A DNA stretch of 64,000 nt from Methylovirgula ligni (GCF_004135935.1 NZ_CP025086.1:3224001-3288000), one strand, 5' to 3'. Positions 1-64,000 are shown, counted from the first letter of the stretch. Program-made: numbers and translations. Notes: generated by a model not told the origin, from the sequence alone.

Positions 1-75
1 TAATACCGAAGTTTCGGTAGTCCTGGATTTTATGGCTGCGGGGCATCGGACGGATTCCTTAGGAGACTCGAAAAA

Positions 76-1010
<935 letters not shown>

Positions 1011-1340
1011 ATTCGCCCTTCAAATCCCAACAGCGCGCCGCGCGAGCGGCACTTAAACCCTTGTTTCAGCATCTGGTATGGCCCGAATCCGGACCCTCAG
1101 GCGCCATGCATCCGCGCAAACAAATCAGCGCCTTCGGCCCCACGGGGCTTCCGGCGCTGGAACATCGCAGAGGACCGTGGCGGAGCCTCGGTCTTGCCTC
1201 CGGGAGGTCTGCGGCCAACCTGAGGGCCGGCCAGGACCCGATGTGACTTGTCAGTCGATGAGACCGACAGCGTTTAGGCCCACTGGGTTCAGGACGCGAC
1301 GCCCCGAACAAAAGAACCTACGACCTGTCGAAGTGGGCGG

Positions 1341-1369
1341 AACTTAATGATACGCCCGAGACGCGTCAA
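1341..1369 (-). promoter_or_regulatory. candidate str operon promoter
   Basis: Read on the minus strand, TTGACG (1369-1364) is followed by a 17 bp spacer and TAAGTT (1346-1341). The -35 is strong and the -10 is poor. It is correctly placed between the rpoC hairpin and rpsL. The call rests on sequence match only. Confidence 0.45.
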
Positions 1370-1406
1370 CCCCTTTCCGAGGGATTTTCACGGTGGGAAA
1401 CCGGAT

Positions 1407-1440
1407 GTCGCCCCTCCCCCGCAAGCGAGAGAGGGGCGAC
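1407..1440 (-). terminator. hairpin downstream of rpoC
   Basis: A perfect 10 bp inverted repeat (arms 1407-1416 and 1431-1440, 14 nt loop) starts 9 bp after the rpoC stop codon. There is no T-run on the minus-strand exit side, so it may be a Rho-assisted terminator or a 3' end stabiliser rather than a classical intrinsic terminator. Confidence 0.5.
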
Positions 1441-1448
1441 TCCCGAAT

Positions 1449-5651
<4,203 letters not shown>

Positions 5652-5729
5652 GGTCTTCTCCTGATCTACCCGCGCGGGCTGTCACCGGACCGCGGGCGAA
5701 TATCTTTCAACGCTTAACGCTTGCATGGC

Positions 5730-5781
5730 TCGTCACCGCGAGGAGCCTTGCGACGAAGCAATCCACCGCAGGATTGCTTCG
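5730..5781. repeat. REP-like palindromic element between rpoB and rpoC
   Basis: The element contains a perfect 11 bp inverted repeat (CGAAGCAATCC at 5754-5764, its complement at 5771-5781, 6 nt loop) preceded by GCGAGGAGC. It resembles the extragenic palindromes with a GACGAAGCAATCC core that are widespread in alphaproteobacteria. A half copy, GCGACGAAGCAATCCA, lies at 14490-14505 between mtdA and nusG. It sits within a highly transcribed operon, so it may shape mRNA processing. Confidence 0.7.
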
Positions 5782-5802
5782 CCTGGTTCGCAACGATATG
5801 GC

Positions 5803-9939
<4,137 letters not shown>

Positions 9940-10112
9940 CTTGCTCCTCGCAGGTTAGTTTGCGCGGGACGCCGCCTGCATCCCAGAAACATTGCGCGGC
10001 CTAGCGGCCGCAGGGGGTTTCGCGCCCTTCCCCTTCAAAAAGCGTCACTGACCGGCCGGAATTGGAACGGCTCAACGGCCCCGAAGCAAAGCCTCGGAGC
10101 CGTTCGATCGGG

Positions 10113-10138
10113 AAAACGGAATCGCGCGAGCGATTCCG
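10113..10138 (-). terminator. rplL-rpoB attenuator-like hairpin
   Basis: On the minus strand CGGAATCG-ctcgcg-CGATTCCG is followed directly by TTTT, starting 8 bp after the rplL stop codon. An attenuator in this spot is known from Escherichia coli, where it lowers rpoBC expression relative to L7/L12. Here it is inferred from position and structure. Confidence 0.65.
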
Positions 10139-10145
10139 CCAAAAC

Positions 10146-10523
10146 TCACTTGAGCTCGACCTTGGCGCCGACCTTCTCGAGGGTCGCCTTGATCTTTTCG
10201 GCCTCTTCCTTGGTCGCGCCTTCCTTGACAGGCTTCGGCGCGCCTTCGACGAGGTCCTTGGCTTCCTTCAGGCCCAGGCCGGTAACGGCGCGGACTTCCT
10301 TGATGACTTCGATCTTCTTGTCGCCGACGGCAGCCAGGACGACAGTGAACTCGGTCTTCTCTTCGGCCGGAGCAGCCGCAGCACCGGCAGCCGGGCCAGC
10401 GGCAACGGCCACCGCCGCAGCGGCGGAAACGCCCCACTTGTCTTCAAGCAGCTTGGCGAGCTCGGCCGCCTCGAGCACCGTCAGGCTCGAAAGGTCTTCA
10501 ACGATTTTTTCCAGATTGGCCAT
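10146..10523 (-). CDS. rplL: 50S ribosomal protein L7/L12 (bL12)
   Basis: The 125-residue stalk protein that recruits translation factors. It shows the N-terminal dimerisation helix ([23 protein letters not shown]), an alanine-rich hinge at about residues 35-53, and the C-terminal factor-binding domain with [27 protein letters not shown]. It lies 54 bp after rplJ, and the two are probably cotranscribed and translationally linked as elsewhere. Confidence 0.98.
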
Positions 10524-10577
10524 GTGATGTCTTCCTTCGAAATTGGTCGTGAATTGCTGAAAGTCCGGGACGCGCCG

Positions 10578-11093
10578 TCAGGCGGCATCCTTGTTTGCAT
10601 AGGCTGAAATGACGCGCGCGAGCTTGGCGGCCGGCGCGGTCGAGAGCTGTGCGAGCTTTGTCGCCGGCGCCTGGATGAGGCCGATGAGCTTGGCCCGCAA
10701 TTCGTCCAGAGACGGCAGAGTCGCGAGCGACTTAATCGCCTCCGAATTGAGCGCGGTTTTTCCCATCGCGCCGCCGAGGATGACGAGCTTCTCGTTATCC
10801 TTGGCAAAGCCGACAGCAACCTTGGCCGCCGCCACCGGGTCTTGCGAATAGGCAAGCAACGTCGGACCCTTCAGCAGGCTCGAGATCGAGGCTGTGTCGG
10901 TTCCTTCCAGGGCGATCTTGGCAAGGCGGTTCTTGGCGACTTGAACCGTGGCGCCAGCATCGCGCATCTGCTTGCGCAGAGTTTGCATCTGGGCGACCGT
11001 CAAGCCGGAATAATGCGCCACCACCACAACCGAGGTCGTACGAAAGACCTCGCTCAGAGCGGCGACACTGGCTTTCTTTTCAGCTCTGTCCAC
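10578..11093 (-). CDS. rplJ: 50S ribosomal protein L10 (uL10)
   Basis: This is the base of the L7/L12 stalk. I use the GTG start at 11093, giving 171 residues beginning [17 protein letters not shown], because homologues begin at exactly this segment. An upstream in-frame start at 11150 would add 19 residues with no family match. The purine-rich GAGAGAG lies just 5' of the GTG. The hydrophobic [18 protein letters not shown] region and the alanine-rich C-terminal helix that binds L12 are present. L10 usually represses its own operon by binding the leader. Confidence 0.95.
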
Positions 11094-11497
11094 AATACTC
11101 TCTCTGTCTCGCGGGCAATTTCTGCCCGCTGGTTGCGTCAGCCGGCTCATCGCACGGCGTTACGCCTGTCCTCCGGAACGCATCGGCCCCGGACAGAGGG
11201 ATTCGACCAAAATCAAAGGCTGCAGGAACTGCCGCACCTGCGCTTCGTATTCCGCTCTGACCCCGTCTATGCTGGCCTCCGCCGCGCGTCACCGGAACCG
11301 GAAACGCGCCTTGGACATTAAGCCTTTGCGGGTCAGACCCGCGCGGGCACCGGCAGTCTCGGACAGGACTTGGCCGAACTGAACCACGCCGTGGCGGAAG
11401 CCAAAGCCCGGTTCACCGGCCAATCCGCCGCGTCCTTCCACACCGTCGAGGCAAGGCCTCTTGCGGTAATTTCCAGACACGGAAGCTAAATGGGTTC

Positions 11498-11523
11498 GGG
11501 GTTGCAGCTTTTGCCGCAACCCC
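11498..11523 (-). promoter_or_regulatory. stable hairpin at the predicted 5' end of the rplJ leader
   Basis: The 8 bp arms (GGGGTTGC at 11498-11505, its complement at 11516-11523) extend to 11 bp with one mismatch around a TTTT loop. It begins within a few bases of the start point predicted from the 11532-11560 promoter, so the transcript would open with this stem. Confidence 0.45.
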
Positions 11524-11531
11524 GGTCTATC

Positions 11532-11560
11532 TATTTAACGGTAAGGCCCCGGAATGCCAA
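11532..11560 (-). promoter_or_regulatory. candidate rplJ-rplL-rpoBC promoter
   Basis: On the minus strand TTGGCA (11560-11555), a 17 bp spacer and TAAATA (11537-11532). Both hexamers are good matches to the sigma-70 family consensus, and it lies between the rplKA and rplJL units, where such a promoter is expected. Confidence 0.6.
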
Positions 11561-11623
11561 GGGCTGATTCCGCTTTTTTTCAACTTGTCAAGACAGGCGC
11601 GAAGGACGCCGGTCCCGGCCGTC

Positions 11624-12319
11624 TTACACGCGCACCGTGGCGGGATCGACCTTGACCCCCGGCCCCATCGTGGAAGAAATGGCAACCCGTTGAATATAGG
11701 TGCCTTTCGCGCCCTGAGGCTTGGCCTTGTTCACGGCATCCACGAAGGCCGAGATGTTCTCGACAAGCTTGGCCTCGTCGAACGAAGCCTTGCCGACGCT
11801 GCCCTGAATGATGCCGGCCTTTTCCACACGAAATTCGACCGCGCCGCCTTTCGAGGCCTTTACCGCCGCGGCGACATCCGTCGTCACCGTGCCGACCTTC
11901 GGGTTCGGCATCAGGCCGCGCGGGCCCAGCACCTTGCCGAGACGGCCGACGAGCGGCATCAGGTCCGGGGTGGCGATGCAGCGGTCGAAATCGATCGTAC
12001 CGCCCTGCACGATGGTCACCAGATCCTCGGCCCCGACAATGTCGGCGCCGGCGGCCTTGGCCTCATCAGCCTTGGCACCGCGGGCGAAAACCGCGACCCG
12101 CAGGGTCCGGCCCGTGCCGTTCGGCAGGTTGACGACACCGCGGACCATCTGGTCGGCATGCTTGGGATCGACGCCGAGATTCATGGCGATCTCGACCGTC
12201 TCGTCGAACTTGGCGTTCGCCCGTTCCTTGACGAGCTTCACCGCCTCGACGATCGGGTAGAGCTTGGTCCGCTCAATGCCCTCGCGGGTTTTGACGACGC
12301 GCTTTCCAATATGGGTCAT
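11624..12319 (-). CDS. rplA: 50S ribosomal protein L1 (uL1)
   Basis: The 231-residue protein of the L1 stalk that guides E-site tRNA release. The [14 protein letters not shown] start, the central [11 protein letters not shown] motif and the [22 protein letters not shown] segment are characteristic. It follows rplK by 4 bp, so the two are translationally coupled. L1 usually represses this pair by binding the rplK leader. Confidence 0.98.
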
Positions 12320-12323
12320 GGCT

Positions 12324-12752
12324 TCACCCCACCACTTCGAGGCCGATCGAACGGGCGGAGCCCTCGATCATCTTGGCGGCGGCTTCGACCGTCGCGCAGT
12401 TGAGGTCGGGCAGCTTCTTGGTCGCGATCTCGTTGATCTGCGCCCGCGTCACGCTGCCGACAAAGCCACGACCAGTGGTCTTGGAGCCCGAGGTAATACC
12501 AGCCGCCTTCTTCAGGAAAAAGGAAACCGGCGGCAGCTTCATCTCGAAAGTGAAGGAGCGGTCCTGATAGGCGGTGATGACGACGGGGATCGGCGTCCCC
12601 TTGTCCATCTGCGCGGTCTTCGCGTTGAAAGCCTTGCAGAATTCCATGATGTTGAGGCCGCGCTGGCCGAGCGCCGGGCCGATTGGCGGCGACGGGTTGG
12701 CGGCGCCGGCCGGCACCTGCAATTTGATGTAGCCGGCAACTTTCTTTGCCAT
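12324..12752 (-). CDS. rplK: 50S ribosomal protein L11 (uL11)
   Basis: This 142-residue protein of the GTPase-associated centre has the proline-rich N-terminal [22 protein letters not shown] and the C-terminal rRNA-binding domain. A clear ribosome-binding site precedes the ATG. It normally follows nusG directly; here the mtdA-fchA pair and a 191 bp spacer separate them. Confidence 0.98.
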
Positions 12753-12875
12753 TTCAAACTCCTACAAGCCGGACCTCACAGCCCGGTTTATTGCGGATCG
12801 TGGTGCGAAAGGGACTCCCGGCGGCAACCGGGCCTTTCTCCCACAGCGGAAGGGCGGTGCTTAAGGCATCGCCCG

Positions 12876-12895
12876 TTTCGGCGCAAGCGCCGAAA
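12876..12895 (-). promoter_or_regulatory. palindromic hairpin in the fchA-rplK spacer
   Basis: TTTCGGCGC-AA-GCGCCGAAA forms a 9 bp palindromic stem in the 191 bp gap between fchA and rplK. It could terminate the fchA mRNA, although no T-run follows, or belong to the rplK leader that L1 binds. Confidence 0.4.
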
Positions 12896-12943
12896 TGTCT
12901 GCGGCGGCAAGGCGTTTCATGCGCCAGCCGCCGAACTTTGGTG

Positions 12944-13573
12944 TCAGCCGATCTTGCCGCGCACGACGTCATAGACCGCTTCGGTCTCGGCCGCCGCCTT
13001 GGCGAGCAGCGCATTGACCTCCGCAAGCCGCTTCTCGGCGAAGTCGCGGTCCTTGATCGACTTGGCGTTGATGAAGACGTTCAGCGCGCAGCTCCGCAGC
13101 CCGGCATTGGCCGCGAGCACGGCGACGCCGGCATCGCTGATGACGTTGAGATTGCCCTCGTCGGCGGCATCCTTCGACAGGGCGATCACTTCGTAACAGA
13201 TATTGCATGTGTGCAGCGGCGCCAGGGTCGCAACCTTCAGCGCCTCCTGGATCGCGGCAGAGCGGGCCGCCTTGTCCTCGTCGGTCGCGCGCGGCAGGCC
13301 GTAGGCGCCCATCAGCGTGTTGAAGGCGACGACATCCTCGTCGATGCCTTTCGTCAGCTCGGCGCGGAGGGCCTCTGCCCGGGCGAGGGTCTTTTTCAGA
13401 TCCTCGGAGACCGCCTCATAGTTCTTCTTGCCGATGGTGAGATTGCAGACCATCGACACCAGCGCCGCGCCGAGGGCGCCCGAGAGCGCAGCGGCACCGC
13501 CGCCGCCGGGGGTCGGAGCCTCGCTCGCGAGGTCGTCGAGAAATTTGCCGATCGTTTCCGTCTTCGCGCTCAT
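12944..13573 (-). CDS. fchA: methenyltetrahydrofolate cyclohydrolase, FchA type
   Basis: It interconverts 5,10-methenyl-tetrahydrofolate and 10-formyl-tetrahydrofolate in the cytoplasm, the step beside MtdA in serine-cycle methylotrophs. I start it at MSAKTETIG (13573), 209 residues, the usual length of the cyclodeaminase/cyclohydrolase family. The family signature near the N-terminus, FLDDLASEAPTPGGGGAAAL, is clear. The ATG overlaps the mtdA stop by one base (TGATG), showing tight coupling. Its position ahead of rplK is unusual. Confidence 0.93.
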   Translation of the reverse strand: MSAKTETIGKFLDDLASEAPTPGGGGAAALSGALGAALVSMVCNLTIGKKNYEAVSEDLKKTLARAEALRAELTKGIDEDVVAFNTLMGAYGLPRATDEDKAARSAAIQEALKVATLAPLHTCNICYEVIALSKDAADEGNLNVISDAGVAVLAANAGLRSCALNVFINAKSIKDRDFAEKRLAEVNALLAKAAAETEAVYDVVRGKIG

Positions 13574-14433
13574 CAGGCCAGCTCTTTCGCCAGAGCGTAG
13601 ATGTTCTCGCAGTCGAACACCTTGTCGGCGCTCTCGAAGAGCTTGCTGACGCATTCGCGATGCAGCTTCAGCTTAAGGCCGCCGAGGCCGAGCGCGCCGA
13701 TGACGATCTTGCCGTGGCGCTCCTTGGCCTTGTCGGTGGCCTCAAGGCCGCCGATGCCGAGCGGCGGCTGGGCGTTGGCGTCGGCGAGGAGTTCGATCGT
13801 CGGATCGTTCTGCCAATCGGCCTCGTCGAGCAGCGTGACGCCGATGGCGCCTGCCGAAAAGACAACCTGCGCGCCTTTGACGGCGGCGGCGCGGGCGGCA
13901 TTGTCCTTCGCCTCGACCGCCTTGGGCGTGAAGCCGAAGCGCTCCTGAATGGCCTTGGCGGCCGCGTCGGCGCGGGCCTGATCGCGCGCGGTGATCGTGA
14001 CTTCAGCACCCTCGATGTTCAGCATGGCGGCGGCGCGCATGCCGACCGGGCCGGTGCCGGCAAGCACGACGGCCTTCTTGCCCTTGAGATTGGCCGCCTT
14101 GGCAAGCAGCGCAACGCCCGCGGCGGCCGTTGTGTTCGAGCCGTTGGAATCGAGCATGACCGAGACGCGGAAATTGGAGAAAAAGCGCTTCTTCACCGCC
14201 TTGAACACGGCTTCGCCCGAAACCATCGAGCCGCCGCCGACGAAAATCGCGGTGTTCTGCTTCTCCTTGGGGCCGCGCGTATAGATGCAGCCGTCCACGA
14301 GGGCGCCGACATTCTCCGTCGTCACGCCGCCATAGCCGATAACGTTGTCGGCCCCACCGTCATAGCCGACGACCGTATCGAAGACGCTGGCAACGGGATC
14401 AGTGTCGAAAAGGAACAGAAGCTTCTTGGTCAT
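13573..14433 (-). CDS. mtdA: NADP-dependent methylene-H4F/methylene-H4MPT dehydrogenase MtdA
   Basis: It oxidises or forms methylene-tetrahydrofolate (and methylene-tetrahydromethanopterin) with NADP, linking C1 assimilation to the folate pool. From MTKKLLFLFDTDP (14433) it is 286 residues, like the Methylobacterium enzyme as I recall it. Shared features are VVGYDGGADNVIGYGGVT, the MLDSNGSNTTAAAGVALL segment, the nucleotide-binding AVVLAGTGPVGMRAAAML and the C-terminal GGLKLKLHRECVSKLFES. It is coupled to fchA. An upstream in-frame extension to 14550 lacks family similarity and was not used. Confidence 0.95.
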   Translation of the reverse strand: MTKKLLFLFDTDPVASVFDTVVGYDGGADNVIGYGGVTTENVGALVDGCIYTRGPKEKQNTAIFVGGGSMVSGEAVFKAVKKRFFSNFRVSVMLDSNGSNTTAAAGVALLAKAANLKGKKAVVLAGTGPVGMRAAAMLNIEGAEVTITARDQARADAAAKAIQERFGFTPKAVEAKDNAARAAAVKGAQVVFSAGAIGVTLLDEADWQNDPTIELLADANAQPPLGIGGLEATDKAKERHGKIVIGALGLGGLKLKLHRECVSKLFESADKVFDCENIYALAKELA

Positions 14434-14598
14434 GCGGGTCTCACACGTTGACGAACCTCTCGCCGCCCCGCCCTCATGGCGCGCGGGAAGCGACGAAGCA
14501 ATCCAAAAATTTCCGGGTGCGGCCGGAGCCGGGGATCGGCTGCCGGACAAAGAGAGCCACCGGCGCGCGATGACACGCCGCCGGACACGAATCGGGGC

Positions 14599-15129
14599 TT
14601 AAACCTTCTCGACCTGCGAATATTCGAGTTCGACCGGGGTCGCGCGGCCGAAGATCGAAACCGCGACCTTGACCCGCGAGCGGGCCTCGTCAACCTCCTC
14701 GACCGTGCCGTTGAACGAAGCGAACGGCCCATCGGCGACGCGCACCGTCTCGCCGATCTCGTAGGTAATCGTGGACTTCGGCCGCTCGACACCCTCAGCG
14801 ACCTGACCCTTGATCCGGTCCGCCTCGGCGTCGGAAATGGGCATCGGCTTCTTGTCGGCGCCGAGGAAGCCCGTCACCTTGGGCGTGTTCTTGATGAGAT
14901 GGTAGATCTCATCCGTGAGGTCGGTTTTGACGAGGACATAGCCCGGAAAGAACTTCCGCTCCGAGCTTACCTTGCGGCCTTTGCGCACCTCGACGACCTG
15001 CTCGGTCGGCACGAGGATTTCCTCGAACTTGTCAGCGAGATTGCGCTGAGCCGCCTGTTCGCGGATCGATTCGGCGACCTTCTTCTCGAAATTGGAATAG
15101 GCGTGAACGATATACCAGCGCGTGCTCAT
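14599..15129 (-). CDS. nusG: transcription termination/antitermination factor NusG
   Basis: The 176-residue elongation factor that bridges RNA polymerase to the ribosome or Rho. The N-terminal NGN domain ([31 protein letters not shown]) and the C-terminal KOW motif ([21 protein letters not shown]) are present. It is 36 bp downstream of secE. The downstream neighbour is mtdA rather than rplK, with a half copy of a REP-like sequence in the 165 bp gap. Confidence 0.98.
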
Positions 15130-15165
15130 GATGAATCCGGAAAGCTCCTAAATCAACGCTGCGGT

Positions 15166-15357
15166 TCAATGCCCGATATTGAGGACGAAGCGGACGACCA
15201 ACTGCAAGACTTCATCGACGGCGAGGAAAAACAGGCTCGCCAGAATGACCATCACAATAACAAGACCGGTCGTGATCATCGTCTCGCGCCGGGTCGGCCA
15301 GGTGACCTTCGTGGCCTCCTGACGAACTTCCTGAATGAATTGCAACGGATCAGCCAT
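15166..15357 (-). CDS. secE: protein translocase subunit SecE
   Basis: A 63-residue single-span SecE, the short form usual in alphaproteobacteria. The conserved amphipathic helix FIQEVRQEATKVTWPTRRET precedes one membrane segment (about residues 29-50). It is the first gene of the nusG unit, with a promoter-like site about 150 bp upstream. Confidence 0.97.
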   Translation of the reverse strand: MADPLQFIQEVRQEATKVTWPTRRETMITTGLVIVMVILASLFFLAVDEVLQLVVRFVLNIGH

Positions 15358-15502
15358 TGTCGCTCAACTACCTGATTTACTGAAGTTTTTTTCGCCCTAT
15401 CCGGGGATCGGCGGCGTCAGGGGCTGAGGCCGCCCTGCCCGCGTTCGCCCAGGCAAAAAAAGTCGCGGCGCGGAGCCAACCGGCCACGCGCCACACCTTG
15501 GT

Positions 15503-15531
15503 TATATAGTCCAGGCTGCGGACGAGGCCAA
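15503..15531 (-). promoter_or_regulatory. candidate secE-nusG promoter
   Basis: On the minus strand TTGGCC (15531-15526), a 17 bp spacer and TATATA (15508-15503). Good hexamers and ideal spacing place it about 145 bp upstream of secE. In many alphaproteobacteria tRNA-Trp occupies this place; here tRNA-Trp is 8 kb away, so the operon needs a promoter of its own. Confidence 0.55.
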
Positions 15532-15563
15532 GCGAATTCTCGCGGACGCCCCTGCCCCCGAAA

Positions 15564-16619
15564 TCAGATCGTGTAATCGTCCGCGAAGGAATGAGCATTG
15601 CGCAGGCGGACGAAGACCTGGTCTTCCACCTTCAGCGCCAGGTCGCGGTAGGTCTGCGTGCTCAACTCGGCATCGATCAGCTGCTGATCGTCGAGCCGGA
15701 CAAGCTCGACATTCACCGCCGCACCGGCAAAGCCGACATGGGTGACCTTGGCAGCGATCGATCCGCCGCCATTGGCGCGCGAGATTTCGACATCGTGCGG
15801 GCGCACGAAGGTGACGGCCTTCTCGCCTTGCGCCACCACAGATTCGGGCGCCGCCTCCACGGGCGTGCGTGCCGCCAGCCGGCCGTGGAACAGATTGTAA
15901 TTGCCGAGGAAGCGGAAGACGAAGGGGTTCGCCGGACGCTCGTAGACCGCCTCCGGCGAATCAAATTGCTCGATATGCCCGCCGTTCATAACCGCGATGC
16001 GGTCAGCGACTTCAAGCGCCTCTTCCTGATCGTGGGTCACGAGGATCGTCGTGATCTTGATCGTGTTGTGCAACTTGCGCAGCCAGCGGCGCAGTTCGCG
16101 CCGCACCGTGGCATCGAGTGCGCCGAACGGCTCGTCGAGCAAGAGCACCCGCGGCTCGACCGCAAGAGCGCGGGCGAGCGCGACGCGCTGGCGCTGGCCA
16201 CCGGAAAGCTGCGAGGGATAACGCTGCGCGAAATTGCTGAGCTGGACGAGCGACAAAAGCTCCTCCACCTTGGCTTTGATCTGCGCGTTCGAGGGACGCT
16301 CGCGCCAGGGCTTGGCGCGCAGGCCGAAAGCGATATTCTCGAACACGCTCATCTGCTTAAACAAAGCATAGGACTGGAAGACGAAGCCGATCCGGCGCTT
16401 GCCGAGGTCGGTATCGGAGACATCGACATCGTCGAACAGCACCTCGCCGCCCAGGTCAGCCGCCTCGATGCCGGCGATAATGCGCAGCAGCGTCGTCTTG
16501 CCCGAGCCGCTCGGCCCGAGCAACGCGACGAGTTCGCCCGACTCGACCTTAAGATTCACATCCTTCAGCGCCTGGAATGCGCTGTAGGTCTTGCTGATCT
16601 TACGAACTTCGATGCTCAT
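15564..16619 (-). CDS. cysA: sulfate/thiosulfate ABC transporter ATP-binding protein
   Basis: The 351-residue ATPase energises sulfate uptake. It has Walker [10 protein letters not shown], signature [16 protein letters not shown], Walker [13 protein letters not shown] and the switch histidine in VTHDQEEA, followed by a TOBE-like C-terminal domain. It overlaps cysW by 4 bp (ATGA). CysA-type length and the sbp-cysT-cysW context decide the substrate. Confidence 0.95.
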
Positions 16620-17656
16620 CCGGGCTTCACCTCTTTTGCCACGGTGGTGCCCACCTCGGCATGTTTGGTCTTGAATTCGACCGCGCCCTTGATCACCAAG
16701 GTTACGACGGCGAGAAGCGCGAGCAGCGTCGCGACCGAGAACGATCCCTGCATATTATAGCCGTCCCAGAGCTTTTCGACTCTGAGCGGGATCGTATCGT
16801 TGGAATCGATATGGCCGGAGACGACCGATACGGCGCCGAATTCGCCAAAGGTCCGCGCCGTGCAGAGGATCGCCCCGTAGAGCAGCCCCCATCTGATGTT
16901 CGGCAGCGTCACCTTCCGAAAAGTGCGCCAGCCGGTAGCGCCGAGCGACAAGGCGGCGAGTTCCTCATCCGAGCCTTGCGTGTCCATCAGCGGAATGAGC
17001 GAGCGCGCTACGAAGGGAAAGGTGACGAAGGCCGTCGAGATCACGATCGCCAGGGGCGTGAAGATGATGCCGGTATAAGTGTCGGTGAAGGTGAGCGGCC
17101 ACCAGTGGCCGGAGAATCCCTGCCAGGCGAGCGAGGTCGGATTGGGCCAGGTGACATTCGTCCCCCAGTCGCCCAAAATCCCGCCGCGGCCGAACCAAAG
17201 CACGAAAACGAGGCCGGCAATGACCGGCGAGATCGAGAACGGCAGATCGATCAGGGTCAGGAGGAAAACGCGGCCGTGGAAGCGAAACTTGGTGATCGCC
17301 CAAGCGGCCACCAGCCCAAAGACGATATTGAGCGGCACGACGATGAGGGCGATGCCGCAACTCAAGCGGATCGCGCTCCAGGTGCGCGCGGCTTGATCGA
17401 CCGCGGCAACCACCCGGTGCTTCTCATATACGCTCAGATGCGCGGCAGGATCGACCGCCGGCGGAAAGAACGCATGCCAATAGGCCGCAAAACCATTCGA
17501 CAGGGCCTGGCTGAAGACATTGGCAACCGGCAGGACGATGAACAAGGTGAGAAAGAGAATCGTGATCGCGACCAGCAGATGACCGACGGCGGAGTGTTTG
17601 ACCTTGTGCGCCGAAGCCGGAGCGGCAGGGATTTGAAACGTGGCTACGCTTGACAT
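16616..17656 (-). CDS. cysW: sulfate ABC transporter permease CysW
   Basis: An inner-membrane permease subunit of 346 residues with about six membrane segments. The cytoplasmic coupling loop [19 protein letters not shown] is the EAA motif that contacts CysA. The extended N-terminus (residues 1-20) is variable. It begins 10 bp after cysT and overlaps cysA, so the three are cotranscribed. Confidence 0.94.
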
Positions 17657-17666
17657 GGATTAGCCC

Positions 17667-18572
17667 TCAAGCCGCCGCCAGCGAACGCCGCCGCGACCAA
17701 TATTCGATGCCGTTGATACTCAGCAGAATCAACAGCGAGAAGAACAGCAGGACGACGCCGATCGCGGTCGCCTGCGCCGGCTCGAACTCGTCGAGCTTGG
17801 TGACGATCTGCAATGGCACGATTTGCGACTTGCCCGGGATATTGCTGGCGATGAAGATCACCGAGCCGTATTCGCCGATGGCGCGTGCAAAAGCCAACGC
17901 AACGCCGCTGAGCCAGGCCGGAAAAATCTCCGGAAAGATCACGCGCCGGAACGTCAGCACGCCGCCGGCGCCGAGGCTATAGGCCGCCTGCTCGTATTCC
18001 GGGTCCCATTCCTGCAACACCGGCTGCACCGACCGCACGACGAACGGCAGTCCGACGAAGATCAGCACGATGACGATGCCGATATTGGTGTTGCTGAACG
18101 GAAAATCGAGCCAGGACAGCGCGCTGTCCGGCAGCAGATCGGGGTGGCCGAAATGGCCCGCGAGCCCGTTGAGAAATGCCACCGTGTGGTCACCGAATCC
18201 GCCGATCCAGCCATCGGTGAGATAGAGGTTGGAGAAGGTGATGCCGGCGACCGACGTCGGCAGCGCGAAGGGAAAATCGATGAGCGCGTCGAAAAAGCGC
18301 CGGCCGGGGAAAGGCTCGCGGACCAGCACCCAGGCAACGATCAGGCCGAAAACGCCATTGATGATCGCCGCCGCGGCCGAGGCGGAAAAGGTGAGTTGAA
18401 AGGCGGCGACGACGACCGGATCGGTGAGCGTCGCGACGAATTGCGACCACGAGAGCTGAAACGTCTTTAGGACAAGGCCGGCGAGCGGGAGCAAAACGAG
18501 GAGCGACAGATAGAAGAGCGTATAGCCAAGCGTCAGCCGGAATCCCGGAACGACTCGATGCGTAACAGCCAT
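17667..18572 (-). CDS. cysT: sulfate ABC transporter permease CysT
   Basis: A 301-residue partner permease. The N-terminal helix LGYTLFYLSLLVLLPLAGLV and the EAA loop YEQAAYSLGAGGVLTFRRV are visible. CysT and CysW form the heterodimeric channel of the importer. It lies 138 bp downstream of the binding-protein gene. Confidence 0.94.
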   Translation of the reverse strand: MAVTHRVVPGFRLTLGYTLFYLSLLVLLPLAGLVLKTFQLSWSQFVATLTDPVVVAAFQLTFSASAAAAIINGVFGLIVAWVLVREPFPGRRFFDALIDFPFALPTSVAGITFSNLYLTDGWIGGFGDHTVAFLNGLAGHFGHPDLLPDSALSWLDFPFSNTNIGIVIVLIFVGLPFVVRSVQPVLQEWDPEYEQAAYSLGAGGVLTFRRVIFPEIFPAWLSGVALAFARAIGEYGSVIFIASNIPGKSQIVPLQIVTKLDEFEPAQATAIGVVLLFFSLLILLSINGIEYWSRRRSLAAA

Positions 18573-18710
18573 ATCTCAAACTCTCACCAAAACCGGGGGC
18601 CGTCACCCCGCATGATCCGAGGCCCCTCGGCTACAAGAGACATCCTTTCACGTCGCGCGGCAGCCGGCCGGGGTTGGGCTCCGGCCGGCTGCACGCTGTA
18701 TTTCCAAGCC

Positions 18711-19811
18711 CTATTTCGTCGGCTTGTAGATCTGGTCGAACACGCCGCCGTCGGCGAAAAAGGCCTTGTTGGTCTTCGGCCAGCCGCCGAAGGTCTGATC
18801 CACGGTGAACAGCTTCAGCGCCGGGAAGGAGTCGATATACTTCTTGTAGACGTCGATGTCGCGGGGCCGGTAATGCCATTGCGCGATGATGTCCTGCGCC
18901 TCCGGCGTATAAAGATATTTGAGATAGGCCGTCGCCACATCGCGGGTGCCCTTCTTGTCGACGACTGAATCGACGACGGCGACCGGCGGCTCGCCAAGAA
19001 CGCTGGTCGACGGATAGACGATTTCGAACTTGTCTTTGCCGAATTCGTCCGTGGCGAGATAAAGCTCGTTCTCCCAGTTCAGCAGCACGTCGCCGAGGCC
19101 TTTTTGGGCGAAGGTGATCGTGGCGCCGCGCGCGCCGGTGTCGAGAACCGGCACATGCTTGTAGAGGTCGGCGATGGACGCGCGCGCCGCCGCATTGTCG
19201 TAGACGGGGAAGGTCTTCGCCGCCTGCCCATCCGCGATCGAAGCCGCCAGACCTTCCTTGGTCGAAAGGTCATAGGTCTTGGCGCCGGCCGTCGCGCCCC
19301 AGAAGCCGAGGAAAGCCCAGCGCCCGGCGGCGCTCGTTTTCGGGTTCGCGGTGATCACTTGCACGCCCGGCTGCAGCAGATCCTTCCAATCATGGATGTG
19401 CTTGGGGTTGCCCTTGCGCACGAGGAAGGCCACGGCCGACGTATAAGGCGCGGAATTATAGGGGAATTTTGCCTGCCAGCCGGGCTTGATAAGCCCCGCC
19501 TTCTGGATCGCGAGAATATCCTGGGCAAGGCCGAGCGTGACCACATCGGCCTGCAGGCCGTTGACGACAGCCGTCGCCTGCTTGCCAGAGCCGCCGTGCG
19601 ACTGCTGAATCGTGACTTTCGTACCGGTCTTCTTCAGGTAATCGGCCGCGAAAGCGTCGTCGATCGCATCATAAAGTTCGCGGGTCGGATCATAGGAAAC
19701 ATTGAGCAAAGTATTGGACTGGCCGCCTTGCGCAGCCCTCCAGCCGCCGGCAGTCAGGGCAACGCCTGCAAAGCCGACCGCGAGCAATGTCTTAAAACCA
19801 GGAATACGCAT
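18711..19811 (-). CDS. sbp: periplasmic sulfate-binding protein
   Basis: It captures sulfate in the periplasm for CysTWA. I start at MRIPGFKTLLAVGF (19811), 366 residues, because a signal peptide begins there and GAAGGGGG precedes it; an upstream frame extension is non-homologous. Family features are LLNVSYDPTRELYDAIDDAF after the signal peptide and PSTSVLGEPPVAVVDSVVDK near the C-terminus. The sequence upstream (19900-19950) is very AT-rich and may hold the sulfur-responsive promoter, but I could not assign a site. Confidence 0.94.
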   Translation of the reverse strand: MRIPGFKTLLAVGFAGVALTAGGWRAAQGGQSNTLLNVSYDPTRELYDAIDDAFAADYLKKTGTKVTIQQSHGGSGKQATAVVNGLQADVVTLGLAQDILAIQKAGLIKPGWQAKFPYNSAPYTSAVAFLVRKGNPKHIHDWKDLLQPGVQVITANPKTSAAGRWAFLGFWGATAGAKTYDLSTKEGLAASIADGQAAKTFPVYDNAAARASIADLYKHVPVLDTGARGATITFAQKGLGDVLLNWENELYLATDEFGKDKFEIVYPSTSVLGEPPVAVVDSVVDKKGTRDVATAYLKYLYTPEAQDIIAQWHYRPRDIDVYKKYIDSFPALKLFTVDQTFGGWPKTNKAFFADGGVFDQIYKPTK

Positions 19812-20027
19812 AAAACCCCCTTCAAGGAGACACCAAAACGACCGCCGACTGCTGTGTTCACGGCTTCGCGAGCGCCAAAAGAAGCGAGTTTCTGAAACGA
19901 AGTCAACGACTATGTCTATAATTTTTATATACAATGAAATTCGGCAATAAACAGATAAGCTTGCTGGCACGGGATAAAATCGTCTCGCCCTCTGGCGCGC
20001 CCGCACGCGGGCGCCTGCCGGTGGGTC

Positions 20028-20462
20028 TTAAAACTTAAAAGCCACCAGAATCGCCCCTAGCGCCATGAAGGCAACGCCCAGCCAATTCGCGAAGCTGAGC
20101 CTCTCCCCCAAGAACGCGACGCCGAATAGCGCGACGAGGACGACGCTGAGCTTATCGATCGGGGCGACCTTGGCCGCCTCGCCAAGCTGGAGCGCGCGAA
20201 AATAGCAAAGCCACGACGCGCCCGTCGCCAGCGCCGAGAGCGCCAGGAAGAGAAAACTGCGGCCCGAGATCGAATTCAGCGGCTGCCATTGCCGCGCCAC
20301 GCTGACGACGGCCAGCGTGAGAAGCAGCACGAACCCCGTTCGAATGAAGGTCGCAAAATTCGAATTGATGTTTTCCACGCCGAGCTTGGCCAGGATCGCC
20401 GTCAGGGCGGCGAAAAAGGCCGAAAGCCCGGCCCAAACCTGCCAGGAAAAGACCGACGGCAT
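20028..20462 (-). CDS. half-size EamA-family membrane transporter
   Basis: A 144-residue integral membrane protein with five predicted spans. It starts at MPSVFSWQVWAGL (20462), preceded by GAGGGAGAAGTG. It has a single EamA domain (full-length members carry two), so it probably works as a dimer. The motif LGERLSFANWLGVAFMALGA at the end is typical. The substrate is unknown; nothing in the context (sulfate genes downstream) proves a link. Confidence 0.8.
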   Translation of the reverse strand: MPSVFSWQVWAGLSAFFAALTAILAKLGVENINSNFATFIRTGFVLLLTLAVVSVARQWQPLNSISGRSFLFLALSALATGASWLCYFRALQLGEAAKVAPIDKLSVVLVALFGVAFLGERLSFANWLGVAFMALGAILVAFKF

Positions 20463-20570
20463 CACTTCTCCCTCAAATATAATTCGCGCGGCCTCTAAGC
20501 CGGCGAATGTCAGATGTCGAGCCCGCGGCGACATAAACGCACCGCTCGCGATACCGGCGCGACCTCCCCG

Positions 20571-20605
20571 CGTTTTGATGCAATCGCGAAAGCGCCGGTT
20601 AGGGA
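20571..20605. repeat. imperfect 35 bp direct repeat, left copy
   Basis: This copy pairs with 21142-21176 (29 of 35 positions identical by eye, same strand). Both contain CGCGAAAGCGCC, a short self-complementary core. The pair brackets the small SinR/Cas2-like gene at 20657-20980. Confidence 0.55.
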
Positions 20606-20656
20606 ACAACGAAGTTCGTCGACGGGATGATCTGCCGTTTGATCCAGGTGGGGCGA

Positions 20657-20980
20657 TTATTCGGCGGCGTAGTGAGGAGACTGGCGGCCTGACCTTGCGG
20701 CGGAGGCTTGCTTGAACGCTGCCTTCAGCCACATAGCCGAAACGTCGTCGAACCCATCCCAGACTGCTGTTTCCTTGCAAGCGAGGATGAGGAGCTGCTC
20801 ATCGGACAGCAGATGCGCCGCGAGCTTCGTTTTGATTTGCCGGGGATGAAGGGCGCTTCTGATGAGCCAAGTGGGCTCACCGCAATGCCACCAGGCATCG
20901 CTGAGCGCCTTGATGCTCTCGCAAAAGCTCTCGTACACAGGCTTCGAGCGGAGCTTACATACGACGATGTAAATTTCCAT
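20657..20980 (-). CDS. small SinR-family (Cas2-like) hypothetical protein
   Basis: The 107-residue protein starts MEIYIVVCKLRSK. The layout (an N-terminal beta strand, SIKALSDAWWHCGEPTWLI, then HLLSDEQLLILAC and WDGF) matches the small proteins annotated as SinR family, which share a ferredoxin-like fold with Cas2. There are no cas genes or repeats nearby, so a CRISPR role is not supported. Function is unknown; I assign it by remembered pattern, not by alignment. Confidence 0.6.
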   Translation of the reverse strand: MEIYIVVCKLRSKPVYESFCESIKALSDAWWHCGEPTWLIRSALHPRQIKTKLAAHLLSDEQLLILACKETAVWDGFDDVSAMWLKAAFKQASAARSGRQSPHYAAE

Positions 20981-21331
20981 CTCAAATCTCGATACTTAAA
21001 AGCCGGCGGAAGTGCCTAAACCGGCCTCGCCAATAATCGGCACACGCTAGGGAGAAAGGCTGAACAAATGATTATCCCGGTTGTGCGCTTTGAGGGTTCG
21101 AAGCCGTCAGCCGGCTCTTAAGTCCCGCTCTCTCATTCCATCGTTTTGACCTAAGCGCGAAAGCGCCAGTTAAGGAAATATCGGGATATCGCAACAGGTT
21201 GCGGGTCAGCGCCCGATCCAGTCAGCCGCTCTTAAGGCATGCGCGCCCATTGTTCGAATAATGGCGAGCACGTTTGCTGTTCTCCAGAAGGCCGCGGAAC
21301 TCGCATGGCGGGGGGCCACAGGAGACATTCG
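20981..21331. other. intergenic region with repeat copy
   Basis: This 351 bp stretch before the amidase gene holds the right 35 bp repeat copy (21142-21176) and the amidase ribosome-binding site AGGAG at 21320-21324. No gene, tRNA or clear terminator is seen. Confidence 0.5.
21142..21176. repeat. imperfect 35 bp direct repeat, right copy
   Basis: Second copy of the repeat at 20571-20605, in the same orientation, 571 bp apart start to start. It may be a REP-like sequence or the scar of a small insertion carrying the SinR-like gene. Confidence 0.55.
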
Positions 21332-22447
21332 ATGCGTTCGAAAGCAGATCTGTTTTCCAAAATTTCCCGCCGCTGCACGGCAGCCCTGCTGGCCGCGACC
21401 CTCACATTGGGTACAGGTGCGCAAGCCTGCACCAGCTTCGTCATCCGTACCCAGAGCGGCGGCATCGTTTACGGGCGCACGATGGAATTCGGCTTCGACT
21501 TGAAATCTGCCGCGCTTCTTATTCCGCGCCACCTTGCGCTCGCTTCCACCGGCGCCGACGGCAAACCGGGCGCGATGAAGTGGACGAGCAAATATGCGGC
21601 TGTTGGACTCAATGGCGTTGGCGACCCGATCCTGGTCGATGGATTGAACGAGAAGGGCCTCGCCGGCGGCATACTCTATTTCCCCGGTTATGCGGGCTAC
21701 GCCGACGCCTCGAAAACAGACCCTGCCAAGTCGCTTGCCCCTTGGGATTTCCTGACCTGGGCGCTGACCAATTTCGCCACCGTCGCCGAGGTTAAGGCGG
21801 CGCTGTCCGGGATCGCGGTGGTCGGGATCAAGGAAATCCATCTCGGCTTCGCGCCGCCGGTGCATTATACCTTGCACGACGCCTCCGGCGGGTCGCTGGT
21901 GATCGAGCCGATCGACGGCACGCTGAAAGTCTATGACAATCCCTTCGGCGTCATGACCAATTCGCCGCCTTTCGACTGGCAGGTGACGAACCTTCGGAAC
22001 TACGTGAAGATTTCGCCGGTCAATGCGCCGCCGCTGCAGATCGGCGGCCAGACGGTGGCATCGTTCGGCCAGGGCTCTGGTCTGCTCGGCATCCCCGGCG
22101 ATCCGACTCCCCCTTCCCGCTTCGTCCGCGCGCTGGGCTATGCGGCCTCGGCGGAGCGCCAGCCCGACGGCATTGCCAGCGTGCGCGCCGCCGAACATAT
22201 CCTCAACAATTTCGACATTCCAAAGGGCTGGATTCGGCCGGACAGCGGCGGCGAAAGCGAGTGGGAGTTCACCGAATGGTCGGCGGTCGCCGATCTCACC
22301 AACCTCGTCTATTACGTCAAAGCCTATGACGATCAGGTTTTGCGCAGCATCGACCTCAAGACCCAGAATCTCGACGCGCCGGCCATCGTCTCGGCGCCGC
22401 TGGTGCCACGGCCCGAGGCGCCGGCGCTGACCTTCGCCAAGCCGTAA
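21332..22447 (+). CDS. exported choloylglycine hydrolase-family (linear amide C-N) Ntn hydrolase
   Basis: A 371-residue protein starting at MRSKADLF, with AGGAG 8 bp upstream. A 32-residue signal peptide ends GTGAQA, so cleavage exposes Cys33 (CTSFVIRT) as the N-terminal nucleophile required by this Ntn family. The early arginine in YGRTMEFG also matches. Substrates in the family range from bile salts to penicillin V and acyl-homoserine lactones. Being periplasmic and in a likely methylotroph, a bile-salt role is unlikely; the substrate cannot be predicted. Confidence 0.88.
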   Translation: MRSKADLFSKISRRCTAALLAATLTLGTGAQACTSFVIRTQSGGIVYGRTMEFGFDLKSAALLIPRHLALASTGADGKPGAMKWTSKYAAVGLNGVGDPILVDGLNEKGLAGGILYFPGYAGYADASKTDPAKSLAPWDFLTWALTNFATVAEVKAALSGIAVVGIKEIHLGFAPPVHYTLHDASGGSLVIEPIDGTLKVYDNPFGVMTNSPPFDWQVTNLRNYVKISPVNAPPLQIGGQTVASFGQGSGLLGIPGDPTPPSRFVRALGYAASAERQPDGIASVRAAEHILNNFDIPKGWIRPDSGGESEWEFTEWSAVADLTNLVYYVKAYDDQVLRSIDLKTQNLDAPAIVSAPLVPRPEAPALTFAKP

Positions 22448-22458
22448 CGGCGGAGCCA

Positions 22459-23154
22459 TCACCCTCGTCCGGCGCCGGCCGGGCGAGGCTCGGGCCCACG
22501 TGGATCGATGTGATCTTCATCCCCGGGCGGCCTGAATTCGCCGGCTTCGAGAGCCGCGCGAAGGCGATTGGTATAATGCCGAATGAACGCATCTCGCGCC
22601 CGGGCCGGGTTTGAGCAGTTCCATTCCAGCCCGAGCTCTTTGCCGAACCGCGCGTAGGCTTCTTTTTTGGCAAAATGGATTATGTGGCCGTTCTCGCCTT
22701 CTTCGGATACGAAGTCCTCCGGCGGCACCTTATCCAGACGATGGGCAAGACAATCGCGCAGAAGCGCCGAGGAGGCCCTGTCTGCGCCGCCGCGCAAGAT
22801 GAGCACGCCGGAGTTCACGCGCCCCGAGATGCCGCGGACAAAAAAGAAATCGTGCTCCGCCGATGTCGCGAGAACATCGGTGAAGGGTGGGCAATCGCGG
22901 GCGATTTCCGCGTCGCAATCAATCAGCAGGACATCTATCCCCGAGATCAGGAACCCTAGCGCGATCTCGAGCTTCGCCCATTTGGGATGCAACGACGATT
23001 CAGGCTGGCGGATAATTGCGTGCTCATACCCGTGTCCGTTGCAGTATAGCCTCTGGCTGTCGATGCAGAACTGCCAGCGATTCAGGTAGTCAGGCGTTGC
23101 GATCGTGAGCACCGTCGGCCGGCCGGGCGATAATATCGAGCCGGGACTCGTCAC
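22459..23154 (-). CDS. GT-A-like nucleotide-diphospho-sugar transferase family protein
   Basis: 231 residues, GTG start with AGGAG six bases upstream. VLTIATPDYLNRWQFCIDSQ at the N-terminus, HPKWAKLEIALGFL and VLLIDCDAEIARDCPPF form the pattern of galactosyltransferase-like GT-A proteins, in which the D-x-D (DCD) binds metal and nucleotide sugar. The C-terminal 20 residues are proline and glycine rich and disordered. It lies convergent with the amidase and has no sugar-biosynthesis neighbours. Confidence 0.65.
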   Translation of the reverse strand: MTSPGSILSPGRPTVLTIATPDYLNRWQFCIDSQRLYCNGHGYEHAIIRQPESSLHPKWAKLEIALGFLISGIDVLLIDCDAEIARDCPPFTDVLATSAEHDFFFVRGISGRVNSGVLILRGGADRASSALLRDCLAHRLDKVPPEDFVSEEGENGHIIHFAKKEAYARFGKELGLEWNCSNPARARDAFIRHYTNRLRAALEAGEFRPPGDEDHIDPRGPEPRPAGAGRG

Positions 23155-23334
23155 CAGAATCTCCTGCCGCCGCCACGGGCCAATTTACGGAAACCGCCCC
23201 GCCCCAGGAGGCGTAATCTTGAGCGATGCGGAGTGGAAGATATTCGGTCAGACCCGGAGGCTCAAGCGGCCCCGAAAAGCTCTCCGGCGCGGAGCCAACT
23301 CCATATCTCTATGTTTTTCTTGGATATGGCAGAA

Positions 23335-23410
23335 TGGCAGGAGAGGAGGGACTCGAACCCCCAGCCCCCGGTTTTGGAGACCGGTGCTCTACCAATTGAG
23401 CTACACTCCT
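23335..23410 (-). tRNA. trnW: tRNA-Trp (anticodon CCA)
   Basis: The minus-strand cloverleaf begins AGGAGTGTAGCTCAATTGG, has anticodon stem-loop CCGGTCTCCAAAACCGG, T-arm GGGGGTTCGAGTCCCTC and encoded CCA (23335-23337). A T-T mismatch lies in the acceptor stem. It points towards secE, which lies 8 kb away beyond several inserted genes. Confidence 0.97.
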
Positions 23411-23493
23411 AGCGCCCCCGTATTAGCCGCAGGCGGCCCCGCAAAGCAAGCGGCTCCTGGCCCGATCGCAGCGTTCACATCTTGCGGGGCGCA

Positions 23494-23522
23494 CTGTCAA
23501 AGCCGGATCAAGAGCCTATAAT
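23494..23522 (+). promoter_or_regulatory. candidate promoter of the 23553 gene
   Basis: CTGTCA (23494-23499), a 17 bp spacer and a perfect TATAAT (23517-23522), 31 bp before the start codon at 23553. Confidence 0.6.
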
Positions 23523-23552
23523 CCCGGCGAAGCAATTTTGCGGAGATTCCCG

Positions 23553-23999
23553 ATGGCCGGACCTGTTGACCGCCTGCGCGGCGCGCTCCTCGCACTTTCG
23601 ACCCTCGCCTTCGGAGCCTTCGGCAGCGCGGCGCTGGCTCAAAGCGCCGAGCCGACGCCACCCGGCGCCAAAACGCAGCAGACGTTCGACAGTGACATGG
23701 CGGACACCGTGCAGGATCCGCGCATCGCCGCGGCGCAGAAGTCCGGCAAGGGCGTCTGGAAATGGGTCGTCCCGCCGGTGAAAATGAACGGCGTCTTCGA
23801 CGACAATGATCCGATCGGCCTCGTTGCCGGCAAACTGATTCCGGCCGACTGCTCGATCAACTGGATCAACCCCGACACCCACAAGCTCTATTGCTTCACC
23901 TCTGCCACCTCGCTCGTCTATTTCCTCGACGCGCCGCAGAACTATCTGGCGCAAGCGGAAAAGAGCTGGCAGGTGCTGAAGGGCAAGCCGTCAACTTGA
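23553..23999 (+). CDS. exported YHS-domain-like protein
   Basis: 148 residues from MAGPVDRL (GGAG at 23542-23545), with a signal peptide ending ALAQS. The C-terminal part PADCSINWINPDTHKLYCFTSA ... LDAPQNYLAQAEKSW resembles the YHS metal-binding fold (cysteine, then F-x-S, then the P-x-x-Y-L motif). Function unknown. The 3' end overlaps the convergent ybjQ-like gene by 9 bp. Confidence 0.7.
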   Translation: MAGPVDRLRGALLALSTLAFGAFGSAALAQSAEPTPPGAKTQQTFDSDMADTVQDPRIAAAQKSGKGVWKWVVPPVKMNGVFDDNDPIGLVAGKLIPADCSINWINPDTHKLYCFTSATSLVYFLDAPQNYLAQAEKSWQVLKGKPST

Positions 24000-24320
24000 G
24001 CCGACCGGCTCGACCCAGACGGCGGTGCCGTAGGCCAGAACCTCGGTGATCCCGTCGGTGATCTCGTTGGCGTCATAGCGCATGGCGACGACGGCATTGG
24101 CGCCGCCCTGCCGCGCGTGTTCGCACATATTGTCGAAAGCCTCCTGCCGCGCGGTTTCCGCCAGATGGACGAAAGCGCCGATCTGACCGCCGAAGAAGGA
24201 TTGCAAACCGCCGACGAAGTTTCCGATCACGCTGCGCGACCGCACGGTGATCCCGCGCACAAGGCCGAGATGACGGACAATACGATACCCGGCAAGATCA
24301 TTGGTCGTCGCAACAATCAT
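23991..24320 (-). CDS. YbjQ/UPF0145 family protein
   Basis: 109 residues from MIVATTNDLAGYRIV, with GGAG seven bases upstream. The conserved GGANAVVAMRYDANEI segment and the overall length identify the UPF0145 (YbjQ) family, which forms oligomers of unknown role, often described as heavy-metal-binding domain proteins. Tail-to-tail with the YHS-like gene. Confidence 0.88.
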   Translation of the reverse strand: MIVATTNDLAGYRIVRHLGLVRGITVRSRSVIGNFVGGLQSFFGGQIGAFVHLAETARQEAFDNMCEHARQGGANAVVAMRYDANEITDGITEVLAYGTAVWVEPVGSS

Positions 24321-24425
24321 GGCGTTCTCCAACCAAAAAATAAGTCAAAGAATGAAACGCCTGCCTGGGGGTCGAGACCCCAGATATTTAACTCTTCTAT
24401 TAACCTCCGAGATACTTCAGCGGGT

Positions 24426-24947
24426 TTACCAGTGGATGGCATTTCGAAATGAGCTTATTGGCTGGCGCGCCTTACCCTTAGAGAAGTTCGTTGTAATGTC
24501 TTCTATCTCGACCGAGTCGAGAAACTTTGCGTGTGCAATATTTAACATTTTCGGGTTCTTTTTTCTTCCCCACGCGAGAATTAGACGCTCCAGATATTTG
24601 AGTACTTCCTTTGATACGTTCGTTGAGAATCCTTTTTGTTTATCCTTGGGGCGCGCAAGTAGGTGTATACAAAGAGTGCCTTTGATACCGCGCCAATCGC
24701 CAAGGATTTTGGTGAGGTTAGCGTTGTTGAAGACTTCTTTATGGAAGCCTTGCTTCTGCGTAATCCCCACATACTGCGGCATGTAGTTTGAGCCATTGCG
24801 GAGAGAAAAAAGATAAACGCCCTGAGCGGGCGGAAGGTACTCCACTTCGCTTTCGACCGTTTCCCAGAATTGCTTTTGCCGCTCCTTCTTCCTGATTTCG
24901 AGCTTGTCACACACAAAGGGACCGTAGACTCGAAAATAGCTGCTCAT
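24426..24947 (-). CDS. GIY-YIG-like nuclease-domain protein, probably acquired
   Basis: 173 residues from MSSYFRVYGPF, preceded by GGGGGTGA. The block GVYLFSLRNGSNYMPQYVGITQ resembles the GIY-x(n)-YIG core, but I cannot confirm the catalytic arginine and glutamate. It is visibly richer in A and T than its neighbours, with a codon choice unlike the flanking chromosomal genes. It sits just outside the left boundary of the integrated element, so it may be an older insertion at the same locus. Confidence 0.5.
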   Translation of the reverse strand: MSSYFRVYGPFVCDKLEIRKKERQKQFWETVESEVEYLPPAQGVYLFSLRNGSNYMPQYVGITQKQGFHKEVFNNANLTKILGDWRGIKGTLCIHLLARPKDKQKGFSTNVSKEVLKYLERLILAWGRKKNPKMLNIAHAKFLDSVEIEDITTNFSKGKARQPISSFRNAIHW

Positions 24948-25146
24948 GAAGTCACCCCCCGGCGCAGGATGCGGCTGGAGCGTCACAATAAATCAATAAT
25001 CTGAGAAAATGCGAGTGGCGTTTCTGGGCTTGTGGCGACGGTCGGCCAACCTGAACTTGGGAGGTTTGCCTCAGAAAGTCACGTCGAGCCGTAACACGCC
25101 TGCCGCCTGCCCCGCGCGTGTCAGCACGATGTCTCGACGACCCTAA

Positions 25147-25193
25147 TTGGAGCGGGTGAAGGGAATCGAACCCTCGTATTCAGCTTGGAAGGC
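25147..25193. repeat. attL: left 47 bp copy of the tRNA-Gly 3' end
   Basis: This 47 bp sequence is identical to 43300-43346, where it forms the 3' half of tRNA-Gly(UCC) from the anticodon region to CCA. The left copy is not preceded by the tRNA 5' half. Such duplication is the mark of integration by a tyrosine recombinase; the integrase gene lies 50 bp inside. Confidence 0.93.
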
Positions 25194-25200
25194 ATCAATA

Positions 25201-25257
25201 AAATCCATCTATATCAGTATCTTAAGGCATATATGATGGGGGTTATGATGGGACTTT
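25201..25257. promoter_or_regulatory. candidate integrase arm sites, left end
   Basis: AAATCCATCTATATCAG (25201-25217) and TGGGACTTT (25249-25257) recur in the same orientation at the right end (43265-43281 with two changes; 43180-43188 and 43192-43200 exact). Recurrence only next to both att cores suggests accessory binding sites for integrase or excisionase. Confidence 0.45.
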
Positions 25258-26328
25258 CACCGGCTCCATTGCATTCATAGCATTGCGCAGATCGTCGTCC
25301 AGCACGTGCGCATATTTCGCCGTGGTTGAAACATCGCTGTGCCGGAGCAACCGCGAAACCATCTTCAAATTGCCTGTCGAGCGCAAGAGCCGGGTGGCGC
25401 AGGTGTGCCGTAAGTCGTGCAGCCGCAAGCCGACGACCCCCGCCTGCTCGCAAGCCTTTACGAAGGCCGCCGACAAGCTTCGATACGTCATCGGCTCATT
25501 GCTCATATTCCGCCAAACTGGCGTTCCTACGGCGTCTCTGGGCCGCATAGGGGCAAGAATTTCGATCATCGCGGCGGATAGCGGAATTGGCGCGGTCTTG
25601 TTGCCCTTCCCTCGCACGGTGATGATAAGGCCGGACCAATTAATGTCAGTCCATTTCATCCCGCAAAGCTCACTGGCCCGCAGCCCTGACAAGATCGCGA
25701 ACCGGACGGCGGGGTGATAGTGCGACGGCAGTACCGCAAAGATCGCCGCCTCCTCCTCTGCGCTCGCGAACCGGACGCGCTCGACAGGCTCCCGCAAGCG
25801 ATGGACGCGCCAATTGATCCTGCCGACAGTCTCGCCCCAATTCTGCTCAGCCCGGCGAAGGACTCGGCGGAGCGGATCGATAACGCTGCGATTGACCGTC
25901 GAATTTGATATGCGCTTCGGAATGCGCTCTTTCGCCATCTTGCCAGCGATCATCTTTGGGTAGCTGACAAGATCGCCGCGCCGCCGCGCGACCAATGCGG
26001 CAACATCGGAGTCGGTGATCGAGGCAATCGCCTTGTCAGGCCCGAGATTCTTGACGATGTAGACTAGCGACCAATTTATGTCGCGGTGCGACTTGGCGCG
26101 CTCCCCGACTTCAGCCCAATATCGCCCTGCTGCCTCATCGATTGTCATCGGCGCGGCATCGAAGCTTCGCGCATTGGCGAATTGCCGCTTTAGCTCCTCG
26201 CGAATCTCTCGCTCGCGCGCCTCGGCATCGCGTTTGTTCGCGTGTCCGGTCGATCCGGCGAATCGCTGGCCTTTGAACTGAAAGTCGTAAGTGTAGTTTG
26301 GCGAACCTTCGCGCTTGTAAATCGACAT
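25243..26328 (-). CDS. int: tyrosine-type site-specific integrase
   Basis: 361 residues from MSIYKREGSPNYTYDF. An N-terminal arm-binding and core-binding region (about 1-170) is followed by the catalytic domain with the Arg in SGLRASELCG, the H-x-x-R box HDLRHTCATRLL, the histidine in LLRHSDVSTTAKY and the tyrosine nucleophile in that last segment. It sits 50 bp inside attL and reads towards it. It should integrate and, with the HTH protein at 26544, excise the element. Confidence 0.95.
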   Translation of the reverse strand: MSIYKREGSPNYTYDFQFKGQRFAGSTGHANKRDAEAREREIREELKRQFANARSFDAAPMTIDEAAGRYWAEVGERAKSHRDINWSLVYIVKNLGPDKAIASITDSDVAALVARRRGDLVSYPKMIAGKMAKERIPKRISNSTVNRSVIDPLRRVLRRAEQNWGETVGRINWRVHRLREPVERVRFASAEEEAAIFAVLPSHYHPAVRFAILSGLRASELCGMKWTDINWSGLIITVRGKGNKTAPIPLSAAMIEILAPMRPRDAVGTPVWRNMSNEPMTYRSLSAAFVKACEQAGVVGLRLHDLRHTCATRLLRSTGNLKMVSRLLRHSDVSTTAKYAHVLDDDLRNAMNAMEPVKVPS

Positions 26329-26494
26329 CGGCCATACCGCGATTAAGCTGAATACCCGCAGTATGGCGACTCTCTGCGCACGCGGCAACGGCTGACATGC
26401 GCTGACATCCAAGAACAATGTGCAACAATCGATGTTCGCGATTGCTCACCTAAGCGCACTCCGCTTAATGTCATAAATGTATTGACGGAAACCC

Positions 26495-26525
26495 GCCCGA
26501 CGCTCCCGCAGCGCCGGGCTTTTTT
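26495..26525 (+). terminator. intrinsic terminator without an upstream gene
   Basis: GCCCG-a-CGCT / AGCG-c-CGGGC with a 5 nt loop is followed by six T (26520-26525). It points rightward in the int/xis divergent region, where no rightward gene precedes it. It may end a short RNA started within the preceding 150 bp or block leftward-module antisense transcription. Confidence 0.7.
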
Positions 26526-26543
26526 ATGCGCGAGGGAAAGACA

Positions 26544-26762
26544 ATGACCGCAACGAAGACTGGCACGGCCAGCGACACTATCGACGGCGCCCCGGCGATT
26601 GCTGCTTACATCGGCGTTTGCCCGCACACCGTCCGGCGTCGGCTTGCAAAGGGACTCCTGCCGGGAGCCTTCAGGGTCGGCAATCAAATCATGCTGAGCA
26701 AACTGGAATATCACGCTGGCGTCGCGGCGCGCATAGCCGAGTCATCTCGGCGCGTCGCTTAA
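26544..26762 (+). CDS. excisionase-like helix-turn-helix protein
   Basis: 72 residues from MTATKTGTASD, with GAGGGA seven bases upstream. GAPAIAAYIGVCPHTVRRRLAKGLLPGAFRVGNQIMLSK is a MerR/Xis-type winged HTH as found in recombination directionality factors. It is divergent from the integrase gene, an arrangement suited to control of excision. It could also act as a repressor. Confidence 0.65.
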   Translation: MTATKTGTASDTIDGAPAIAAYIGVCPHTVRRRLAKGLLPGAFRVGNQIMLSKLEYHAGVAARIAESSRRVA

Positions 26763-26777
26763 GAAAGGACAACTGAC

Positions 26778-27107
26778 ATGGATTATCTCGACATTGACCC
26801 CAATTCCATCCCGCCGGAAGGCCGCACGCTGACCGGCCCCGAATACTGCCGCATGTACCGCGAGATCGCGAAAGACGATCACCTAAAACAAGTCGCAGAA
26901 TGGATTGGCATGTACGGTCAAGACGCCGTTCTGCACTTGGTAGGGATGGCGCTCGTAAAGGCTTCAGACGACATTGTGTCTGACTTTCCCGACTCATCCT
27001 CTGACGAAATGTCCGAGCGGTATATGGCCGACGCATATCGCGTGATGAGACTCGCTGATGAACTTGCAGACGAGGTTGCCAGCCGCCTTGATCGGCGCAA
27101 GGCATAG
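26778..27107 (+). CDS. hypothetical element protein (acidic, 109 aa)
   Basis: 109 residues, acidic and predicted mostly helical; not recognised. It lies 15 bp after the excisionase-like gene, with AAAGGAC as ribosome-binding site and one CTGACA directly before the ATG, so the two are probably cotranscribed. A strong hairpin follows its stop codon. Confidence 0.6.
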   Translation: MDYLDIDPNSIPPEGRTLTGPEYCRMYREIAKDDHLKQVAEWIGMYGQDAVLHLVGMALVKASDDIVSDFPDSSSDEMSERYMADAYRVMRLADELADEVASRLDRRKA

Positions 27108-27133
27108 TCGCTGACACGTCTGATAGCAAAGAA

Positions 27134-27165
27134 AAGCCCGGCACCGCTCTAACGGTGCCGGGCTT
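27134..27165 (+). terminator. strong hairpin terminator
   Basis: A perfect 13 bp stem (27134-27146 with 27153-27165; AAGCCCGGCACCG) around CTCTAA. The arms begin with AA and end with TT, so it can act on both strands. It closes the 26544-27107 unit. Confidence 0.75.
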
Positions 27166-27197
27166 AGTCATATCAAACTACACACAAGAAGAATATA

Positions 27198-28150
27198 ATG
27201 TATATCAATACAAATGTAAATCATAAATCCGAATCTAAACATAAAAATCAGCGCGAAAATACTTCAAAGCGTCGCGATATATTGTCCGATAGGAAGAATC
27301 CAAACGCGCTTTTCGCGAAAAAGCTGAAGGCTAAGACATCGGCGCGGCCAAACCACGAGTCGCGCCTCTCCATGCGGCAGCACGCGGCTCTCAGGCTCAA
27401 TCATCTAGCACGAGTCGCGCTCTACAAGGCCAGCCTCGGACAGATGCTTGATCCCGAGGCGTGGATGTTTATCGCGGCAAACTATCTGTCATCGTTCCCG
27501 CCGGACCTGAGAGGATTCAGGCTGAACGTCGCGACACTCCGGCGCGCAATGGCTGACTGCGGTTTCGACGCGGACGAGATCACCGACGAGATCGAGCGGC
27601 AAACGCAATGGACGCTGACATGGCGGTCTAACGAATCTAAGCGTCTCGGCCGGCCGCACTACATTCCTGTCGGCGCTGACGAGGCCGGTGAAATTCTGGG
27701 AATCACTGAGGAGGAACGGCGGGTGGCGCAGTCGTGGCAAATAGGATGGCAGGGCGGATCACCGCAGGCGCGGCGGCAAGCCGAAAGGCAGGCCGACAAA
27801 GAGCGGCACGAAATTGCGCGGCGGCAGGCCGGAGCCGTAAGCCGGAAGGAATACGAAGCCGCAAGCGCGTCTCAACAGAAGCCTTGGGAAGCGGAAGGAG
27901 CAGCCGTCGCACTTGGTATCGCCGCCGCGATAGCGCGGGCACAAGTCCGTCTGGCACAGGTCCGTCTGGTGCAAATAAGGACAATGGCACAAGTCCGTCT
28001 GACGCAAAGATAATTAATAGAAGGGATTCCGAGACGACCGCCGAAAAGGCGGGCGCCAATGGAGTTTCAAGCGAGCCGCAGAGCGTTCCGGGTCGCATGT
28101 GGAACCTGCCGCCAGAAATTGCCTCTGCGCTTGGATGGACCGTCAGATAG
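27198..28150 (+). pseudogene. frameshifted HTH-type element gene
   Basis: The open frame from 27198 to 28013 gives 271 residues. After KPWEAEG (27879-27899) it runs into low-complexity AAVALGIAAAIARAQVRL. In the +1-shifted frame the same DNA reads SRRTWYRRRDSAGTSPSG and continues to 28150. I recall homologous rhizobial element proteins with KPWEAEG followed directly by V-S-R-R-T-W-Y-R-R-R, so a single base is probably missing near 27900. Up to that point the frame is well used, so the break is recent, unless frameshifting is programmed. Function of the family is not known to me. Confidence 0.6.
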
Positions 28151-28533
28151 GATCGAGGGAAAATTCCGGCGCCGAGAAAGTCAGAAGCGAACGCTTGGAT
28201 GGCAACGGCCTGACCCGTCATTTTAACGGGGTTGCAAACGTCTCGCCAGCACTCCCCAAAACCGGGGAATGCTCGGGACTGACACGCCGGCAACATTGGG
28301 CAACGGAGACGGCCTCAGACCGTTGTCAAATGCACCACGGCACGACAACGGCACAGAACGCCATTTCAGGCTGGCGAATCGTCTCGGCAGATAGCCAAAA
28401 CTGACAGGGATTCCCCCCATAGCGCCGGATACAACAAATGACGGCACTTTACCGATCGGTACAGATGGATAACTGGACCAATGCGTCCGGCTCGCGCGGG
28501 AATCGTTACGCTGTAACCGTCCTGTCAGCCGTG
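28151..28533. other. non-coding stretch before the serine recombinase gene
   Basis: These 383 bp hold no gene I can support. CTGACA/TGTCAG occurs at about 28277, 28400, 28525 and 28534. No terminator with a T-run was seen. Confidence 0.45.
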
Positions 28534-29220
28534 TCAGTGGTCAATAAGGTGCGTGGATTTCCAGCCCGGCTTTCTGGCAAGCACTTTGGCGACGCCCTCG
28601 TGGCTAATCTCGACGCCTGTTGCTCGCACGGACTCGGCAATGGCGCGCAATGACAAGCCTGTCTTGAAAAGCTTGTGCATCAGCTTAATCGCGCGTTGCT
28701 CGGCATCGTCATCTACAAGTTTTCCATCGACGGGCCGCCAGCCGAAGGGGCGCCTCCCACCCAAATACCGACCGCGCTGTTTCTGATCGGTCTTAACGTC
28801 CGCGATACGCTGACGAATACGATCACGCTCGGCTTCGGCCACGGCTGACAAAATGGTGAAAACCAACTTGGCGATACCGTTGCCGGTCACGTCGCCGCCA
28901 AGGTCGATAAGGTGCAAGCTGACGCCAGCTTTCTTGAGCGCGTCGAGGTTTTCCAGTGCGTCAACGGCGCTGCGGAACATGCGGTCTAGCTTGGCTGCGA
29001 TAACCACGTCGCCGGGCTTTAGGACGGCCAATAGAGACGATCCCTCGGGCCGCTCGCCCAATGGCACCGAACCAGAGACTCCCCGCTCTACGAAGCTCCT
29101 ACCGATTTCTAGGCCGTGCATCTGTGCATATCCGGCGACAATGCGCTGTTGCACGTCGAGACTTTCGCCATCATCGGCCTGACGACGAGTTGAAACGCGC
29201 GCATATGAATAGACGGCCAT
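28534..29220 (-). CDS. serine recombinase (resolvase/invertase family)
   Basis: 228 residues. The catalytic domain begins MAVYSYARVSTRRQADD with the nucleophilic serine in YARVST. LKPGDVVIAAKLDRMFRS carries conserved catalytic residues, and AEAERDRIRQRIADVK is the E-helix. A C-terminal DNA-binding HTH (LRAIAESVRATGVEISHEGVAKVLAR) follows. It could resolve dimers, invert DNA or promote transfer. TGTCAACTTG repeats upstream may be its binding site. Confidence 0.93.
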   Translation of the reverse strand: MAVYSYARVSTRRQADDGESLDVQQRIVAGYAQMHGLEIGRSFVERGVSGSVPLGERPEGSSLLAVLKPGDVVIAAKLDRMFRSAVDALENLDALKKAGVSLHLIDLGGDVTGNGIAKLVFTILSAVAEAERDRIRQRIADVKTDQKQRGRYLGGRRPFGWRPVDGKLVDDDAEQRAIKLMHKLFKTGLSLRAIAESVRATGVEISHEGVAKVLARKPGWKSTHLIDH

Positions 29221-29230
29221 GTCATTCCCC

Positions 29231-29288
29231 TGTCAACTTGTCAGCTTGCATCAAGACATAGATCAAAGCTGCAAAGCTTGTCAACTTG
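29231..29288. repeat. direct repeats upstream of the serine recombinase
   Basis: TGTCAACTTG occurs at 29231-29240 and 29279-29288 (48 bp apart), with a related TTGTCAGCTTGC between them (29238-29249). The placement just before the recombinase start suggests an operator or a res-like site. Confidence 0.45.
29255..29284 (-). promoter_or_regulatory. candidate serine recombinase promoter
   Basis: On the minus strand TTGACA (29284-29279), an 18 bp spacer and TATGTC (29260-29255), about 35 bp before the ATG. The perfect -35 overlaps a TGTCAACTTG repeat, so a repeat-binding protein would repress. Confidence 0.4.
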
Positions 29289-29685
29289 CTAATGCAACCT
29301 GACAATCAATTCGCTATTTCGCTTCCTAACTAATTGATTTTGCTTTATTCCTCAAAATTGAGGGCTGCTAGAGCACCAATCATCACCATGCTCGGCACAT
29401 GACGCTCGGCTAAATTGTCAGGCTCAGATCGCGCCATTGACGCAAGGGGGTCACAAAACGTTACCCCCTTCGCCGCCATCACCGCGCCATGTCAGTGCCG
29501 GGCGCACGGCTCGCATTCGAGCAATCCCCCCCGACCTTCGATTTGCGCGAGGCCAATACCGGGCGCCTCCTACTCGTGGACCTAATTCAAATTTTGAAAA
29601 AATAGAATGTGCAACAGTCGCAAACGCGAATTGCGTCATTCACGTACTTTCGGGTATTGTCAGAATTGTAATCGACGAAATTTCG

Positions 29686-29709
29686 CCCGGCCCGCGCGCC
29701 GGGTTTTTT
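29686..29709 (+). terminator. intrinsic terminator without an upstream gene
   Basis: CCCGGC-ccgcgc-GCCGGG followed by six T. It points rightward, 130 bp before the phage-like module, and has no supported rightward gene before it, like the terminator at 26495-26525. Confidence 0.75.
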
Positions 29710-29839
29710 GTTGCCTCCCCCGCATCAATCGCTTGCCGGCGCCCCGTCCCATCACCGGGTGCGCGCGGCGACACGCGCCCGTCCGCCGTTCCGGGAAAAT
29801 TGCGACTGACGGGCGCGCTCAATCCCCAAGGGCTAAAGC

Positions 29840-30133
29840 ATGGCCAGACCGCTCGACCTCTCAAAATCTGACGATAGGCTCGCAATCGACTTCGCCATCA
29901 GCAACGGCGCGTCAAATGCCGCAATCGCCGCCGCCTTCGACGTCAATATCCGCACGCTCGCGTTCTACGCCCGCCGAATGCGCGAAGCCGACAGTCGCTA
30001 CTTTAACCGGCTTCGCATTACTGGCACGCCGCGCGCTGACGACGCGATTATCGCCGCAGCCCGCTATTACGCGGAAAAAGTCCGCCAAGAGCTTCTGAAC
30101 GCAGCTCTCTCCGTATTCGCAAACCATCGCTGA
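29840..30133 (+). CDS. small HTH-like element protein
   Basis: 97 residues. AIAAAFDVNIRTLAFYARRMRE looks like a helix-turn-helix, compatible with a regulator or a small-terminase-like DNA-binding protein. It is first in a rightward run of six genes ending in the tape-measure-like protein, with gaps of 12-33 bp or overlaps. Not otherwise recognised. Confidence 0.55.
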   Translation: MARPLDLSKSDDRLAIDFAISNGASNAAIAAAFDVNIRTLAFYARRMREADSRYFNRLRITGTPRADDAIIAAARYYAEKVRQELLNAALSVFANHR

Positions 30134-30145
30134 CAAGGAATCCCA

Positions 30146-30688
30146 ATGAGCTTTGAAACCGACATCGCAACCGCTGCGCTACGCCGCGACCTCGCCTTGG
30201 ACCTCCGCGCCGGTTATTTGAAGGCCCGCGAAGGCTCGAAACGCTGGCAAGAACTCGACGCACTCCATGCGCGCGAACACGCCCGTCTCCTCCGCGCCGC
30301 CACACCGCAAGAGGCAACTGACATTGCGCGATCTGCCATCGCTGAAATTGAGGCCATTGCCGCCGCCGATCTTGCTGACTGGCAGCGAGAACTGACAGAC
30401 CGTCGCAAGCTTGCAGAAGACGCCCGTCACTTTGAGCTTCGTCGCCAGCAACGTCTTGCATGGGCGCAGCGCGTCGGCGCGCCGACCATTACCGCGATCA
30501 ATCGCGTGGTGGAGCGGCTTGAAGAAGCCCGTCGCGGAATCACAGGCCGCAGCGAATCCGAGGCAGACATCCGCGCGCACCTTACTGACATCGGCGACGC
30601 GCTGCGCTCTATGGCAGCGACCATCGCCCTCGAATCTAGCGCCTCGATCGCTCGCGAAACCGCCGCCGAAAAAGCCGCCGCAGCTTAA
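30146..30688 (+). CDS. helical coiled-coil element protein
   Basis: 180 residues, rich in Ala, Arg and Glu with long predicted helices (for example WQRELTDRRKLAEDARHFELRRQQRLAWAQ in part). AAGGAA precedes the ATG. It could be a scaffold-like or DNA-associated protein. I see no named domain. Confidence 0.55.
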   Translation: MSFETDIATAALRRDLALDLRAGYLKAREGSKRWQELDALHAREHARLLRAATPQEATDIARSAIAEIEAIAAADLADWQRELTDRRKLAEDARHFELRRQQRLAWAQRVGAPTITAINRVVERLEEARRGITGRSESEADIRAHLTDIGDALRSMAATIALESSASIARETAAEKAAAA

Positions 30689-30700
30689 AGGAAGCCGCCC

Positions 30701-30991
30701 ATGACATCCGACGCTCTGAAAATGTCAGCGGCGCAATTTGCCGCCGCCACAAAGCAAATCGCCAATAACGAATCCATTGCCTACATCAGGCGCCGCAACG
30801 CGCAAGACCTCGCCAAGATCGGGATTGATGTTCCTCGCGCCGATGCCTGGGGCAAGCTCACTCCCGAGGAACGGGCGATCATTCGCGACGGCCAGTTGCG
30901 CGAGTTGGCCGAGCGCGAAGCCGCGCGGCTCCTTGAAGCCGAGCGCGAACGGTTTTGGACTGACATTCGAAAAAAATACGGCTCGGCATGA
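30701..30991 (+). CDS. small element protein, unknown
   Basis: 96 residues, helical, ending RFWTDIRKKYGSA. It follows the coiled-coil gene by 12 bp and overlaps the next start by 4 bp (ATGA). Internal LTPEERAIIRDGQLRELAER is a charged helix. Function unknown. Confidence 0.55.
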   Translation: MTSDALKMSAAQFAAATKQIANNESIAYIRRRNAQDLAKIGIDVPRADAWGKLTPEERAIIRDGQLRELAEREAARLLEAERERFWTDIRKKYGSA

Positions 30992-31182
30992 CACGTTCTA
31001 CCACGCTGACACGCCGCCCGCTCATTGTCCGCCGCAAACTGACTCCCCGCATAACCGCAACCGTCCTTATTGACCATAAGTCGCGTTGCGCGACATGCCG
31101 GAAGGCACGACTCGGCCGCTTCGCGAAGCTTATCGCTCGCGCCGAACTGACCCGCGCTCGCAACCGCCATCGCGGACGCTGA
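30988..31182 (+). CDS. very basic small element protein
   Basis: 64 residues with about 19 Arg/Lys and a C-x-x-C pair (CATCRKARLGR), suggesting nucleic acid or zinc binding. Coupled to the previous gene by an ATGA overlap. Its short length makes the call moderate. Confidence 0.45.
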   Translation: MTRSTTLTRRPLIVRRKLTPRITATVLIDHKSRCATCRKARLGRFAKLIARAELTRARNRHRGR

Positions 31183-31215
31183 CACGCCCAACTCTCCAAG
31201 TTAGGAAATTCCAAA

Positions 31216-31782
31216 ATGACTGTTTCGTACCTCGCAGGCCGCTACTACGCGGCTGCGCCCGCTGGCGCTCGCTTCAAATCTGCCCCGCTTCAATCCGGCC
31301 TCTTGCTGGCAACACCCTTCACGCTGACAGAAAATCTTGAGCTGACAGCAATCGAGTTAGTCTCTACCAGCCTGTCCGTACAGCAAGGCGTCGTCAAGGT
31401 TGCTCTCTACAGCGCCATCAATGGCGTTCCGTCCGGCGCTCCTGTCCTCACCGTTGATGTGCGAATCCCGCAGGTTGGCCGCGCGCTTTGGCAGGTTCCG
31501 ACTGACGGAGACGGCAACCCGATTCCCGTTGCGCTTCTCGCCGGCAGCTATTTCGTGGTGACGATGACAGTCGGCAACCTGACGCTGCGGGCAATCGACG
31601 GCTCGACGCAAGAGATTGAGTCGGTCTTTGGTCGCTCGGACCTTTCGGACCCGCGCCCCGTATCGGCCCTGACGCTCCCCGGCGCTGCCGTCACCGCGTT
31701 GCCGCTGACATTCACAGGCACCGAGTCTTGGCAGGATTGGCATGGCCCGGCTGCGGCGCCTGCCGTCTATCTCGCGTCCTAA
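31216..31782 (+). CDS. beta-rich phage structural-like protein
   Basis: 188 residues, rich in Val, Leu, Thr, Ala and Gly with alternating beta-strand patterns (ALLAGSYFVVTMTVGNLTLRA in part). It lies immediately before the tape-measure-like gene, so a tail or decoration role is a reasonable inference; no family was recognised. The DNA holds several CTGACA hexamers, some forcing the otherwise rare Thr codon ACA. Confidence 0.5.
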   Translation: MTVSYLAGRYYAAAPAGARFKSAPLQSGLLLATPFTLTENLELTAIELVSTSLSVQQGVVKVALYSAINGVPSGAPVLTVDVRIPQVGRALWQVPTDGDGNPIPVALLAGSYFVVTMTVGNLTLRAIDGSTQEIESVFGRSDLSDPRPVSALTLPGAAVTALPLTFTGTESWQDWHGPAAAPAVYLAS

Positions 31783-31809
31783 CGCTGACACAGGAAAGCT
31801 TCAACTGAC

Positions 31810-33762
31810 ATGGCAAACGTCTACAAGATCGCCGTTGCGTTGCAGATGACCTCGAATGCCCCGGCGTTTCTCTCATCGCTGTCGAAACAATTGCTCGGGC
31901 TGGACGTAAGCGCCAAGACGCTCGAAAAGTCCTTCGCTCGCCTCGGCCCGGCGCTGACACTCGGATTATCTGCCTTCGCGGCAAGCGGCATCCTTGCCGG
32001 CCTTAAGAGCGCGGCGGACGCGGGCAAGGAATTGCTCGACGTCCAAAACCAGTTGGCTCGCGCTGGCCTCTCTCATGCGCAGGTCGCCGGATTGACAGCC
32101 GCCGCTTATGAAAAAATGGCGCGCCTTGTCCCGACCGCGACCGGCGCTGACATTCTCCGCACCGCCGGGCAGTTGCGCGTCGTCACTGGATCACTTCCAA
32201 AGGCGATCTCCGAGACTCCCGAGGCTTTGAAGATCGAAGCCTTGCTTGAAAACCTGACGGGGCAGTCCGCCGACGGCGCGGGGCATCAGCTTTGGCGCTC
32301 GCTGGAGATGAAGGGCTTGACCGGCGGCAACGCTATTCAGCAAGCGGTCGCACAAAAGCTCCTCGAATCGTTCGTTCAAGATATTTCCGCGTCGGGCGGC
32401 AAGTTGTCAGCGCGCGATTTTCTCAACGCGGCCAAGACCGGCGGTGCATACTGGCAGCGGGCGGCTCCCGACTTTCTGGCAGGCCCCGGCGCTGTTGTCA
32501 TGGCAGACCTTGGCGGCGATAGGTTCGGCACCGCGCTGGCATCCCTCGGACAATTTACGAGCGGCGCGCTGACAATCTCGAAACAGCAATACGAGACGTT
32601 GCGCGCTATCGGCATGATCGATCCGCACAAGGTTTCGACTGACAGGGGTGGCCGCGTGAATATGCAGCCGGGCGCAATCGCGGGCTCGCTGCAATACGGA
32701 AGCGATCCTTACGCTTGGGTCCAGAAAGCGTTGCTCCCGCACCTTGACGCGGCGGGGATCAAGGAAGGGCCGGAGCGCGACTCGATCCTCTCGAAGATCG
32801 GACGGAATAGGAACGTTATCCGAATGTTGGATATGTTCTCGGACCCCGGCTTCGTCGCGCAAATCAACAAAGACCTATCGATCTTTCGCCAGAGTCAGGG
32901 CCTCGACGCGGCCTATAGCAGCTATGTCAGGAACGATCCGAAGGGAGTCGACAAGGCTTTCGACGCGCAATATCGCTCAATGATGATGGCCATCGGCGCG
33001 CCATTGGAGCAAGCCGCCATCCCTGTCATGTCAGCCGTCACGAGCATGTTCACGAGCATCGGCGCATTCGCCCAAAAGCATCCGAATATCGTGAAGGAAA
33101 TCGGCTTCGATGCCCTGCTCGGGCCGCTCGCTGCGGTCGTCAACGGATTCAGGACGCTCGGCACCGTGTTTAGCCCGCTCGGCAAGAGCTTCGCCAGCCT
33201 CGCCAGCACCATGAGTCCGCTGACATCCGCGACAAACGCTTTCGTGTCAGCCTTGTCAGCCCTTGGCGGAATCTTCGGCAAGATCGAATCTGCCATCGGC
33301 GGCCTCGCGGGAAAGACCTGGGCCATCCCTGCCGCGCCCGGCGGCTATCTCGGCAAGAACCCGATCTATCACAAGAGCGGCTTTGTGAGCCCCGCACTGT
33401 CCCCGTCGAATGGCGCGACGATCATCAAGGCCGACGCGGGTGGCAACATCCTCGCTTATGGTCCCGGAGGCGCAACACAGATTGGTTATATGGAGGATGG
33501 CGCGCGCTGGAAGGTCAGGCACGGCGACGACGCATGGGATGGTGTGAGGCGTTTTGACATGGCTATGTCGAGCGTTGTCCCGAAATCGCCGCGCAACGTG
33601 CAAGTGACAGTGCCGTTAGAAGTGAAGCTGGACAACAAGGTGCTGACGAAGGCCGTAATGAAGCGGCAGATTGCCATGATGACAATGCCGCTTGGAATTC
33701 ACGGCGGCCCGGACGGATACGGCTCTTTCATCGGGCCGGGAACAAGTCTGCAAAACGCATAA
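31810..33762 (+). CDS. phage tail tape-measure-like protein
   Basis: 650 residues. It has a helical N-terminus (LSKQLLGLDVSAKTLEKSF) and hydrophobic glycine/alanine stretches near residues 50-65 and 420-500 (for example LTLGLSAFAASGILAGL, FVSALSALGGIFGKIESAI). The overall character is that of tape-measure proteins. No major tail protein, portal, capsid or terminase is recognisable next to it, which is odd for an active phage. The call is by pattern, not by domain match. Confidence 0.55.
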   Translation: MANVYKIAVALQMTSNAPAFLSSLSKQLLGLDVSAKTLEKSFARLGPALTLGLSAFAASGILAGLKSAADAGKELLDVQNQLARAGLSHAQVAGLTAAAYEKMARLVPTATGADILRTAGQLRVVTGSLPKAISETPEALKIEALLENLTGQSADGAGHQLWRSLEMKGLTGGNAIQQAVAQKLLESFVQDISASGGKLSARDFLNAAKTGGAYWQRAAPDFLAGPGAVVMADLGGDRFGTALASLGQFTSGALTISKQQYETLRAIGMIDPHKVSTDRGGRVNMQPGAIAGSLQYGSDPYAWVQKALLPHLDAAGIKEGPERDSILSKIGRNRNVIRMLDMFSDPGFVAQINKDLSIFRQSQGLDAAYSSYVRNDPKGVDKAFDAQYRSMMMAIGAPLEQAAIPVMSAVTSMFTSIGAFAQKHPNIVKEIGFDALLGPLAAVVNGFRTLGTVFSPLGKSFASLASTMSPLTSATNAFVSALSALGGIFGKIESAIGGLAGKTWAIPAAPGGYLGKNPIYHKSGFVSPALSPSNGATIIKADAGGNILAYGPGGATQIGYMEDGARWKVRHGDDAWDGVRRFDMAMSSVVPKSPRNVQVTVPLEVKLDNKVLTKAVMKRQIAMMTMPLGIHGGPDGYGSFIGPGTSLQNA

Positions 33763-33786
33763 TTCTGTGCCTCGCAAGCGGCACGA

Positions 33787-34251
33787 TCAATGATTGTGGG
33801 CTTGCCGGACAGCCACAAATGCATATGCGAGATTGGTCCAATGCTGCAATTTGCTGCAAATGTCCTCGACCCGGGCGAATAGCTTTCCGTCGGTCGGTTT
33901 TCCGGCGCCCTCCGTCGCTTCCATTGCGAGTATCGAAAAATCTAGAAGCGCCAAGACCTTGTCCAACGCTCGGTATCCATTGAACTGTATGTCGTATTTA
34001 ACGTGCGCCACGTTGCAATCGTGCTTAACAAGCTCGTTGTTTGAAAATCTATCATCGCAAGCGGCGAGATAATCTCTGAAGCTGTTGAGTTCCTCAACAG
34101 GCATCTTTGCTATGTCTCCGGCGGCGGCGGAGAGGAGCTTGTCGTCAAAGATTTGTTGCATGGGACCGCTCGGAGCGGCTTGCGCACAAACCGGCGCCGA
34201 CTGCGAGAGAAAAGCTATAGCCAATATGATCGCTATAAATTTAGGGCGCAT
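33787..34251 (-). CDS. small exported hypothetical protein
   Basis: 154 residues from MRPKFIAIILAI, preceded by GGGGGAG, with a signal peptide ending VCAQA. The mature protein has two or three cysteines (AACDDR, HDC, DIC) and is helical. It is the first gene of the cargo block, convergent with the tape-measure-like gene. Not recognised. Confidence 0.65.
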   Translation of the reverse strand: MRPKFIAIILAIAFLSQSAPVCAQAAPSGPMQQIFDDKLLSAAAGDIAKMPVEELNSFRDYLAACDDRFSNNELVKHDCNVAHVKYDIQFNGYRALDKVLALLDFSILAMEATEGAGKPTDGKLFARVEDICSKLQHWTNLAYAFVAVRQAHNH

Positions 34252-34434
34252 CGGCTCCCCCAAATGTCATCCGTTTTCAAAGGTATAAACTCTATGTCCA
34301 CCCTGCGATGGCGCGGTCCGCGAGGCGACCCAGTTCGTCAAACGAAAAATCCTTTCGCCTACCTCAACATAGACTGGAAGAAGAAACGCGGATACTAATG
34401 TTTGGCTTAGGCTTGATCGATTTTGAGGTCTGCT

Positions 34435-35385
34435 ATGTTGGCGCGAGTTTTTCTGGCGCTTTGGCTTTCTGCCCTTTGCGGGTGTGCAAGCCAGCAGTTG
34501 AATTACAACACATGGGATATTGCGGCGAACGTGGACGACCTTTACACGAAGCAGGTCTTAAATAACGTCGCAAAATTTATCGACAATGAATGGGCGTTTC
34601 CGTCTTCTGTATCCGTTTCACTGGGCACAGTATCTACGACGGACACAATCACACCGTCTCTTAGCTTCCCTTTCACATCGAGCATTGCCAATGCTGCTGC
34701 AGCGGCGTCCGGTAGCGTCACGAAAACAACCACCTTGGCGGGAACTGGAGCGACTCTAGGAGCGACCAATACCCAAACCCAAAATTGGAACGTAACTCCG
34801 CTAAGTGATGCAGACACATTGCGAAATTACCAGGCCATTTATAGGTATGGCATCTACGGAACCGATCTAATCAGGGAATATAAAACGCCAGACGTTTTTC
34901 TAAATCCCAGCTTTGTCCCTGATCCATATCTTTTTCAGTTGCCGCATTGTGTTTTGTGCGCAGCGGTGCAGGGAAAGTTTCTTGGAAGGGAGAAGGCGTA
35001 TCACCTTTACGTCAATCCTGATCTTCCCAGGAGGTTCATCTATTGGCGCGGTGACCCTGGAGCCCTAACGCCGAACAGGCTACCACTCGAAGGAACAATT
35101 CCTCTAGCCGACTTGGGTCACTTCGGTCATTACGAGTTATTCATCACCGCGGAGGATTATAGGCGCGGCGCGTTGAACAACTTCGTCTTTTTCCTCATGC
35201 CTAATAGCATTCCCGCTGAGGTCTTTACGTCTGCTGGCCTTCCTGCGCCAGAGGGCCAAAGGCAGACAGAAGGAGTCCACGCGCATCCAGCAGCATCCTT
35301 CGCGCCCAGCGGAGGCGCATCGAATTTTCGCTTCACTCCTTCTACTCAGCAGCCCAATTATCCTCTCGTAATACCCTCGCAGTAA
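34435..35385 (+). CDS. lipoprotein of unknown function
   Basis: 316 residues from MLARVFLALWLSALCGC, with GAGG upstream. The lipobox LCGC gives lipidation at Cys17. The mature part has a Ser/Thr-rich beta segment (about 55-110) and a second domain with paired cysteines (PHCVLCA). Proline-rich C-terminal tail. A membrane protein gene follows by 115 bp on the same strand. Function unknown. Confidence 0.7.
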   Translation: MLARVFLALWLSALCGCASQQLNYNTWDIAANVDDLYTKQVLNNVAKFIDNEWAFPSSVSVSLGTVSTTDTITPSLSFPFTSSIANAAAAASGSVTKTTTLAGTGATLGATNTQTQNWNVTPLSDADTLRNYQAIYRYGIYGTDLIREYKTPDVFLNPSFVPDPYLFQLPHCVLCAAVQGKFLGREKAYHLYVNPDLPRRFIYWRGDPGALTPNRLPLEGTIPLADLGHFGHYELFITAEDYRRGALNNFVFFLMPNSIPAEVFTSAGLPAPEGQRQTEGVHAHPAASFAPSGGASNFRFTPSTQQPNYPLVIPSQ

Positions 35386-35500
35386 GACTCCGGCGCCCCG
35401 TGCAGCGCAAAGCAATTGAGACTGTCCAGACGATGGCTTGCTTCTAAGCAGCCTTCAAACCAAAGCCGAAGCAATTTTAGCTATTCGGGGATTTGCATAG

Positions 35501-36424
35501 ATGGCATTTGGCGAAGGCGACCCAGTCGCACGGGCGGGTGCGAGAATAATGAACCGAGATTTCAACTGGGCGGACCTAGCCGCTTTTATTTTCTGCGGGT
35601 TGATCGCGGTCCCTCTTTGCGATGCTGGCTTTCATTCCATCGTGGAAGACTATCGTAGGCTCAGTGGGTATGTGGCTGTTGTGGCGGGTTTGATAATCGG
35701 GAGCTTTGGCTTTTCATTTCACTGGATCAAGCTTCGCGTATCGCAGAGGGTCCGCAATTCCCTTGAAACTAAGGTACTGCGTTGGTGGCCAGCGGCAATG
35801 CTCTTGGCTGCGGCCTTTTTTCTTGGCCCGGAGATTTATAGGAGGGCCGTCCCCGCTCCCGCGCCCACAGTTATCAAGCTAACTGCAACTACCACTACGC
35901 CCCTGCCGCCAGAAAACCTTTCAAAGGAAACTATCGTCGAGCTGTTGAGCGAGACGGGACAGATAGCGGACCTTGTCGAGAAGGTCGGCCTTCCGCAAGC
36001 TGATCGCTGGCGCACAAGATTGATGACGCAAAACCCCGAGCAAGCGTGCTCCGGAGTGGACAACAGCGGTTTGCAAAATGAATTGGTCGGGGTACGAAAT
36101 GCACTATCGTATGCGAACGCCAATCTCGGAAATGTCCTTAAGCAAAACCGAATTGATCAGGGAACATTGCTCAAGATTTTTCCTAATTCGGACGCGGGTG
36201 GTTTTGCGGACGCCACCGGAGGATTGAACACGTACAACCAGGCAATATACGATGTGGGACCACACCCTTCTTGCTCAACACTCGTTACTTCGTACAGAGT
36301 TCTACTAGCCTTCGTGAATTTCGACAGGGCGCTTGAGCGTTTCAGCATTTGGTTAGCCGGAACGCAAGGCAATGTGAATCGCTATCGCGACGCGTTGCGT
36401 TTGCAGCTAAGGCAGAAATCGTAG
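35501..36424 (+). CDS. membrane protein with C-terminal soluble domain
   Basis: 307 residues, with three predicted membrane segments in the first 110 residues (WADLAAFIFCGLIAVPLC, YVAVVAGLIIGSFGFSF, WWPAAMLLAAAFFLG). A proline/threonine linker and a helical domain with two cysteines follow. Lies downstream of the lipoprotein gene, so they may work together at the envelope. Start could also be MNRDF 48 bp later. Confidence 0.6.
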   Translation: MAFGEGDPVARAGARIMNRDFNWADLAAFIFCGLIAVPLCDAGFHSIVEDYRRLSGYVAVVAGLIIGSFGFSFHWIKLRVSQRVRNSLETKVLRWWPAAMLLAAAFFLGPEIYRRAVPAPAPTVIKLTATTTTPLPPENLSKETIVELLSETGQIADLVEKVGLPQADRWRTRLMTQNPEQACSGVDNSGLQNELVGVRNALSYANANLGNVLKQNRIDQGTLLKIFPNSDAGGFADATGGLNTYNQAIYDVGPHPSCSTLVTSYRVLLAFVNFDRALERFSIWLAGTQGNVNRYRDALRLQLRQKS

Positions 36425-36429
36425 CATTG

Positions 36430-36722
36430 CAGTAAGTCCGATCTATCGGCTCAATCGTCATGGAGTCATCATCGCCAACACCAGTGCGATTAATCCGCCG
36501 ATCTATTGGCCATTCACGTAGCTCGGTCTCGCCCGCAGGATGTAATTCTCTCGCTTCCATATCGCCCGATAACCAGCGATCAATTTCGGCTTGCTGCAAA
36601 AGGACCGGCACTCGGTCATGATACGGCAACATCCATTGCGTTGGCTCAGTCACGATCAGCGTGCAAGAAAGAACGTCTTTGCCTGTATGCGGATTGCGTC
36701 AAGGCTCCCACATCGCGAATTT
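36430..36722 (-). pseudogene. remnant of an SOS response-associated peptidase (SRAP/HMCES-like)
   Basis: The minus strand encodes KFAMWEP-stop-RNPHTGKDVLSCTLIVTEP and then TQWMLPYHDRVPVLLQQAEI and INRTGVGDDDSMTIEPI. This is the C-terminal half of the SRAP family, which shields abasic sites by covalent attachment. The N-terminal part with the catalytic Cys is absent. A TGA (36699-36701) replaces a position I expect to be Trp, and the natural stop is lost. Decayed. Confidence 0.75.
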
Positions 36723-37453
36723 CATTTCATGCTCATCACTAGCAGCATCGCCTGACAGAAAAGTAGTATTAGATAGGCGAGCAACGACAGGATGCGCCCC
36801 ATTACAACGGCAATATAAACGCGCCTTCTAGGCGCGCCAGCCACTTGCGCTATCCCTTCAGAGAGCAATACACCAGTAACGAGCAACATAGCGCGCCATA
36901 GCCAGTCCGATGACTCATCGACCCAATTGTACAGGAAATCATGTTGCAACTGCGCAGGGATAAATTGTTTTGCGTGACAAAAGAAATAACCGAGCGTTTC
37001 CCATGGGCTTTGATGCAGCTCTCTTAGCGAGCGAAGAAACAAGACAAACCTGTAGGAGGGGAGCACCTGTGACAAGTCAGATATTGGAAGCAAGATCACG
37101 GTTGTCGAGTAGCAAATTATGAGGGTGATAAAATCGATATTGACCCTAACTAAGCGAAGGAGGCCAAATAGGATTGTAACGTTGGTGCCTATTATAGCGA
37201 TGACCGTCATCTGATAGAGTACCAAAAACTGAGGCGACGTCTCAATTTTTGAAAGCGAAAACCATATCCATTCGACTGCAAATGCGATGGTTAGCCCAGT
37301 CGTCCATACTTGGACAAGCGGCGAATTAATTCTATCCGCAAATGTAATATCTGCACGCGACGTATACTTGTGTTGAAGGAGATCGTTGACGGTTTGGATT
37401 GGGTGAAAGACCTGCCAAAACCACGCCAACAGGACATTTAGGCCCACTCTCAT
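36722..37453 (-). CDS. multi-span membrane protein, unknown
   Basis: 243 residues with five or six hydrophobic segments (for example VWTTGLTIAFAVEWIWFSL, MTVIAIIGTNVTILFGLL, ILSLLAYLILLFCQAMLLV). It starts 2 bp after the next upstream membrane gene, so the two form a pair. AT-richer than chromosomal neighbours. No family recognised. Confidence 0.65.
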   Translation of the reverse strand: MRVGLNVLLAWFWQVFHPIQTVNDLLQHKYTSRADITFADRINSPLVQVWTTGLTIAFAVEWIWFSLSKIETSPQFLVLYQMTVIAIIGTNVTILFGLLRLVRVNIDFITLIICYSTTVILLPISDLSQVLPSYRFVLFLRSLRELHQSPWETLGYFFCHAKQFIPAQLQHDFLYNWVDESSDWLWRAMLLVTGVLLSEGIAQVAGAPRRRVYIAVVMGRILSLLAYLILLFCQAMLLVMSMK

Positions 37454-37455
37454 AA

Positions 37456-37950
37456 TCAGCTACCCAGCCGGTGGAGTGGAACTATGAAGCGAACAAAAAT
37501 CTGCCGATACCGGATCAGCAAATAACCGAGAAGAAGACTTGTCATCCAATCGTAAAATGAATCATTACCGAGATACCTAATGGCAAAAACGTTTAGGTAG
37601 GCGAGCCATATATTGGCAAAAATTAGAAATTTAATTGGCCGTCGATCACTCAGCCATTTCAGCCCGTAATGCGCAGGTGTAATGAGTATGCATGCGATAA
37701 TCGCGAAGGCGAAGATGGCAAATGCCACCATGCCGGCGACACTTGCCTTTATCGTTGGAGCGCGGGCAAGAAGATGGCATTTCAAGCCGAAGTCAATTAC
37801 CTGACGACTGAAGGCGAAATAAATAATCCCGCTGATAAGTGCAGTCGCAACAATGCAAATGAAATTTACGATCATCATACTGATCGCGCCGACGACAAAC
37901 TGGTCCGAATTTAATGTTATTCTTATTGGCACAGAGGGACTCTTCGTCAT
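37456..37950 (-). CDS. membrane protein, partner of the 36722 gene
   Basis: 164 residues with four predicted membrane segments. It has no recognised motif. A TTGTCAGCTTGC sequence (37964-37975) just upstream also occurs upstream of the serine recombinase gene. Together with the 36722 gene it is a candidate two-component envelope system of the cargo block. Confidence 0.6.
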   Translation of the reverse strand: MTKSPSVPIRITLNSDQFVVGAISMMIVNFICIVATALISGIIYFAFSRQVIDFGLKCHLLARAPTIKASVAGMVAFAIFAFAIIACILITPAHYGLKWLSDRRPIKFLIFANIWLAYLNVFAIRYLGNDSFYDWMTSLLLGYLLIRYRQIFVRFIVPLHRLGS

Positions 37951-37996
37951 TCAGCCTCCCAGTTGTCAGCTTGCCGTCATAGATCGCCAAAGAGCG

Positions 37997-38297
37997 CTAC
38001 GGCTTTATCGGTTTCGGCCCGGCTACTCGTAATCCTGCCCCGGACGCACCTAACTCCCATTCCGCGACTCCGCCATGATGCGAACAGGTGCCCCGGCATG
38101 GTGACGCGAGAAGCTATGCGAGCCGTCGTTGCAGATCGCAGTCTCGCTTTCTTGATGCGTCGCCGCGCAGACAGGCCAGTGTACCTCTTGGCCGTCCTCA
38201 TTGACGTAAGAGCCTGGCGTCGCATGGCAGCGCGTGTCGGCAAGGGCTGAGCAGACGATAGGCAAGCGGCCATCAGCGCGGCCCCTAGGACTTTCAT
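37997..38297 (-). pseudogene. DUF3761-like exported protein with two frameshifts
   Basis: The first frame gives a signal peptide, MKVLGAALMAACLSSA. A second frame gives CHATPGSYVNEDGQEV and ETAICNDGSHSFSRHHAG. A third gives GTCSHHGGVAEWEL to a stop at 37997. Joined, these make a typical DUF3761 protein (C-x-D-G-x-x-S-x-S-x-H ... C-S-H-H-G-G-V). So one indel lies near the signal-peptide end and one near 38085. Confidence 0.7.
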
Positions 38298-38574
38298 GGC
38301 GTTTCCCAGTCGTTGACGGGTAATAACGCACAGCCTAGGCTTTGAATGCAAGGACGACGATGGGTTACCGATCGCAAAATAATTATGATGCCGACGAGCG
38401 CGAGGCTTGGAGACGGCTGCCTTAGCGCGAACGATATGATGGCCCCTGATCGTTGCCCGGCCTTCCTGTCGTCGCGGAATTTGCTACGGGGGTACTGGTG
38501 CGGCAGGGTGTGATTTAGACTGCGCACAGCGTCCTCGGCACGTGCTCTTATCTTCTCACAAGCGCAACACTCGC

Positions 38575-38856
38575 CTAATCATCATCTTTCTCAAACTCCT
38601 CGCCCTCATCTACGACCTCGAACAGGTCTGCCGGCAACTCTCCCAATTGTCTGAGAATTTGCGCATCCGCGAACTCGGCTACCGCAGGATCGCCTGTCCT
38701 CGAAAAAGCGATGGCGCCCGCGTTTAAACGCGCCAGCCGTTCGGCCTCCCTGACAGCGCGCGAGGCCGTTATGCACTCGATTGCGTCACCCGCTATCAGG
38801 TCGCCATCCTCGGTGCGCTGGAAGGGCAGCGCGACGAAATATGTAACCTCGCCCAT
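38575..38856 (-). CDS. conserved small hypothetical protein of Hyphomicrobiales
   Basis: 93 residues starting MGEVTYFVALPFQRTEDGDLIAGDA. AEFADAQILRQLGELPADL and an acidic tail follow. I recall close relatives as short chromosomal hypothetical proteins in many rhizobial genomes, of unknown role. It appears intact here. Confidence 0.75.
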   Translation of the reverse strand: MGEVTYFVALPFQRTEDGDLIAGDAIECITASRAVREAERLARLNAGAIAFSRTGDPAVAEFADAQILRQLGELPADLFEVVDEGEEFEKDDD

Positions 38857-38903
38857 GACCGCTGGACTCCTTTTGCGGACTATGCGACCGTGGGGAACAT
38901 ATC

Positions 38904-39134
38904 ATGAACATAGAGGCTGTGGAAGCGGTGGGGGAGCCCTTAGAACGGCCAAACGAGGGCAAGAAAGCTTCCCTAGCGGCAGAGGCGGACGAGACCGTTG
39001 CTGAGCGCGGGGGAGATGCAAGGGAGGCCGTTAAGGCACTACTTGCAAAGATAGCTTACCTGGAGGCTGCAAGAGACCGGGCGTTGTCCCACGTGTTTTA
39101 CGGCTATGCACGCGGCAAACTAGACGGTCCGTGA
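38904..39134 (+). CDS. small acidic hypothetical protein
   Basis: 76 residues from MNIEAVEAVGEPLERP, with GGGGAAC before the ATG. The C-terminal half is a helix (VKALLAKIAYLEAARDRALSH). Not recognised. Confidence 0.45.
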   Translation: MNIEAVEAVGEPLERPNEGKKASLAAEADETVAERGGDAREAVKALLAKIAYLEAARDRALSHVFYGYARGKLDGP

Positions 39135-39233
39135 TTCCGCGTCTGAAGAAAAGTTTCAAGCAACGAATCGGAGAATTCGCACTAAATAAGGGAGTGCCTT
39201 TAGAACTCACTTTTCGTAAATTACGAGACTCAA

Positions 39234-40466
39234 ATGAACGGACAGCAGCCATCATACCTATTCAGCGGGCATTCGTGCTTCGATGTCGCTCGTAGTGTAG
39301 CGAATACATCACTGCAGGAAGCGAGATCATACTCAGAGAACACAATTCTGGCGACGCCCGTGGAGGACCTGATCGCTGCGTTAAGGGACAAGTATTCTCC
39401 TGATTTCCCGAAAATGCGGAGCGAAGAAGTCTGGATTGAGGAAGACGAGAAGACTCACGAGGCGCGTAACGGCTTCGATTACGGCTTCGATAGAGGCACT
39501 CGCAAAATCACAACGCACTACGTAAAATTCCACGTACCTTTCGCCGGAGATGGAAGTATCTTCCATATTCAGCCAAGTAATCGAACTCTTCCGGGACCTT
39601 CGGCACTTGTGAACGGCCAAGAACTCGTCATTACCGTTGCGACAACGAACAAGAACGGCGCCCAAGTCAAAGCGGAGTTTGAGCAGACCCTTCGGAGCAT
39701 CGAACAGCATTTGACGACTCTGTTTCGCGATCTGGGAAATATCCCAGCCCAAATAGAGCAGCCTGCGAGGCAAATTCTAACCGAGCGAAGAAACCAGATA
39801 CTCAAAAGCAAAGACCTAGTTGCCTCGCTTGGCTTTCCGATGAAGCGGCGTCCCGACGCGCCAAAAACATACCGCGCTCCCGAAGTGCGCCGGAAGTTGT
39901 CACCGGTGCGTCCGGAGACCACAACACCCTTTCAGCCAGAGCCAGAATTAGCTGAGGCTGAATATCAATTCATTCTGGAAATCATGGACAACATGACGAA
40001 GGTGATGGAGCAAAGCCCTCATACCTTTGTGAAGATGGGAGAAGAAGACATCCGGACCCACTTCCTTGTGCAACTCAACGGACAGTATCAGGGGCAGGCC
40101 ACTGGCGAGACTTTCAATTATGAGGGAAAGACTGACATCATTATCAAGTCTGCAGGCCGCAACATCTTCATAGCCGAGTGCAAAATCTGGAGGGGGGAAA
40201 AGGTATTTATCGAAACTGTGGATCAGCTGTTATCGTATCTGAGTTGGCGTGACACAAAAGCTTCTGTCGTGATTTTCAATAGGAACAAGAATACGTCTGG
40301 CGTGATAACAACTATTAGAGCAGCAATGGAAAACTACTCTCATAAAAAAAGAGGACCGACTATCGAAAGCGAGACGCGCCTAAGGTATGTATTAGGGAAT
40401 CCGGGAGACACGAACCGCGAGATAGTTATGACGATAATGGTCTATGACATACCCCTTGATCCATAA
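39234..40466 (+). CDS. PD-(D/E)XK-like nuclease protein, candidate defence gene
   Basis: 410 residues. The C-terminal part has EGKTDIIIKSAGRNIFIAECKIWRGEK, fitting the D-x(n)-E-x-K core of PD-(D/E)XK endonucleases. ETVDQLLSYLSWRDTKASVVIFNR continues the fold. The N-terminal 220 residues are of unknown fold. There is no methylase beside it, so it is not an ordinary type II restriction enzyme. It stands alone in the cargo block, as single-gene phage-defence or DNA-surveillance proteins do. Low-GC codon use suggests transfer. Confidence 0.6.
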   Translation: MNGQQPSYLFSGHSCFDVARSVANTSLQEARSYSENTILATPVEDLIAALRDKYSPDFPKMRSEEVWIEEDEKTHEARNGFDYGFDRGTRKITTHYVKFHVPFAGDGSIFHIQPSNRTLPGPSALVNGQELVITVATTNKNGAQVKAEFEQTLRSIEQHLTTLFRDLGNIPAQIEQPARQILTERRNQILKSKDLVASLGFPMKRRPDAPKTYRAPEVRRKLSPVRPETTTPFQPEPELAEAEYQFILEIMDNMTKVMEQSPHTFVKMGEEDIRTHFLVQLNGQYQGQATGETFNYEGKTDIIIKSAGRNIFIAECKIWRGEKVFIETVDQLLSYLSWRDTKASVVIFNRNKNTSGVITTIRAAMENYSHKKRGPTIESETRLRYVLGNPGDTNREIVMTIMVYDIPLDP

Positions 40467-40583
40467 ATCGATGGGCATCGTTTGCGATGAGGGGGCGACA
40501 CCCAATCCGCGCGCTCCTATCACTTTCTTCTGCGGGAAAGCGAGCTACGTTCGAAATCGCTCCGAGCAAGCTCAAAGCTCGGC

Positions 40584-41441
40584 TTAACCGGCCACTTCGC
40601 TGACCGGTAATGTCTGACCGCCCATTGTTGCGACGGTCAAAATGCTTGATAGCTGGCCGGGGCGCACGAGGGCACTTGCGGGTACGAGCGAAGATTCGGG
40701 TTGCTCAAAAAGAGCGATGATTTTCGGGTCATGAGAGGCCGCAATGGTGAGCCAAAGTCCTTTGTGAAACTTGGCCACCGCCGCGATTGTCGAGCGCCCA
40801 TCGCAATTGAAGCGATAAGAGAATTGATCGCTCACATGCACCTTGCCTTGCCGCAGCGTTGCGAACATGGGCATAATTTTAATGCGATCATCCAAAGTCT
40901 TTTGCGACATTCCTCCGCTGAGCGCGAATTGAGTCCACGCGGCTCCATCCAGAGGCAGCGCCGACCCTGTATGCTCGCGATAAAGCGCCATCGCCAATTT
41001 CGCGCCGAAAACCGAAAGATGGGCATGGGTGATAGGTCCATCCGCCTGAATTTGGACGACTCGTTGCATCAGGCCGGAGTTACGCCGCGCCACGAGGTCT
41101 AATCGGTTCTTATTCGCGCGCTGAAATTCTTCGAGCACGCCGGGCGCGAACCTCCTCACGGCTCTAAGCCGTTTGTCTATTTCGTCAGCCTGCCAAGTTC
41201 CCACCAGGGTATCTGGATGCAGGGTCGCGAACATCGCTGCGACGGCGTCGGCCCCTCCGGTCCCGCTATTGCAAGCCGCGCAAGTACCAAATGCCATTTT
41301 GTTTGGCCGCTGGCGGCCGCGAAACATGCCGATTGGCGGCATGTGTTCGAGAGTGTCAGCTCCGTTCTCGCAATAGATGCAGCGAGCTTCCGCCGCTTTA
41401 ATTGCGGCATTCGACTGGCTCTTCCTTGTAGCTTCCCCCAT
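40584..41441 (-). CDS. HNH-endonuclease-like zinc protein
   Basis: 285 residues. Near the N-terminus CIYCENGADTLEHMPPIGMF followed by GTCAACN has the C-x-x-C, central H-x-P-P and second C-x-x-C arrangement of HNH-like proteins. The rest is not recognised. Convergent with the PD-(D/E)XK-like gene (117 bp apart). The nuclease role is inferred from the zinc pattern only. Confidence 0.55.
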   Translation of the reverse strand: MGEATRKSQSNAAIKAAEARCIYCENGADTLEHMPPIGMFRGRQRPNKMAFGTCAACNSGTGGADAVAAMFATLHPDTLVGTWQADEIDKRLRAVRRFAPGVLEEFQRANKNRLDLVARRNSGLMQRVVQIQADGPITHAHLSVFGAKLAMALYREHTGSALPLDGAAWTQFALSGGMSQKTLDDRIKIMPMFATLRQGKVHVSDQFSYRFNCDGRSTIAAVAKFHKGLWLTIAASHDPKIIALFEQPESSLVPASALVRPGQLSSILTVATMGGQTLPVSEVAG

Positions 41442-41711
41442 CTTTTTGCTCGCTTAGCTACTCGCGCGTTGCTCCAGTCGGTTTGTGAATCACAGACACG
41501 TCGCCGACTTCAAATTCGTCCCTGATTGGCGGCTGCATCCTGCACAGGGCCTTTTCCCTCTTTGGAATTTTGTTCCCATAGCTTGGCCATTTAGCCACTT
41601 AATAAAGCTTAGCTATGCGCAAGGCGACATACCAGCTTTCAAGAAAACGCAAGAAATTTCCGCTATCGGCAATGAGGGCGCGCTTGAAGGGGTGAACGGC
41701 TAGCCGCGCGC

Positions 41712-42260
41712 CTATCTGGCCTCCGCCATCTCCAACATTTTTTGGCCCAGAAGCAAAAGATTCTCTCGGCTCAATACGGAAGCGTGCTTGATCGCTTGCT
41801 CCATCTGGTCAAGAAAGCCAGCCGATTGCAGCGCGGCTTTTGCGGCATCACCAAGCACTCCGGGATGCTTAATCGAGAACCAGAGAATGAAAACGCTGAG
41901 TACCCTGTTAGATTCCCCTGACAGGTCTCGATACCACTTAGCGGCGAATAGGATGACGAAGTCCGTTTCTTCCTCATCAAGTTTGAGGATTTCAACGGGG
42001 TCTCGATCCGCGTGCTTAAGAAAATTTGCGGAATGATTCATGGCATTCCAAAATTCGCTCTCGTGACCGGGGGCAATCCAATCCGTGAAGCATAGGTAGC
42101 TCTCGATTTGTTTTTCCTCAGCTAGGTCTGCGATTATTCCGCGTGCCGCAGCGGCGACAGAGTGAGTTGCTGTCGGGTCTGCTCCGGCAAAAGTCATCCG
42201 TATAGCGGCCTCGATTTGACGCCGCGCCGCTTCCATTTTGTTGAGTCGTAACTTTGTCAT
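41712..42260 (-). CDS. conserved hypothetical protein, helical
   Basis: 182 residues starting MTKLRLNKMEAARRQIEAAIRMTF. ADPTATHSVAAAARGIIADL and FLKHADRDPVEILKL are segments I recall from a widespread uncharacterised family (R-Q-x-x-x-A-I-R ... N-F-x-K-H-A-D). Function unknown. A motif AGCTTGACAACTT lies just upstream (42268-42280). Confidence 0.7.
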   Translation of the reverse strand: MTKLRLNKMEAARRQIEAAIRMTFAGADPTATHSVAAAARGIIADLAEEKQIESYLCFTDWIAPGHESEFWNAMNHSANFLKHADRDPVEILKLDEEETDFVILFAAKWYRDLSGESNRVLSVFILWFSIKHPGVLGDAAKAALQSAGFLDQMEQAIKHASVLSRENLLLLGQKMLEMAEAR

Positions 42261-42382
42261 GACCTTGAGCTTGACAACTTAACCGACTCGCGCGAGCTTC
42301 GCTGCGCGTAAGGGCGACATGCCCGCTCCTGAATGAAACGCACGTTTCAACCGCCCGCATGGGCAACACAGGAGTAGAACGC

Positions 42383-42610
42383 ATGTCAGATGAAATTCCC
42401 GCCGCCGAACTCCACCGCCAGAAAACCAGCGACTTAAATGATCGTGTCATCCGGCTTGCCGGTATCGCCGCGAGCGTAGTCGATCCCCTGCTAGAATCCG
42501 CTGGCTCGCGACCGCTGACATCGCAAGAGTGCGACATCGGCGACGAAGCAATCTTTGCGCTCAAACGGGCGATTGCCGATCTTTACGCGCACCGCGAGGG
42601 CGCGCCCTAA
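42383..42610 (+). CDS. small element protein, unknown
   Basis: 75 residues from MSDEIPAAELHRQ, with AGGAG eight bases upstream. The start ATG is itself within ATGTCAG. Helical and acidic. It marks the return of the CTGACA-rich backbone after the cargo block. Confidence 0.6.
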   Translation: MSDEIPAAELHRQKTSDLNDRVIRLAGIAASVVDPLLESAGSRPLTSQECDIGDEAIFALKRAIADLYAHREGAP

Positions 42611-42773
42611 CTGACACGCTGACAGACTGCTCTATCGCTTCTCGCCTTGACGAAGACGAGAAGACGAAAGTCGATCTTTCCGCCGTCTGTAATACTGACG
42701 GCGGGAAAATCAATAACTTAGCACTTGGCGCAAGCGGCAGGGTGGCAGTCAGATGCTTCCCGCCTACATTATG

Positions 42774-42845
42774 GGCTGACAGTCCGCCGCCTAGTCATGA
42801 CAGGCGATTAGCTGGCGAGCAGAGCGCGGCGGCGGACTGTCAGCC
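42774..42845. repeat. perfect 18 bp inverted repeat with CTGACA in both arms
   Basis: GGCTGACAGTCCGCCGCC (42774-42791) and its exact complement (42828-42845) are separated by 36 nt. It lies between convergent genes and the right arm runs into the 3' end of the 42840 gene. No T-run follows on either side. It could be a bidirectional terminator, a protein-binding site or a replication/packaging structure. Confidence 0.8.
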
Positions 42846-43115
42846 TTGCCGCTCCCCCGGAATCCACTGGCCGGGCGCTCGTGGCGGCTCGGGCCGAATC
42901 GAAACCCGCCGATTGCCGCACTGGCTGCACACGAAGCGCCGATGGCGCAGAATGTCAGTCACCGGCAGCTCATCCGGCAGACCGAACTCCCGTACATCGA
43001 ACGCCGCATGATGGAAGCACTCGATACGCTCGCAATAGACGATGACGCGCGGCCCGCGATTGGCGGCGAAGGCGGCGATTGTCGGCGGCGGGATATTCTG
43101 TCGATTGGCTGACAT
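42840..43115 (-). CDS. small zinc-finger-like protein
   Basis: 91 residues. Pairs CERIECFHHAAF and FVCSQCGNRRVSIRP suggest a C-x(4)-C ... C-x-x-C zinc site. I recall similar short proteins as hypothetical in rhizobial phage regions. GGGGGCAGGC precedes the ATG. It is the last gene before attR. Confidence 0.65.
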   Translation of the reverse strand: MSANRQNIPPPTIAAFAANRGPRVIVYCERIECFHHAAFDVREFGLPDELPVTDILRHRRFVCSQCGNRRVSIRPEPPRAPGQWIPGERQG

Positions 43116-43179
43116 GCCTGCCCCCGCGCCAATGTCAGCGCACGGCGAATCTATTCGAGAACAAAATAAGATTCACTGT

Positions 43180-43281
43180 TGGGACTTTTGATGGGACTTT
43201 TTTCGCCTTATATCCGTTTCCGTCCGCTTATTGTTCTTGTCTGGCGGCGGCTGACAGAAATCAGAAATCCATAAATATCAG
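43180..43281. promoter_or_regulatory. candidate integrase arm sites, right end
   Basis: TGGGACTTT at 43180-43188 and 43192-43200, and AAATCCATAAATATCAG at 43265-43281, mirror the sites inside attL in the same orientation. They lie 19-120 bp inside the right core. Confidence 0.45.
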
Positions 43282-43299
43282 CGGTTTCAATGAGATAGT

Positions 43300-43346
43300 T
43301 TGGAGCGGGTGAAGGGAATCGAACCCTCGTATTCAGCTTGGAAGGC
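43300..43346. repeat. attR: right 47 bp copy within tRNA-Gly
   Basis: Identical to 25147-25193. It covers the 3' half of the intact tRNA-Gly. The distance between copies gives an element of about 18.15 kb. Confidence 0.93.
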
Positions 43347-43374
43347 TGCTGCTCTACCATTGAGCTACACCCGC
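43301..43374 (-). tRNA. trnG: tRNA-Gly (anticodon UCC)
   Basis: Minus-strand cloverleaf GCGGGTGTAGCTCAATGG, anticodon stem-loop CAGCCTTCCAAGCTG, T-arm GAGGGTTCGATTCCCTT and encoded CCA (43301-43303). It is intact and serves as the integration target of the element to its left. Confidence 0.97.
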
Positions 43375-43458
43375 GCGCGGGCGGACTATGCTATGCGGCC
43401 CAGACCATTGCAACCGCGCCCCAGCGACTCCCCCGGCGCGAATTCCCGAAGGTTGGAC

Positions 43459-43698
43459 ATGCGAAAATTGCCGGTGATCCTCTGTGCCCTCTCCTGCTGG
43501 TCCGCATTCGGCACGCCGCTTGCCGCCGCAGAAGACGCGGCGGGCAAAGACACGACCATTCACACCACCATCCTCGTCAGGTCGAAAGCCAGCGAGTGCC
43601 CGTCCGGCTTCACCATTTTCCAGATGGATTCCGGGAAAAAGCTGCCGCCCGGCCCTAAAATCTGCTTCGTCCGCGCTGCAAAACCGGCAGCCAAATGA
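43459..43698 (+). CDS. small exported hypothetical protein
   Basis: 79 residues from MRKLPVILCALS, with a signal peptide ending PLAAAEDA. The mature part has two cysteines (SECPSGF and KICFVRA) and may form a disulfide. An upstream frame extension would read through tRNA-Gly and is rejected. Confidence 0.65.
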   Translation: MRKLPVILCALSCWSAFGTPLAAAEDAAGKDTTIHTTILVRSKASECPSGFTIFQMDSGKKLPPGPKICFVRAAKPAAK

Positions 43699-43771
43699 CC
43701 TTTGCCGTGCTCGGCCAGCGTCACGCAGGCTTCATGATCGCCCCCTAAGCAGGCTTCAACGGAGGTACACT

Positions 43772-44011
43772 ATGTCCGATGAACTCGTTGCTGAACTCGA
43801 GCAGATCCAGGCCGCCTACAAGGCCGCCGTTGAAGCCTGGATCGTCGCCATCAAGGAAGAGGAAGCGCTGGTTTCAACCGCGCCGAAGTCGATTGAAGAC
43901 ATCGACAAGTGGGAAGACGCGCATTTCCGCGAAGACGACGCCCGCAACAAGGTCATCGAGCTGAAGCAGCAGTACGAAGACGGCCTGCGCGAAAAATTCT
44001 TCAATTTCTGA
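43772..44011 (+). CDS. conserved small helical protein
   Basis: 79 residues from MSDELVAELEQIQ with GGAGG at 43761-43765. Acidic coiled-coil character throughout (ELEQIQAAYKAAVEAWIVAI). I recall similar proteins in related Hyphomicrobiales. Unknown function. Confidence 0.7.
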   Translation: MSDELVAELEQIQAAYKAAVEAWIVAIKEEEALVSTAPKSIEDIDKWEDAHFREDDARNKVIELKQQYEDGLREKFFNF

Positions 44012-44202
44012 GACGGCCGACAAGCCGGCCTGAGGGGGGATTCTCCTCTCGCGGCCGCCATCGACACCCGGCGCGGAAAGGGATTTTTTCTCTTATTCCG
44101 TATTCGGGATTATTTCCGCTCCCCCTTTTCCCGGATTTCCGTCATTGCTGTTTCGGGCCTCGCGTATCCGCGGGCTCTGGAATCTGGAATTGGAGTCCCC
44201 TT

Positions 44203-44430
44203 ATGAAGAAGCTGCTTACGGCCGCTCTGTTCGCCGCCGTCATGGCCACGCCCGCTTTGGCCGAATCTTTCTCGCTCGTGCAGGACACGGTCGGCAATTG
44301 TGCTGCCGTCGTCACCTCCAAGAGCCCCTATCCCGGAATGAAAGTCGTGAGCGACAAGACCTTCACGTCGTGGGACGACGCCAGCAAGGCGCTCGACGGC
44401 GTCAAGGTCTGCTCAACCTTCGTCCGCTGA
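44203..44430 (+). CDS. small exported hypothetical protein
   Basis: 75 residues from MKKLLTAALFAAV, GGAG upstream, signal peptide ending PALAESF. Two cysteines (GNCAAVV, KVCSTF) could pair. An intrinsic terminator follows about 50 bp after the stop. Confidence 0.75.
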   Translation: MKKLLTAALFAAVMATPALAESFSLVQDTVGNCAAVVTSKSPYPGMKVVSDKTFTSWDDASKALDGVKVCSTFVR

Positions 44431-44478
44431 CGCGCGGTCGCTTCCGGGGCTAAGCTGAGCCCATTACAATTTCATTCG

Positions 44479-44508
44479 CCCCGCCGCGGCATCCTCGGCG
44501 GGGTTTTT
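44479..44508 (+). terminator. intrinsic terminator
   Basis: CCCCGCCG (44479-44486) pairs with CGGCGGGG (44496-44503), followed by TTTTT. It ends the 44203-44430 transcript. Confidence 0.85.
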
Positions 44509-44594
44509 GTTTGCGCTTTCGGTCCACAGCTTTATCCGCGCCAAAAAAGCGCAGCAGCGAACTGAAAGCCGCAAATAAAATCTCGGGAGATCGA

Positions 44595-44679
44595 TGGTGG
44601 GGGAGGTAGGACTCGAACCTACGAAGGCATAGCCAGCGGATTTACAGTCCGCCCCCTTTGCCACTCGGGACACTCCCCC
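44595..44679 (-). tRNA. trnY: tRNA-Tyr (anticodon GUA)
   Basis: Minus strand, 85 nt with CCA. GGGGGAGTGTCCCGAGTGG opens the molecule, the anticodon stem-loop is CGGACTGTAAATCCG, a long variable arm is present, and the T-arm is GTAGGTTCGAGTCCTAC. Orientation matches tRNA-Gly and tRNA-Trp. Confidence 0.97.
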
Positions 44680-44792
44680 GCTTCAAAGCCGCGGACAAGC
44701 GGGAACCTTGCGCGGACCGTTGATTGCGCGCTTATGGAAAGTCGGCGGCACTTCGTCAACCCCTCAAGATCCTGCGCCCGAAGGAAAACCGA

Positions 44793-45743
44793 TTGCGCAA
44801 CAAGCCACCGCGCCGCGAGGCCGACAAATATCACGGCGCCGCAAGGCCCGGATTCAAATCCTATACGGCGAAATCCGAGGCCAAGCCCCAGGCGCCCGGC
44901 CAAGCGAAACCCCAGGCTCACGGGCAAGCACATGGGCAAGCGCGCGACCAGTCGCACGGCAGCGAAAAACGGGGCGCCAAGCCGTCACCCAAGCCCTCGC
45001 CGCCGTTTCGCCGCGCCTCAGCATACGTCAGCCTTCTCTATGGCTTTCATGCCGTGGAGGAGGCTTTGCGCGCCAAAAAGCGCCGGCCGCTCGCCCTTTT
45101 CGCGACGGAGGCCGCAGCGGCCCGGCTGGCGCCGGACTGCGCCGCAGTCGGGATTGTGCCGCAGATCGTCGAAGCCGTGGATTTGAGCCGCAAACTCGGG
45201 CACGACGCGGTGCACCAGGGCGTTTTGCTCGAGGCCGAGCCCCTGCCCGCGCCAAGCCTCGATGAGATCGAATCGAAGAGCGGCCTGATTCTGGTGCTCG
45301 ATCAGATCACCGACCCGCATAATGTCGGCGCCATCGTCCGCAGCGCCGCGGCCTTTGGCGTCGACGCTTTGGTGACGACCGAGCGCCACGCGCCGGAATT
45401 CGCCGGCCTGCTCGCCAAGGCTGCCTCCGGCGGTCTGGAGCATGTGGCGATTGTCAGCGTCGTCAATCTCGCCCGCGCGCTCGAAGAGCTGGGCGAACTC
45501 GGCTATCTGCGCGTGGGGCTCGATTCTGAGGCGCCAGTCGTGCTGGAAGAGACGTCACTGACGCGCCCGCTGGCTTTGGTGCTCGGCGCCGAGGACAAAG
45601 GCTTGCGGCGGCTCACCCGCGAGAAATGTGACCTGCTTGCTCGGCTCGACATGCCCGGCGCGATCAAGAGTCTCAATGTCTCAAATGCTTGTGCGGTCGC
45701 GCTCGCGTTGGCCCGCAGCCGTCTCGCGTCAAGCTCAAGCTAA
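44793..45743 (+). CDS. rlmB: 23S rRNA (guanosine-2'-O)-methyltransferase RlmB
   Basis: A SPOUT methyltransferase that modifies the peptidyl-transferase region of 23S rRNA using SAM. LLYGFHAVEEALRAKKR opens the substrate-binding domain. The catalytic domain shows VLDQITDPHNVGAIVRSAAA (motif 1), LALVLGAEDKGLRRL (motif 2) and IKSLNVSNACAVALA (motif 3, knot). The N-terminal 75 residues are basic and repetitive (QAPGQAKPQAHGQAHGQ). I choose TTG at 44793 because AAGGAA lies six bases before it; TTG at 44724 is an alternative. Confidence 0.93.
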   Translation: MRNKPPRREADKYHGAARPGFKSYTAKSEAKPQAPGQAKPQAHGQAHGQARDQSHGSEKRGAKPSPKPSPPFRRASAYVSLLYGFHAVEEALRAKKRRPLALFATEAAAARLAPDCAAVGIVPQIVEAVDLSRKLGHDAVHQGVLLEAEPLPAPSLDEIESKSGLILVLDQITDPHNVGAIVRSAAAFGVDALVTTERHAPEFAGLLAKAASGGLEHVAIVSVVNLARALEELGELGYLRVGLDSEAPVVLEETSLTRPLALVLGAEDKGLRRLTREKCDLLARLDMPGAIKSLNVSNACAVALALARSRLASSSS

Positions 45744-45786
45744 TTCTTAACCTGAGCTTGACGTTCTAAACTATTGCAAAAGCGCC

Positions 45787-46209
45787 CTATTCCAAATCCG
45801 GACAGTTCAGCGGCCTGGTCCCGTAAATAACCCGCGGCAGCCTCCCGGTATGACGTTCCGGCACGAGGTGGATCACCAGCGGGCGGAAGCAATAATGGGG
45901 TGGCGGCGCATAATAAGCGGGATAATAGTCCGGCGGCGAATAAGGCTGATACGGCGGCACCGGTTCGTCCGGCGGGGGCGCCGAATAGTCCTGCGCGGCG
46001 TCGAACCCGCCCGTCAGCAGAGCCGCATCTTCCGCGGTGGCGCCGTAGAAATGCCTGTGCCAGTGGCCGGGCTGAAAATTCTCGACCGTGCCCAGGACCT
46101 TAAAGCCACGGGGCGCTGAGAGCACGACGAATCCGGGTGTCGCGGACAATGGGCCGGGCGCCGTCAGGCTGAGCCCGGCAAGACCAAGCAGGAAAACCCC
46201 TAGCCGCAT
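45787..46209 (-). CDS. exported Pro/Tyr-rich protein
   Basis: 140 residues with a signal peptide ending PLSATPG and GGGAG before the ATG. A middle section YSAPPPDEPVPPYQPYSPP and PDYYPAYYAPPPHY is low complexity. Probably periplasmic or surface located; unknown role. It shares this composition with the next minus-strand gene. Confidence 0.65.
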   Translation of the reverse strand: MRLGVFLLGLAGLSLTAPGPLSATPGFVVLSAPRGFKVLGTVENFQPGHWHRHFYGATAEDAALLTGGFDAAQDYSAPPPDEPVPPYQPYSPPDYYPAYYAPPPHYCFRPLVIHLVPERHTGRLPRVIYGTRPLNCPDLE

Positions 46210-46343
46210 GGCACGCTCCCTCGCCGCGCGCCAATGGTTAAAAATCCGTTAACGGCGACGAGCGGAACTTAACGTGCGAAATCCCAGAGGTCCAGCGGAT
46301 GAGGCCGGGACCCAGGCAAGGAAGCTGCGGATATCAGATAGAT

Positions 46344-46676
46344 TTATTGGCAGACGCGGACGCGCCGCACGACATATTCATAGCCGTCCCAGACCTGCTG
46401 CGGCTCATACCAGCAGCGCGGCGGGGGTGGCGGCGCATAGGGACCGCCGACATAGGCTGGCGCATAATAAGGCGGCGGGGGCGGAGGCGGCGGCGGAACG
46501 GCGGCTGAGGCCGCGGCGCTGCCGGCGATAAGGCCGAGGGCTGTGCCTCCGAGGAGGCCGGCTGCGAAAGCGCCACCGCCGTCGGCCTGGGCCGGGAGCG
46601 CAACAACGGTCGCGAGGCCAGCCGCCAGTGTGAGCGCAGCGGCCGCCTTCACTACCGATTTTACCTGACTCGACAT
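46344..46676 (-). CDS. exported glycine- and proline-rich protein
   Basis: 110 residues from MSSQVKSVVKAAAAL, with GGAGGGAC two bases from the ATG. A signal peptide ends PAQAD. A glycine/alanine hydrophobic stretch (GAFAAGLLGGTALGLIAGSA), a polyproline run and a C-terminal CWYEPQQVWDGYEYVVRRV follow, as in small rhizobial envelope proteins. Upstream extension to 46784 is rejected. Confidence 0.75.
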   Translation of the reverse strand: MSSQVKSVVKAAAALTLAAGLATVVALPAQADGGGAFAAGLLGGTALGLIAGSAAASAAVPPPPPPPPPYYAPAYVGGPYAPPPPPRCWYEPQQVWDGYEYVVRRVRVCQ

Positions 46677-46974
46677 CTGTCCCTCCAAAAGCGCGCCGCA
46701 TCGACGCCGTCGAAACTTTGGCCCCGGTTGGTCAGAGGCCGAATCCGTTCCCGCGACTCGAAAATCCCCCTGGCGGCCACTCAACCGACACCGGGCGAAA
46801 AATTAGAACCCCAATAAGGCAAGGTTGCGACCGAAGCCGATCCGCTGCGGATAACTTGCAACACTCCCGCAATCTTTCGCGAACTGGTAAAGGTTTGATT
46901 AAGGTATCGTGCATTCCGCACCATTGCCAGCGCGCCGCGCCGCTGGTAGCTCACGCGGGAAAACACCGAATTTG

Positions 46975-47049
46975 GCCGGCGTAGCACAGCGGTAGTGCAG
47001 CGGTTTTGTAAACCGAAGGTCGGGAGTTCAATCCTCTCCGCCGGCACCA
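46975..47049 (+). tRNA. trnT: tRNA-Thr (anticodon UGU)
   Basis: GCCGGCGTAGCACAGCGG, anticodon stem-loop GCGGTTTTGTAAACCG, T-arm GGGAGTTCAATCCTCTC and encoded CCA (47047-47049). The T-arm has TTCAA in place of TTCGA. Divergent from tRNA-Tyr. Confidence 0.96.
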
Positions 47050-47215
47050 AATCTCGTTTCGCTGTCGTTCGCCGCTGAAGCGGCCGATCGCTCGTCGCTA
47101 TAGCCGGCTCATCCCGTCTCCTAAGCTGCGAGCCCGCGAGCTCGGCGATCATCATCCGTGCGGAACAATTCGCCGGCCGCTGCGTTCAAGGTTCGGGGCT
47201 ACGACGGAGCTGAAG

Positions 47216-47467
47216 ATGAGATTCGGACAGATTTCGGCACTCGGGGCGCTTCTTTCGTTATTCATCGCTGGCGGCGCTTTGGCACAGAGCAGCCCGGGCA
47301 CGAACGGGGCGTTAGGTGGGTCGGGCGACACGCCCGGCAGCCCGGGTGCTCATATCGGCCGGCATCGGACGCATGAAGTCGTGCACGCCCACGGACGTTA
47401 CGGCCACCATCACCGGGGGCCTGCCATTAGCCCTTATGGCGGGCAGCCAGCTGCCGGACCGCATTAA
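47216..47467 (+). CDS. small exported Gly/His-rich protein
   Basis: 83 residues, signal peptide ending GGALAQS, then a Gly/Pro/Ser section and a histidine-rich HEVVHAHGRYGHHHRGP that could bind metal. GGAG lies upstream. Not recognised. The 296 bp after it up to 47763 hold no gene I can support. Confidence 0.55.
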   Translation: MRFGQISALGALLSLFIAGGALAQSSPGTNGALGGSGDTPGSPGAHIGRHRTHEVVHAHGRYGHHHRGPAISPYGGQPAAGPH

Positions 47468-47763
47468 GCCAACACGACGAGCAATCGGCCTCATCGTTCG
47501 CCCGTGATCCAGCGCCCTGTGATCGCAGCCGGACGATTGCGACCGCAAACAAGAATATTCATCAAGGACTCGGCCACCGCCCGGGACGCCGAGCTTCAGC
47601 GCAGTAGGTAGTGCGCTCAAGATAGCGTTCCGCTTGATGCTCTCCGGGAGTTACGTAACGGCAACACCGAGGGTGAATCGCACTCCGTCACGTGGAAACC
47701 ATGCCGTAAATGCCGACAGAGCATCTAAGGCTATTGCCCGTGCAACATGGGGGAATTCAAAAA

Positions 47764-48471
47764 ATGAAAAAGCTAATCGGGTGTGCAGCCCTGCTGTGCG
47801 TGCTTTCTGGATCTGCTTTTGCGGCCGATCTGCCAAACGAAAAAGGTGCGCCGGCCTATGTGCCGGTGGCGCCAGCTTTCTCCTGGACTGGATTCTACGG
47901 CGGTATCTACGGTGGCTACGGATGGGACTCTGCCCATTATAATTTCGACGACAGCCCGCCTAATCCGACCGTAAGCGGCAACGGCGGCCTCGTCGGCGGC
48001 GACTTTGGCTACAACGTCCAGCTCTGGGGCAACTTCGTCATCGGTGGCGAGGGCGACATTGCCTGGAGTCATTTGAGTGGCAACACCGATTTGGGCGACA
48101 GCGGCTTTTATCACACCGATATCGGCTGGATCGGTTCAGTGACGGCGAAGATTGGTTATTCGTTTGACCGCGTGCTGATCTTCGCCGACGGCGGTGGCGC
48201 GTTTGCTGGCATCAACCACTCGAATGCGGATTTTTCCGGCGACCTCGGCTCGCAGGCGACCTACGACACAGTCAATCCCGGCTGGACCGTCGGCGGCGGA
48301 TTAGAGTACGCCTTCACCGACCACATCACCGCCAATGTGAATTATCATTATTACGACTTCGGGACCAAAGGCTCGCCGACGACCTTCGTCGACGACGGAT
48401 TCTATTGGTATTCTCATACCTTGCATGTGACCGCGCAGACCGCGACCGCCGGCATCAATTACAAATTCTGA
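47764..48471 (+). CDS. outer membrane beta-barrel protein (Omp25/Omp31 type)
   Basis: 235 residues from MKKLIGCAALLCV. The signal peptide ends AFAADLP, and PAFSWTGFYGGIYGGYGW opens the barrel as in the Brucella Omp25/Omp31 family. The last residues are ATAGINYKF, with the terminal aromatic residue needed for BAM insertion. A terminator follows. A paralogue lies at 61832. Confidence 0.92.
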   Translation: MKKLIGCAALLCVLSGSAFAADLPNEKGAPAYVPVAPAFSWTGFYGGIYGGYGWDSAHYNFDDSPPNPTVSGNGGLVGGDFGYNVQLWGNFVIGGEGDIAWSHLSGNTDLGDSGFYHTDIGWIGSVTAKIGYSFDRVLIFADGGGAFAGINHSNADFSGDLGSQATYDTVNPGWTVGGGLEYAFTDHITANVNYHYYDFGTKGSPTTFVDDGFYWYSHTLHVTAQTATAGINYKF

Positions 48472-48498
48472 GCGAGAATCGGTTCTTCCAGATCTTCG

Positions 48499-48526
48499 AC
48501 CGGCGGCGAAAGTCGCCGGTTTCCTT
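48499..48526 (+). terminator. terminator after the beta-barrel gene
   Basis: ACCGGCG (48499-48505) pairs with CGCCGGT (48514-48520), followed by TTCCTTTT. Confidence 0.7.
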
Positions 48527-48552
48527 TTGCTGACGGCGGACGGCCCAAAGGT

Positions 48553-49257
48553 TTACGCCATTGCTTCTGCACGCGGCGGTTTTTGCCGCCGTGCGGCGAT
48601 GACCTCGGCGATAATTGCGACCGCGATCTCGACCGCGCTGACCGCGCCGATGTCGAGCCCGATCGGCGCATGGATGCTGGCGAGCGCCGCCTCGGGGATA
48701 TTTTGCGCGCGCAGCCGCTCGAGCCGTTTCGCGCTGGTTTTGCGCGATCCCAGAGCGCCAACGTAGTAGCAGCCTCCGGCGAGCGCTGCCGTAATGCCGG
48801 CGTCGTCGATATCCGCATCATGCGAGAGCACGACCATCGCTGTGTAGCGGTCGAGCGGGCGCGCGGCGAAGACCTCTTGCGGCGATTGCGCAATAACCGC
48901 GCAATCGGGAAATCGCTCGCGCGTGGCGAAGGTGGGACGCGGATCGATGACGATCACCTCGAAGCCGACAAGCTCCGCGATCGGCACCAGCGCCTGCGCG
49001 ATCCGGACCGCGCCGAGCACGATCATGCGTAGCCTCGGCACCCGAACATGCAGAAAGACGCTCGTCTTGTCGGGCGTTTCGATCAGCGCGCTTTTGCCGA
49101 GACGCAAGTGCGCTTCGAGTTGCGACGCGAGCGGGTCACCGGCGATCTCGCCTTCGCGCACCAGCTTTTGCGCGCCGGTCGCAACATCGGTTACGAGAAT
49201 GGAAGCGCGTCGCGCCTCGCTCTCCGCGATGAGTTCAGCGAGAAGATCGGCGCGCAT
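48553..49257 (-). CDS. XdhC-family protein, C-terminal (Rossmann) domain subunit
   Basis: 234 residues. The second half (GFEVIVIDPRPTFATRERFPD, MVVLSHDADIDDAGITAAL, YYVGALGSRKTSAKR) is the XdhC C-terminal Rossmann domain, which helps mature molybdenum hydroxylases such as xanthine or CO dehydrogenase. The start overlaps the stop of the CoxI-like gene (TAATG). Here the usual two-domain protein is split over two genes. Confidence 0.88.
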   Translation of the reverse strand: MRADLLAELIAESEARRASILVTDVATGAQKLVREGEIAGDPLASQLEAHLRLGKSALIETPDKTSVFLHVRVPRLRMIVLGAVRIAQALVPIAELVGFEVIVIDPRPTFATRERFPDCAVIAQSPQEVFAARPLDRYTAMVVLSHDADIDDAGITAALAGGCYYVGALGSRKTSAKRLERLRAQNIPEAALASIHAPIGLDIGAVSAVEIAVAIIAEVIAARRQKPPRAEAMA

Positions 49258-49586
49258 TACCCGACCCGCTCGACGAAGACCTTGATCTGACCGCCGCAGG
49301 GAAGCCCGACGCCCTGAGCCGCCTCATCGGAGACGGTAAATTCGCGCAGCCGCGGCGCGCCATCGGCAATGACCGCGCGCGCCAGGCCGACGATTTCGGG
49401 CTCGATGCAGCCCCCGGACAATGAACCAAGGCTGCGGCCGTCGTCGTCAATGGCAAGCAGGCTGCCGGCCGGACGCTGCGCCGACCCCCAGGTTTCGATC
49501 AATGTCGCAAGGGCAACCGCCTTGCCTGCCGCGCGCCAAGCTTGCGCCGTCTTCAATATATCGTCGTTCGAGACCGGCATCGTCAT
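49257..49586 (-). CDS. XdhC/CoxI-family N-terminal domain protein
   Basis: 109 residues from MTMPVSNDDIL. ATLIETWGSAQRPAGSLLAI, SLSGGCIEPEIVGLA and VGLPCGGQIKVFVE are the XdhC/CoxI signature, including the conserved SGGC and PCGG cysteines. It probably acts with the 48553 protein in molybdenum-cofactor sulfuration or insertion. No molybdenum hydroxylase gene lies in the window. Confidence 0.9.
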   Translation of the reverse strand: MTMPVSNDDILKTAQAWRAAGKAVALATLIETWGSAQRPAGSLLAIDDDGRSLGSLSGGCIEPEIVGLARAVIADGAPRLREFTVSDEAAQGVGLPCGGQIKVFVERVG

Positions 49587-49898
49587 TGCCCTGCTATCGC
49601 ACACCCTCTGCCCTGCCCGGCGCTCCAATTATGGGCAAATGAGTCATCGGCAACCGCATGTTTCTTCGCAGGATACATTTGCATCGTGGCCTTCATCCCT
49701 AGGCCGCCGATATTTTGAGCAACAAAATGAGTTCCTGCTAGGCAAACGCCTTGCAACTAGGCAATGGCGCGGAAAAAATACGGTTTATGTCTCGTAAATA
49801 TGCCCGACCGCCAATGGCACAAACTTTGTTTTCAAGAAAAAGAGTTTCTTTTCAGGAACTGCCTTCCAGGCACCTGACTTTAGCGAAGGAGCGCGCAC
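49587..49898. other. intergenic region upstream of the methylamine locus
   Basis: These 312 bp separate the divergent coxI-like and permease-operon genes. No gene is supported. A possible sigma-54 site lies at 49815-49830. Confidence 0.5.
49815..49830 (+). promoter_or_regulatory. possible sigma-54 promoter
   Basis: TGGCAC-aaact-TTGTT has the -24 GG intact and correct spacing, but the -12 GC is GT. It lies 69 bp before the first gene of the permease operon. A nitrogen-linked promoter would fit methylamine use; the imperfect -12 keeps confidence low. Confidence 0.3.
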
Positions 49899-50204
49899 GT
49901 GACGGCCACTACAGAAACTATTCCAACCTCGCCAGACCTGGACAATCGCATCGAAGCGATGTTCGCCCGCGACAAACTCACCGCGGGCGTACTCGTCGTC
50001 GCCCTTTGGCTGACCGCCTTTTTCGTCATGTTCGCCGTTCGCGGTTTCATCGCGGAGAAGTCGGTCGAAGTCGTCTGCTGGATCGGTGCCGGGCTTTTGC
50101 TGATCTTCAACACCAGCTCGATCATCGCGATGATCAAGCACTACGGACAAGACAAGGCGCACATCTACGCCATCGACATCCGTCATCTCGACGCCGGCCA
50201 CTGA
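49899..50204 (+). CDS. small membrane protein of the permease operon (2 TM)
   Basis: 101 residues with two membrane helices (AGVLVVALWLTAFFVMFAV and VEVVCWIGAGLLLIFNTSSI). First gene of a tightly packed run leading to gmaS. I do not recognise the family. Its fixed place before the APC permease suggests an accessory subunit. Confidence 0.75.
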   Translation: MTATTETIPTSPDLDNRIEAMFARDKLTAGVLVVALWLTAFFVMFAVRGFIAEKSVEVVCWIGAGLLLIFNTSSIIAMIKHYGQDKAHIYAIDIRHLDAGH

Positions 50205-50214
50205 GGAACAACCG

Positions 50215-50640
50215 ATGGCGACAACTCCTTACATTCCGCCCAAGCAGGGTCTTTTCGGACAATTGTTCGATGTCGGATTTTTGCTCGCGCTCGTCTTTGC
50301 ATCGCTCTTCCTGCCGATCTGGCTCGGCATCGCCGTCCCGTCGCGCGTCGAAAAGCTGCCTACGGGCGTCAGCTATACGATGGCGGCGGACAAGACGACA
50401 AAGGTCTGGAAAGGGCTCACCTGGGAATCTCTCGGCCAGAACCCGGTAATGGTGAAGCAGTGGCAAAAGCTCGGCTACACCAAAGAAAGCGCCGCAGACA
50501 TCATCACGATGCCCTTCCAATATGACATCGACACAATGGGCGTTCTCGCGACGGCCGTCGTCATATTCGGCTATTTCATCTTCCTGCTGGTGATGTCGGG
50601 AAAAGAATACAAACAGGTCATCGCGGAAAAGTTCGACTGA
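50215..50640 (+). CDS. small membrane protein of the permease operon (2 TM)
   Basis: 141 residues with one helix near residues 20-40 (FLLALVFASLFLPIWLGIAV) and one near 107-127 (VLATAVVIFGYFIFLLVM), enclosing an extracytoplasmic or cytoplasmic loop of about 65 residues. It starts 10 bp after the previous stop. Unknown family, probably an accessory subunit. Confidence 0.75.
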   Translation: MATTPYIPPKQGLFGQLFDVGFLLALVFASLFLPIWLGIAVPSRVEKLPTGVSYTMAADKTTKVWKGLTWESLGQNPVMVKQWQKLGYTKESAADIITMPFQYDIDTMGVLATAVVIFGYFIFLLVMSGKEYKQVIAEKFD

Positions 50641-50668
50641 CCGTCATTCCCTAACGAAGGACAGTAAT

Positions 50669-50830
50669 ATGTGGGCGATCTCTGGATGGGTGGCGTGGAT
50701 CATATCCGCCGCCATCTTCGCATGGCTGGTGTGGGACTTCTTCCGCGTCAACATGAAATATAGCGAGGATGTTTTGTTGAGTTCGCGCGAAGGCGTCGAC
50801 GAACTCTTTCCGACGGAACCGGGGGAATAA
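50669..50830 (+). CDS. 53-residue membrane peptide of the permease operon
   Basis: Encodes MWAISGWVAWIISAAIFAWL, then VWDFFRVNMKYSEDVLL and an acidic tail ending FPTEPGE. One membrane helix. AAGGACAG precedes the ATG (50657-50664). It ends 2 bp before the permease start, so translation is coupled. Easily missed by length filters, but the spacing and coding character support it. Confidence 0.75.
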   Translation: MWAISGWVAWIISAAIFAWLVWDFFRVNMKYSEDVLLSSREGVDELFPTEPGE

Positions 50831-50832
50831 TC

Positions 50833-52236
50833 ATGTCCGATATTGCAGCAACACCCCCAGCGAGCACTGGGCATGATATGAACTTGCTCAAGGTTCTTGG
50901 CCCCATTCACGTCTGGGGTCTCGGCGTCGGCATCGTTCTCGTCGGCGAATTCATGGGCTGGAACTACGGCGTCGGCAAGGGCGGCGCCTTCGGCGCGCTG
51001 ATCGCCTGCTTCATCTCCGGCCTGCTCTACACCTGCGTGGCGATGATCGATTCCGAGATCACCTCCACTGTCGCCGCCGCCGGCGGCCAATATGCCCAGG
51101 CCAAACACACGATCGGGCCGCTGATGGCCTTCAACGTCGGCCTGTTCATGGTGCTGACCTATACGATGCTGAACGCCAGCGATATTCAGGTCGCCGGCCA
51201 GCTCGTACAGATCGGCGCCCAGCAATTGGGACACGACATCCCCTGGCAGCCCTTCACGGTGCTCTGTCTCGCGGTGCTGACGTGGCTCAATTACCGTGGC
51301 GTCTTCGCGACTCTGACCGTGAACTTCATCATCACGGCCGCGGCCTTCACCACGATCATCATCCTCTTCATCGGCGTGCAACCGTGGAACCCGACCGCGG
51401 TGCTGCTGCACAAGGATCTGCTCACCAATCTGCCTTATGGCTGGCTGGGTGTGATCGCGGCGTTGCACTTCGGCATCTGGTACTACCTCGGCATCGAGGG
51501 GACCTGTCAGGCGGCGGAAGAAGTGCGCTCGCCCGGCCGCGCCCTGCCTCTCGGCACGATGAGCGGCATGATTACCCTGCTGATCGCCGCGGCGATCACC
51601 TGGTATGTCTCCTGCGGCCTGTTGCCGTGGGAATATATCGGCTGGGACAATGAGCTCGCGCCGCTCTACGACACGGCGCGCGTGACTGGCAGCAACTTCC
51701 TCACTGTTCTGCTGTTCATCGGCACTCTGTTGTCGGCGATCGCCTCTGCCAACGGCTGCATCAACGACTCGGCTCGCGCCTGGTTCTCGATGGGTCGCGA
51801 CCGCTATCTGCCAACATGGTTCGGCGCCGTGCATCCGAAGTATCGGACGCCGTTCCGCTCGATCCTATTCCTGACGCCGATCGCGGTGATCTTCGCGCTC
51901 TACATCCCGCTCGCGGAAATCATCACCTTCTCGATCCTGTCGGGTCTGCTGAACTACACGTTCATGCCGCTCAACATGTGGTCCTTCCGGCGCAAATGGC
52001 CGCTTGGCACCATTCGTCGCGGCTTCGAGCATCCGTTCCACCCGGTGCCGGCGTTCACGCTGATGTTCCTCTGCATCACGACGTTCTTCGCCGTCTATCT
52101 CGGCTACGGCCGCCAGCTCCTCGCGATGATGGCCTTCTACATCATCGCGTCGGTCTGGTTCGCCTTCTACCGCTATCGTTATGTGCGCCGCGGCGCACAG
52201 TTCACGATGGCCTGGCCGAAGCCGGCGGGATATTAA
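50833..52236 (+). CDS. APC-superfamily amino acid/amine permease
   Basis: 467 residues, about 12 membrane segments, ethanolamine-permease-like. GEFMGWNYGVGKGGAFGAL in helix 1, the helix 3-4 region, YYLGIEGTCQAAEEVRSPGRALP and SAIASANGCINDSARAWFSMGRDRYLP (APC signature) are clear. With gmaS directly downstream, methylamine, glutamylmethylamide or a related amine is the likely substrate. This is inference from context. Confidence 0.88.
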   Translation: MSDIAATPPASTGHDMNLLKVLGPIHVWGLGVGIVLVGEFMGWNYGVGKGGAFGALIACFISGLLYTCVAMIDSEITSTVAAAGGQYAQAKHTIGPLMAFNVGLFMVLTYTMLNASDIQVAGQLVQIGAQQLGHDIPWQPFTVLCLAVLTWLNYRGVFATLTVNFIITAAAFTTIIILFIGVQPWNPTAVLLHKDLLTNLPYGWLGVIAALHFGIWYYLGIEGTCQAAEEVRSPGRALPLGTMSGMITLLIAAAITWYVSCGLLPWEYIGWDNELAPLYDTARVTGSNFLTVLLFIGTLLSAIASANGCINDSARAWFSMGRDRYLPTWFGAVHPKYRTPFRSILFLTPIAVIFALYIPLAEIITFSILSGLLNYTFMPLNMWSFRRKWPLGTIRRGFEHPFHPVPAFTLMFLCITTFFAVYLGYGRQLLAMMAFYIIASVWFAFYRYRYVRRGAQFTMAWPKPAGY

Positions 52237-52240
52237 GACG

Positions 52241-52915
52241 ATGACCGCAATCCTGCTCACACTCGTCGCGCTGCTCGTGCTGCCCTGGTTCTATGCCAGG
52301 GACGCACGGCGCGCGCGCCTGCGCCGCGGCGAATTCTTCGCCAACAGCACGGAACTCTTCGAAACCTATCGGGTGACGCAGGAGGGCATGAACTACCCGG
52401 TTCTCGAGGCGCGCTACAAAGGTCTGCCGGTGCGCCTCGAGCCGGTGCTCGACAATATGGGATGGCGCAAGTTGCCTTCCCTCTGGCTCAAGGCAAGCCT
52501 GCTTTTGCCCAATGCGACACGCGGCACGATCGACTTTCTCGTCCGCCCACAGGGTATCGAATTCTATTCGCCTTCGTTCGATTTCCACGAGCATCTGGTG
52601 GTTCCGGCGGCCTGGCCGCAGAACGCCCTGCTCTGCTCGCTCCCCGGTGTGCCGCGGCCTTCGCTCGAGCGTCTCGAACCGCACATCAAGACGTTTGACG
52701 ACCTGAAGACCAAGGAACTTGTCGTCACGCCGCACGGTGTCCGGCTGGTCTATCAGGCCGCCCAGGCAGAGCGCGCCGATTATCTCGTGCTCCGTCAGGC
52801 GACCTTCACGGAGGCGCGCGTCAACCCGGCGCTGGTGCGCGCCCTGCTCGACCGGCTGATCGCCATCGCCGCGGATCTCGACGCCGCCCCGGCAAAAGAA
52901 GCCGAGGCCGCGTGA
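52241..52915 (+). CDS. membrane-anchored protein of the permease operon
   Basis: 224 residues from MTAILLTLVALLVLPWFYARDARR. One N-terminal membrane helix, then a soluble domain (PVRLEPVLDNMGWRKLPSLW, GTIDFLVRPQGIEFYSPSF) of unknown fold. It follows the permease by 4 bp and overlaps the next gene by one base, so it belongs to the same operon. Confidence 0.75.
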   Translation: MTAILLTLVALLVLPWFYARDARRARLRRGEFFANSTELFETYRVTQEGMNYPVLEARYKGLPVRLEPVLDNMGWRKLPSLWLKASLLLPNATRGTIDFLVRPQGIEFYSPSFDFHEHLVVPAAWPQNALLCSLPGVPRPSLERLEPHIKTFDDLKTKELVVTPHGVRLVYQAAQAERADYLVLRQATFTEARVNPALVRALLDRLIAIAADLDAAPAKEAEAA

Positions 52916-53202
52916 TGAGCAAGCTGCGCGCGCTTCTGGCCGATCCAAACCCTTATGTCGTTTTGGCTGTCGCGATCCTGCTCCCCGGAATGGGGCATGT
53001 GCTCGCGGGCCAGCCGAAACGCGGCTTCACCATGCAGATGTTCATGATCCTGCTCGCCATGATCACCTGGCACCTGACGACACCGGCGCAAAGCCTGGTC
53101 GGCCGGCTGTCCGGCGGCCTGTTCGTCTACGCCCTGTCCATCCCCGAGGCTTATCGGCTGGCGAAGCTGCGCAACCTGCAAAGCCTGACGGCGAGAAGCT
53201 GA
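52915..53202 (+). CDS. small membrane protein of the permease operon
   Basis: 95 residues from MSKLRALLADPNPYVV, with two or three hydrophobic segments (YVVLAVAILLPGMGHVLAG, FMILLAMITWHL). The GMGHVLAGQPKRGFTMQMF part resembles the TM2-like motif of small bacterial membrane proteins. Overlaps the previous stop (TGATG). Ends 38 bp before gmaS. Confidence 0.7.
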   Translation: MSKLRALLADPNPYVVLAVAILLPGMGHVLAGQPKRGFTMQMFMILLAMITWHLTTPAQSLVGRLSGGLFVYALSIPEAYRLAKLRNLQSLTARS

Positions 53203-53240
53203 AGCGTCGGGCCCGAATAAACTTTTCCTCCGGAGAGCGC

Positions 53241-54542
53241 ATGACCAAAGATCTTGAGAAGATCGCCAAGGACCGTGGCATCAAGTATTTCCTGATTTCG
53301 TTTACCGATCTCTTCGGCACGCAGCGCTCGAAGCTCGTGCCGGCCGAAGCCATCACCGCGATGGCGAAGAACGGCGCGGGCTTTGCCGGCTTTGCCACCT
53401 GGCTCGACATGACGCCCGCCGACGCCGACATGTTCGTCATTCCCGACCCTGAAAGCCTCATCCAATTGCCGTGGAAGAAGGAAGTCGGCTGGTTCGCCGG
53501 CAATCCCTGGATGGATAGCAAGGAGGTCGAACACGCGCCGCGCAACGTGCTGCGCAGGCTGATCGCCGAGGCCGCGGACCAGGGTCTCGAAATGAAATCC
53601 GGCGTCGAATGCGAATTCTTCCTGATCTCGCCCAATGGCGAGGGCATTTCCGATCCCGGCGACCTGCAGTCAAAGCCCTGTTACGACCAAAGCGCGCTGA
53701 TGCGCCGCTACGACGTGATCTCGGAAATCTGCGACAGCATGCTGGAGTTGGGTTGGCGCCCTTATCAAAATGATCACGAAGACGCCAACGGCCAGTTCGA
53801 GATGAACTGGGAATATGACACGGTACTCGTCACCGCCGACCGGCACTCGTTCTTCAAATATATGGTGAAGTCGATCGCCGAGAAGCACGGGTTGCGGGCG
53901 ACCTTCATGCCCAAGCCCTTTTCCAACCTCACCGGCAACGGCTGCCATTCACATGTGTCTCTCTGGAAGTACGGCAAGAACGTCTTCTCCGACGACAAAG
54001 GCGAACTCGGCGTCTCGAAGCTCGGCTATCAGTTCCTCGCCGGCATCCTCGCCAATGCCGAGGCGATGACCGCCCTGACGAACCCGACGGTCAACAGCTA
54101 CAAGCGCATCAATGGCACTGTCACGCTCTCCGGCGCGACCTGGTCGCCGAACACGATCTCCTATACCGGCAACAACCGCACCCATATGGTGCGCATTCCG
54201 GAAGAAGGACGCTTCGAGCTGCGTCTCGCCGACGGCGCCGCCAATCCCTATCTTTTGCAGGCGGCCGTGCTCGCCGCGGGCCTCGACGGCATCAAACATG
54301 CGCGCGACCCCGGCAAGCGTCTGGACATCAACATGTATACCCAAGGCCATCTGGTCGAAGGCGCGAAGAAATTGCCGCTCAACCTGCTCGACGCGCTCCG
54401 GGCGCTGGAAGCCTCGCCGCTTTACGAGGCGGCCTTCGGCACCGAGTTCGTCACCGCCTATGTCAAGCTGAAGACCCAGGCCTGGGACGAATACACGCGT
54501 CATTTGACCAAATGGGAGGTCGAGACGACGCTCGATTGCTGA
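53241..54542 (+). CDS. gmaS: gamma-glutamylmethylamide synthetase
   Basis: It joins methylamine to glutamate with ATP, the first step of the N-methylglutamate pathway. 433 residues of the glutamine synthetase fold. GVECEFFLISPNG and EDANGQFEMNW hold metal-binding glutamates, NGCHSHVSLWKYG holds the ATP-site histidine, and NSYKRIN and NNRTHMVRIPEEGRFELRLAD close the active site. It lies 38 bp after the permease operon and 12 kb or less from the dehydrogenase genes. Distinguished from GlnA by size, sequence and context. Confidence 0.95.
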   Translation: MTKDLEKIAKDRGIKYFLISFTDLFGTQRSKLVPAEAITAMAKNGAGFAGFATWLDMTPADADMFVIPDPESLIQLPWKKEVGWFAGNPWMDSKEVEHAPRNVLRRLIAEAADQGLEMKSGVECEFFLISPNGEGISDPGDLQSKPCYDQSALMRRYDVISEICDSMLELGWRPYQNDHEDANGQFEMNWEYDTVLVTADRHSFFKYMVKSIAEKHGLRATFMPKPFSNLTGNGCHSHVSLWKYGKNVFSDDKGELGVSKLGYQFLAGILANAEAMTALTNPTVNSYKRINGTVTLSGATWSPNTISYTGNNRTHMVRIPEEGRFELRLADGAANPYLLQAAVLAAGLDGIKHARDPGKRLDINMYTQGHLVEGAKKLPLNLLDALRALEASPLYEAAFGTEFVTAYVKLKTQAWDEYTRHLTKWEVETTLDC

Positions 54543-54712
54543 GTTCCGGTCAGAAATAAGCCCTTGATTTCAAGAAAGCTTCACTGGGGCATATTGTTCC
54601 GACCGGCAGGAAGGGCTAGAAATCGCTGGGAGCAAGCAGAGTTATCGTCTTCTTGTTCCCAGTAATGGAACGTAAGTTGAGCCTCTTACATCCCCGCCGT
54701 CGGTCGGAACAT

Positions 54713-55381
54713 ATGGATCGCAAAGCAAAAGCGACAGCCGCAGACGAATCAGCCGCCACCACGCCGCCGAAATTATTGACCGTTTCCGATGCGCCGGCCG
54801 GCGAGACCCGCAGCCTCGAACGCGCCATCGGCAGCCAGATCCGGCAGTTGCGGCGCCGGCTCAATCTCTCTGTCGCGGACCTCGCGAGCGCCGCGCAAAT
54901 CTCGACCGGCATGATGTCGAAGATCGAGACTGGACAAATCTCCGCCTCGCTCGCCTCGCTGCAATCGATTGCCGCGGCCCTCAGCGCGCCGATGACCTCT
55001 CTCTTTGCCGCCTTCGAGGATCAGCGCGACTGCTCCTATGTGAAGGCCAATCAGGGCGTGGTCATCGAACGGCGCGGCTCGAAGGTCGGACACATCTACC
55101 AGCTTCTCGGCCATGCGCTGGGCGGCGACATTGCCGTCGAGCCTTATCTCATTAAGCTGGAGAAAGAGGCCGCGCCCTATACCGCTTTCCAGCACGCCGG
55201 GCGCGAATTCATCTACATGCTGACCGGCGTCGTCGATTACCGGCATGGCGACAAGGTCTATCGGCTGGAGCCTGGCGATTCCATCCTGTTCGATTCGAGC
55301 GCCATGCACGGCCCCGAGGCGCTGATCGAGCTGCCCATGACCTATCTCTCGATCATCATCTACCAGCGCGACCGGCCCTAG
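54713..55381 (+). CDS. XRE-family regulator with C-terminal cupin domain
   Basis: 222 residues from MDRKAKATAADE. A helix-turn-helix at about residues 40-95 (LRRRLNLSVADLASAAQIS, MMSKIETGQISASL) is followed by a cupin (about 140-215; YRLEPGDSILFDSSAMHGPEA). Such regulators often sit beside gmaS and probably sense an amine or glutamate derivative. It overlaps the convergent glxA-like gene by 26 bp. Confidence 0.88.
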   Translation: MDRKAKATAADESAATTPPKLLTVSDAPAGETRSLERAIGSQIRQLRRRLNLSVADLASAAQISTGMMSKIETGQISASLASLQSIAAALSAPMTSLFAAFEDQRDCSYVKANQGVVIERRGSKVGHIYQLLGHALGGDIAVEPYLIKLEKEAAPYTAFQHAGREFIYMLTGVVDYRHGDKVYRLEPGDSILFDSSAMHGPEALIELPMTYLSIIIYQRDRP

Positions 55382-56399
55382 AGCCTTTGGGTTTTGGTTT
55401 CGGCGCGTTTTCTTCGCGCTGCGGCTTGATCCGGCGCTCCTGCGCCGGCGCGTGGCCGTAGCGCTGCTTGAACTGCCGCGAGAAGTGGCTGGCGCTCTGA
55501 AAGCCGCTCGCCAGCCCGACTTCCGCGACCGGCATGGCCGTCTGCCGCAGCAAAGTGCGCGCCCGCTCGAGCCGGACATCGCAATAATGTTTGTCGAGCG
55601 TCGTGCGCAAATGGCTCGCGAAGAGCCGTTCGAGCTGGCGCAGGGAAATGCCCGCCGCAGCCGCCAGAGCCTGCCGGCTGAGCGGACGTTCGATATGGCT
55701 CTCGATGAGCGCCAGCGCCGCCAGCAGATGCGCGTTGGCAGTCTCGTAGCGTTCCTGCAGCGAGCGGCGCTGCGCGCCCGTGCCGAGACGAATTTCGGTC
55801 TGTACGAACCATTCGCTGACCTTGTCCGCCAGAACGCGGCCCTGCTCCGCGGCGATCAGCGCGTGCATCATGTCGAGCGCGGCGATGCCGCCGGCGCAGG
55901 TCAGCCGGTCGCGGTCGATCACATAAAGCGAACGGCGTAGCGCGAGCTGCGGAAAACTCTCCCTGAAGGCCGGCACGTGCTCCCAGTGAATCGTGCTGCG
56001 ATAGCCGTCGAGAAGCCCGGCGCGCGCCAGAATGAACGGGCCACCCGAGACGCCGCCGATGCGCACGCCCCGCCGCGCCAGACGGCGCAGCCATTGCAGC
56101 GTCGCCGCGTCGGTGAATTCGGCCGGATTGGCGGCGGCACACACAATCAGCGTGTCGAGATCGAGATCGGCGCCGACCACATGCTGCGTCTGCACCGACA
56201 ATCCGAGCGAAGCCACGGCTCTCTCACGGCCAACACCGATCGTCATCCAATCGTAGAGCGCGCGGCCGGCAAGAATGTTGGCGGCGCGCAGCGGCTCGAT
56301 GGCCGAGGCGAAGGACATCAGCGCGAAATCGTCGATCAGCAGAAAGCCGAACCGTTTCACGTCGCGCGCGCGGTCGGCGCCTTTGTCGCCCTGAGTCAT
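55356..56399 (-). CDS. GlxA-type AraC-family regulator
   Basis: 347 residues from MTQGDKGADRARDVKR. An N-terminal DJ-1/glutamine-amidotransferase-like domain (FGFLLIDDFALMSFASAIEPLRAAN) is followed by a C-terminal AraC DNA-binding domain (PVAEVGLASGFQSASHFSRQF). GlxA-type regulators accompany sarcosine oxidase and N-methylglutamate genes in rhizobia. It diverges from the dehydrogenase operon across 82 bp. The start is uncertain; an in-frame ATG at 56444 also exists. Confidence 0.88.
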   Translation of the reverse strand: MTQGDKGADRARDVKRFGFLLIDDFALMSFASAIEPLRAANILAGRALYDWMTIGVGRERAVASLGLSVQTQHVVGADLDLDTLIVCAAANPAEFTDAATLQWLRRLARRGVRIGGVSGGPFILARAGLLDGYRSTIHWEHVPAFRESFPQLALRRSLYVIDRDRLTCAGGIAALDMMHALIAAEQGRVLADKVSEWFVQTEIRLGTGAQRRSLQERYETANAHLLAALALIESHIERPLSRQALAAAAGISLRQLERLFASHLRTTLDKHYCDVRLERARTLLRQTAMPVAEVGLASGFQSASHFSRQFKQRYGHAPAQERRIKPQREENAPKPKPKGSRAGRAGR

Positions 56400-56481
56400 G
56401 AGAATGGCGCTAATGGACAAGCCATAAAGGCTGTCTCCCTCCATGCTCAAAGAAAGTCAAGGCCATCAAGCGCGGGACGTA

Positions 56482-57732
56482 ATGCACTATTCCTTCTTCT
56501 CCCTGCTTCGCAACGCGATGACCGGCCATCGCGGCTGGACGCCTGCCTGGCGCGATGCGGAACCCAAATCCACGTATGATGCGGTGATCGTCGGCGGCGG
56601 CGGTCATGGTCTGGCGACCGCCTATTACCTCGCCAAGGAGCATGGCATCACCAATATCGCCGTGCTCGAAAAGGGCTGGGTCGGCGGCGGCAATATCGGC
56701 CGCAACACGACGATCATACGCTCCAATTATCTGCTGGCCGGCAACATCCCGTTCTACGAATTATCGATGAAGCTCTGGGAAAGCCTGGAGCAGAGCCTGA
56801 ACTACAACGCCATGGTCAGCCAGCGTGGCGTTATGAACCTTTATCATTCCGACGGCCAGCGCGACGCCTACGCCCGGCGCGGCAATGCGATGCGGTTGCA
56901 CGGCGTCGATGCGGATCTGCTCGATCGCGAGCAGGTCCACGCCATGCTGCCGTTCCTCAATTTCGACGATGCGCGCTTTCCGATTCAGGGCGGCCTGCTG
57001 CAAAAACGCGGCGGCACCGCGCGGCATGACGCCGTCGCCTGGGGCTATGCGCGCGGCGCCAGCGACCGCGGCGTAGACATCGTGCAGAATTGCGAAGTCA
57101 CCGGTTTCATCATCGAGAACGGCCGCGTCGCGGGCGTCGAAACCACGCGCGGACAAATCCGCGCCAAAAAGGTCGCCATATCGGTGGCGGGCAATTCCTC
57201 GCGCGTCGCCGCGCTGGCCGGCCTGCGGCTGCCGATCGAAAGCCACGTGCTCCAGGCCTTCGTCTCGGAAGGCATAAAGCCGCTGATCCCGAACGTCGTC
57301 ACCTTCGGCGCGGGGCATTTCTACATCAGCCAATCCGACAAGGGCGGCCTCGTCTTCGGCGGCGATCTCGACGGCTACAAGTCGTACGCCCAGCGCGGCA
57401 ATCTGCCGACGGTGAAGGATGTCTGCGAGGGCGGCGTCGCGCTGATGCCGCTCATCGGGCGCCTGCGCATCCTGCGCAACTGGGGCGGGATCATGGACAT
57501 GACCGCGGACGGCTCACCGATCATCGACAAGACACCCGTCGACGGCCTCTATCTCAACGCCGGGTGGTGCTACGGCGGCTTCAAGGCCGTGCCTGCCGCG
57601 GGTCTGTGCTTCGCACATCTGATTGCCCGCGACGAACCCCATTCCGCCGCCGCCGCTTTCCGGCTCGACCGTTTCGCGCGTGGTGCCGTCATCGATGAAA
57701 AGGGCCAAGGCCCGCAGCCCAATCTGCATTGA
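56482..57732 (+). CDS. mgdA: N-methylglutamate dehydrogenase / sarcosine oxidase subunit beta (MgdA/SoxB type)
   Basis: 416 residues from MHYSFFSLLRNAMTGH. The FAD-binding Rossmann motif is DAVIVGGGGHGLATAYYLAKEHG. The R-N-T-T-I-I-R-S-N-Y segment and SPIIDKTPVDGLYLNAGWCYGGFKA near the C-terminus are family markers. This subunit oxidises the N-methyl amino acid. With gmaS upstream, N-methylglutamate is the more likely substrate than sarcosine, but sequence alone does not decide. Confidence 0.9.
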   Translation: MHYSFFSLLRNAMTGHRGWTPAWRDAEPKSTYDAVIVGGGGHGLATAYYLAKEHGITNIAVLEKGWVGGGNIGRNTTIIRSNYLLAGNIPFYELSMKLWESLEQSLNYNAMVSQRGVMNLYHSDGQRDAYARRGNAMRLHGVDADLLDREQVHAMLPFLNFDDARFPIQGGLLQKRGGTARHDAVAWGYARGASDRGVDIVQNCEVTGFIIENGRVAGVETTRGQIRAKKVAISVAGNSSRVAALAGLRLPIESHVLQAFVSEGIKPLIPNVVTFGAGHFYISQSDKGGLVFGGDLDGYKSYAQRGNLPTVKDVCEGGVALMPLIGRLRILRNWGGIMDMTADGSPIIDKTPVDGLYLNAGWCYGGFKAVPAAGLCFAHLIARDEPHSAAAAFRLDRFARGAVIDEKGQGPQPNLH

Positions 57733-57752
57733 GGCGCCAAGGAAATTTATCC

Positions 57753-58019
57753 ATGAGAATTCCCTGTCCCTTCTGCGGCTCCCGCGACGCCTCCGAATTC
57801 GTCACGATTGGCGAGGCGGGTGCCCCGCGCCCCGAGCCTGCTGCGCCCGATGCCGCGCAGAACTTCTTCACCTACGCCTATCTGCGCGACAACCTCGCCG
57901 GGCCGGGCGAGGAATATTGGTATCATGCTTTCGGCTGCCGCTCCTGGCTCAAGGTTTTGCGCGACACGCGCACGCATGAGATCGAAAGCGCGACCCTCGC
58001 GCGGGAAGGTGTGCGATGA
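57753..58019 (+). CDS. mgdB: N-methylglutamate dehydrogenase / sarcosine oxidase subunit delta (MgdB/SoxD type)
   Basis: 88 residues from MRIPCPFCGSRDASEF. C4 and C7 with a later cysteine and histidine (HAFGCRSWLKVLRDTRTHEI) form the zinc site of the delta subunit. AAGGAAA precedes the ATG. It overlaps the next gene by 4 bp. Confidence 0.9.
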   Translation: MRIPCPFCGSRDASEFVTIGEAGAPRPEPAAPDAAQNFFTYAYLRDNLAGPGEEYWYHAFGCRSWLKVLRDTRTHEIESATLAREGVR

Positions 58020-60985
58020 GCCAGCCCTTCCGTCTGCCGGGCGGCGGCCTGATCGACCGGCGCCGCGAACTCGTCTTCAGCTTCGACGGCAAGAATTACA
58101 TCGGCCATCCGGGCGACACGCTCGCCTCGGCCTTGATGGCGAACGGCGTCAAGCTCCTTGGCCGCTCGTTCAAATATCATCGCCCGCGCGGCGTGCTGTC
58201 CGCCAGCGCCGAAGAGCCCAATGCGCTCATCACCTTGCGCGATGGCGCGCGGCGTGAGCCCAACACCAAGGCGACGACGGTCGAGCTTTACGATCATCTC
58301 GCCGCGTCGAGCCAGAATTGCTGGCCGTCGCTGCATCTCGATGTTCTCGCGCTCAACCAGCTCGCGGCGCCGCTCTTCGTCGGCGGCTTCTACTATAAGA
58401 CGTTCATGTGGCCGGCTTCCTTCTGGGAGAAGGTCTATGAACCGGCGATCCGCCGCGCCGCCGGCCTCGGCGTCGCGAGCGCGGCGCCCGACCCCGATCA
58501 CTACGAACACGCGACCGCCTATTGCGATGTTCTTGTCATCGGCTCCGGTCCCGCGGGCCTCACCGCCGCACTTGCCGCGGGACGCGCCGGCGCCCGCGTC
58601 ATCCTCTGCGAAGAGGATTTCCGTCTCGGCGGCCGCTTGCTGTCGGAACAGCACGAAATTGACGCGACGCCCGCCGCCGACTGGACCGCGCGCGTCGAAG
58701 CGGAACTGAGATCCCTGCCCGAAGTGCGGATCCTCAACCGTACCTCCGTCTTCGGCGTCTATGATGGCGGAACCTACGGCGCGCTGGAGCGCGTCGGCGA
58801 TCATCTGCCGATTCCCGCGCTGCATCAGCCGCGCCAGCGGCTCTGGCAGATCGTCGCCCGGCGCACGATCAATGCGATGGGCGCGATCGAGCGGCCGCTC
58901 GTCTTCGGCGGCAACGACCGGCCGGGTGTGATCCTCGCTTCAGCCTTGCGCACCTATGTCAACCGTTTCGCGACGGCGCCCGGTCGCAAGATCGCTTTCT
59001 TTATTACCTCGGACGATGGGTGGCATACCGCGCAGGAGGTGCAAAAAGCCTTCGACATCGAGATCATCGTCGATGCGCGCAAGAGCGTTGCCGATTCACT
59101 GACCCGCCCGCTCGCCCGCGCCGGGGTGCGCATCCTCACCGACGCTGTCGTGACCGATACGCATGGCCATTGGGGCGTGAAGCGGATCAGTGTCCGCAAG
59201 GACGGCAGGACGCTCGAATTCGCGGCGGACGTGCTGGCCGTCTCCGGTGGCTATAACCCGCAGGTCGGTCTGACGACGCATCTCGGCGGTAAGCCGGTCT
59301 GGTCGGACGCGCACAGCGCTTTCCTGCCCGGTGATCTGCCGCCCGGCATGCAGGTTGCGGGCGCCGCCGCGGGCAATTTCGGCCTCGCCGCGTGCTTGCG
59401 TACCGGCCTGCAGGTGGGGCAAGCAGCGGCGGCCGATCTCGGCTTCGCCGCGACGCCTGCGGCGCTTCCACAAGCCGACGACGAACCGTCCCAGGTCTCC
59501 GCTCTCTGGCATATCGACGGCATTCGCGGCAAAGCCTTCGTCGATCTGCAGAACGATGTCACCGCGAAGGACGTCTCGATCGCCAAAACCGAGGGCTTCC
59601 GCGCCGTCGAACATCTGAAGCGTTACACAACGCTCGGCATGGCAACGGACCAGGGCAAGACCGCGAATGTCAACGGGCAGGCCCTGATGGCCTATCTGAC
59701 GGGGCGCCCGATGAGCGAAGCCGGCACGACGCGGTTTCGGCCGCCGCATGTCCCGGTCGCTATCGGCGCCTTCGCCGGGCCGCATGTCGGACGGCACTTC
59801 AAGGCGACGCGCTATTGCGCGGGACATAGCTGGGCGCTGGAAAATGGCTCCACCATGGTCGAGGCAGGGCAATGGTTGCGGCCGCGCTGGTTCACCCAGC
59901 CGGGCGAAACGGACTGGTTCGAAAGTGTGACGCGCGAGGTCAAGACCGTGCGCGCCGCCGGCGGCATCTGCGATGTCTCGAGCCTGGGCAAGATCGATAT
60001 TCAGGGCCGCGATGCGGGCGTCTTTCTCGACCGCATCTATGTCAACACATTCTCGACGCTGCCGGTTGGCAAGGCGCGCTACGGCTTGATGCTGCGTGAG
60101 GATGGCTTCGTGCTCGACGATGGCACGACAGCGCGGCTCGAGCCCAATCAATACGTCATGTCGACGACCACGGCCAATGCCGGCAAGGTGATGCAGCATC
60201 TCGAATTCTGCCATCAGGTGCTGTGGCCGGAACTCGATGTGGCAATGGTCTCCGTCACCGAGCAATGGGCGCAATATGCCGTCGCGGGACCGAAATCGCG
60301 CGAGGTGCTGCAAAATCTCCTTGGCGCGCGGTTCGATGTTTCGAACGAGGCTTTCCCCTTCCTCGCCTGCACGGAGTTTTCGTGGGGCAATGTGCCGGTG
60401 CGCCTCTATCGCATCTCCTTTTCCGGCGAACTCGCTTATGAGATCGCCGTGCCGGCGGATTACGGCGACAGCCTCATGCGTGCCTTGCTCCGCGCGGCGA
60501 CTCCGCTCGGAGTCGTGCCCTACGGCAGCGAGGCGCTCGGCGTGCTGCGCATCGAAAAGGGCCATGTCTCGGTGCCCGAGCTTAACGGCCAGACGACGGC
60601 CGCCGACATCGGCCTCGGCAAAATGCTCTCGAAGAAAAAAGATTTCATCGGGCGCGTGCTGGCGCAGCGGCCGGCGCTCAACGATCCTGAGCGTCCGGGG
60701 CTCGTTGGTCTGAAGCCGGTCGACCCGGGGCAGCGGCTGCGCTCGGGCGCGCATTTCCTCGCCCTCGAAGCGGCGGCGACCACGCAAAACGACGAGGGCT
60801 ATATGACTTCGGTCGCCTATTCGCCGCATGTCAGCAGTTGGATCGGTCTTGGCCTGCTGAAGCGCGGCGCGGCGCGGATCGGCGAATATGTCCGTGCCTA
60901 CGACCCGGTCCGTGAGGGCGACGTCGAGGTCGAGGTCGTCTCTCCCATCTTCGTCGATCCCGAAGGGAAATGGCTGCATGAGTGA
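58016..60985 (+). CDS. mgdC: N-methylglutamate dehydrogenase / sarcosine oxidase subunit alpha (MgdC/SoxA type)
   Basis: 989 residues, standard for the alpha subunit. The N-terminal part (GKNYIGHPGDTLASALMANG) is ferredoxin-like. A nucleotide-binding site follows at about residues 171-200 (VLVIGSGPAGLTAALAAGRA). The C-terminal aminomethyltransferase (GcvT) domain runs from about residue 610 (WLRPRWFTQPGETDWFESV) and transfers the released C1 unit to tetrahydrofolate, giving methylene-H4F, which MtdA and FchA could process. Confidence 0.92.
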   Translation: MSQPFRLPGGGLIDRRRELVFSFDGKNYIGHPGDTLASALMANGVKLLGRSFKYHRPRGVLSASAEEPNALITLRDGARREPNTKATTVELYDHLAASSQNCWPSLHLDVLALNQLAAPLFVGGFYYKTFMWPASFWEKVYEPAIRRAAGLGVASAAPDPDHYEHATAYCDVLVIGSGPAGLTAALAAGRAGARVILCEEDFRLGGRLLSEQHEIDATPAADWTARVEAELRSLPEVRILNRTSVFGVYDGGTYGALERVGDHLPIPALHQPRQRLWQIVARRTINAMGAIERPLVFGGNDRPGVILASALRTYVNRFATAPGRKIAFFITSDDGWHTAQEVQKAFDIEIIVDARKSVADSLTRPLARAGVRILTDAVVTDTHGHWGVKRISVRKDGRTLEFAADVLAVSGGYNPQVGLTTHLGGKPVWSDAHSAFLPGDLPPGMQVAGAAAGNFGLAACLRTGLQVGQAAAADLGFAATPAALPQADDEPSQVSALWHIDGIRGKAFVDLQNDVTAKDVSIAKTEGFRAVEHLKRYTTLGMATDQGKTANVNGQALMAYLTGRPMSEAGTTRFRPPHVPVAIGAFAGPHVGRHFKATRYCAGHSWALENGSTMVEAGQWLRPRWFTQPGETDWFESVTREVKTVRAAGGICDVSSLGKIDIQGRDAGVFLDRIYVNTFSTLPVGKARYGLMLREDGFVLDDGTTARLEPNQYVMSTTTANAGKVMQHLEFCHQVLWPELDVAMVSVTEQWAQYAVAGPKSREVLQNLLGARFDVSNEAFPFLACTEFSWGNVPVRLYRISFSGELAYEIAVPADYGDSLMRALLRAATPLGVVPYGSEALGVLRIEKGHVSVPELNGQTTAADIGLGKMLSKKKDFIGRVLAQRPALNDPERPGLVGLKPVDPGQRLRSGAHFLALEAAATTQNDEGYMTSVAYSPHVSSWIGLGLLKRGAARIGEYVRAYDPVREGDVEVEVVSPIFVDPEGKWLHE

Positions 60986-61565
60986 GGTGCTGGAATTCCG
61001 CTCGCCTGTCGCGGGCGCGCTGAAAGACATCGGACCTGCGGCCGCCGCGGGTGTTGTCGTATGTGAAGAGAGATCGCGGCAAGCCGCGACCGTCATCGCC
61101 TATGGTCCCGCCGACGAGATCGCGGCGCGGCTCAAGGGCGCCTTCGGCCTGAAGCTTATCCCCGGCAGCAAGGCCAGTTCGGGCGGCAATCTCACCTTCG
61201 TGGCGACGGGCCCGCGCGCGTGGCTCGCCCTCAGCGAAGACGCCGCCAGCCTTTCCGCTTCGCTGCGGGACGCCTTGGGCGACAGCGCCGCCGTCACCGA
61301 ACAATCGAGCGGCTTCACGGTTTTCTGCATTTCGGGACCAAAAGCGCGGGCGACCTTCGAAAAAGGTCTTGGCCTCGATCTGCACCCGCGCGCCTTCGAG
61401 GCTGGCGATGCCGCCTCGACATCCTGCGCGCATCTCAATGTCGTCATCTGGCAAATCGACAATCAGCCGATCTATGAGATCGCTGTCGCGCGAAGTTTCG
61501 CGGTCGCCTTTTGCCATTGGCTGACCGAAAGCGCCGCGGAGTTCGGACTTAAAGTACTGCCTTAA
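60978..61565 (+). CDS. mgdD: N-methylglutamate dehydrogenase / sarcosine oxidase subunit gamma (MgdD/SoxG type)
   Basis: 195 residues from MSEVLEFRSPVAGALKD; the start overlaps the previous stop. FTVFCISGPKARATFEKGLGLDLH and CAHLNVVIWQIDNQPIYEIAVARSFAVAFCHWL match the gamma subunit. Last gene of the operon. No terminator with a T-run is evident after it. Confidence 0.9.
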   Translation: MSEVLEFRSPVAGALKDIGPAAAAGVVVCEERSRQAATVIAYGPADEIAARLKGAFGLKLIPGSKASSGGNLTFVATGPRAWLALSEDAASLSASLRDALGDSAAVTEQSSGFTVFCISGPKARATFEKGLGLDLHPRAFEAGDAASTSCAHLNVVIWQIDNQPIYEIAVARSFAVAFCHWLTESAAEFGLKVLP

Positions 61566-61831
61566 CTTTAAAACGCGTCCGGCCAATGTTCCAATTCGCC
61601 TCAGGACTTCCCGGCAATTTCTACGGTATAATTTGCAAAGCCTGAGGCTCGGACAAAACCTCTATTTTTCGCTTCCAAATATTCCCGGTTTTGTGTGCGA
61701 GAAAATGAATTAAGCCTTTGAAATTGATGCCTTTTTGCCACTGCTCTTGTTTTTTAACGATGCAACGGCATCGGTATCTTGTTGACCCACGTATCCCCTG
61801 TTCATCTGCAATAAACGCAAGGGGGGATTCG

Positions 61832-62563
61832 ATGCGTAAACTCATTCCGTTATTCCTATGTGCGGTTTCTGCGCCTGCACTTGCTGCTGATCTTCCGGCT
61901 GAAAAAGGGGCGCCCGTTTATGCCCCGCCGCCGCCGGTACTCAGTTGGACGGGCGTCTACATCGGTGGCCAAATCGGCATTCAGTCGGGACAAACGAGTT
62001 GGAACCGCTACGACGCCAGCGACACGACGTTCATCTCCTCGGAAGATCCGTACACCAATAACGGTGTCGTCGGCGGCGGACACATTGGCTACAACTACCA
62101 GGTGGACCAGTTTGTCTTCGGCCTAGAAGGCGATGTCGAGGACACGAACTATAACGGCAACGGCACTTCAAACGGCAATACATGGGCGAACACTACGCGT
62201 GCTGATGTCGAAGCGTCGATTCGTGCCCGAGCGGGTTTGGCCTGGAATCAATTTCTGCTTTTTGTGACGGGCGGCGGCGCTTACGCGAGCTTCCATGTTT
62301 CCGCGCAGAATCCTCCCGGCGTGTTTTACGCGGGAGAAAACTTTGGCCGCTTCGGCTGGACCGGCGGCGGTGGCCTTGAATATGCGCTTGATCCGAATTG
62401 GTCGATTCTTATCGAGGACCGTTTCACCGATTATGGCCGGTACACCTTCTACACCGGCACAGAAAATATTCACCAGGATGTCTGGGATAACAGGGTCGAG
62501 GCTGGCTTCAGCTACAGATTCGATTTCGCTGCCCCACCGGCGCCGGTCGTCGCAAAATACTGA
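61832..62563 (+). CDS. outer membrane beta-barrel protein (Omp25/Omp31 type), paralogue
   Basis: 243 residues from MRKLIPLFLCAVSAPALAADLP, preceded by GGGGGGA. VLSWTGVYIGGQIGIQSGQ opens the barrel. It ends AAPPAPVVAKY, so its C-terminus lies beyond the last strand (EAGFSYRFDF). Shares the ADLP-EKGAP-Y-P-P pattern with the 47764 protein. Confidence 0.9.
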   Translation: MRKLIPLFLCAVSAPALAADLPAEKGAPVYAPPPPVLSWTGVYIGGQIGIQSGQTSWNRYDASDTTFISSEDPYTNNGVVGGGHIGYNYQVDQFVFGLEGDVEDTNYNGNGTSNGNTWANTTRADVEASIRARAGLAWNQFLLFVTGGGAYASFHVSAQNPPGVFYAGENFGRFGWTGGGGLEYALDPNWSILIEDRFTDYGRYTFYTGTENIHQDVWDNRVEAGFSYRFDFAAPPAPVVAKY

Positions 62564-62588
62564 GAGGCGCAAGGGTGCTCATAATTTA

Positions 62589-62612
62589 AACGGCGGCTTC
62601 GGCCGCCGTTTT
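62589..62612 (+). terminator. terminator after the second beta-barrel gene
   Basis: AACGGCGGC-ttcg-GCCGCCGTT with a UUCG tetraloop, followed by TTC. Confidence 0.8.
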
Positions 62613-62721
62613 CTTGTACCTTACTCTCACCGCTTCCGGCGACGACGACGGCTTAGCAGGAAATTCTTGCCGAACCTGTTCCGGCAGATGCACACTGATC
62701 GGGGGCAGCGGGACGGCGAAC

Positions 62722-63234
62722 ATGAGCGGACCCACGGCAGCCTTATTTCAGCGCCTGACGCAAGGTGTTTACGTAATCGGTGTAGCCCATCTCGAAACAC
62801 GCAACGCGTTCACCGCCGCGTGGGTCATGCAGGTTTCTTTCGATCCCTTGCTGCTCGCCTTGAGCATCAATCCAAACCATTCCTCTTACCGGCTGCTGAA
62901 GGAAGGCCGGTCGTTCAGCGTCAACGTGCTCAAGAAGCATCAGTTGGATCTGGCCGAACATTACGGCCGACCCCGAACCGATAAATTGGTCTCCACGGAT
63001 TGGACGACAGATCGCTCTGGCCTGCCCATCCTGCGTGAGGCCCTCGCCTGGTTCGCGTGCGAGGTCGTGAATGAGCATCCTGCCGGCGACCACATGCTGG
63101 TGCTGGGAAGAATGATGGATGGCAAGCTGTTAGACTCCGAAGCCGAGCCCCTACTCTATCGCGACACCGGTTCCATGGATGGCGCTGCTTTTCTCTATCC
63201 AACGTCGTGGGGCTCACAAGCACCCAAGCCTTGA
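62722..63234 (+). CDS. flavin reductase-like domain protein
   Basis: 170 residues from MSGPTAALFQRLTQGVYVIGV. AAWVMQVSFDPLLLALSINPNHSSYRLL and FSVNVLKKHQLDLAEHYGR are the FMN-binding split-barrel signature of NAD(P)H:flavin reductases. It could supply reduced flavin to a monooxygenase; no partner is adjacent. Upstream extension to 62614 is rejected because similarity begins at this methionine. Confidence 0.88.
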   Translation: MSGPTAALFQRLTQGVYVIGVAHLETRNAFTAAWVMQVSFDPLLLALSINPNHSSYRLLKEGRSFSVNVLKKHQLDLAEHYGRPRTDKLVSTDWTTDRSGLPILREALAWFACEVVNEHPAGDHMLVLGRMMDGKLLDSEAEPLLYRDTGSMDGAAFLYPTSWGSQAPKP

Positions 63235-63263
63235 AATGGATTGATTGATCGGCCCCGCTCCAT

Positions 63264-63704
63264 CTACTTTGAAAACAGGGCCATCGCCTCAGCGGCCAGC
63301 ACGCCGCCGGTGATCGCGATTTTCGCAAAAAGCGCAGCCTCCGCCACCGTCCGGTCGGTCAGCATGATCTGTTCGATCTTTGTGGCAAGCTGGTCGATCG
63401 AGGCGCCGAACACCACGCGGCTGATGCCGCACCACAGGATGGCGCCCATGCACATGGGACAGGATTCGCCCGAGGTATAAAGGGTCGTGCCCTTTAGCTC
63501 GCCAGCGTCCCGAGTCGCGACGAACCTGCGAATAGCCACCATTTCCGCATGCGCTGTCGGATCGTTTGTCGTCCTGGCGAGATTGCGCCCGACCTCAAGG
63601 ACCTTTTTGTCGCCGACAATGACGGCGCCAAACGGCCAGTCCCCTTGCGCGGCCTCGGCGATAGCCAGTCGCATGAACGCCTCGTCCTCGGGAGTCGACG
63701 CCAT
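63264..63704 (-). CDS. nucleoside/guanine deaminase of the CMP/dCMP family
   Basis: 146 residues from MASTPEDEAFMRLAI. The zinc-binding H-A-E (DPTAHAEMVAI) and P-C-x-x-C (ESCPMCMGAILWCG) motifs are intact. The N-terminus and length suit guanine deaminase or related nucleoside deaminases rather than TadA, though TadA-like function cannot be excluded. Convergent with the flavin reductase gene. Confidence 0.88.
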   Translation of the reverse strand: MASTPEDEAFMRLAIAEAAQGDWPFGAVIVGDKKVLEVGRNLARTTNDPTAHAEMVAIRRFVATRDAGELKGTTLYTSGESCPMCMGAILWCGISRVVFGASIDQLATKIEQIMLTDRTVAEAALFAKIAITGGVLAAEAMALFSK

Positions 63705-63757
63705 AAGAGTCACCTCACGGAGCCGCCCTTTCGGACGAGCAGCGTTCTGCTTTAACT

Positions 63758-64000
63758 TCAGTCGTGATCGTAATCGACGAAGCCGCGACTTGTCAGCACG
63801 ATCCAGCCGTCGCCGCGCCGCTGGATGGCGCGCACCGTACCTGCGCCCGGCAGAACATCGCCCGGCATGACCTCCATGGCGCCCTGCGGGCCCTCGACCA
63901 ATGCGATGCCGCGATAGACGTCGCGCACCACCCAGTCCTGAAGAAGTTGCGGCGCGTGACGCGCGCCTTCGGCGGACGCGAGCGTGAGCGAATGCGCCCG
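63758..64000 (-). CDS. C-terminal part of an unrecognised protein (runs off the window)
   Basis: Only the last 80 residues are present, in an open frame from the right edge to a TGA at 63758-63760. LLQDWVVRDVYRGIALVEGP and MEVMPGDVLPGAGTVRAIQRR, then DGWIVLTSRGFVDYDHD, resemble C-termini I recall from uncharacterised rhizobial proteins. Strong GC-rich coding bias supports it. The N-terminus lies beyond the window. Confidence 0.7.
   Translation of the reverse strand, partial: RAHSLTLASAEGARHAPQLLQDWVVRDVYRGIALVEGPQGAMEVMPGDVLPGAGTVRAIQRRGDGWIVLTSRGFVDYDHD

Follow-up and report, generated by a model that had tools for sequence, protein, structure and literature searches.

Over-representation of the hexamer CTGACA in the backbone of an integrated element of Methylovirgula ligni

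An integrated element at a tRNA-Gly gene

The analysed window comprises 64,000 nucleotides of Methylovirgula ligni (bases 3224001-3288000 of a single-contig genome of 3.30 Mb), and all positions given here are counted from its first letter. It carries an island flanked by exact direct repeats, the right one of which belongs to a tRNA-Gly gene. The features of this element are collected in Table 1.

Table 1. Features of the integrated element and of its CTGACA-rich stretches.
Feature	Position	Strand	Remarks
Integrated element, 18.2 kb	25147-43346		47-bp exact direct repeats 25147-25193 and 43300-43346
Tyrosine integrase, just inside the left repeat	25243-26328	-	PF00589 E 8e-28, phrog_1 E 5e-59; 4 CTGACA sites
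Left CTGACA-rich stretch	25644-33259		42 sites, mean spacing 186 bp
Small helix-turn-helix (HTH) protein, excisionase-like (weak match)	26544-26762	+	phrog_66 and phrog_10045, E 0.002
109-aa protein, function unassigned	26778-27107	+	ATG completes CTGACATG
271-aa all-helical protein	27198-28013	+	distant homologues (25-37%) in many alphaproteobacterial elements
Serine resolvase/invertase	28534-29220	-	PF00239 E 1e-30; stop codon formed by the TGA of a CTGACA
97-aa protein, first gene of the rightward operon	29840-30133	+	predicted N-terminal helix-turn-helix, low confidence (pLDDT 65)
Four genes without assigned function (180, 96, 64 and 188 aa)	30146-31782	+	
Tail tape-measure-like protein, 650 aa	31810-33762	+	phrog_28 E 1.4e-6, phrog_58 E 4.6e-6
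Cargo block, lower GC	33787-42260		no CTGACA excess: O/E 1.8, 6 sites
Right backbone	42383-43115		75-aa gene 42383-42610 (+); 91-aa cysteine-containing gene 42840-43115 (-)
Right CTGACA-rich stretch	42384-43256		10 sites
tRNA-Gly	43301-43374	-	right 47-bp repeat is the 3' part of the gene

The tape-measure-like gene closes the rightward operon and was the only phage structural gene found: no gene for a capsid, portal or terminase was recognised in the set scanned, which included part of the small ORFs. The element is therefore presumably a defective prophage or a satellite, and not a complete prophage. A search with its DNA yielded no phage match and, among plasmids, matched the resolvase region only. 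The 271-aa protein has no Pfam or PHROG match, and nothing pointed to a role in replication. Predicted structures of two backbone proteins gave no useful match in the PDB. The predicted fold of the 97-aa protein makes it a candidate DNA-binding protein. Among the cargo genes, one matches the candidate defence family PDC-S54 (E 2e-145). Behind the cargo, the last kilobase of the island is backbone again, with short homologues of its gene(s) in many genomes of the family.

Frequency of CTGACA in the backbone and in relatives

A reading of the sequence alone had counted, by eye, about 42 and about 10 copies of CTGACA or its complement TGTCAG in the left and right parts of the element. The exact numbers are 42 between 25147 and 33800 (28 on the plus and 14 on the minus strand) and 10 between 42300 and 43346, in agreement with both estimates. 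The backbone thus holds 52 sites in 9.7 kb (5.4 per kb). The enrichment had been described for the backbone of the integrated element, within 25600-43260; it holds there and does not extend to the block at about 33.8-42.3 kb, where only six sites were found between 33800 and 42300. A single word separates backbone from cargo within one island.

The rate in the organism's own genome predicts 2.0 sites for the backbone, which accordingly exceeds the density of the host genome about 25-fold. Dinucleotide shuffles of the backbone gave 2.7 ± 1.8 copies, and the highest value among 300 shuffles was 8. A third-order Markov model predicted 15.3 copies (z 9.4) and ranked CTGACA first of 2,080 hexamers, even though this model was trained on the same 9.7 kb and its expectation is inflated by the word itself. 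A fourth-order model absorbs the excess (41.5 expected), because CTGAC and TGACA then largely consist of the motif. The flanks of the island within the window contain 9 sites in about 46 kb, and in a chromosome sample of 445 kb we counted 93 sites (0.21 per kb), fewer than expected (O/E 0.65). Close pairs of CTGACA occur only seven times in the genome, six of them inside the island. When the top-scoring hexamers were compared across 334 pieces, each at most 9.7 kb long and taken from all loci collected, only two scored above that of the backbone; the higher one belongs to a collagen-like coding repeat and has 88 copies, while the second has 13. Base or dinucleotide composition is hence excluded as the cause, and the flanking chromosome is by no means equally dense.

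Codon usage does not account for the excess either, as the sequence-only reading had held. Shuffling synonymous codons within each gene produced 3.8 sense and 2.6 antisense sites (6.4 in total), compared with 18 and 11 (29) in the actual genes, and none of 1,000 shuffles went above 14 genic sites. The non-coding backbone is even denser, with 23 sites in 2.4 kb (9.4 per kb compared with 4.0 per kb in genes), and 17 sites are wholly intergenic, compared with 0.84 in shuffles. The pressure therefore acts on DNA. For the genes at 29.8-33.8 kb, a preference for the coding strand had been noted; its numbers (17 versus 6) are right, but the bias is an effect of codons, since the genic sense to antisense ratio of 18:11 matches the 3.8:2.6 of the codon shuffles. 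The tape-measure-like gene has five sites on either strand, ten altogether.

The copies are neither tandem nor homologous, and few repeats were detected in the island. A dispersed or tandem repeat family is excluded by the lack of shared flanking sequence and of information outside the hexamer. Inspection of the integrase showed its sites within ordinary conserved sequence (MKWTDINW, AILSGLR) with no visible extra residues. Insertion of the hexamer as a unit thus finds no support, and the words look like products of base changes. Taken together, the excess of CTGACA is real, very strong and unusual.

We found no relative that shares the motif. Homologues of the tape-measure-like protein among 150 genomes reach only 24-29% identity, in surroundings without the motif. 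About 60 loci with a homologue of the 271-aa gene, from the family, the order, GTDB representatives and IMG/VR, include none enriched in CTGACA; the pooled O/E was 0.75-0.90 in the order, GTDB and IMG/VR sets, and the best 5 kb at any such locus holds at most 8 sites, compared with 32 in this island. The best of the relatives, an element in genome G181 with 10 sites in 9.3 kb (z 2.4), is not convincing as support for a shared motif. Searches with 8-mer patterns returned no relatives of the tape-measure-like protein or of the proteins encoded at 31216 and 30146 in IMG/VR, and none of the tape-measure-like protein in GTDB representatives. Among the matches listed in scans of IMG/VR for motif clusters, the dense ones inspected were clustered or tandem repeats such as GTTGTCAGTTGTCAG, a result that could have missed a rare related phage. 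A survey of 397 family and 289 class genomes (about 690) revealed chance clusters or tandem repeats only. Counts of close pairs, a coarse test, showed no clear genome-wide excess in the 289 class genomes; two outliers, G787 and G919, owe their counts to tandem repeats, and another genome (G1039) had an O/E of 1.85 in 20 kb. A literature search for the word CTGACA gave nothing relevant.

As no relative shares the motif, conservation lends no support to any of the functions discussed below. This, and the restriction of the excess to one element, would agree with a word without function, left by a past mutational bias or by chance fixation in this lineage. We regard this as improbable in view of the shuffles, none of which reached the observed count, and of sites that are not tandem or homologous copies. 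Moreover, no mutational process is known to generate a single exact hexamer that is not a palindrome, irrespective of context.

Form and placement of the hexamer and its possible readings

The motif consists of exactly six bases. Its flanks carry no information beyond the host's own preferences, so that a longer hidden consensus is excluded; the A or G earlier proposed as preferred before the hexamer is not part of it, since G, A and C contexts are similarly enriched over the host and T less so. Among variants differing by one base, those altered at positions 1, 4 or 6 are enriched, in contrast to those altered at 2, 3 or 5. The gaps between sites fit an exponential distribution (p 0.75), as expected for random spacing, and neither helical (10.5-bp) phasing nor any regular spacing of the sites was found.

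Random spacing on both strands, in genes as well as in non-coding DNA, is what an iterated methylation target would show, and the density would suit one as well. CTGACA might accordingly be the target of a methyltransferase in the native host, created or kept by methylation-dependent processes in the manner of the cyanobacterial word HIP1, whose near-misses are likewise biased to the ends (PMC4390886); here the enrichment concerns positions 1 and 6, together with 4. HIP words, however, are palindromic and genome-wide, while CTGACA is asymmetric and confined to one element, and no methyltransferase was recognised among the element genes scanned. The host has two PF01555 methyltransferases with no specificity assigned, and is itself not enriched. 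A HIP-like iterated palindrome is excluded by the non-palindromic word and the depleted chromosome, and we consider the wider methylation-linked explanation rather unlikely.

Sites were seen in every reading frame, between genes, at stop codons and in the leaders of start codons, as the sequence-only reading had described. In four genes the stop codon is supplied by the TGA of a CTGACA, and in those at 26778 and 31810 the ATG completes CTGACATG. A site lies within 4 bp of 11 of the 26 gene boundaries, compared with 2.7 expected for the same numbers of genic and non-genic sites. All nine non-coding sites that are at most 35 bp from a gene start or end and not forced by a TGA stop lie on the sense strand, in a test framed post hoc and at positions easily reached through short gaps and the letters TGA and ATG. 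The sense orientation of junction sites is therefore a lead. An orientation pattern in convergent gaps collapsed when the nearest gene was taken as reference, and was dropped.

Placement at boundaries and the nine sense-oriented sites recall the stoperators of mycobacteriophages, which sit in short intergenic spaces and are oriented with transcription (PMC9283540, PMC6550527). An element-encoded protein binding many asymmetric sites could stop transcription across the silent element, and the putative HTH proteins at 26544 and 29840 are candidates for it. We think this doubtful: 29 of the 52 sites are genic with the sense to antisense ratio that codons predict, six bases are short for one repressor when stoperators have 13 bp, and at 0.21 per kb the host genome holds roughly 690 competing sites. 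A long (13-bp) site of the stoperator type was not found, only six bases being conserved.

That the hexamer is so strictly kept, stop codons and leaders included, suggests that something reads the DNA. The excess looks like the outcome of selection on a word in the DNA that some protein would read, in this lineage only. Of the roles suggested earlier, that of a packaging or orientation signal is weakened, as genes show no strand bias beyond that of codons and 52 copies far exceed the need for packaging sites. A DNA uptake sequence is excluded by the absence of enrichment in the host chromosome (O/E 0.65).

Priming of a lagging strand would also call for numerous sites on either strand, and the primase-polymerase of NrS-1 reads the specific motifs TTTGGTTA and GTG (PMC8718748). 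A primase or other replication protein, encoded by the element or by its helper, could recognise the sites, but no primase was recognised in the element, and we consider this very improbable. Most primases use 3-5 bases, a number exceeded by the six fixed bases found here.

It is also conceivable, if far from probable, that CTGACA is an element-specific self-mark, dispersed hexamers by which an element or helper protein would tell element from host DNA. Such a mark would serve replication, protection from nucleases, silencing or packaging, and selection would have continued until about every 190 bp carried one copy.

Our leading guess, held tentatively, is that CTGACA acts like Chi, on an enzyme of a former host or of a helper phage. 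The stoperator and methylation readings follow closely behind. Chi sequences comprise 5-8 nt, and CTGACA is likewise a short, exact and asymmetric word, randomly spaced on both strands. As a dispersed DNA signal it would switch an AddAB/RecBCD-type helicase-nuclease from degradation to recombination, allowing a small element to survive as linear DNA and form multimers. The scan of backbone genes recognised none for homologous recombination, and phages of E. coli without recombinases over-represent Chi (PMC3784561). Selection would have accumulated the word in the backbone base change by base change, wherever coding permitted. The present host carries two pairs of AddAB-like nuclease genes, showing that such enzymes exist in this group. 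Chi is enriched in the chromosome of its own host; since CTGACA is under-represented in the 445 kb sampled, it is unlikely to be the Chi of the present host's AddAB/RecBCD. The earlier suggestion of a Chi-like signal hence finds no support for this host; the signal would have evolved elsewhere, with the responsible enzyme encoded by a former host or a helper phage. Several observations speak against a Chi-like signal. In lambdoid phages without recombinases, Chi occurs at 0.2 per kb (PMC3784561), a small fraction of the density seen here; the apparent alignment of junction sites with transcription would not be expected of Chi; and no relative has the motif, nor is any of the 289 class genomes clearly enriched.

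The probability remaining beyond the Chi-like, stoperator-like, methylation-linked, primase and functionless explanations is left to readings not listed here. If functional, CTGACA would illustrate the self-marking of DNA by a small mobile element, and it could open a way to the Chi sequence used in an alphaproteobacterial lineage.

Comparison with known over-represented words

CTGACA resembles Chi in recombinase-negative lambdoid phages (RecBCD; PMC3784561) as a short, exact and asymmetric word in mobile DNA, within and between genes. Chi, however, has 8 bp, occurs there at about 0.2 per kb and is also enriched in the host, whereas the word described here has 6 bp at 5.4 per kb in a depleted host, and any recombination activity at it is putative.

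With the stoperators of cluster A mycobacteriophages (L5, TipsytheTRex; PMC9283540, PMC6550527) it shares many asymmetric sites across a temperate element, frequently near gene junctions, where those of CTGACA seem to follow the direction of transcription. Stoperators have 13 bp, number more than 20 and up to about 30 per phage genome and mostly keep one orientation relative to transcription, while more than half of the 6-bp CTGACA sites are genic, on both strands. HIP1 and the alternate HIPs of cyanobacteria (PMC4390886) are iterated words as well, with hundreds to thousands of copies per Mb and end-biased near-misses; they are palindromic, genome-wide and tied to methyltransferases at 500-2500 per Mb, in contrast to an asymmetric word at about 5400 per Mb in one element in which no methyltransferase was recognised. 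The repeats of T1-like phages (TLS; PMC11447400) also lie between phage genes in the direction of transcription and have no assigned function, but comprise 21 nt with a degenerate middle, and their 18 copies in 50 kb are intergenic and mostly precede start codons.

Among the systems compared here, none combines a comparable density and exactness with confinement to one mobile element. Several defining features of Chi, stoperators and HIP were tested on CTGACA and found absent, and any function akin to theirs is putative. Its 5.4 copies per kb exceed the densities of the Chi, stoperator and HIP cases compared, and the word belongs with the over-represented signal words of mobile DNA.

The inverted repeat and the 271-aa gene

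In the right backbone, a perfect inverted repeat lies in the gap between convergent genes, and each of its 18-bp arms carries one CTGACA. In the left backbone, the reading frame of the gene encoding the all-helical 271-aa protein may be broken at three imperfect repeats, with loss of the conserved C-terminus.

Features of the island, the host genome and a phage-like contig
Feature	Location	Strand	Description
Inverted repeat	window 42774-42845		perfect; 18-bp arms GGCTGACAGTCCGCCGCC / GGCGGCGGACTGTCAGCC, 36-bp loop
Three imperfect 21-nt repeats	window 27938-28006		GGCACAAGTCCGTCTGGCACA; end of 271-aa gene
PDC-S54 family gene	window 39234-40466	+	candidate anti-phage defence; strong family match, E 2e-145; cargo block
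HNH-like protein	window 40584-41441	-	weak match (E about 0.002-0.004) to the models of Septu PtuB and PDC-M01B
Two separate AddAB-like gene pairs	genome 1880689-1884878 and 1146013-1149941		PDDEXK_1 nuclease domain; host
L009, integrated plasmid- or ICE-like region	genome 1120001-1140000		RepA (PF10134), ParA-type ATPase, N6/N4 DNA methyltransferase
L154, phage-like contig	IMG/VR 3300011992_000043, 893-2142		inverted repeats GTTGTCAGTTGTCAG / ACTGGCAACTGACAAC in intergenic gaps

Defence-like genes in the cargo block

Judged by eye, the C-terminal part of the PDC-S54-family protein looks nuclease-like; the HNH-like gene adjoins its gene.

CTGACA elsewhere

The host region L009 holds 13 CTGACA sites in 20 kb (O/E 1.5), about threefold over the chromosome average. 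The inverted repeats of the phage-like contig L154 are an unrelated, CTGACA-containing repeat family.
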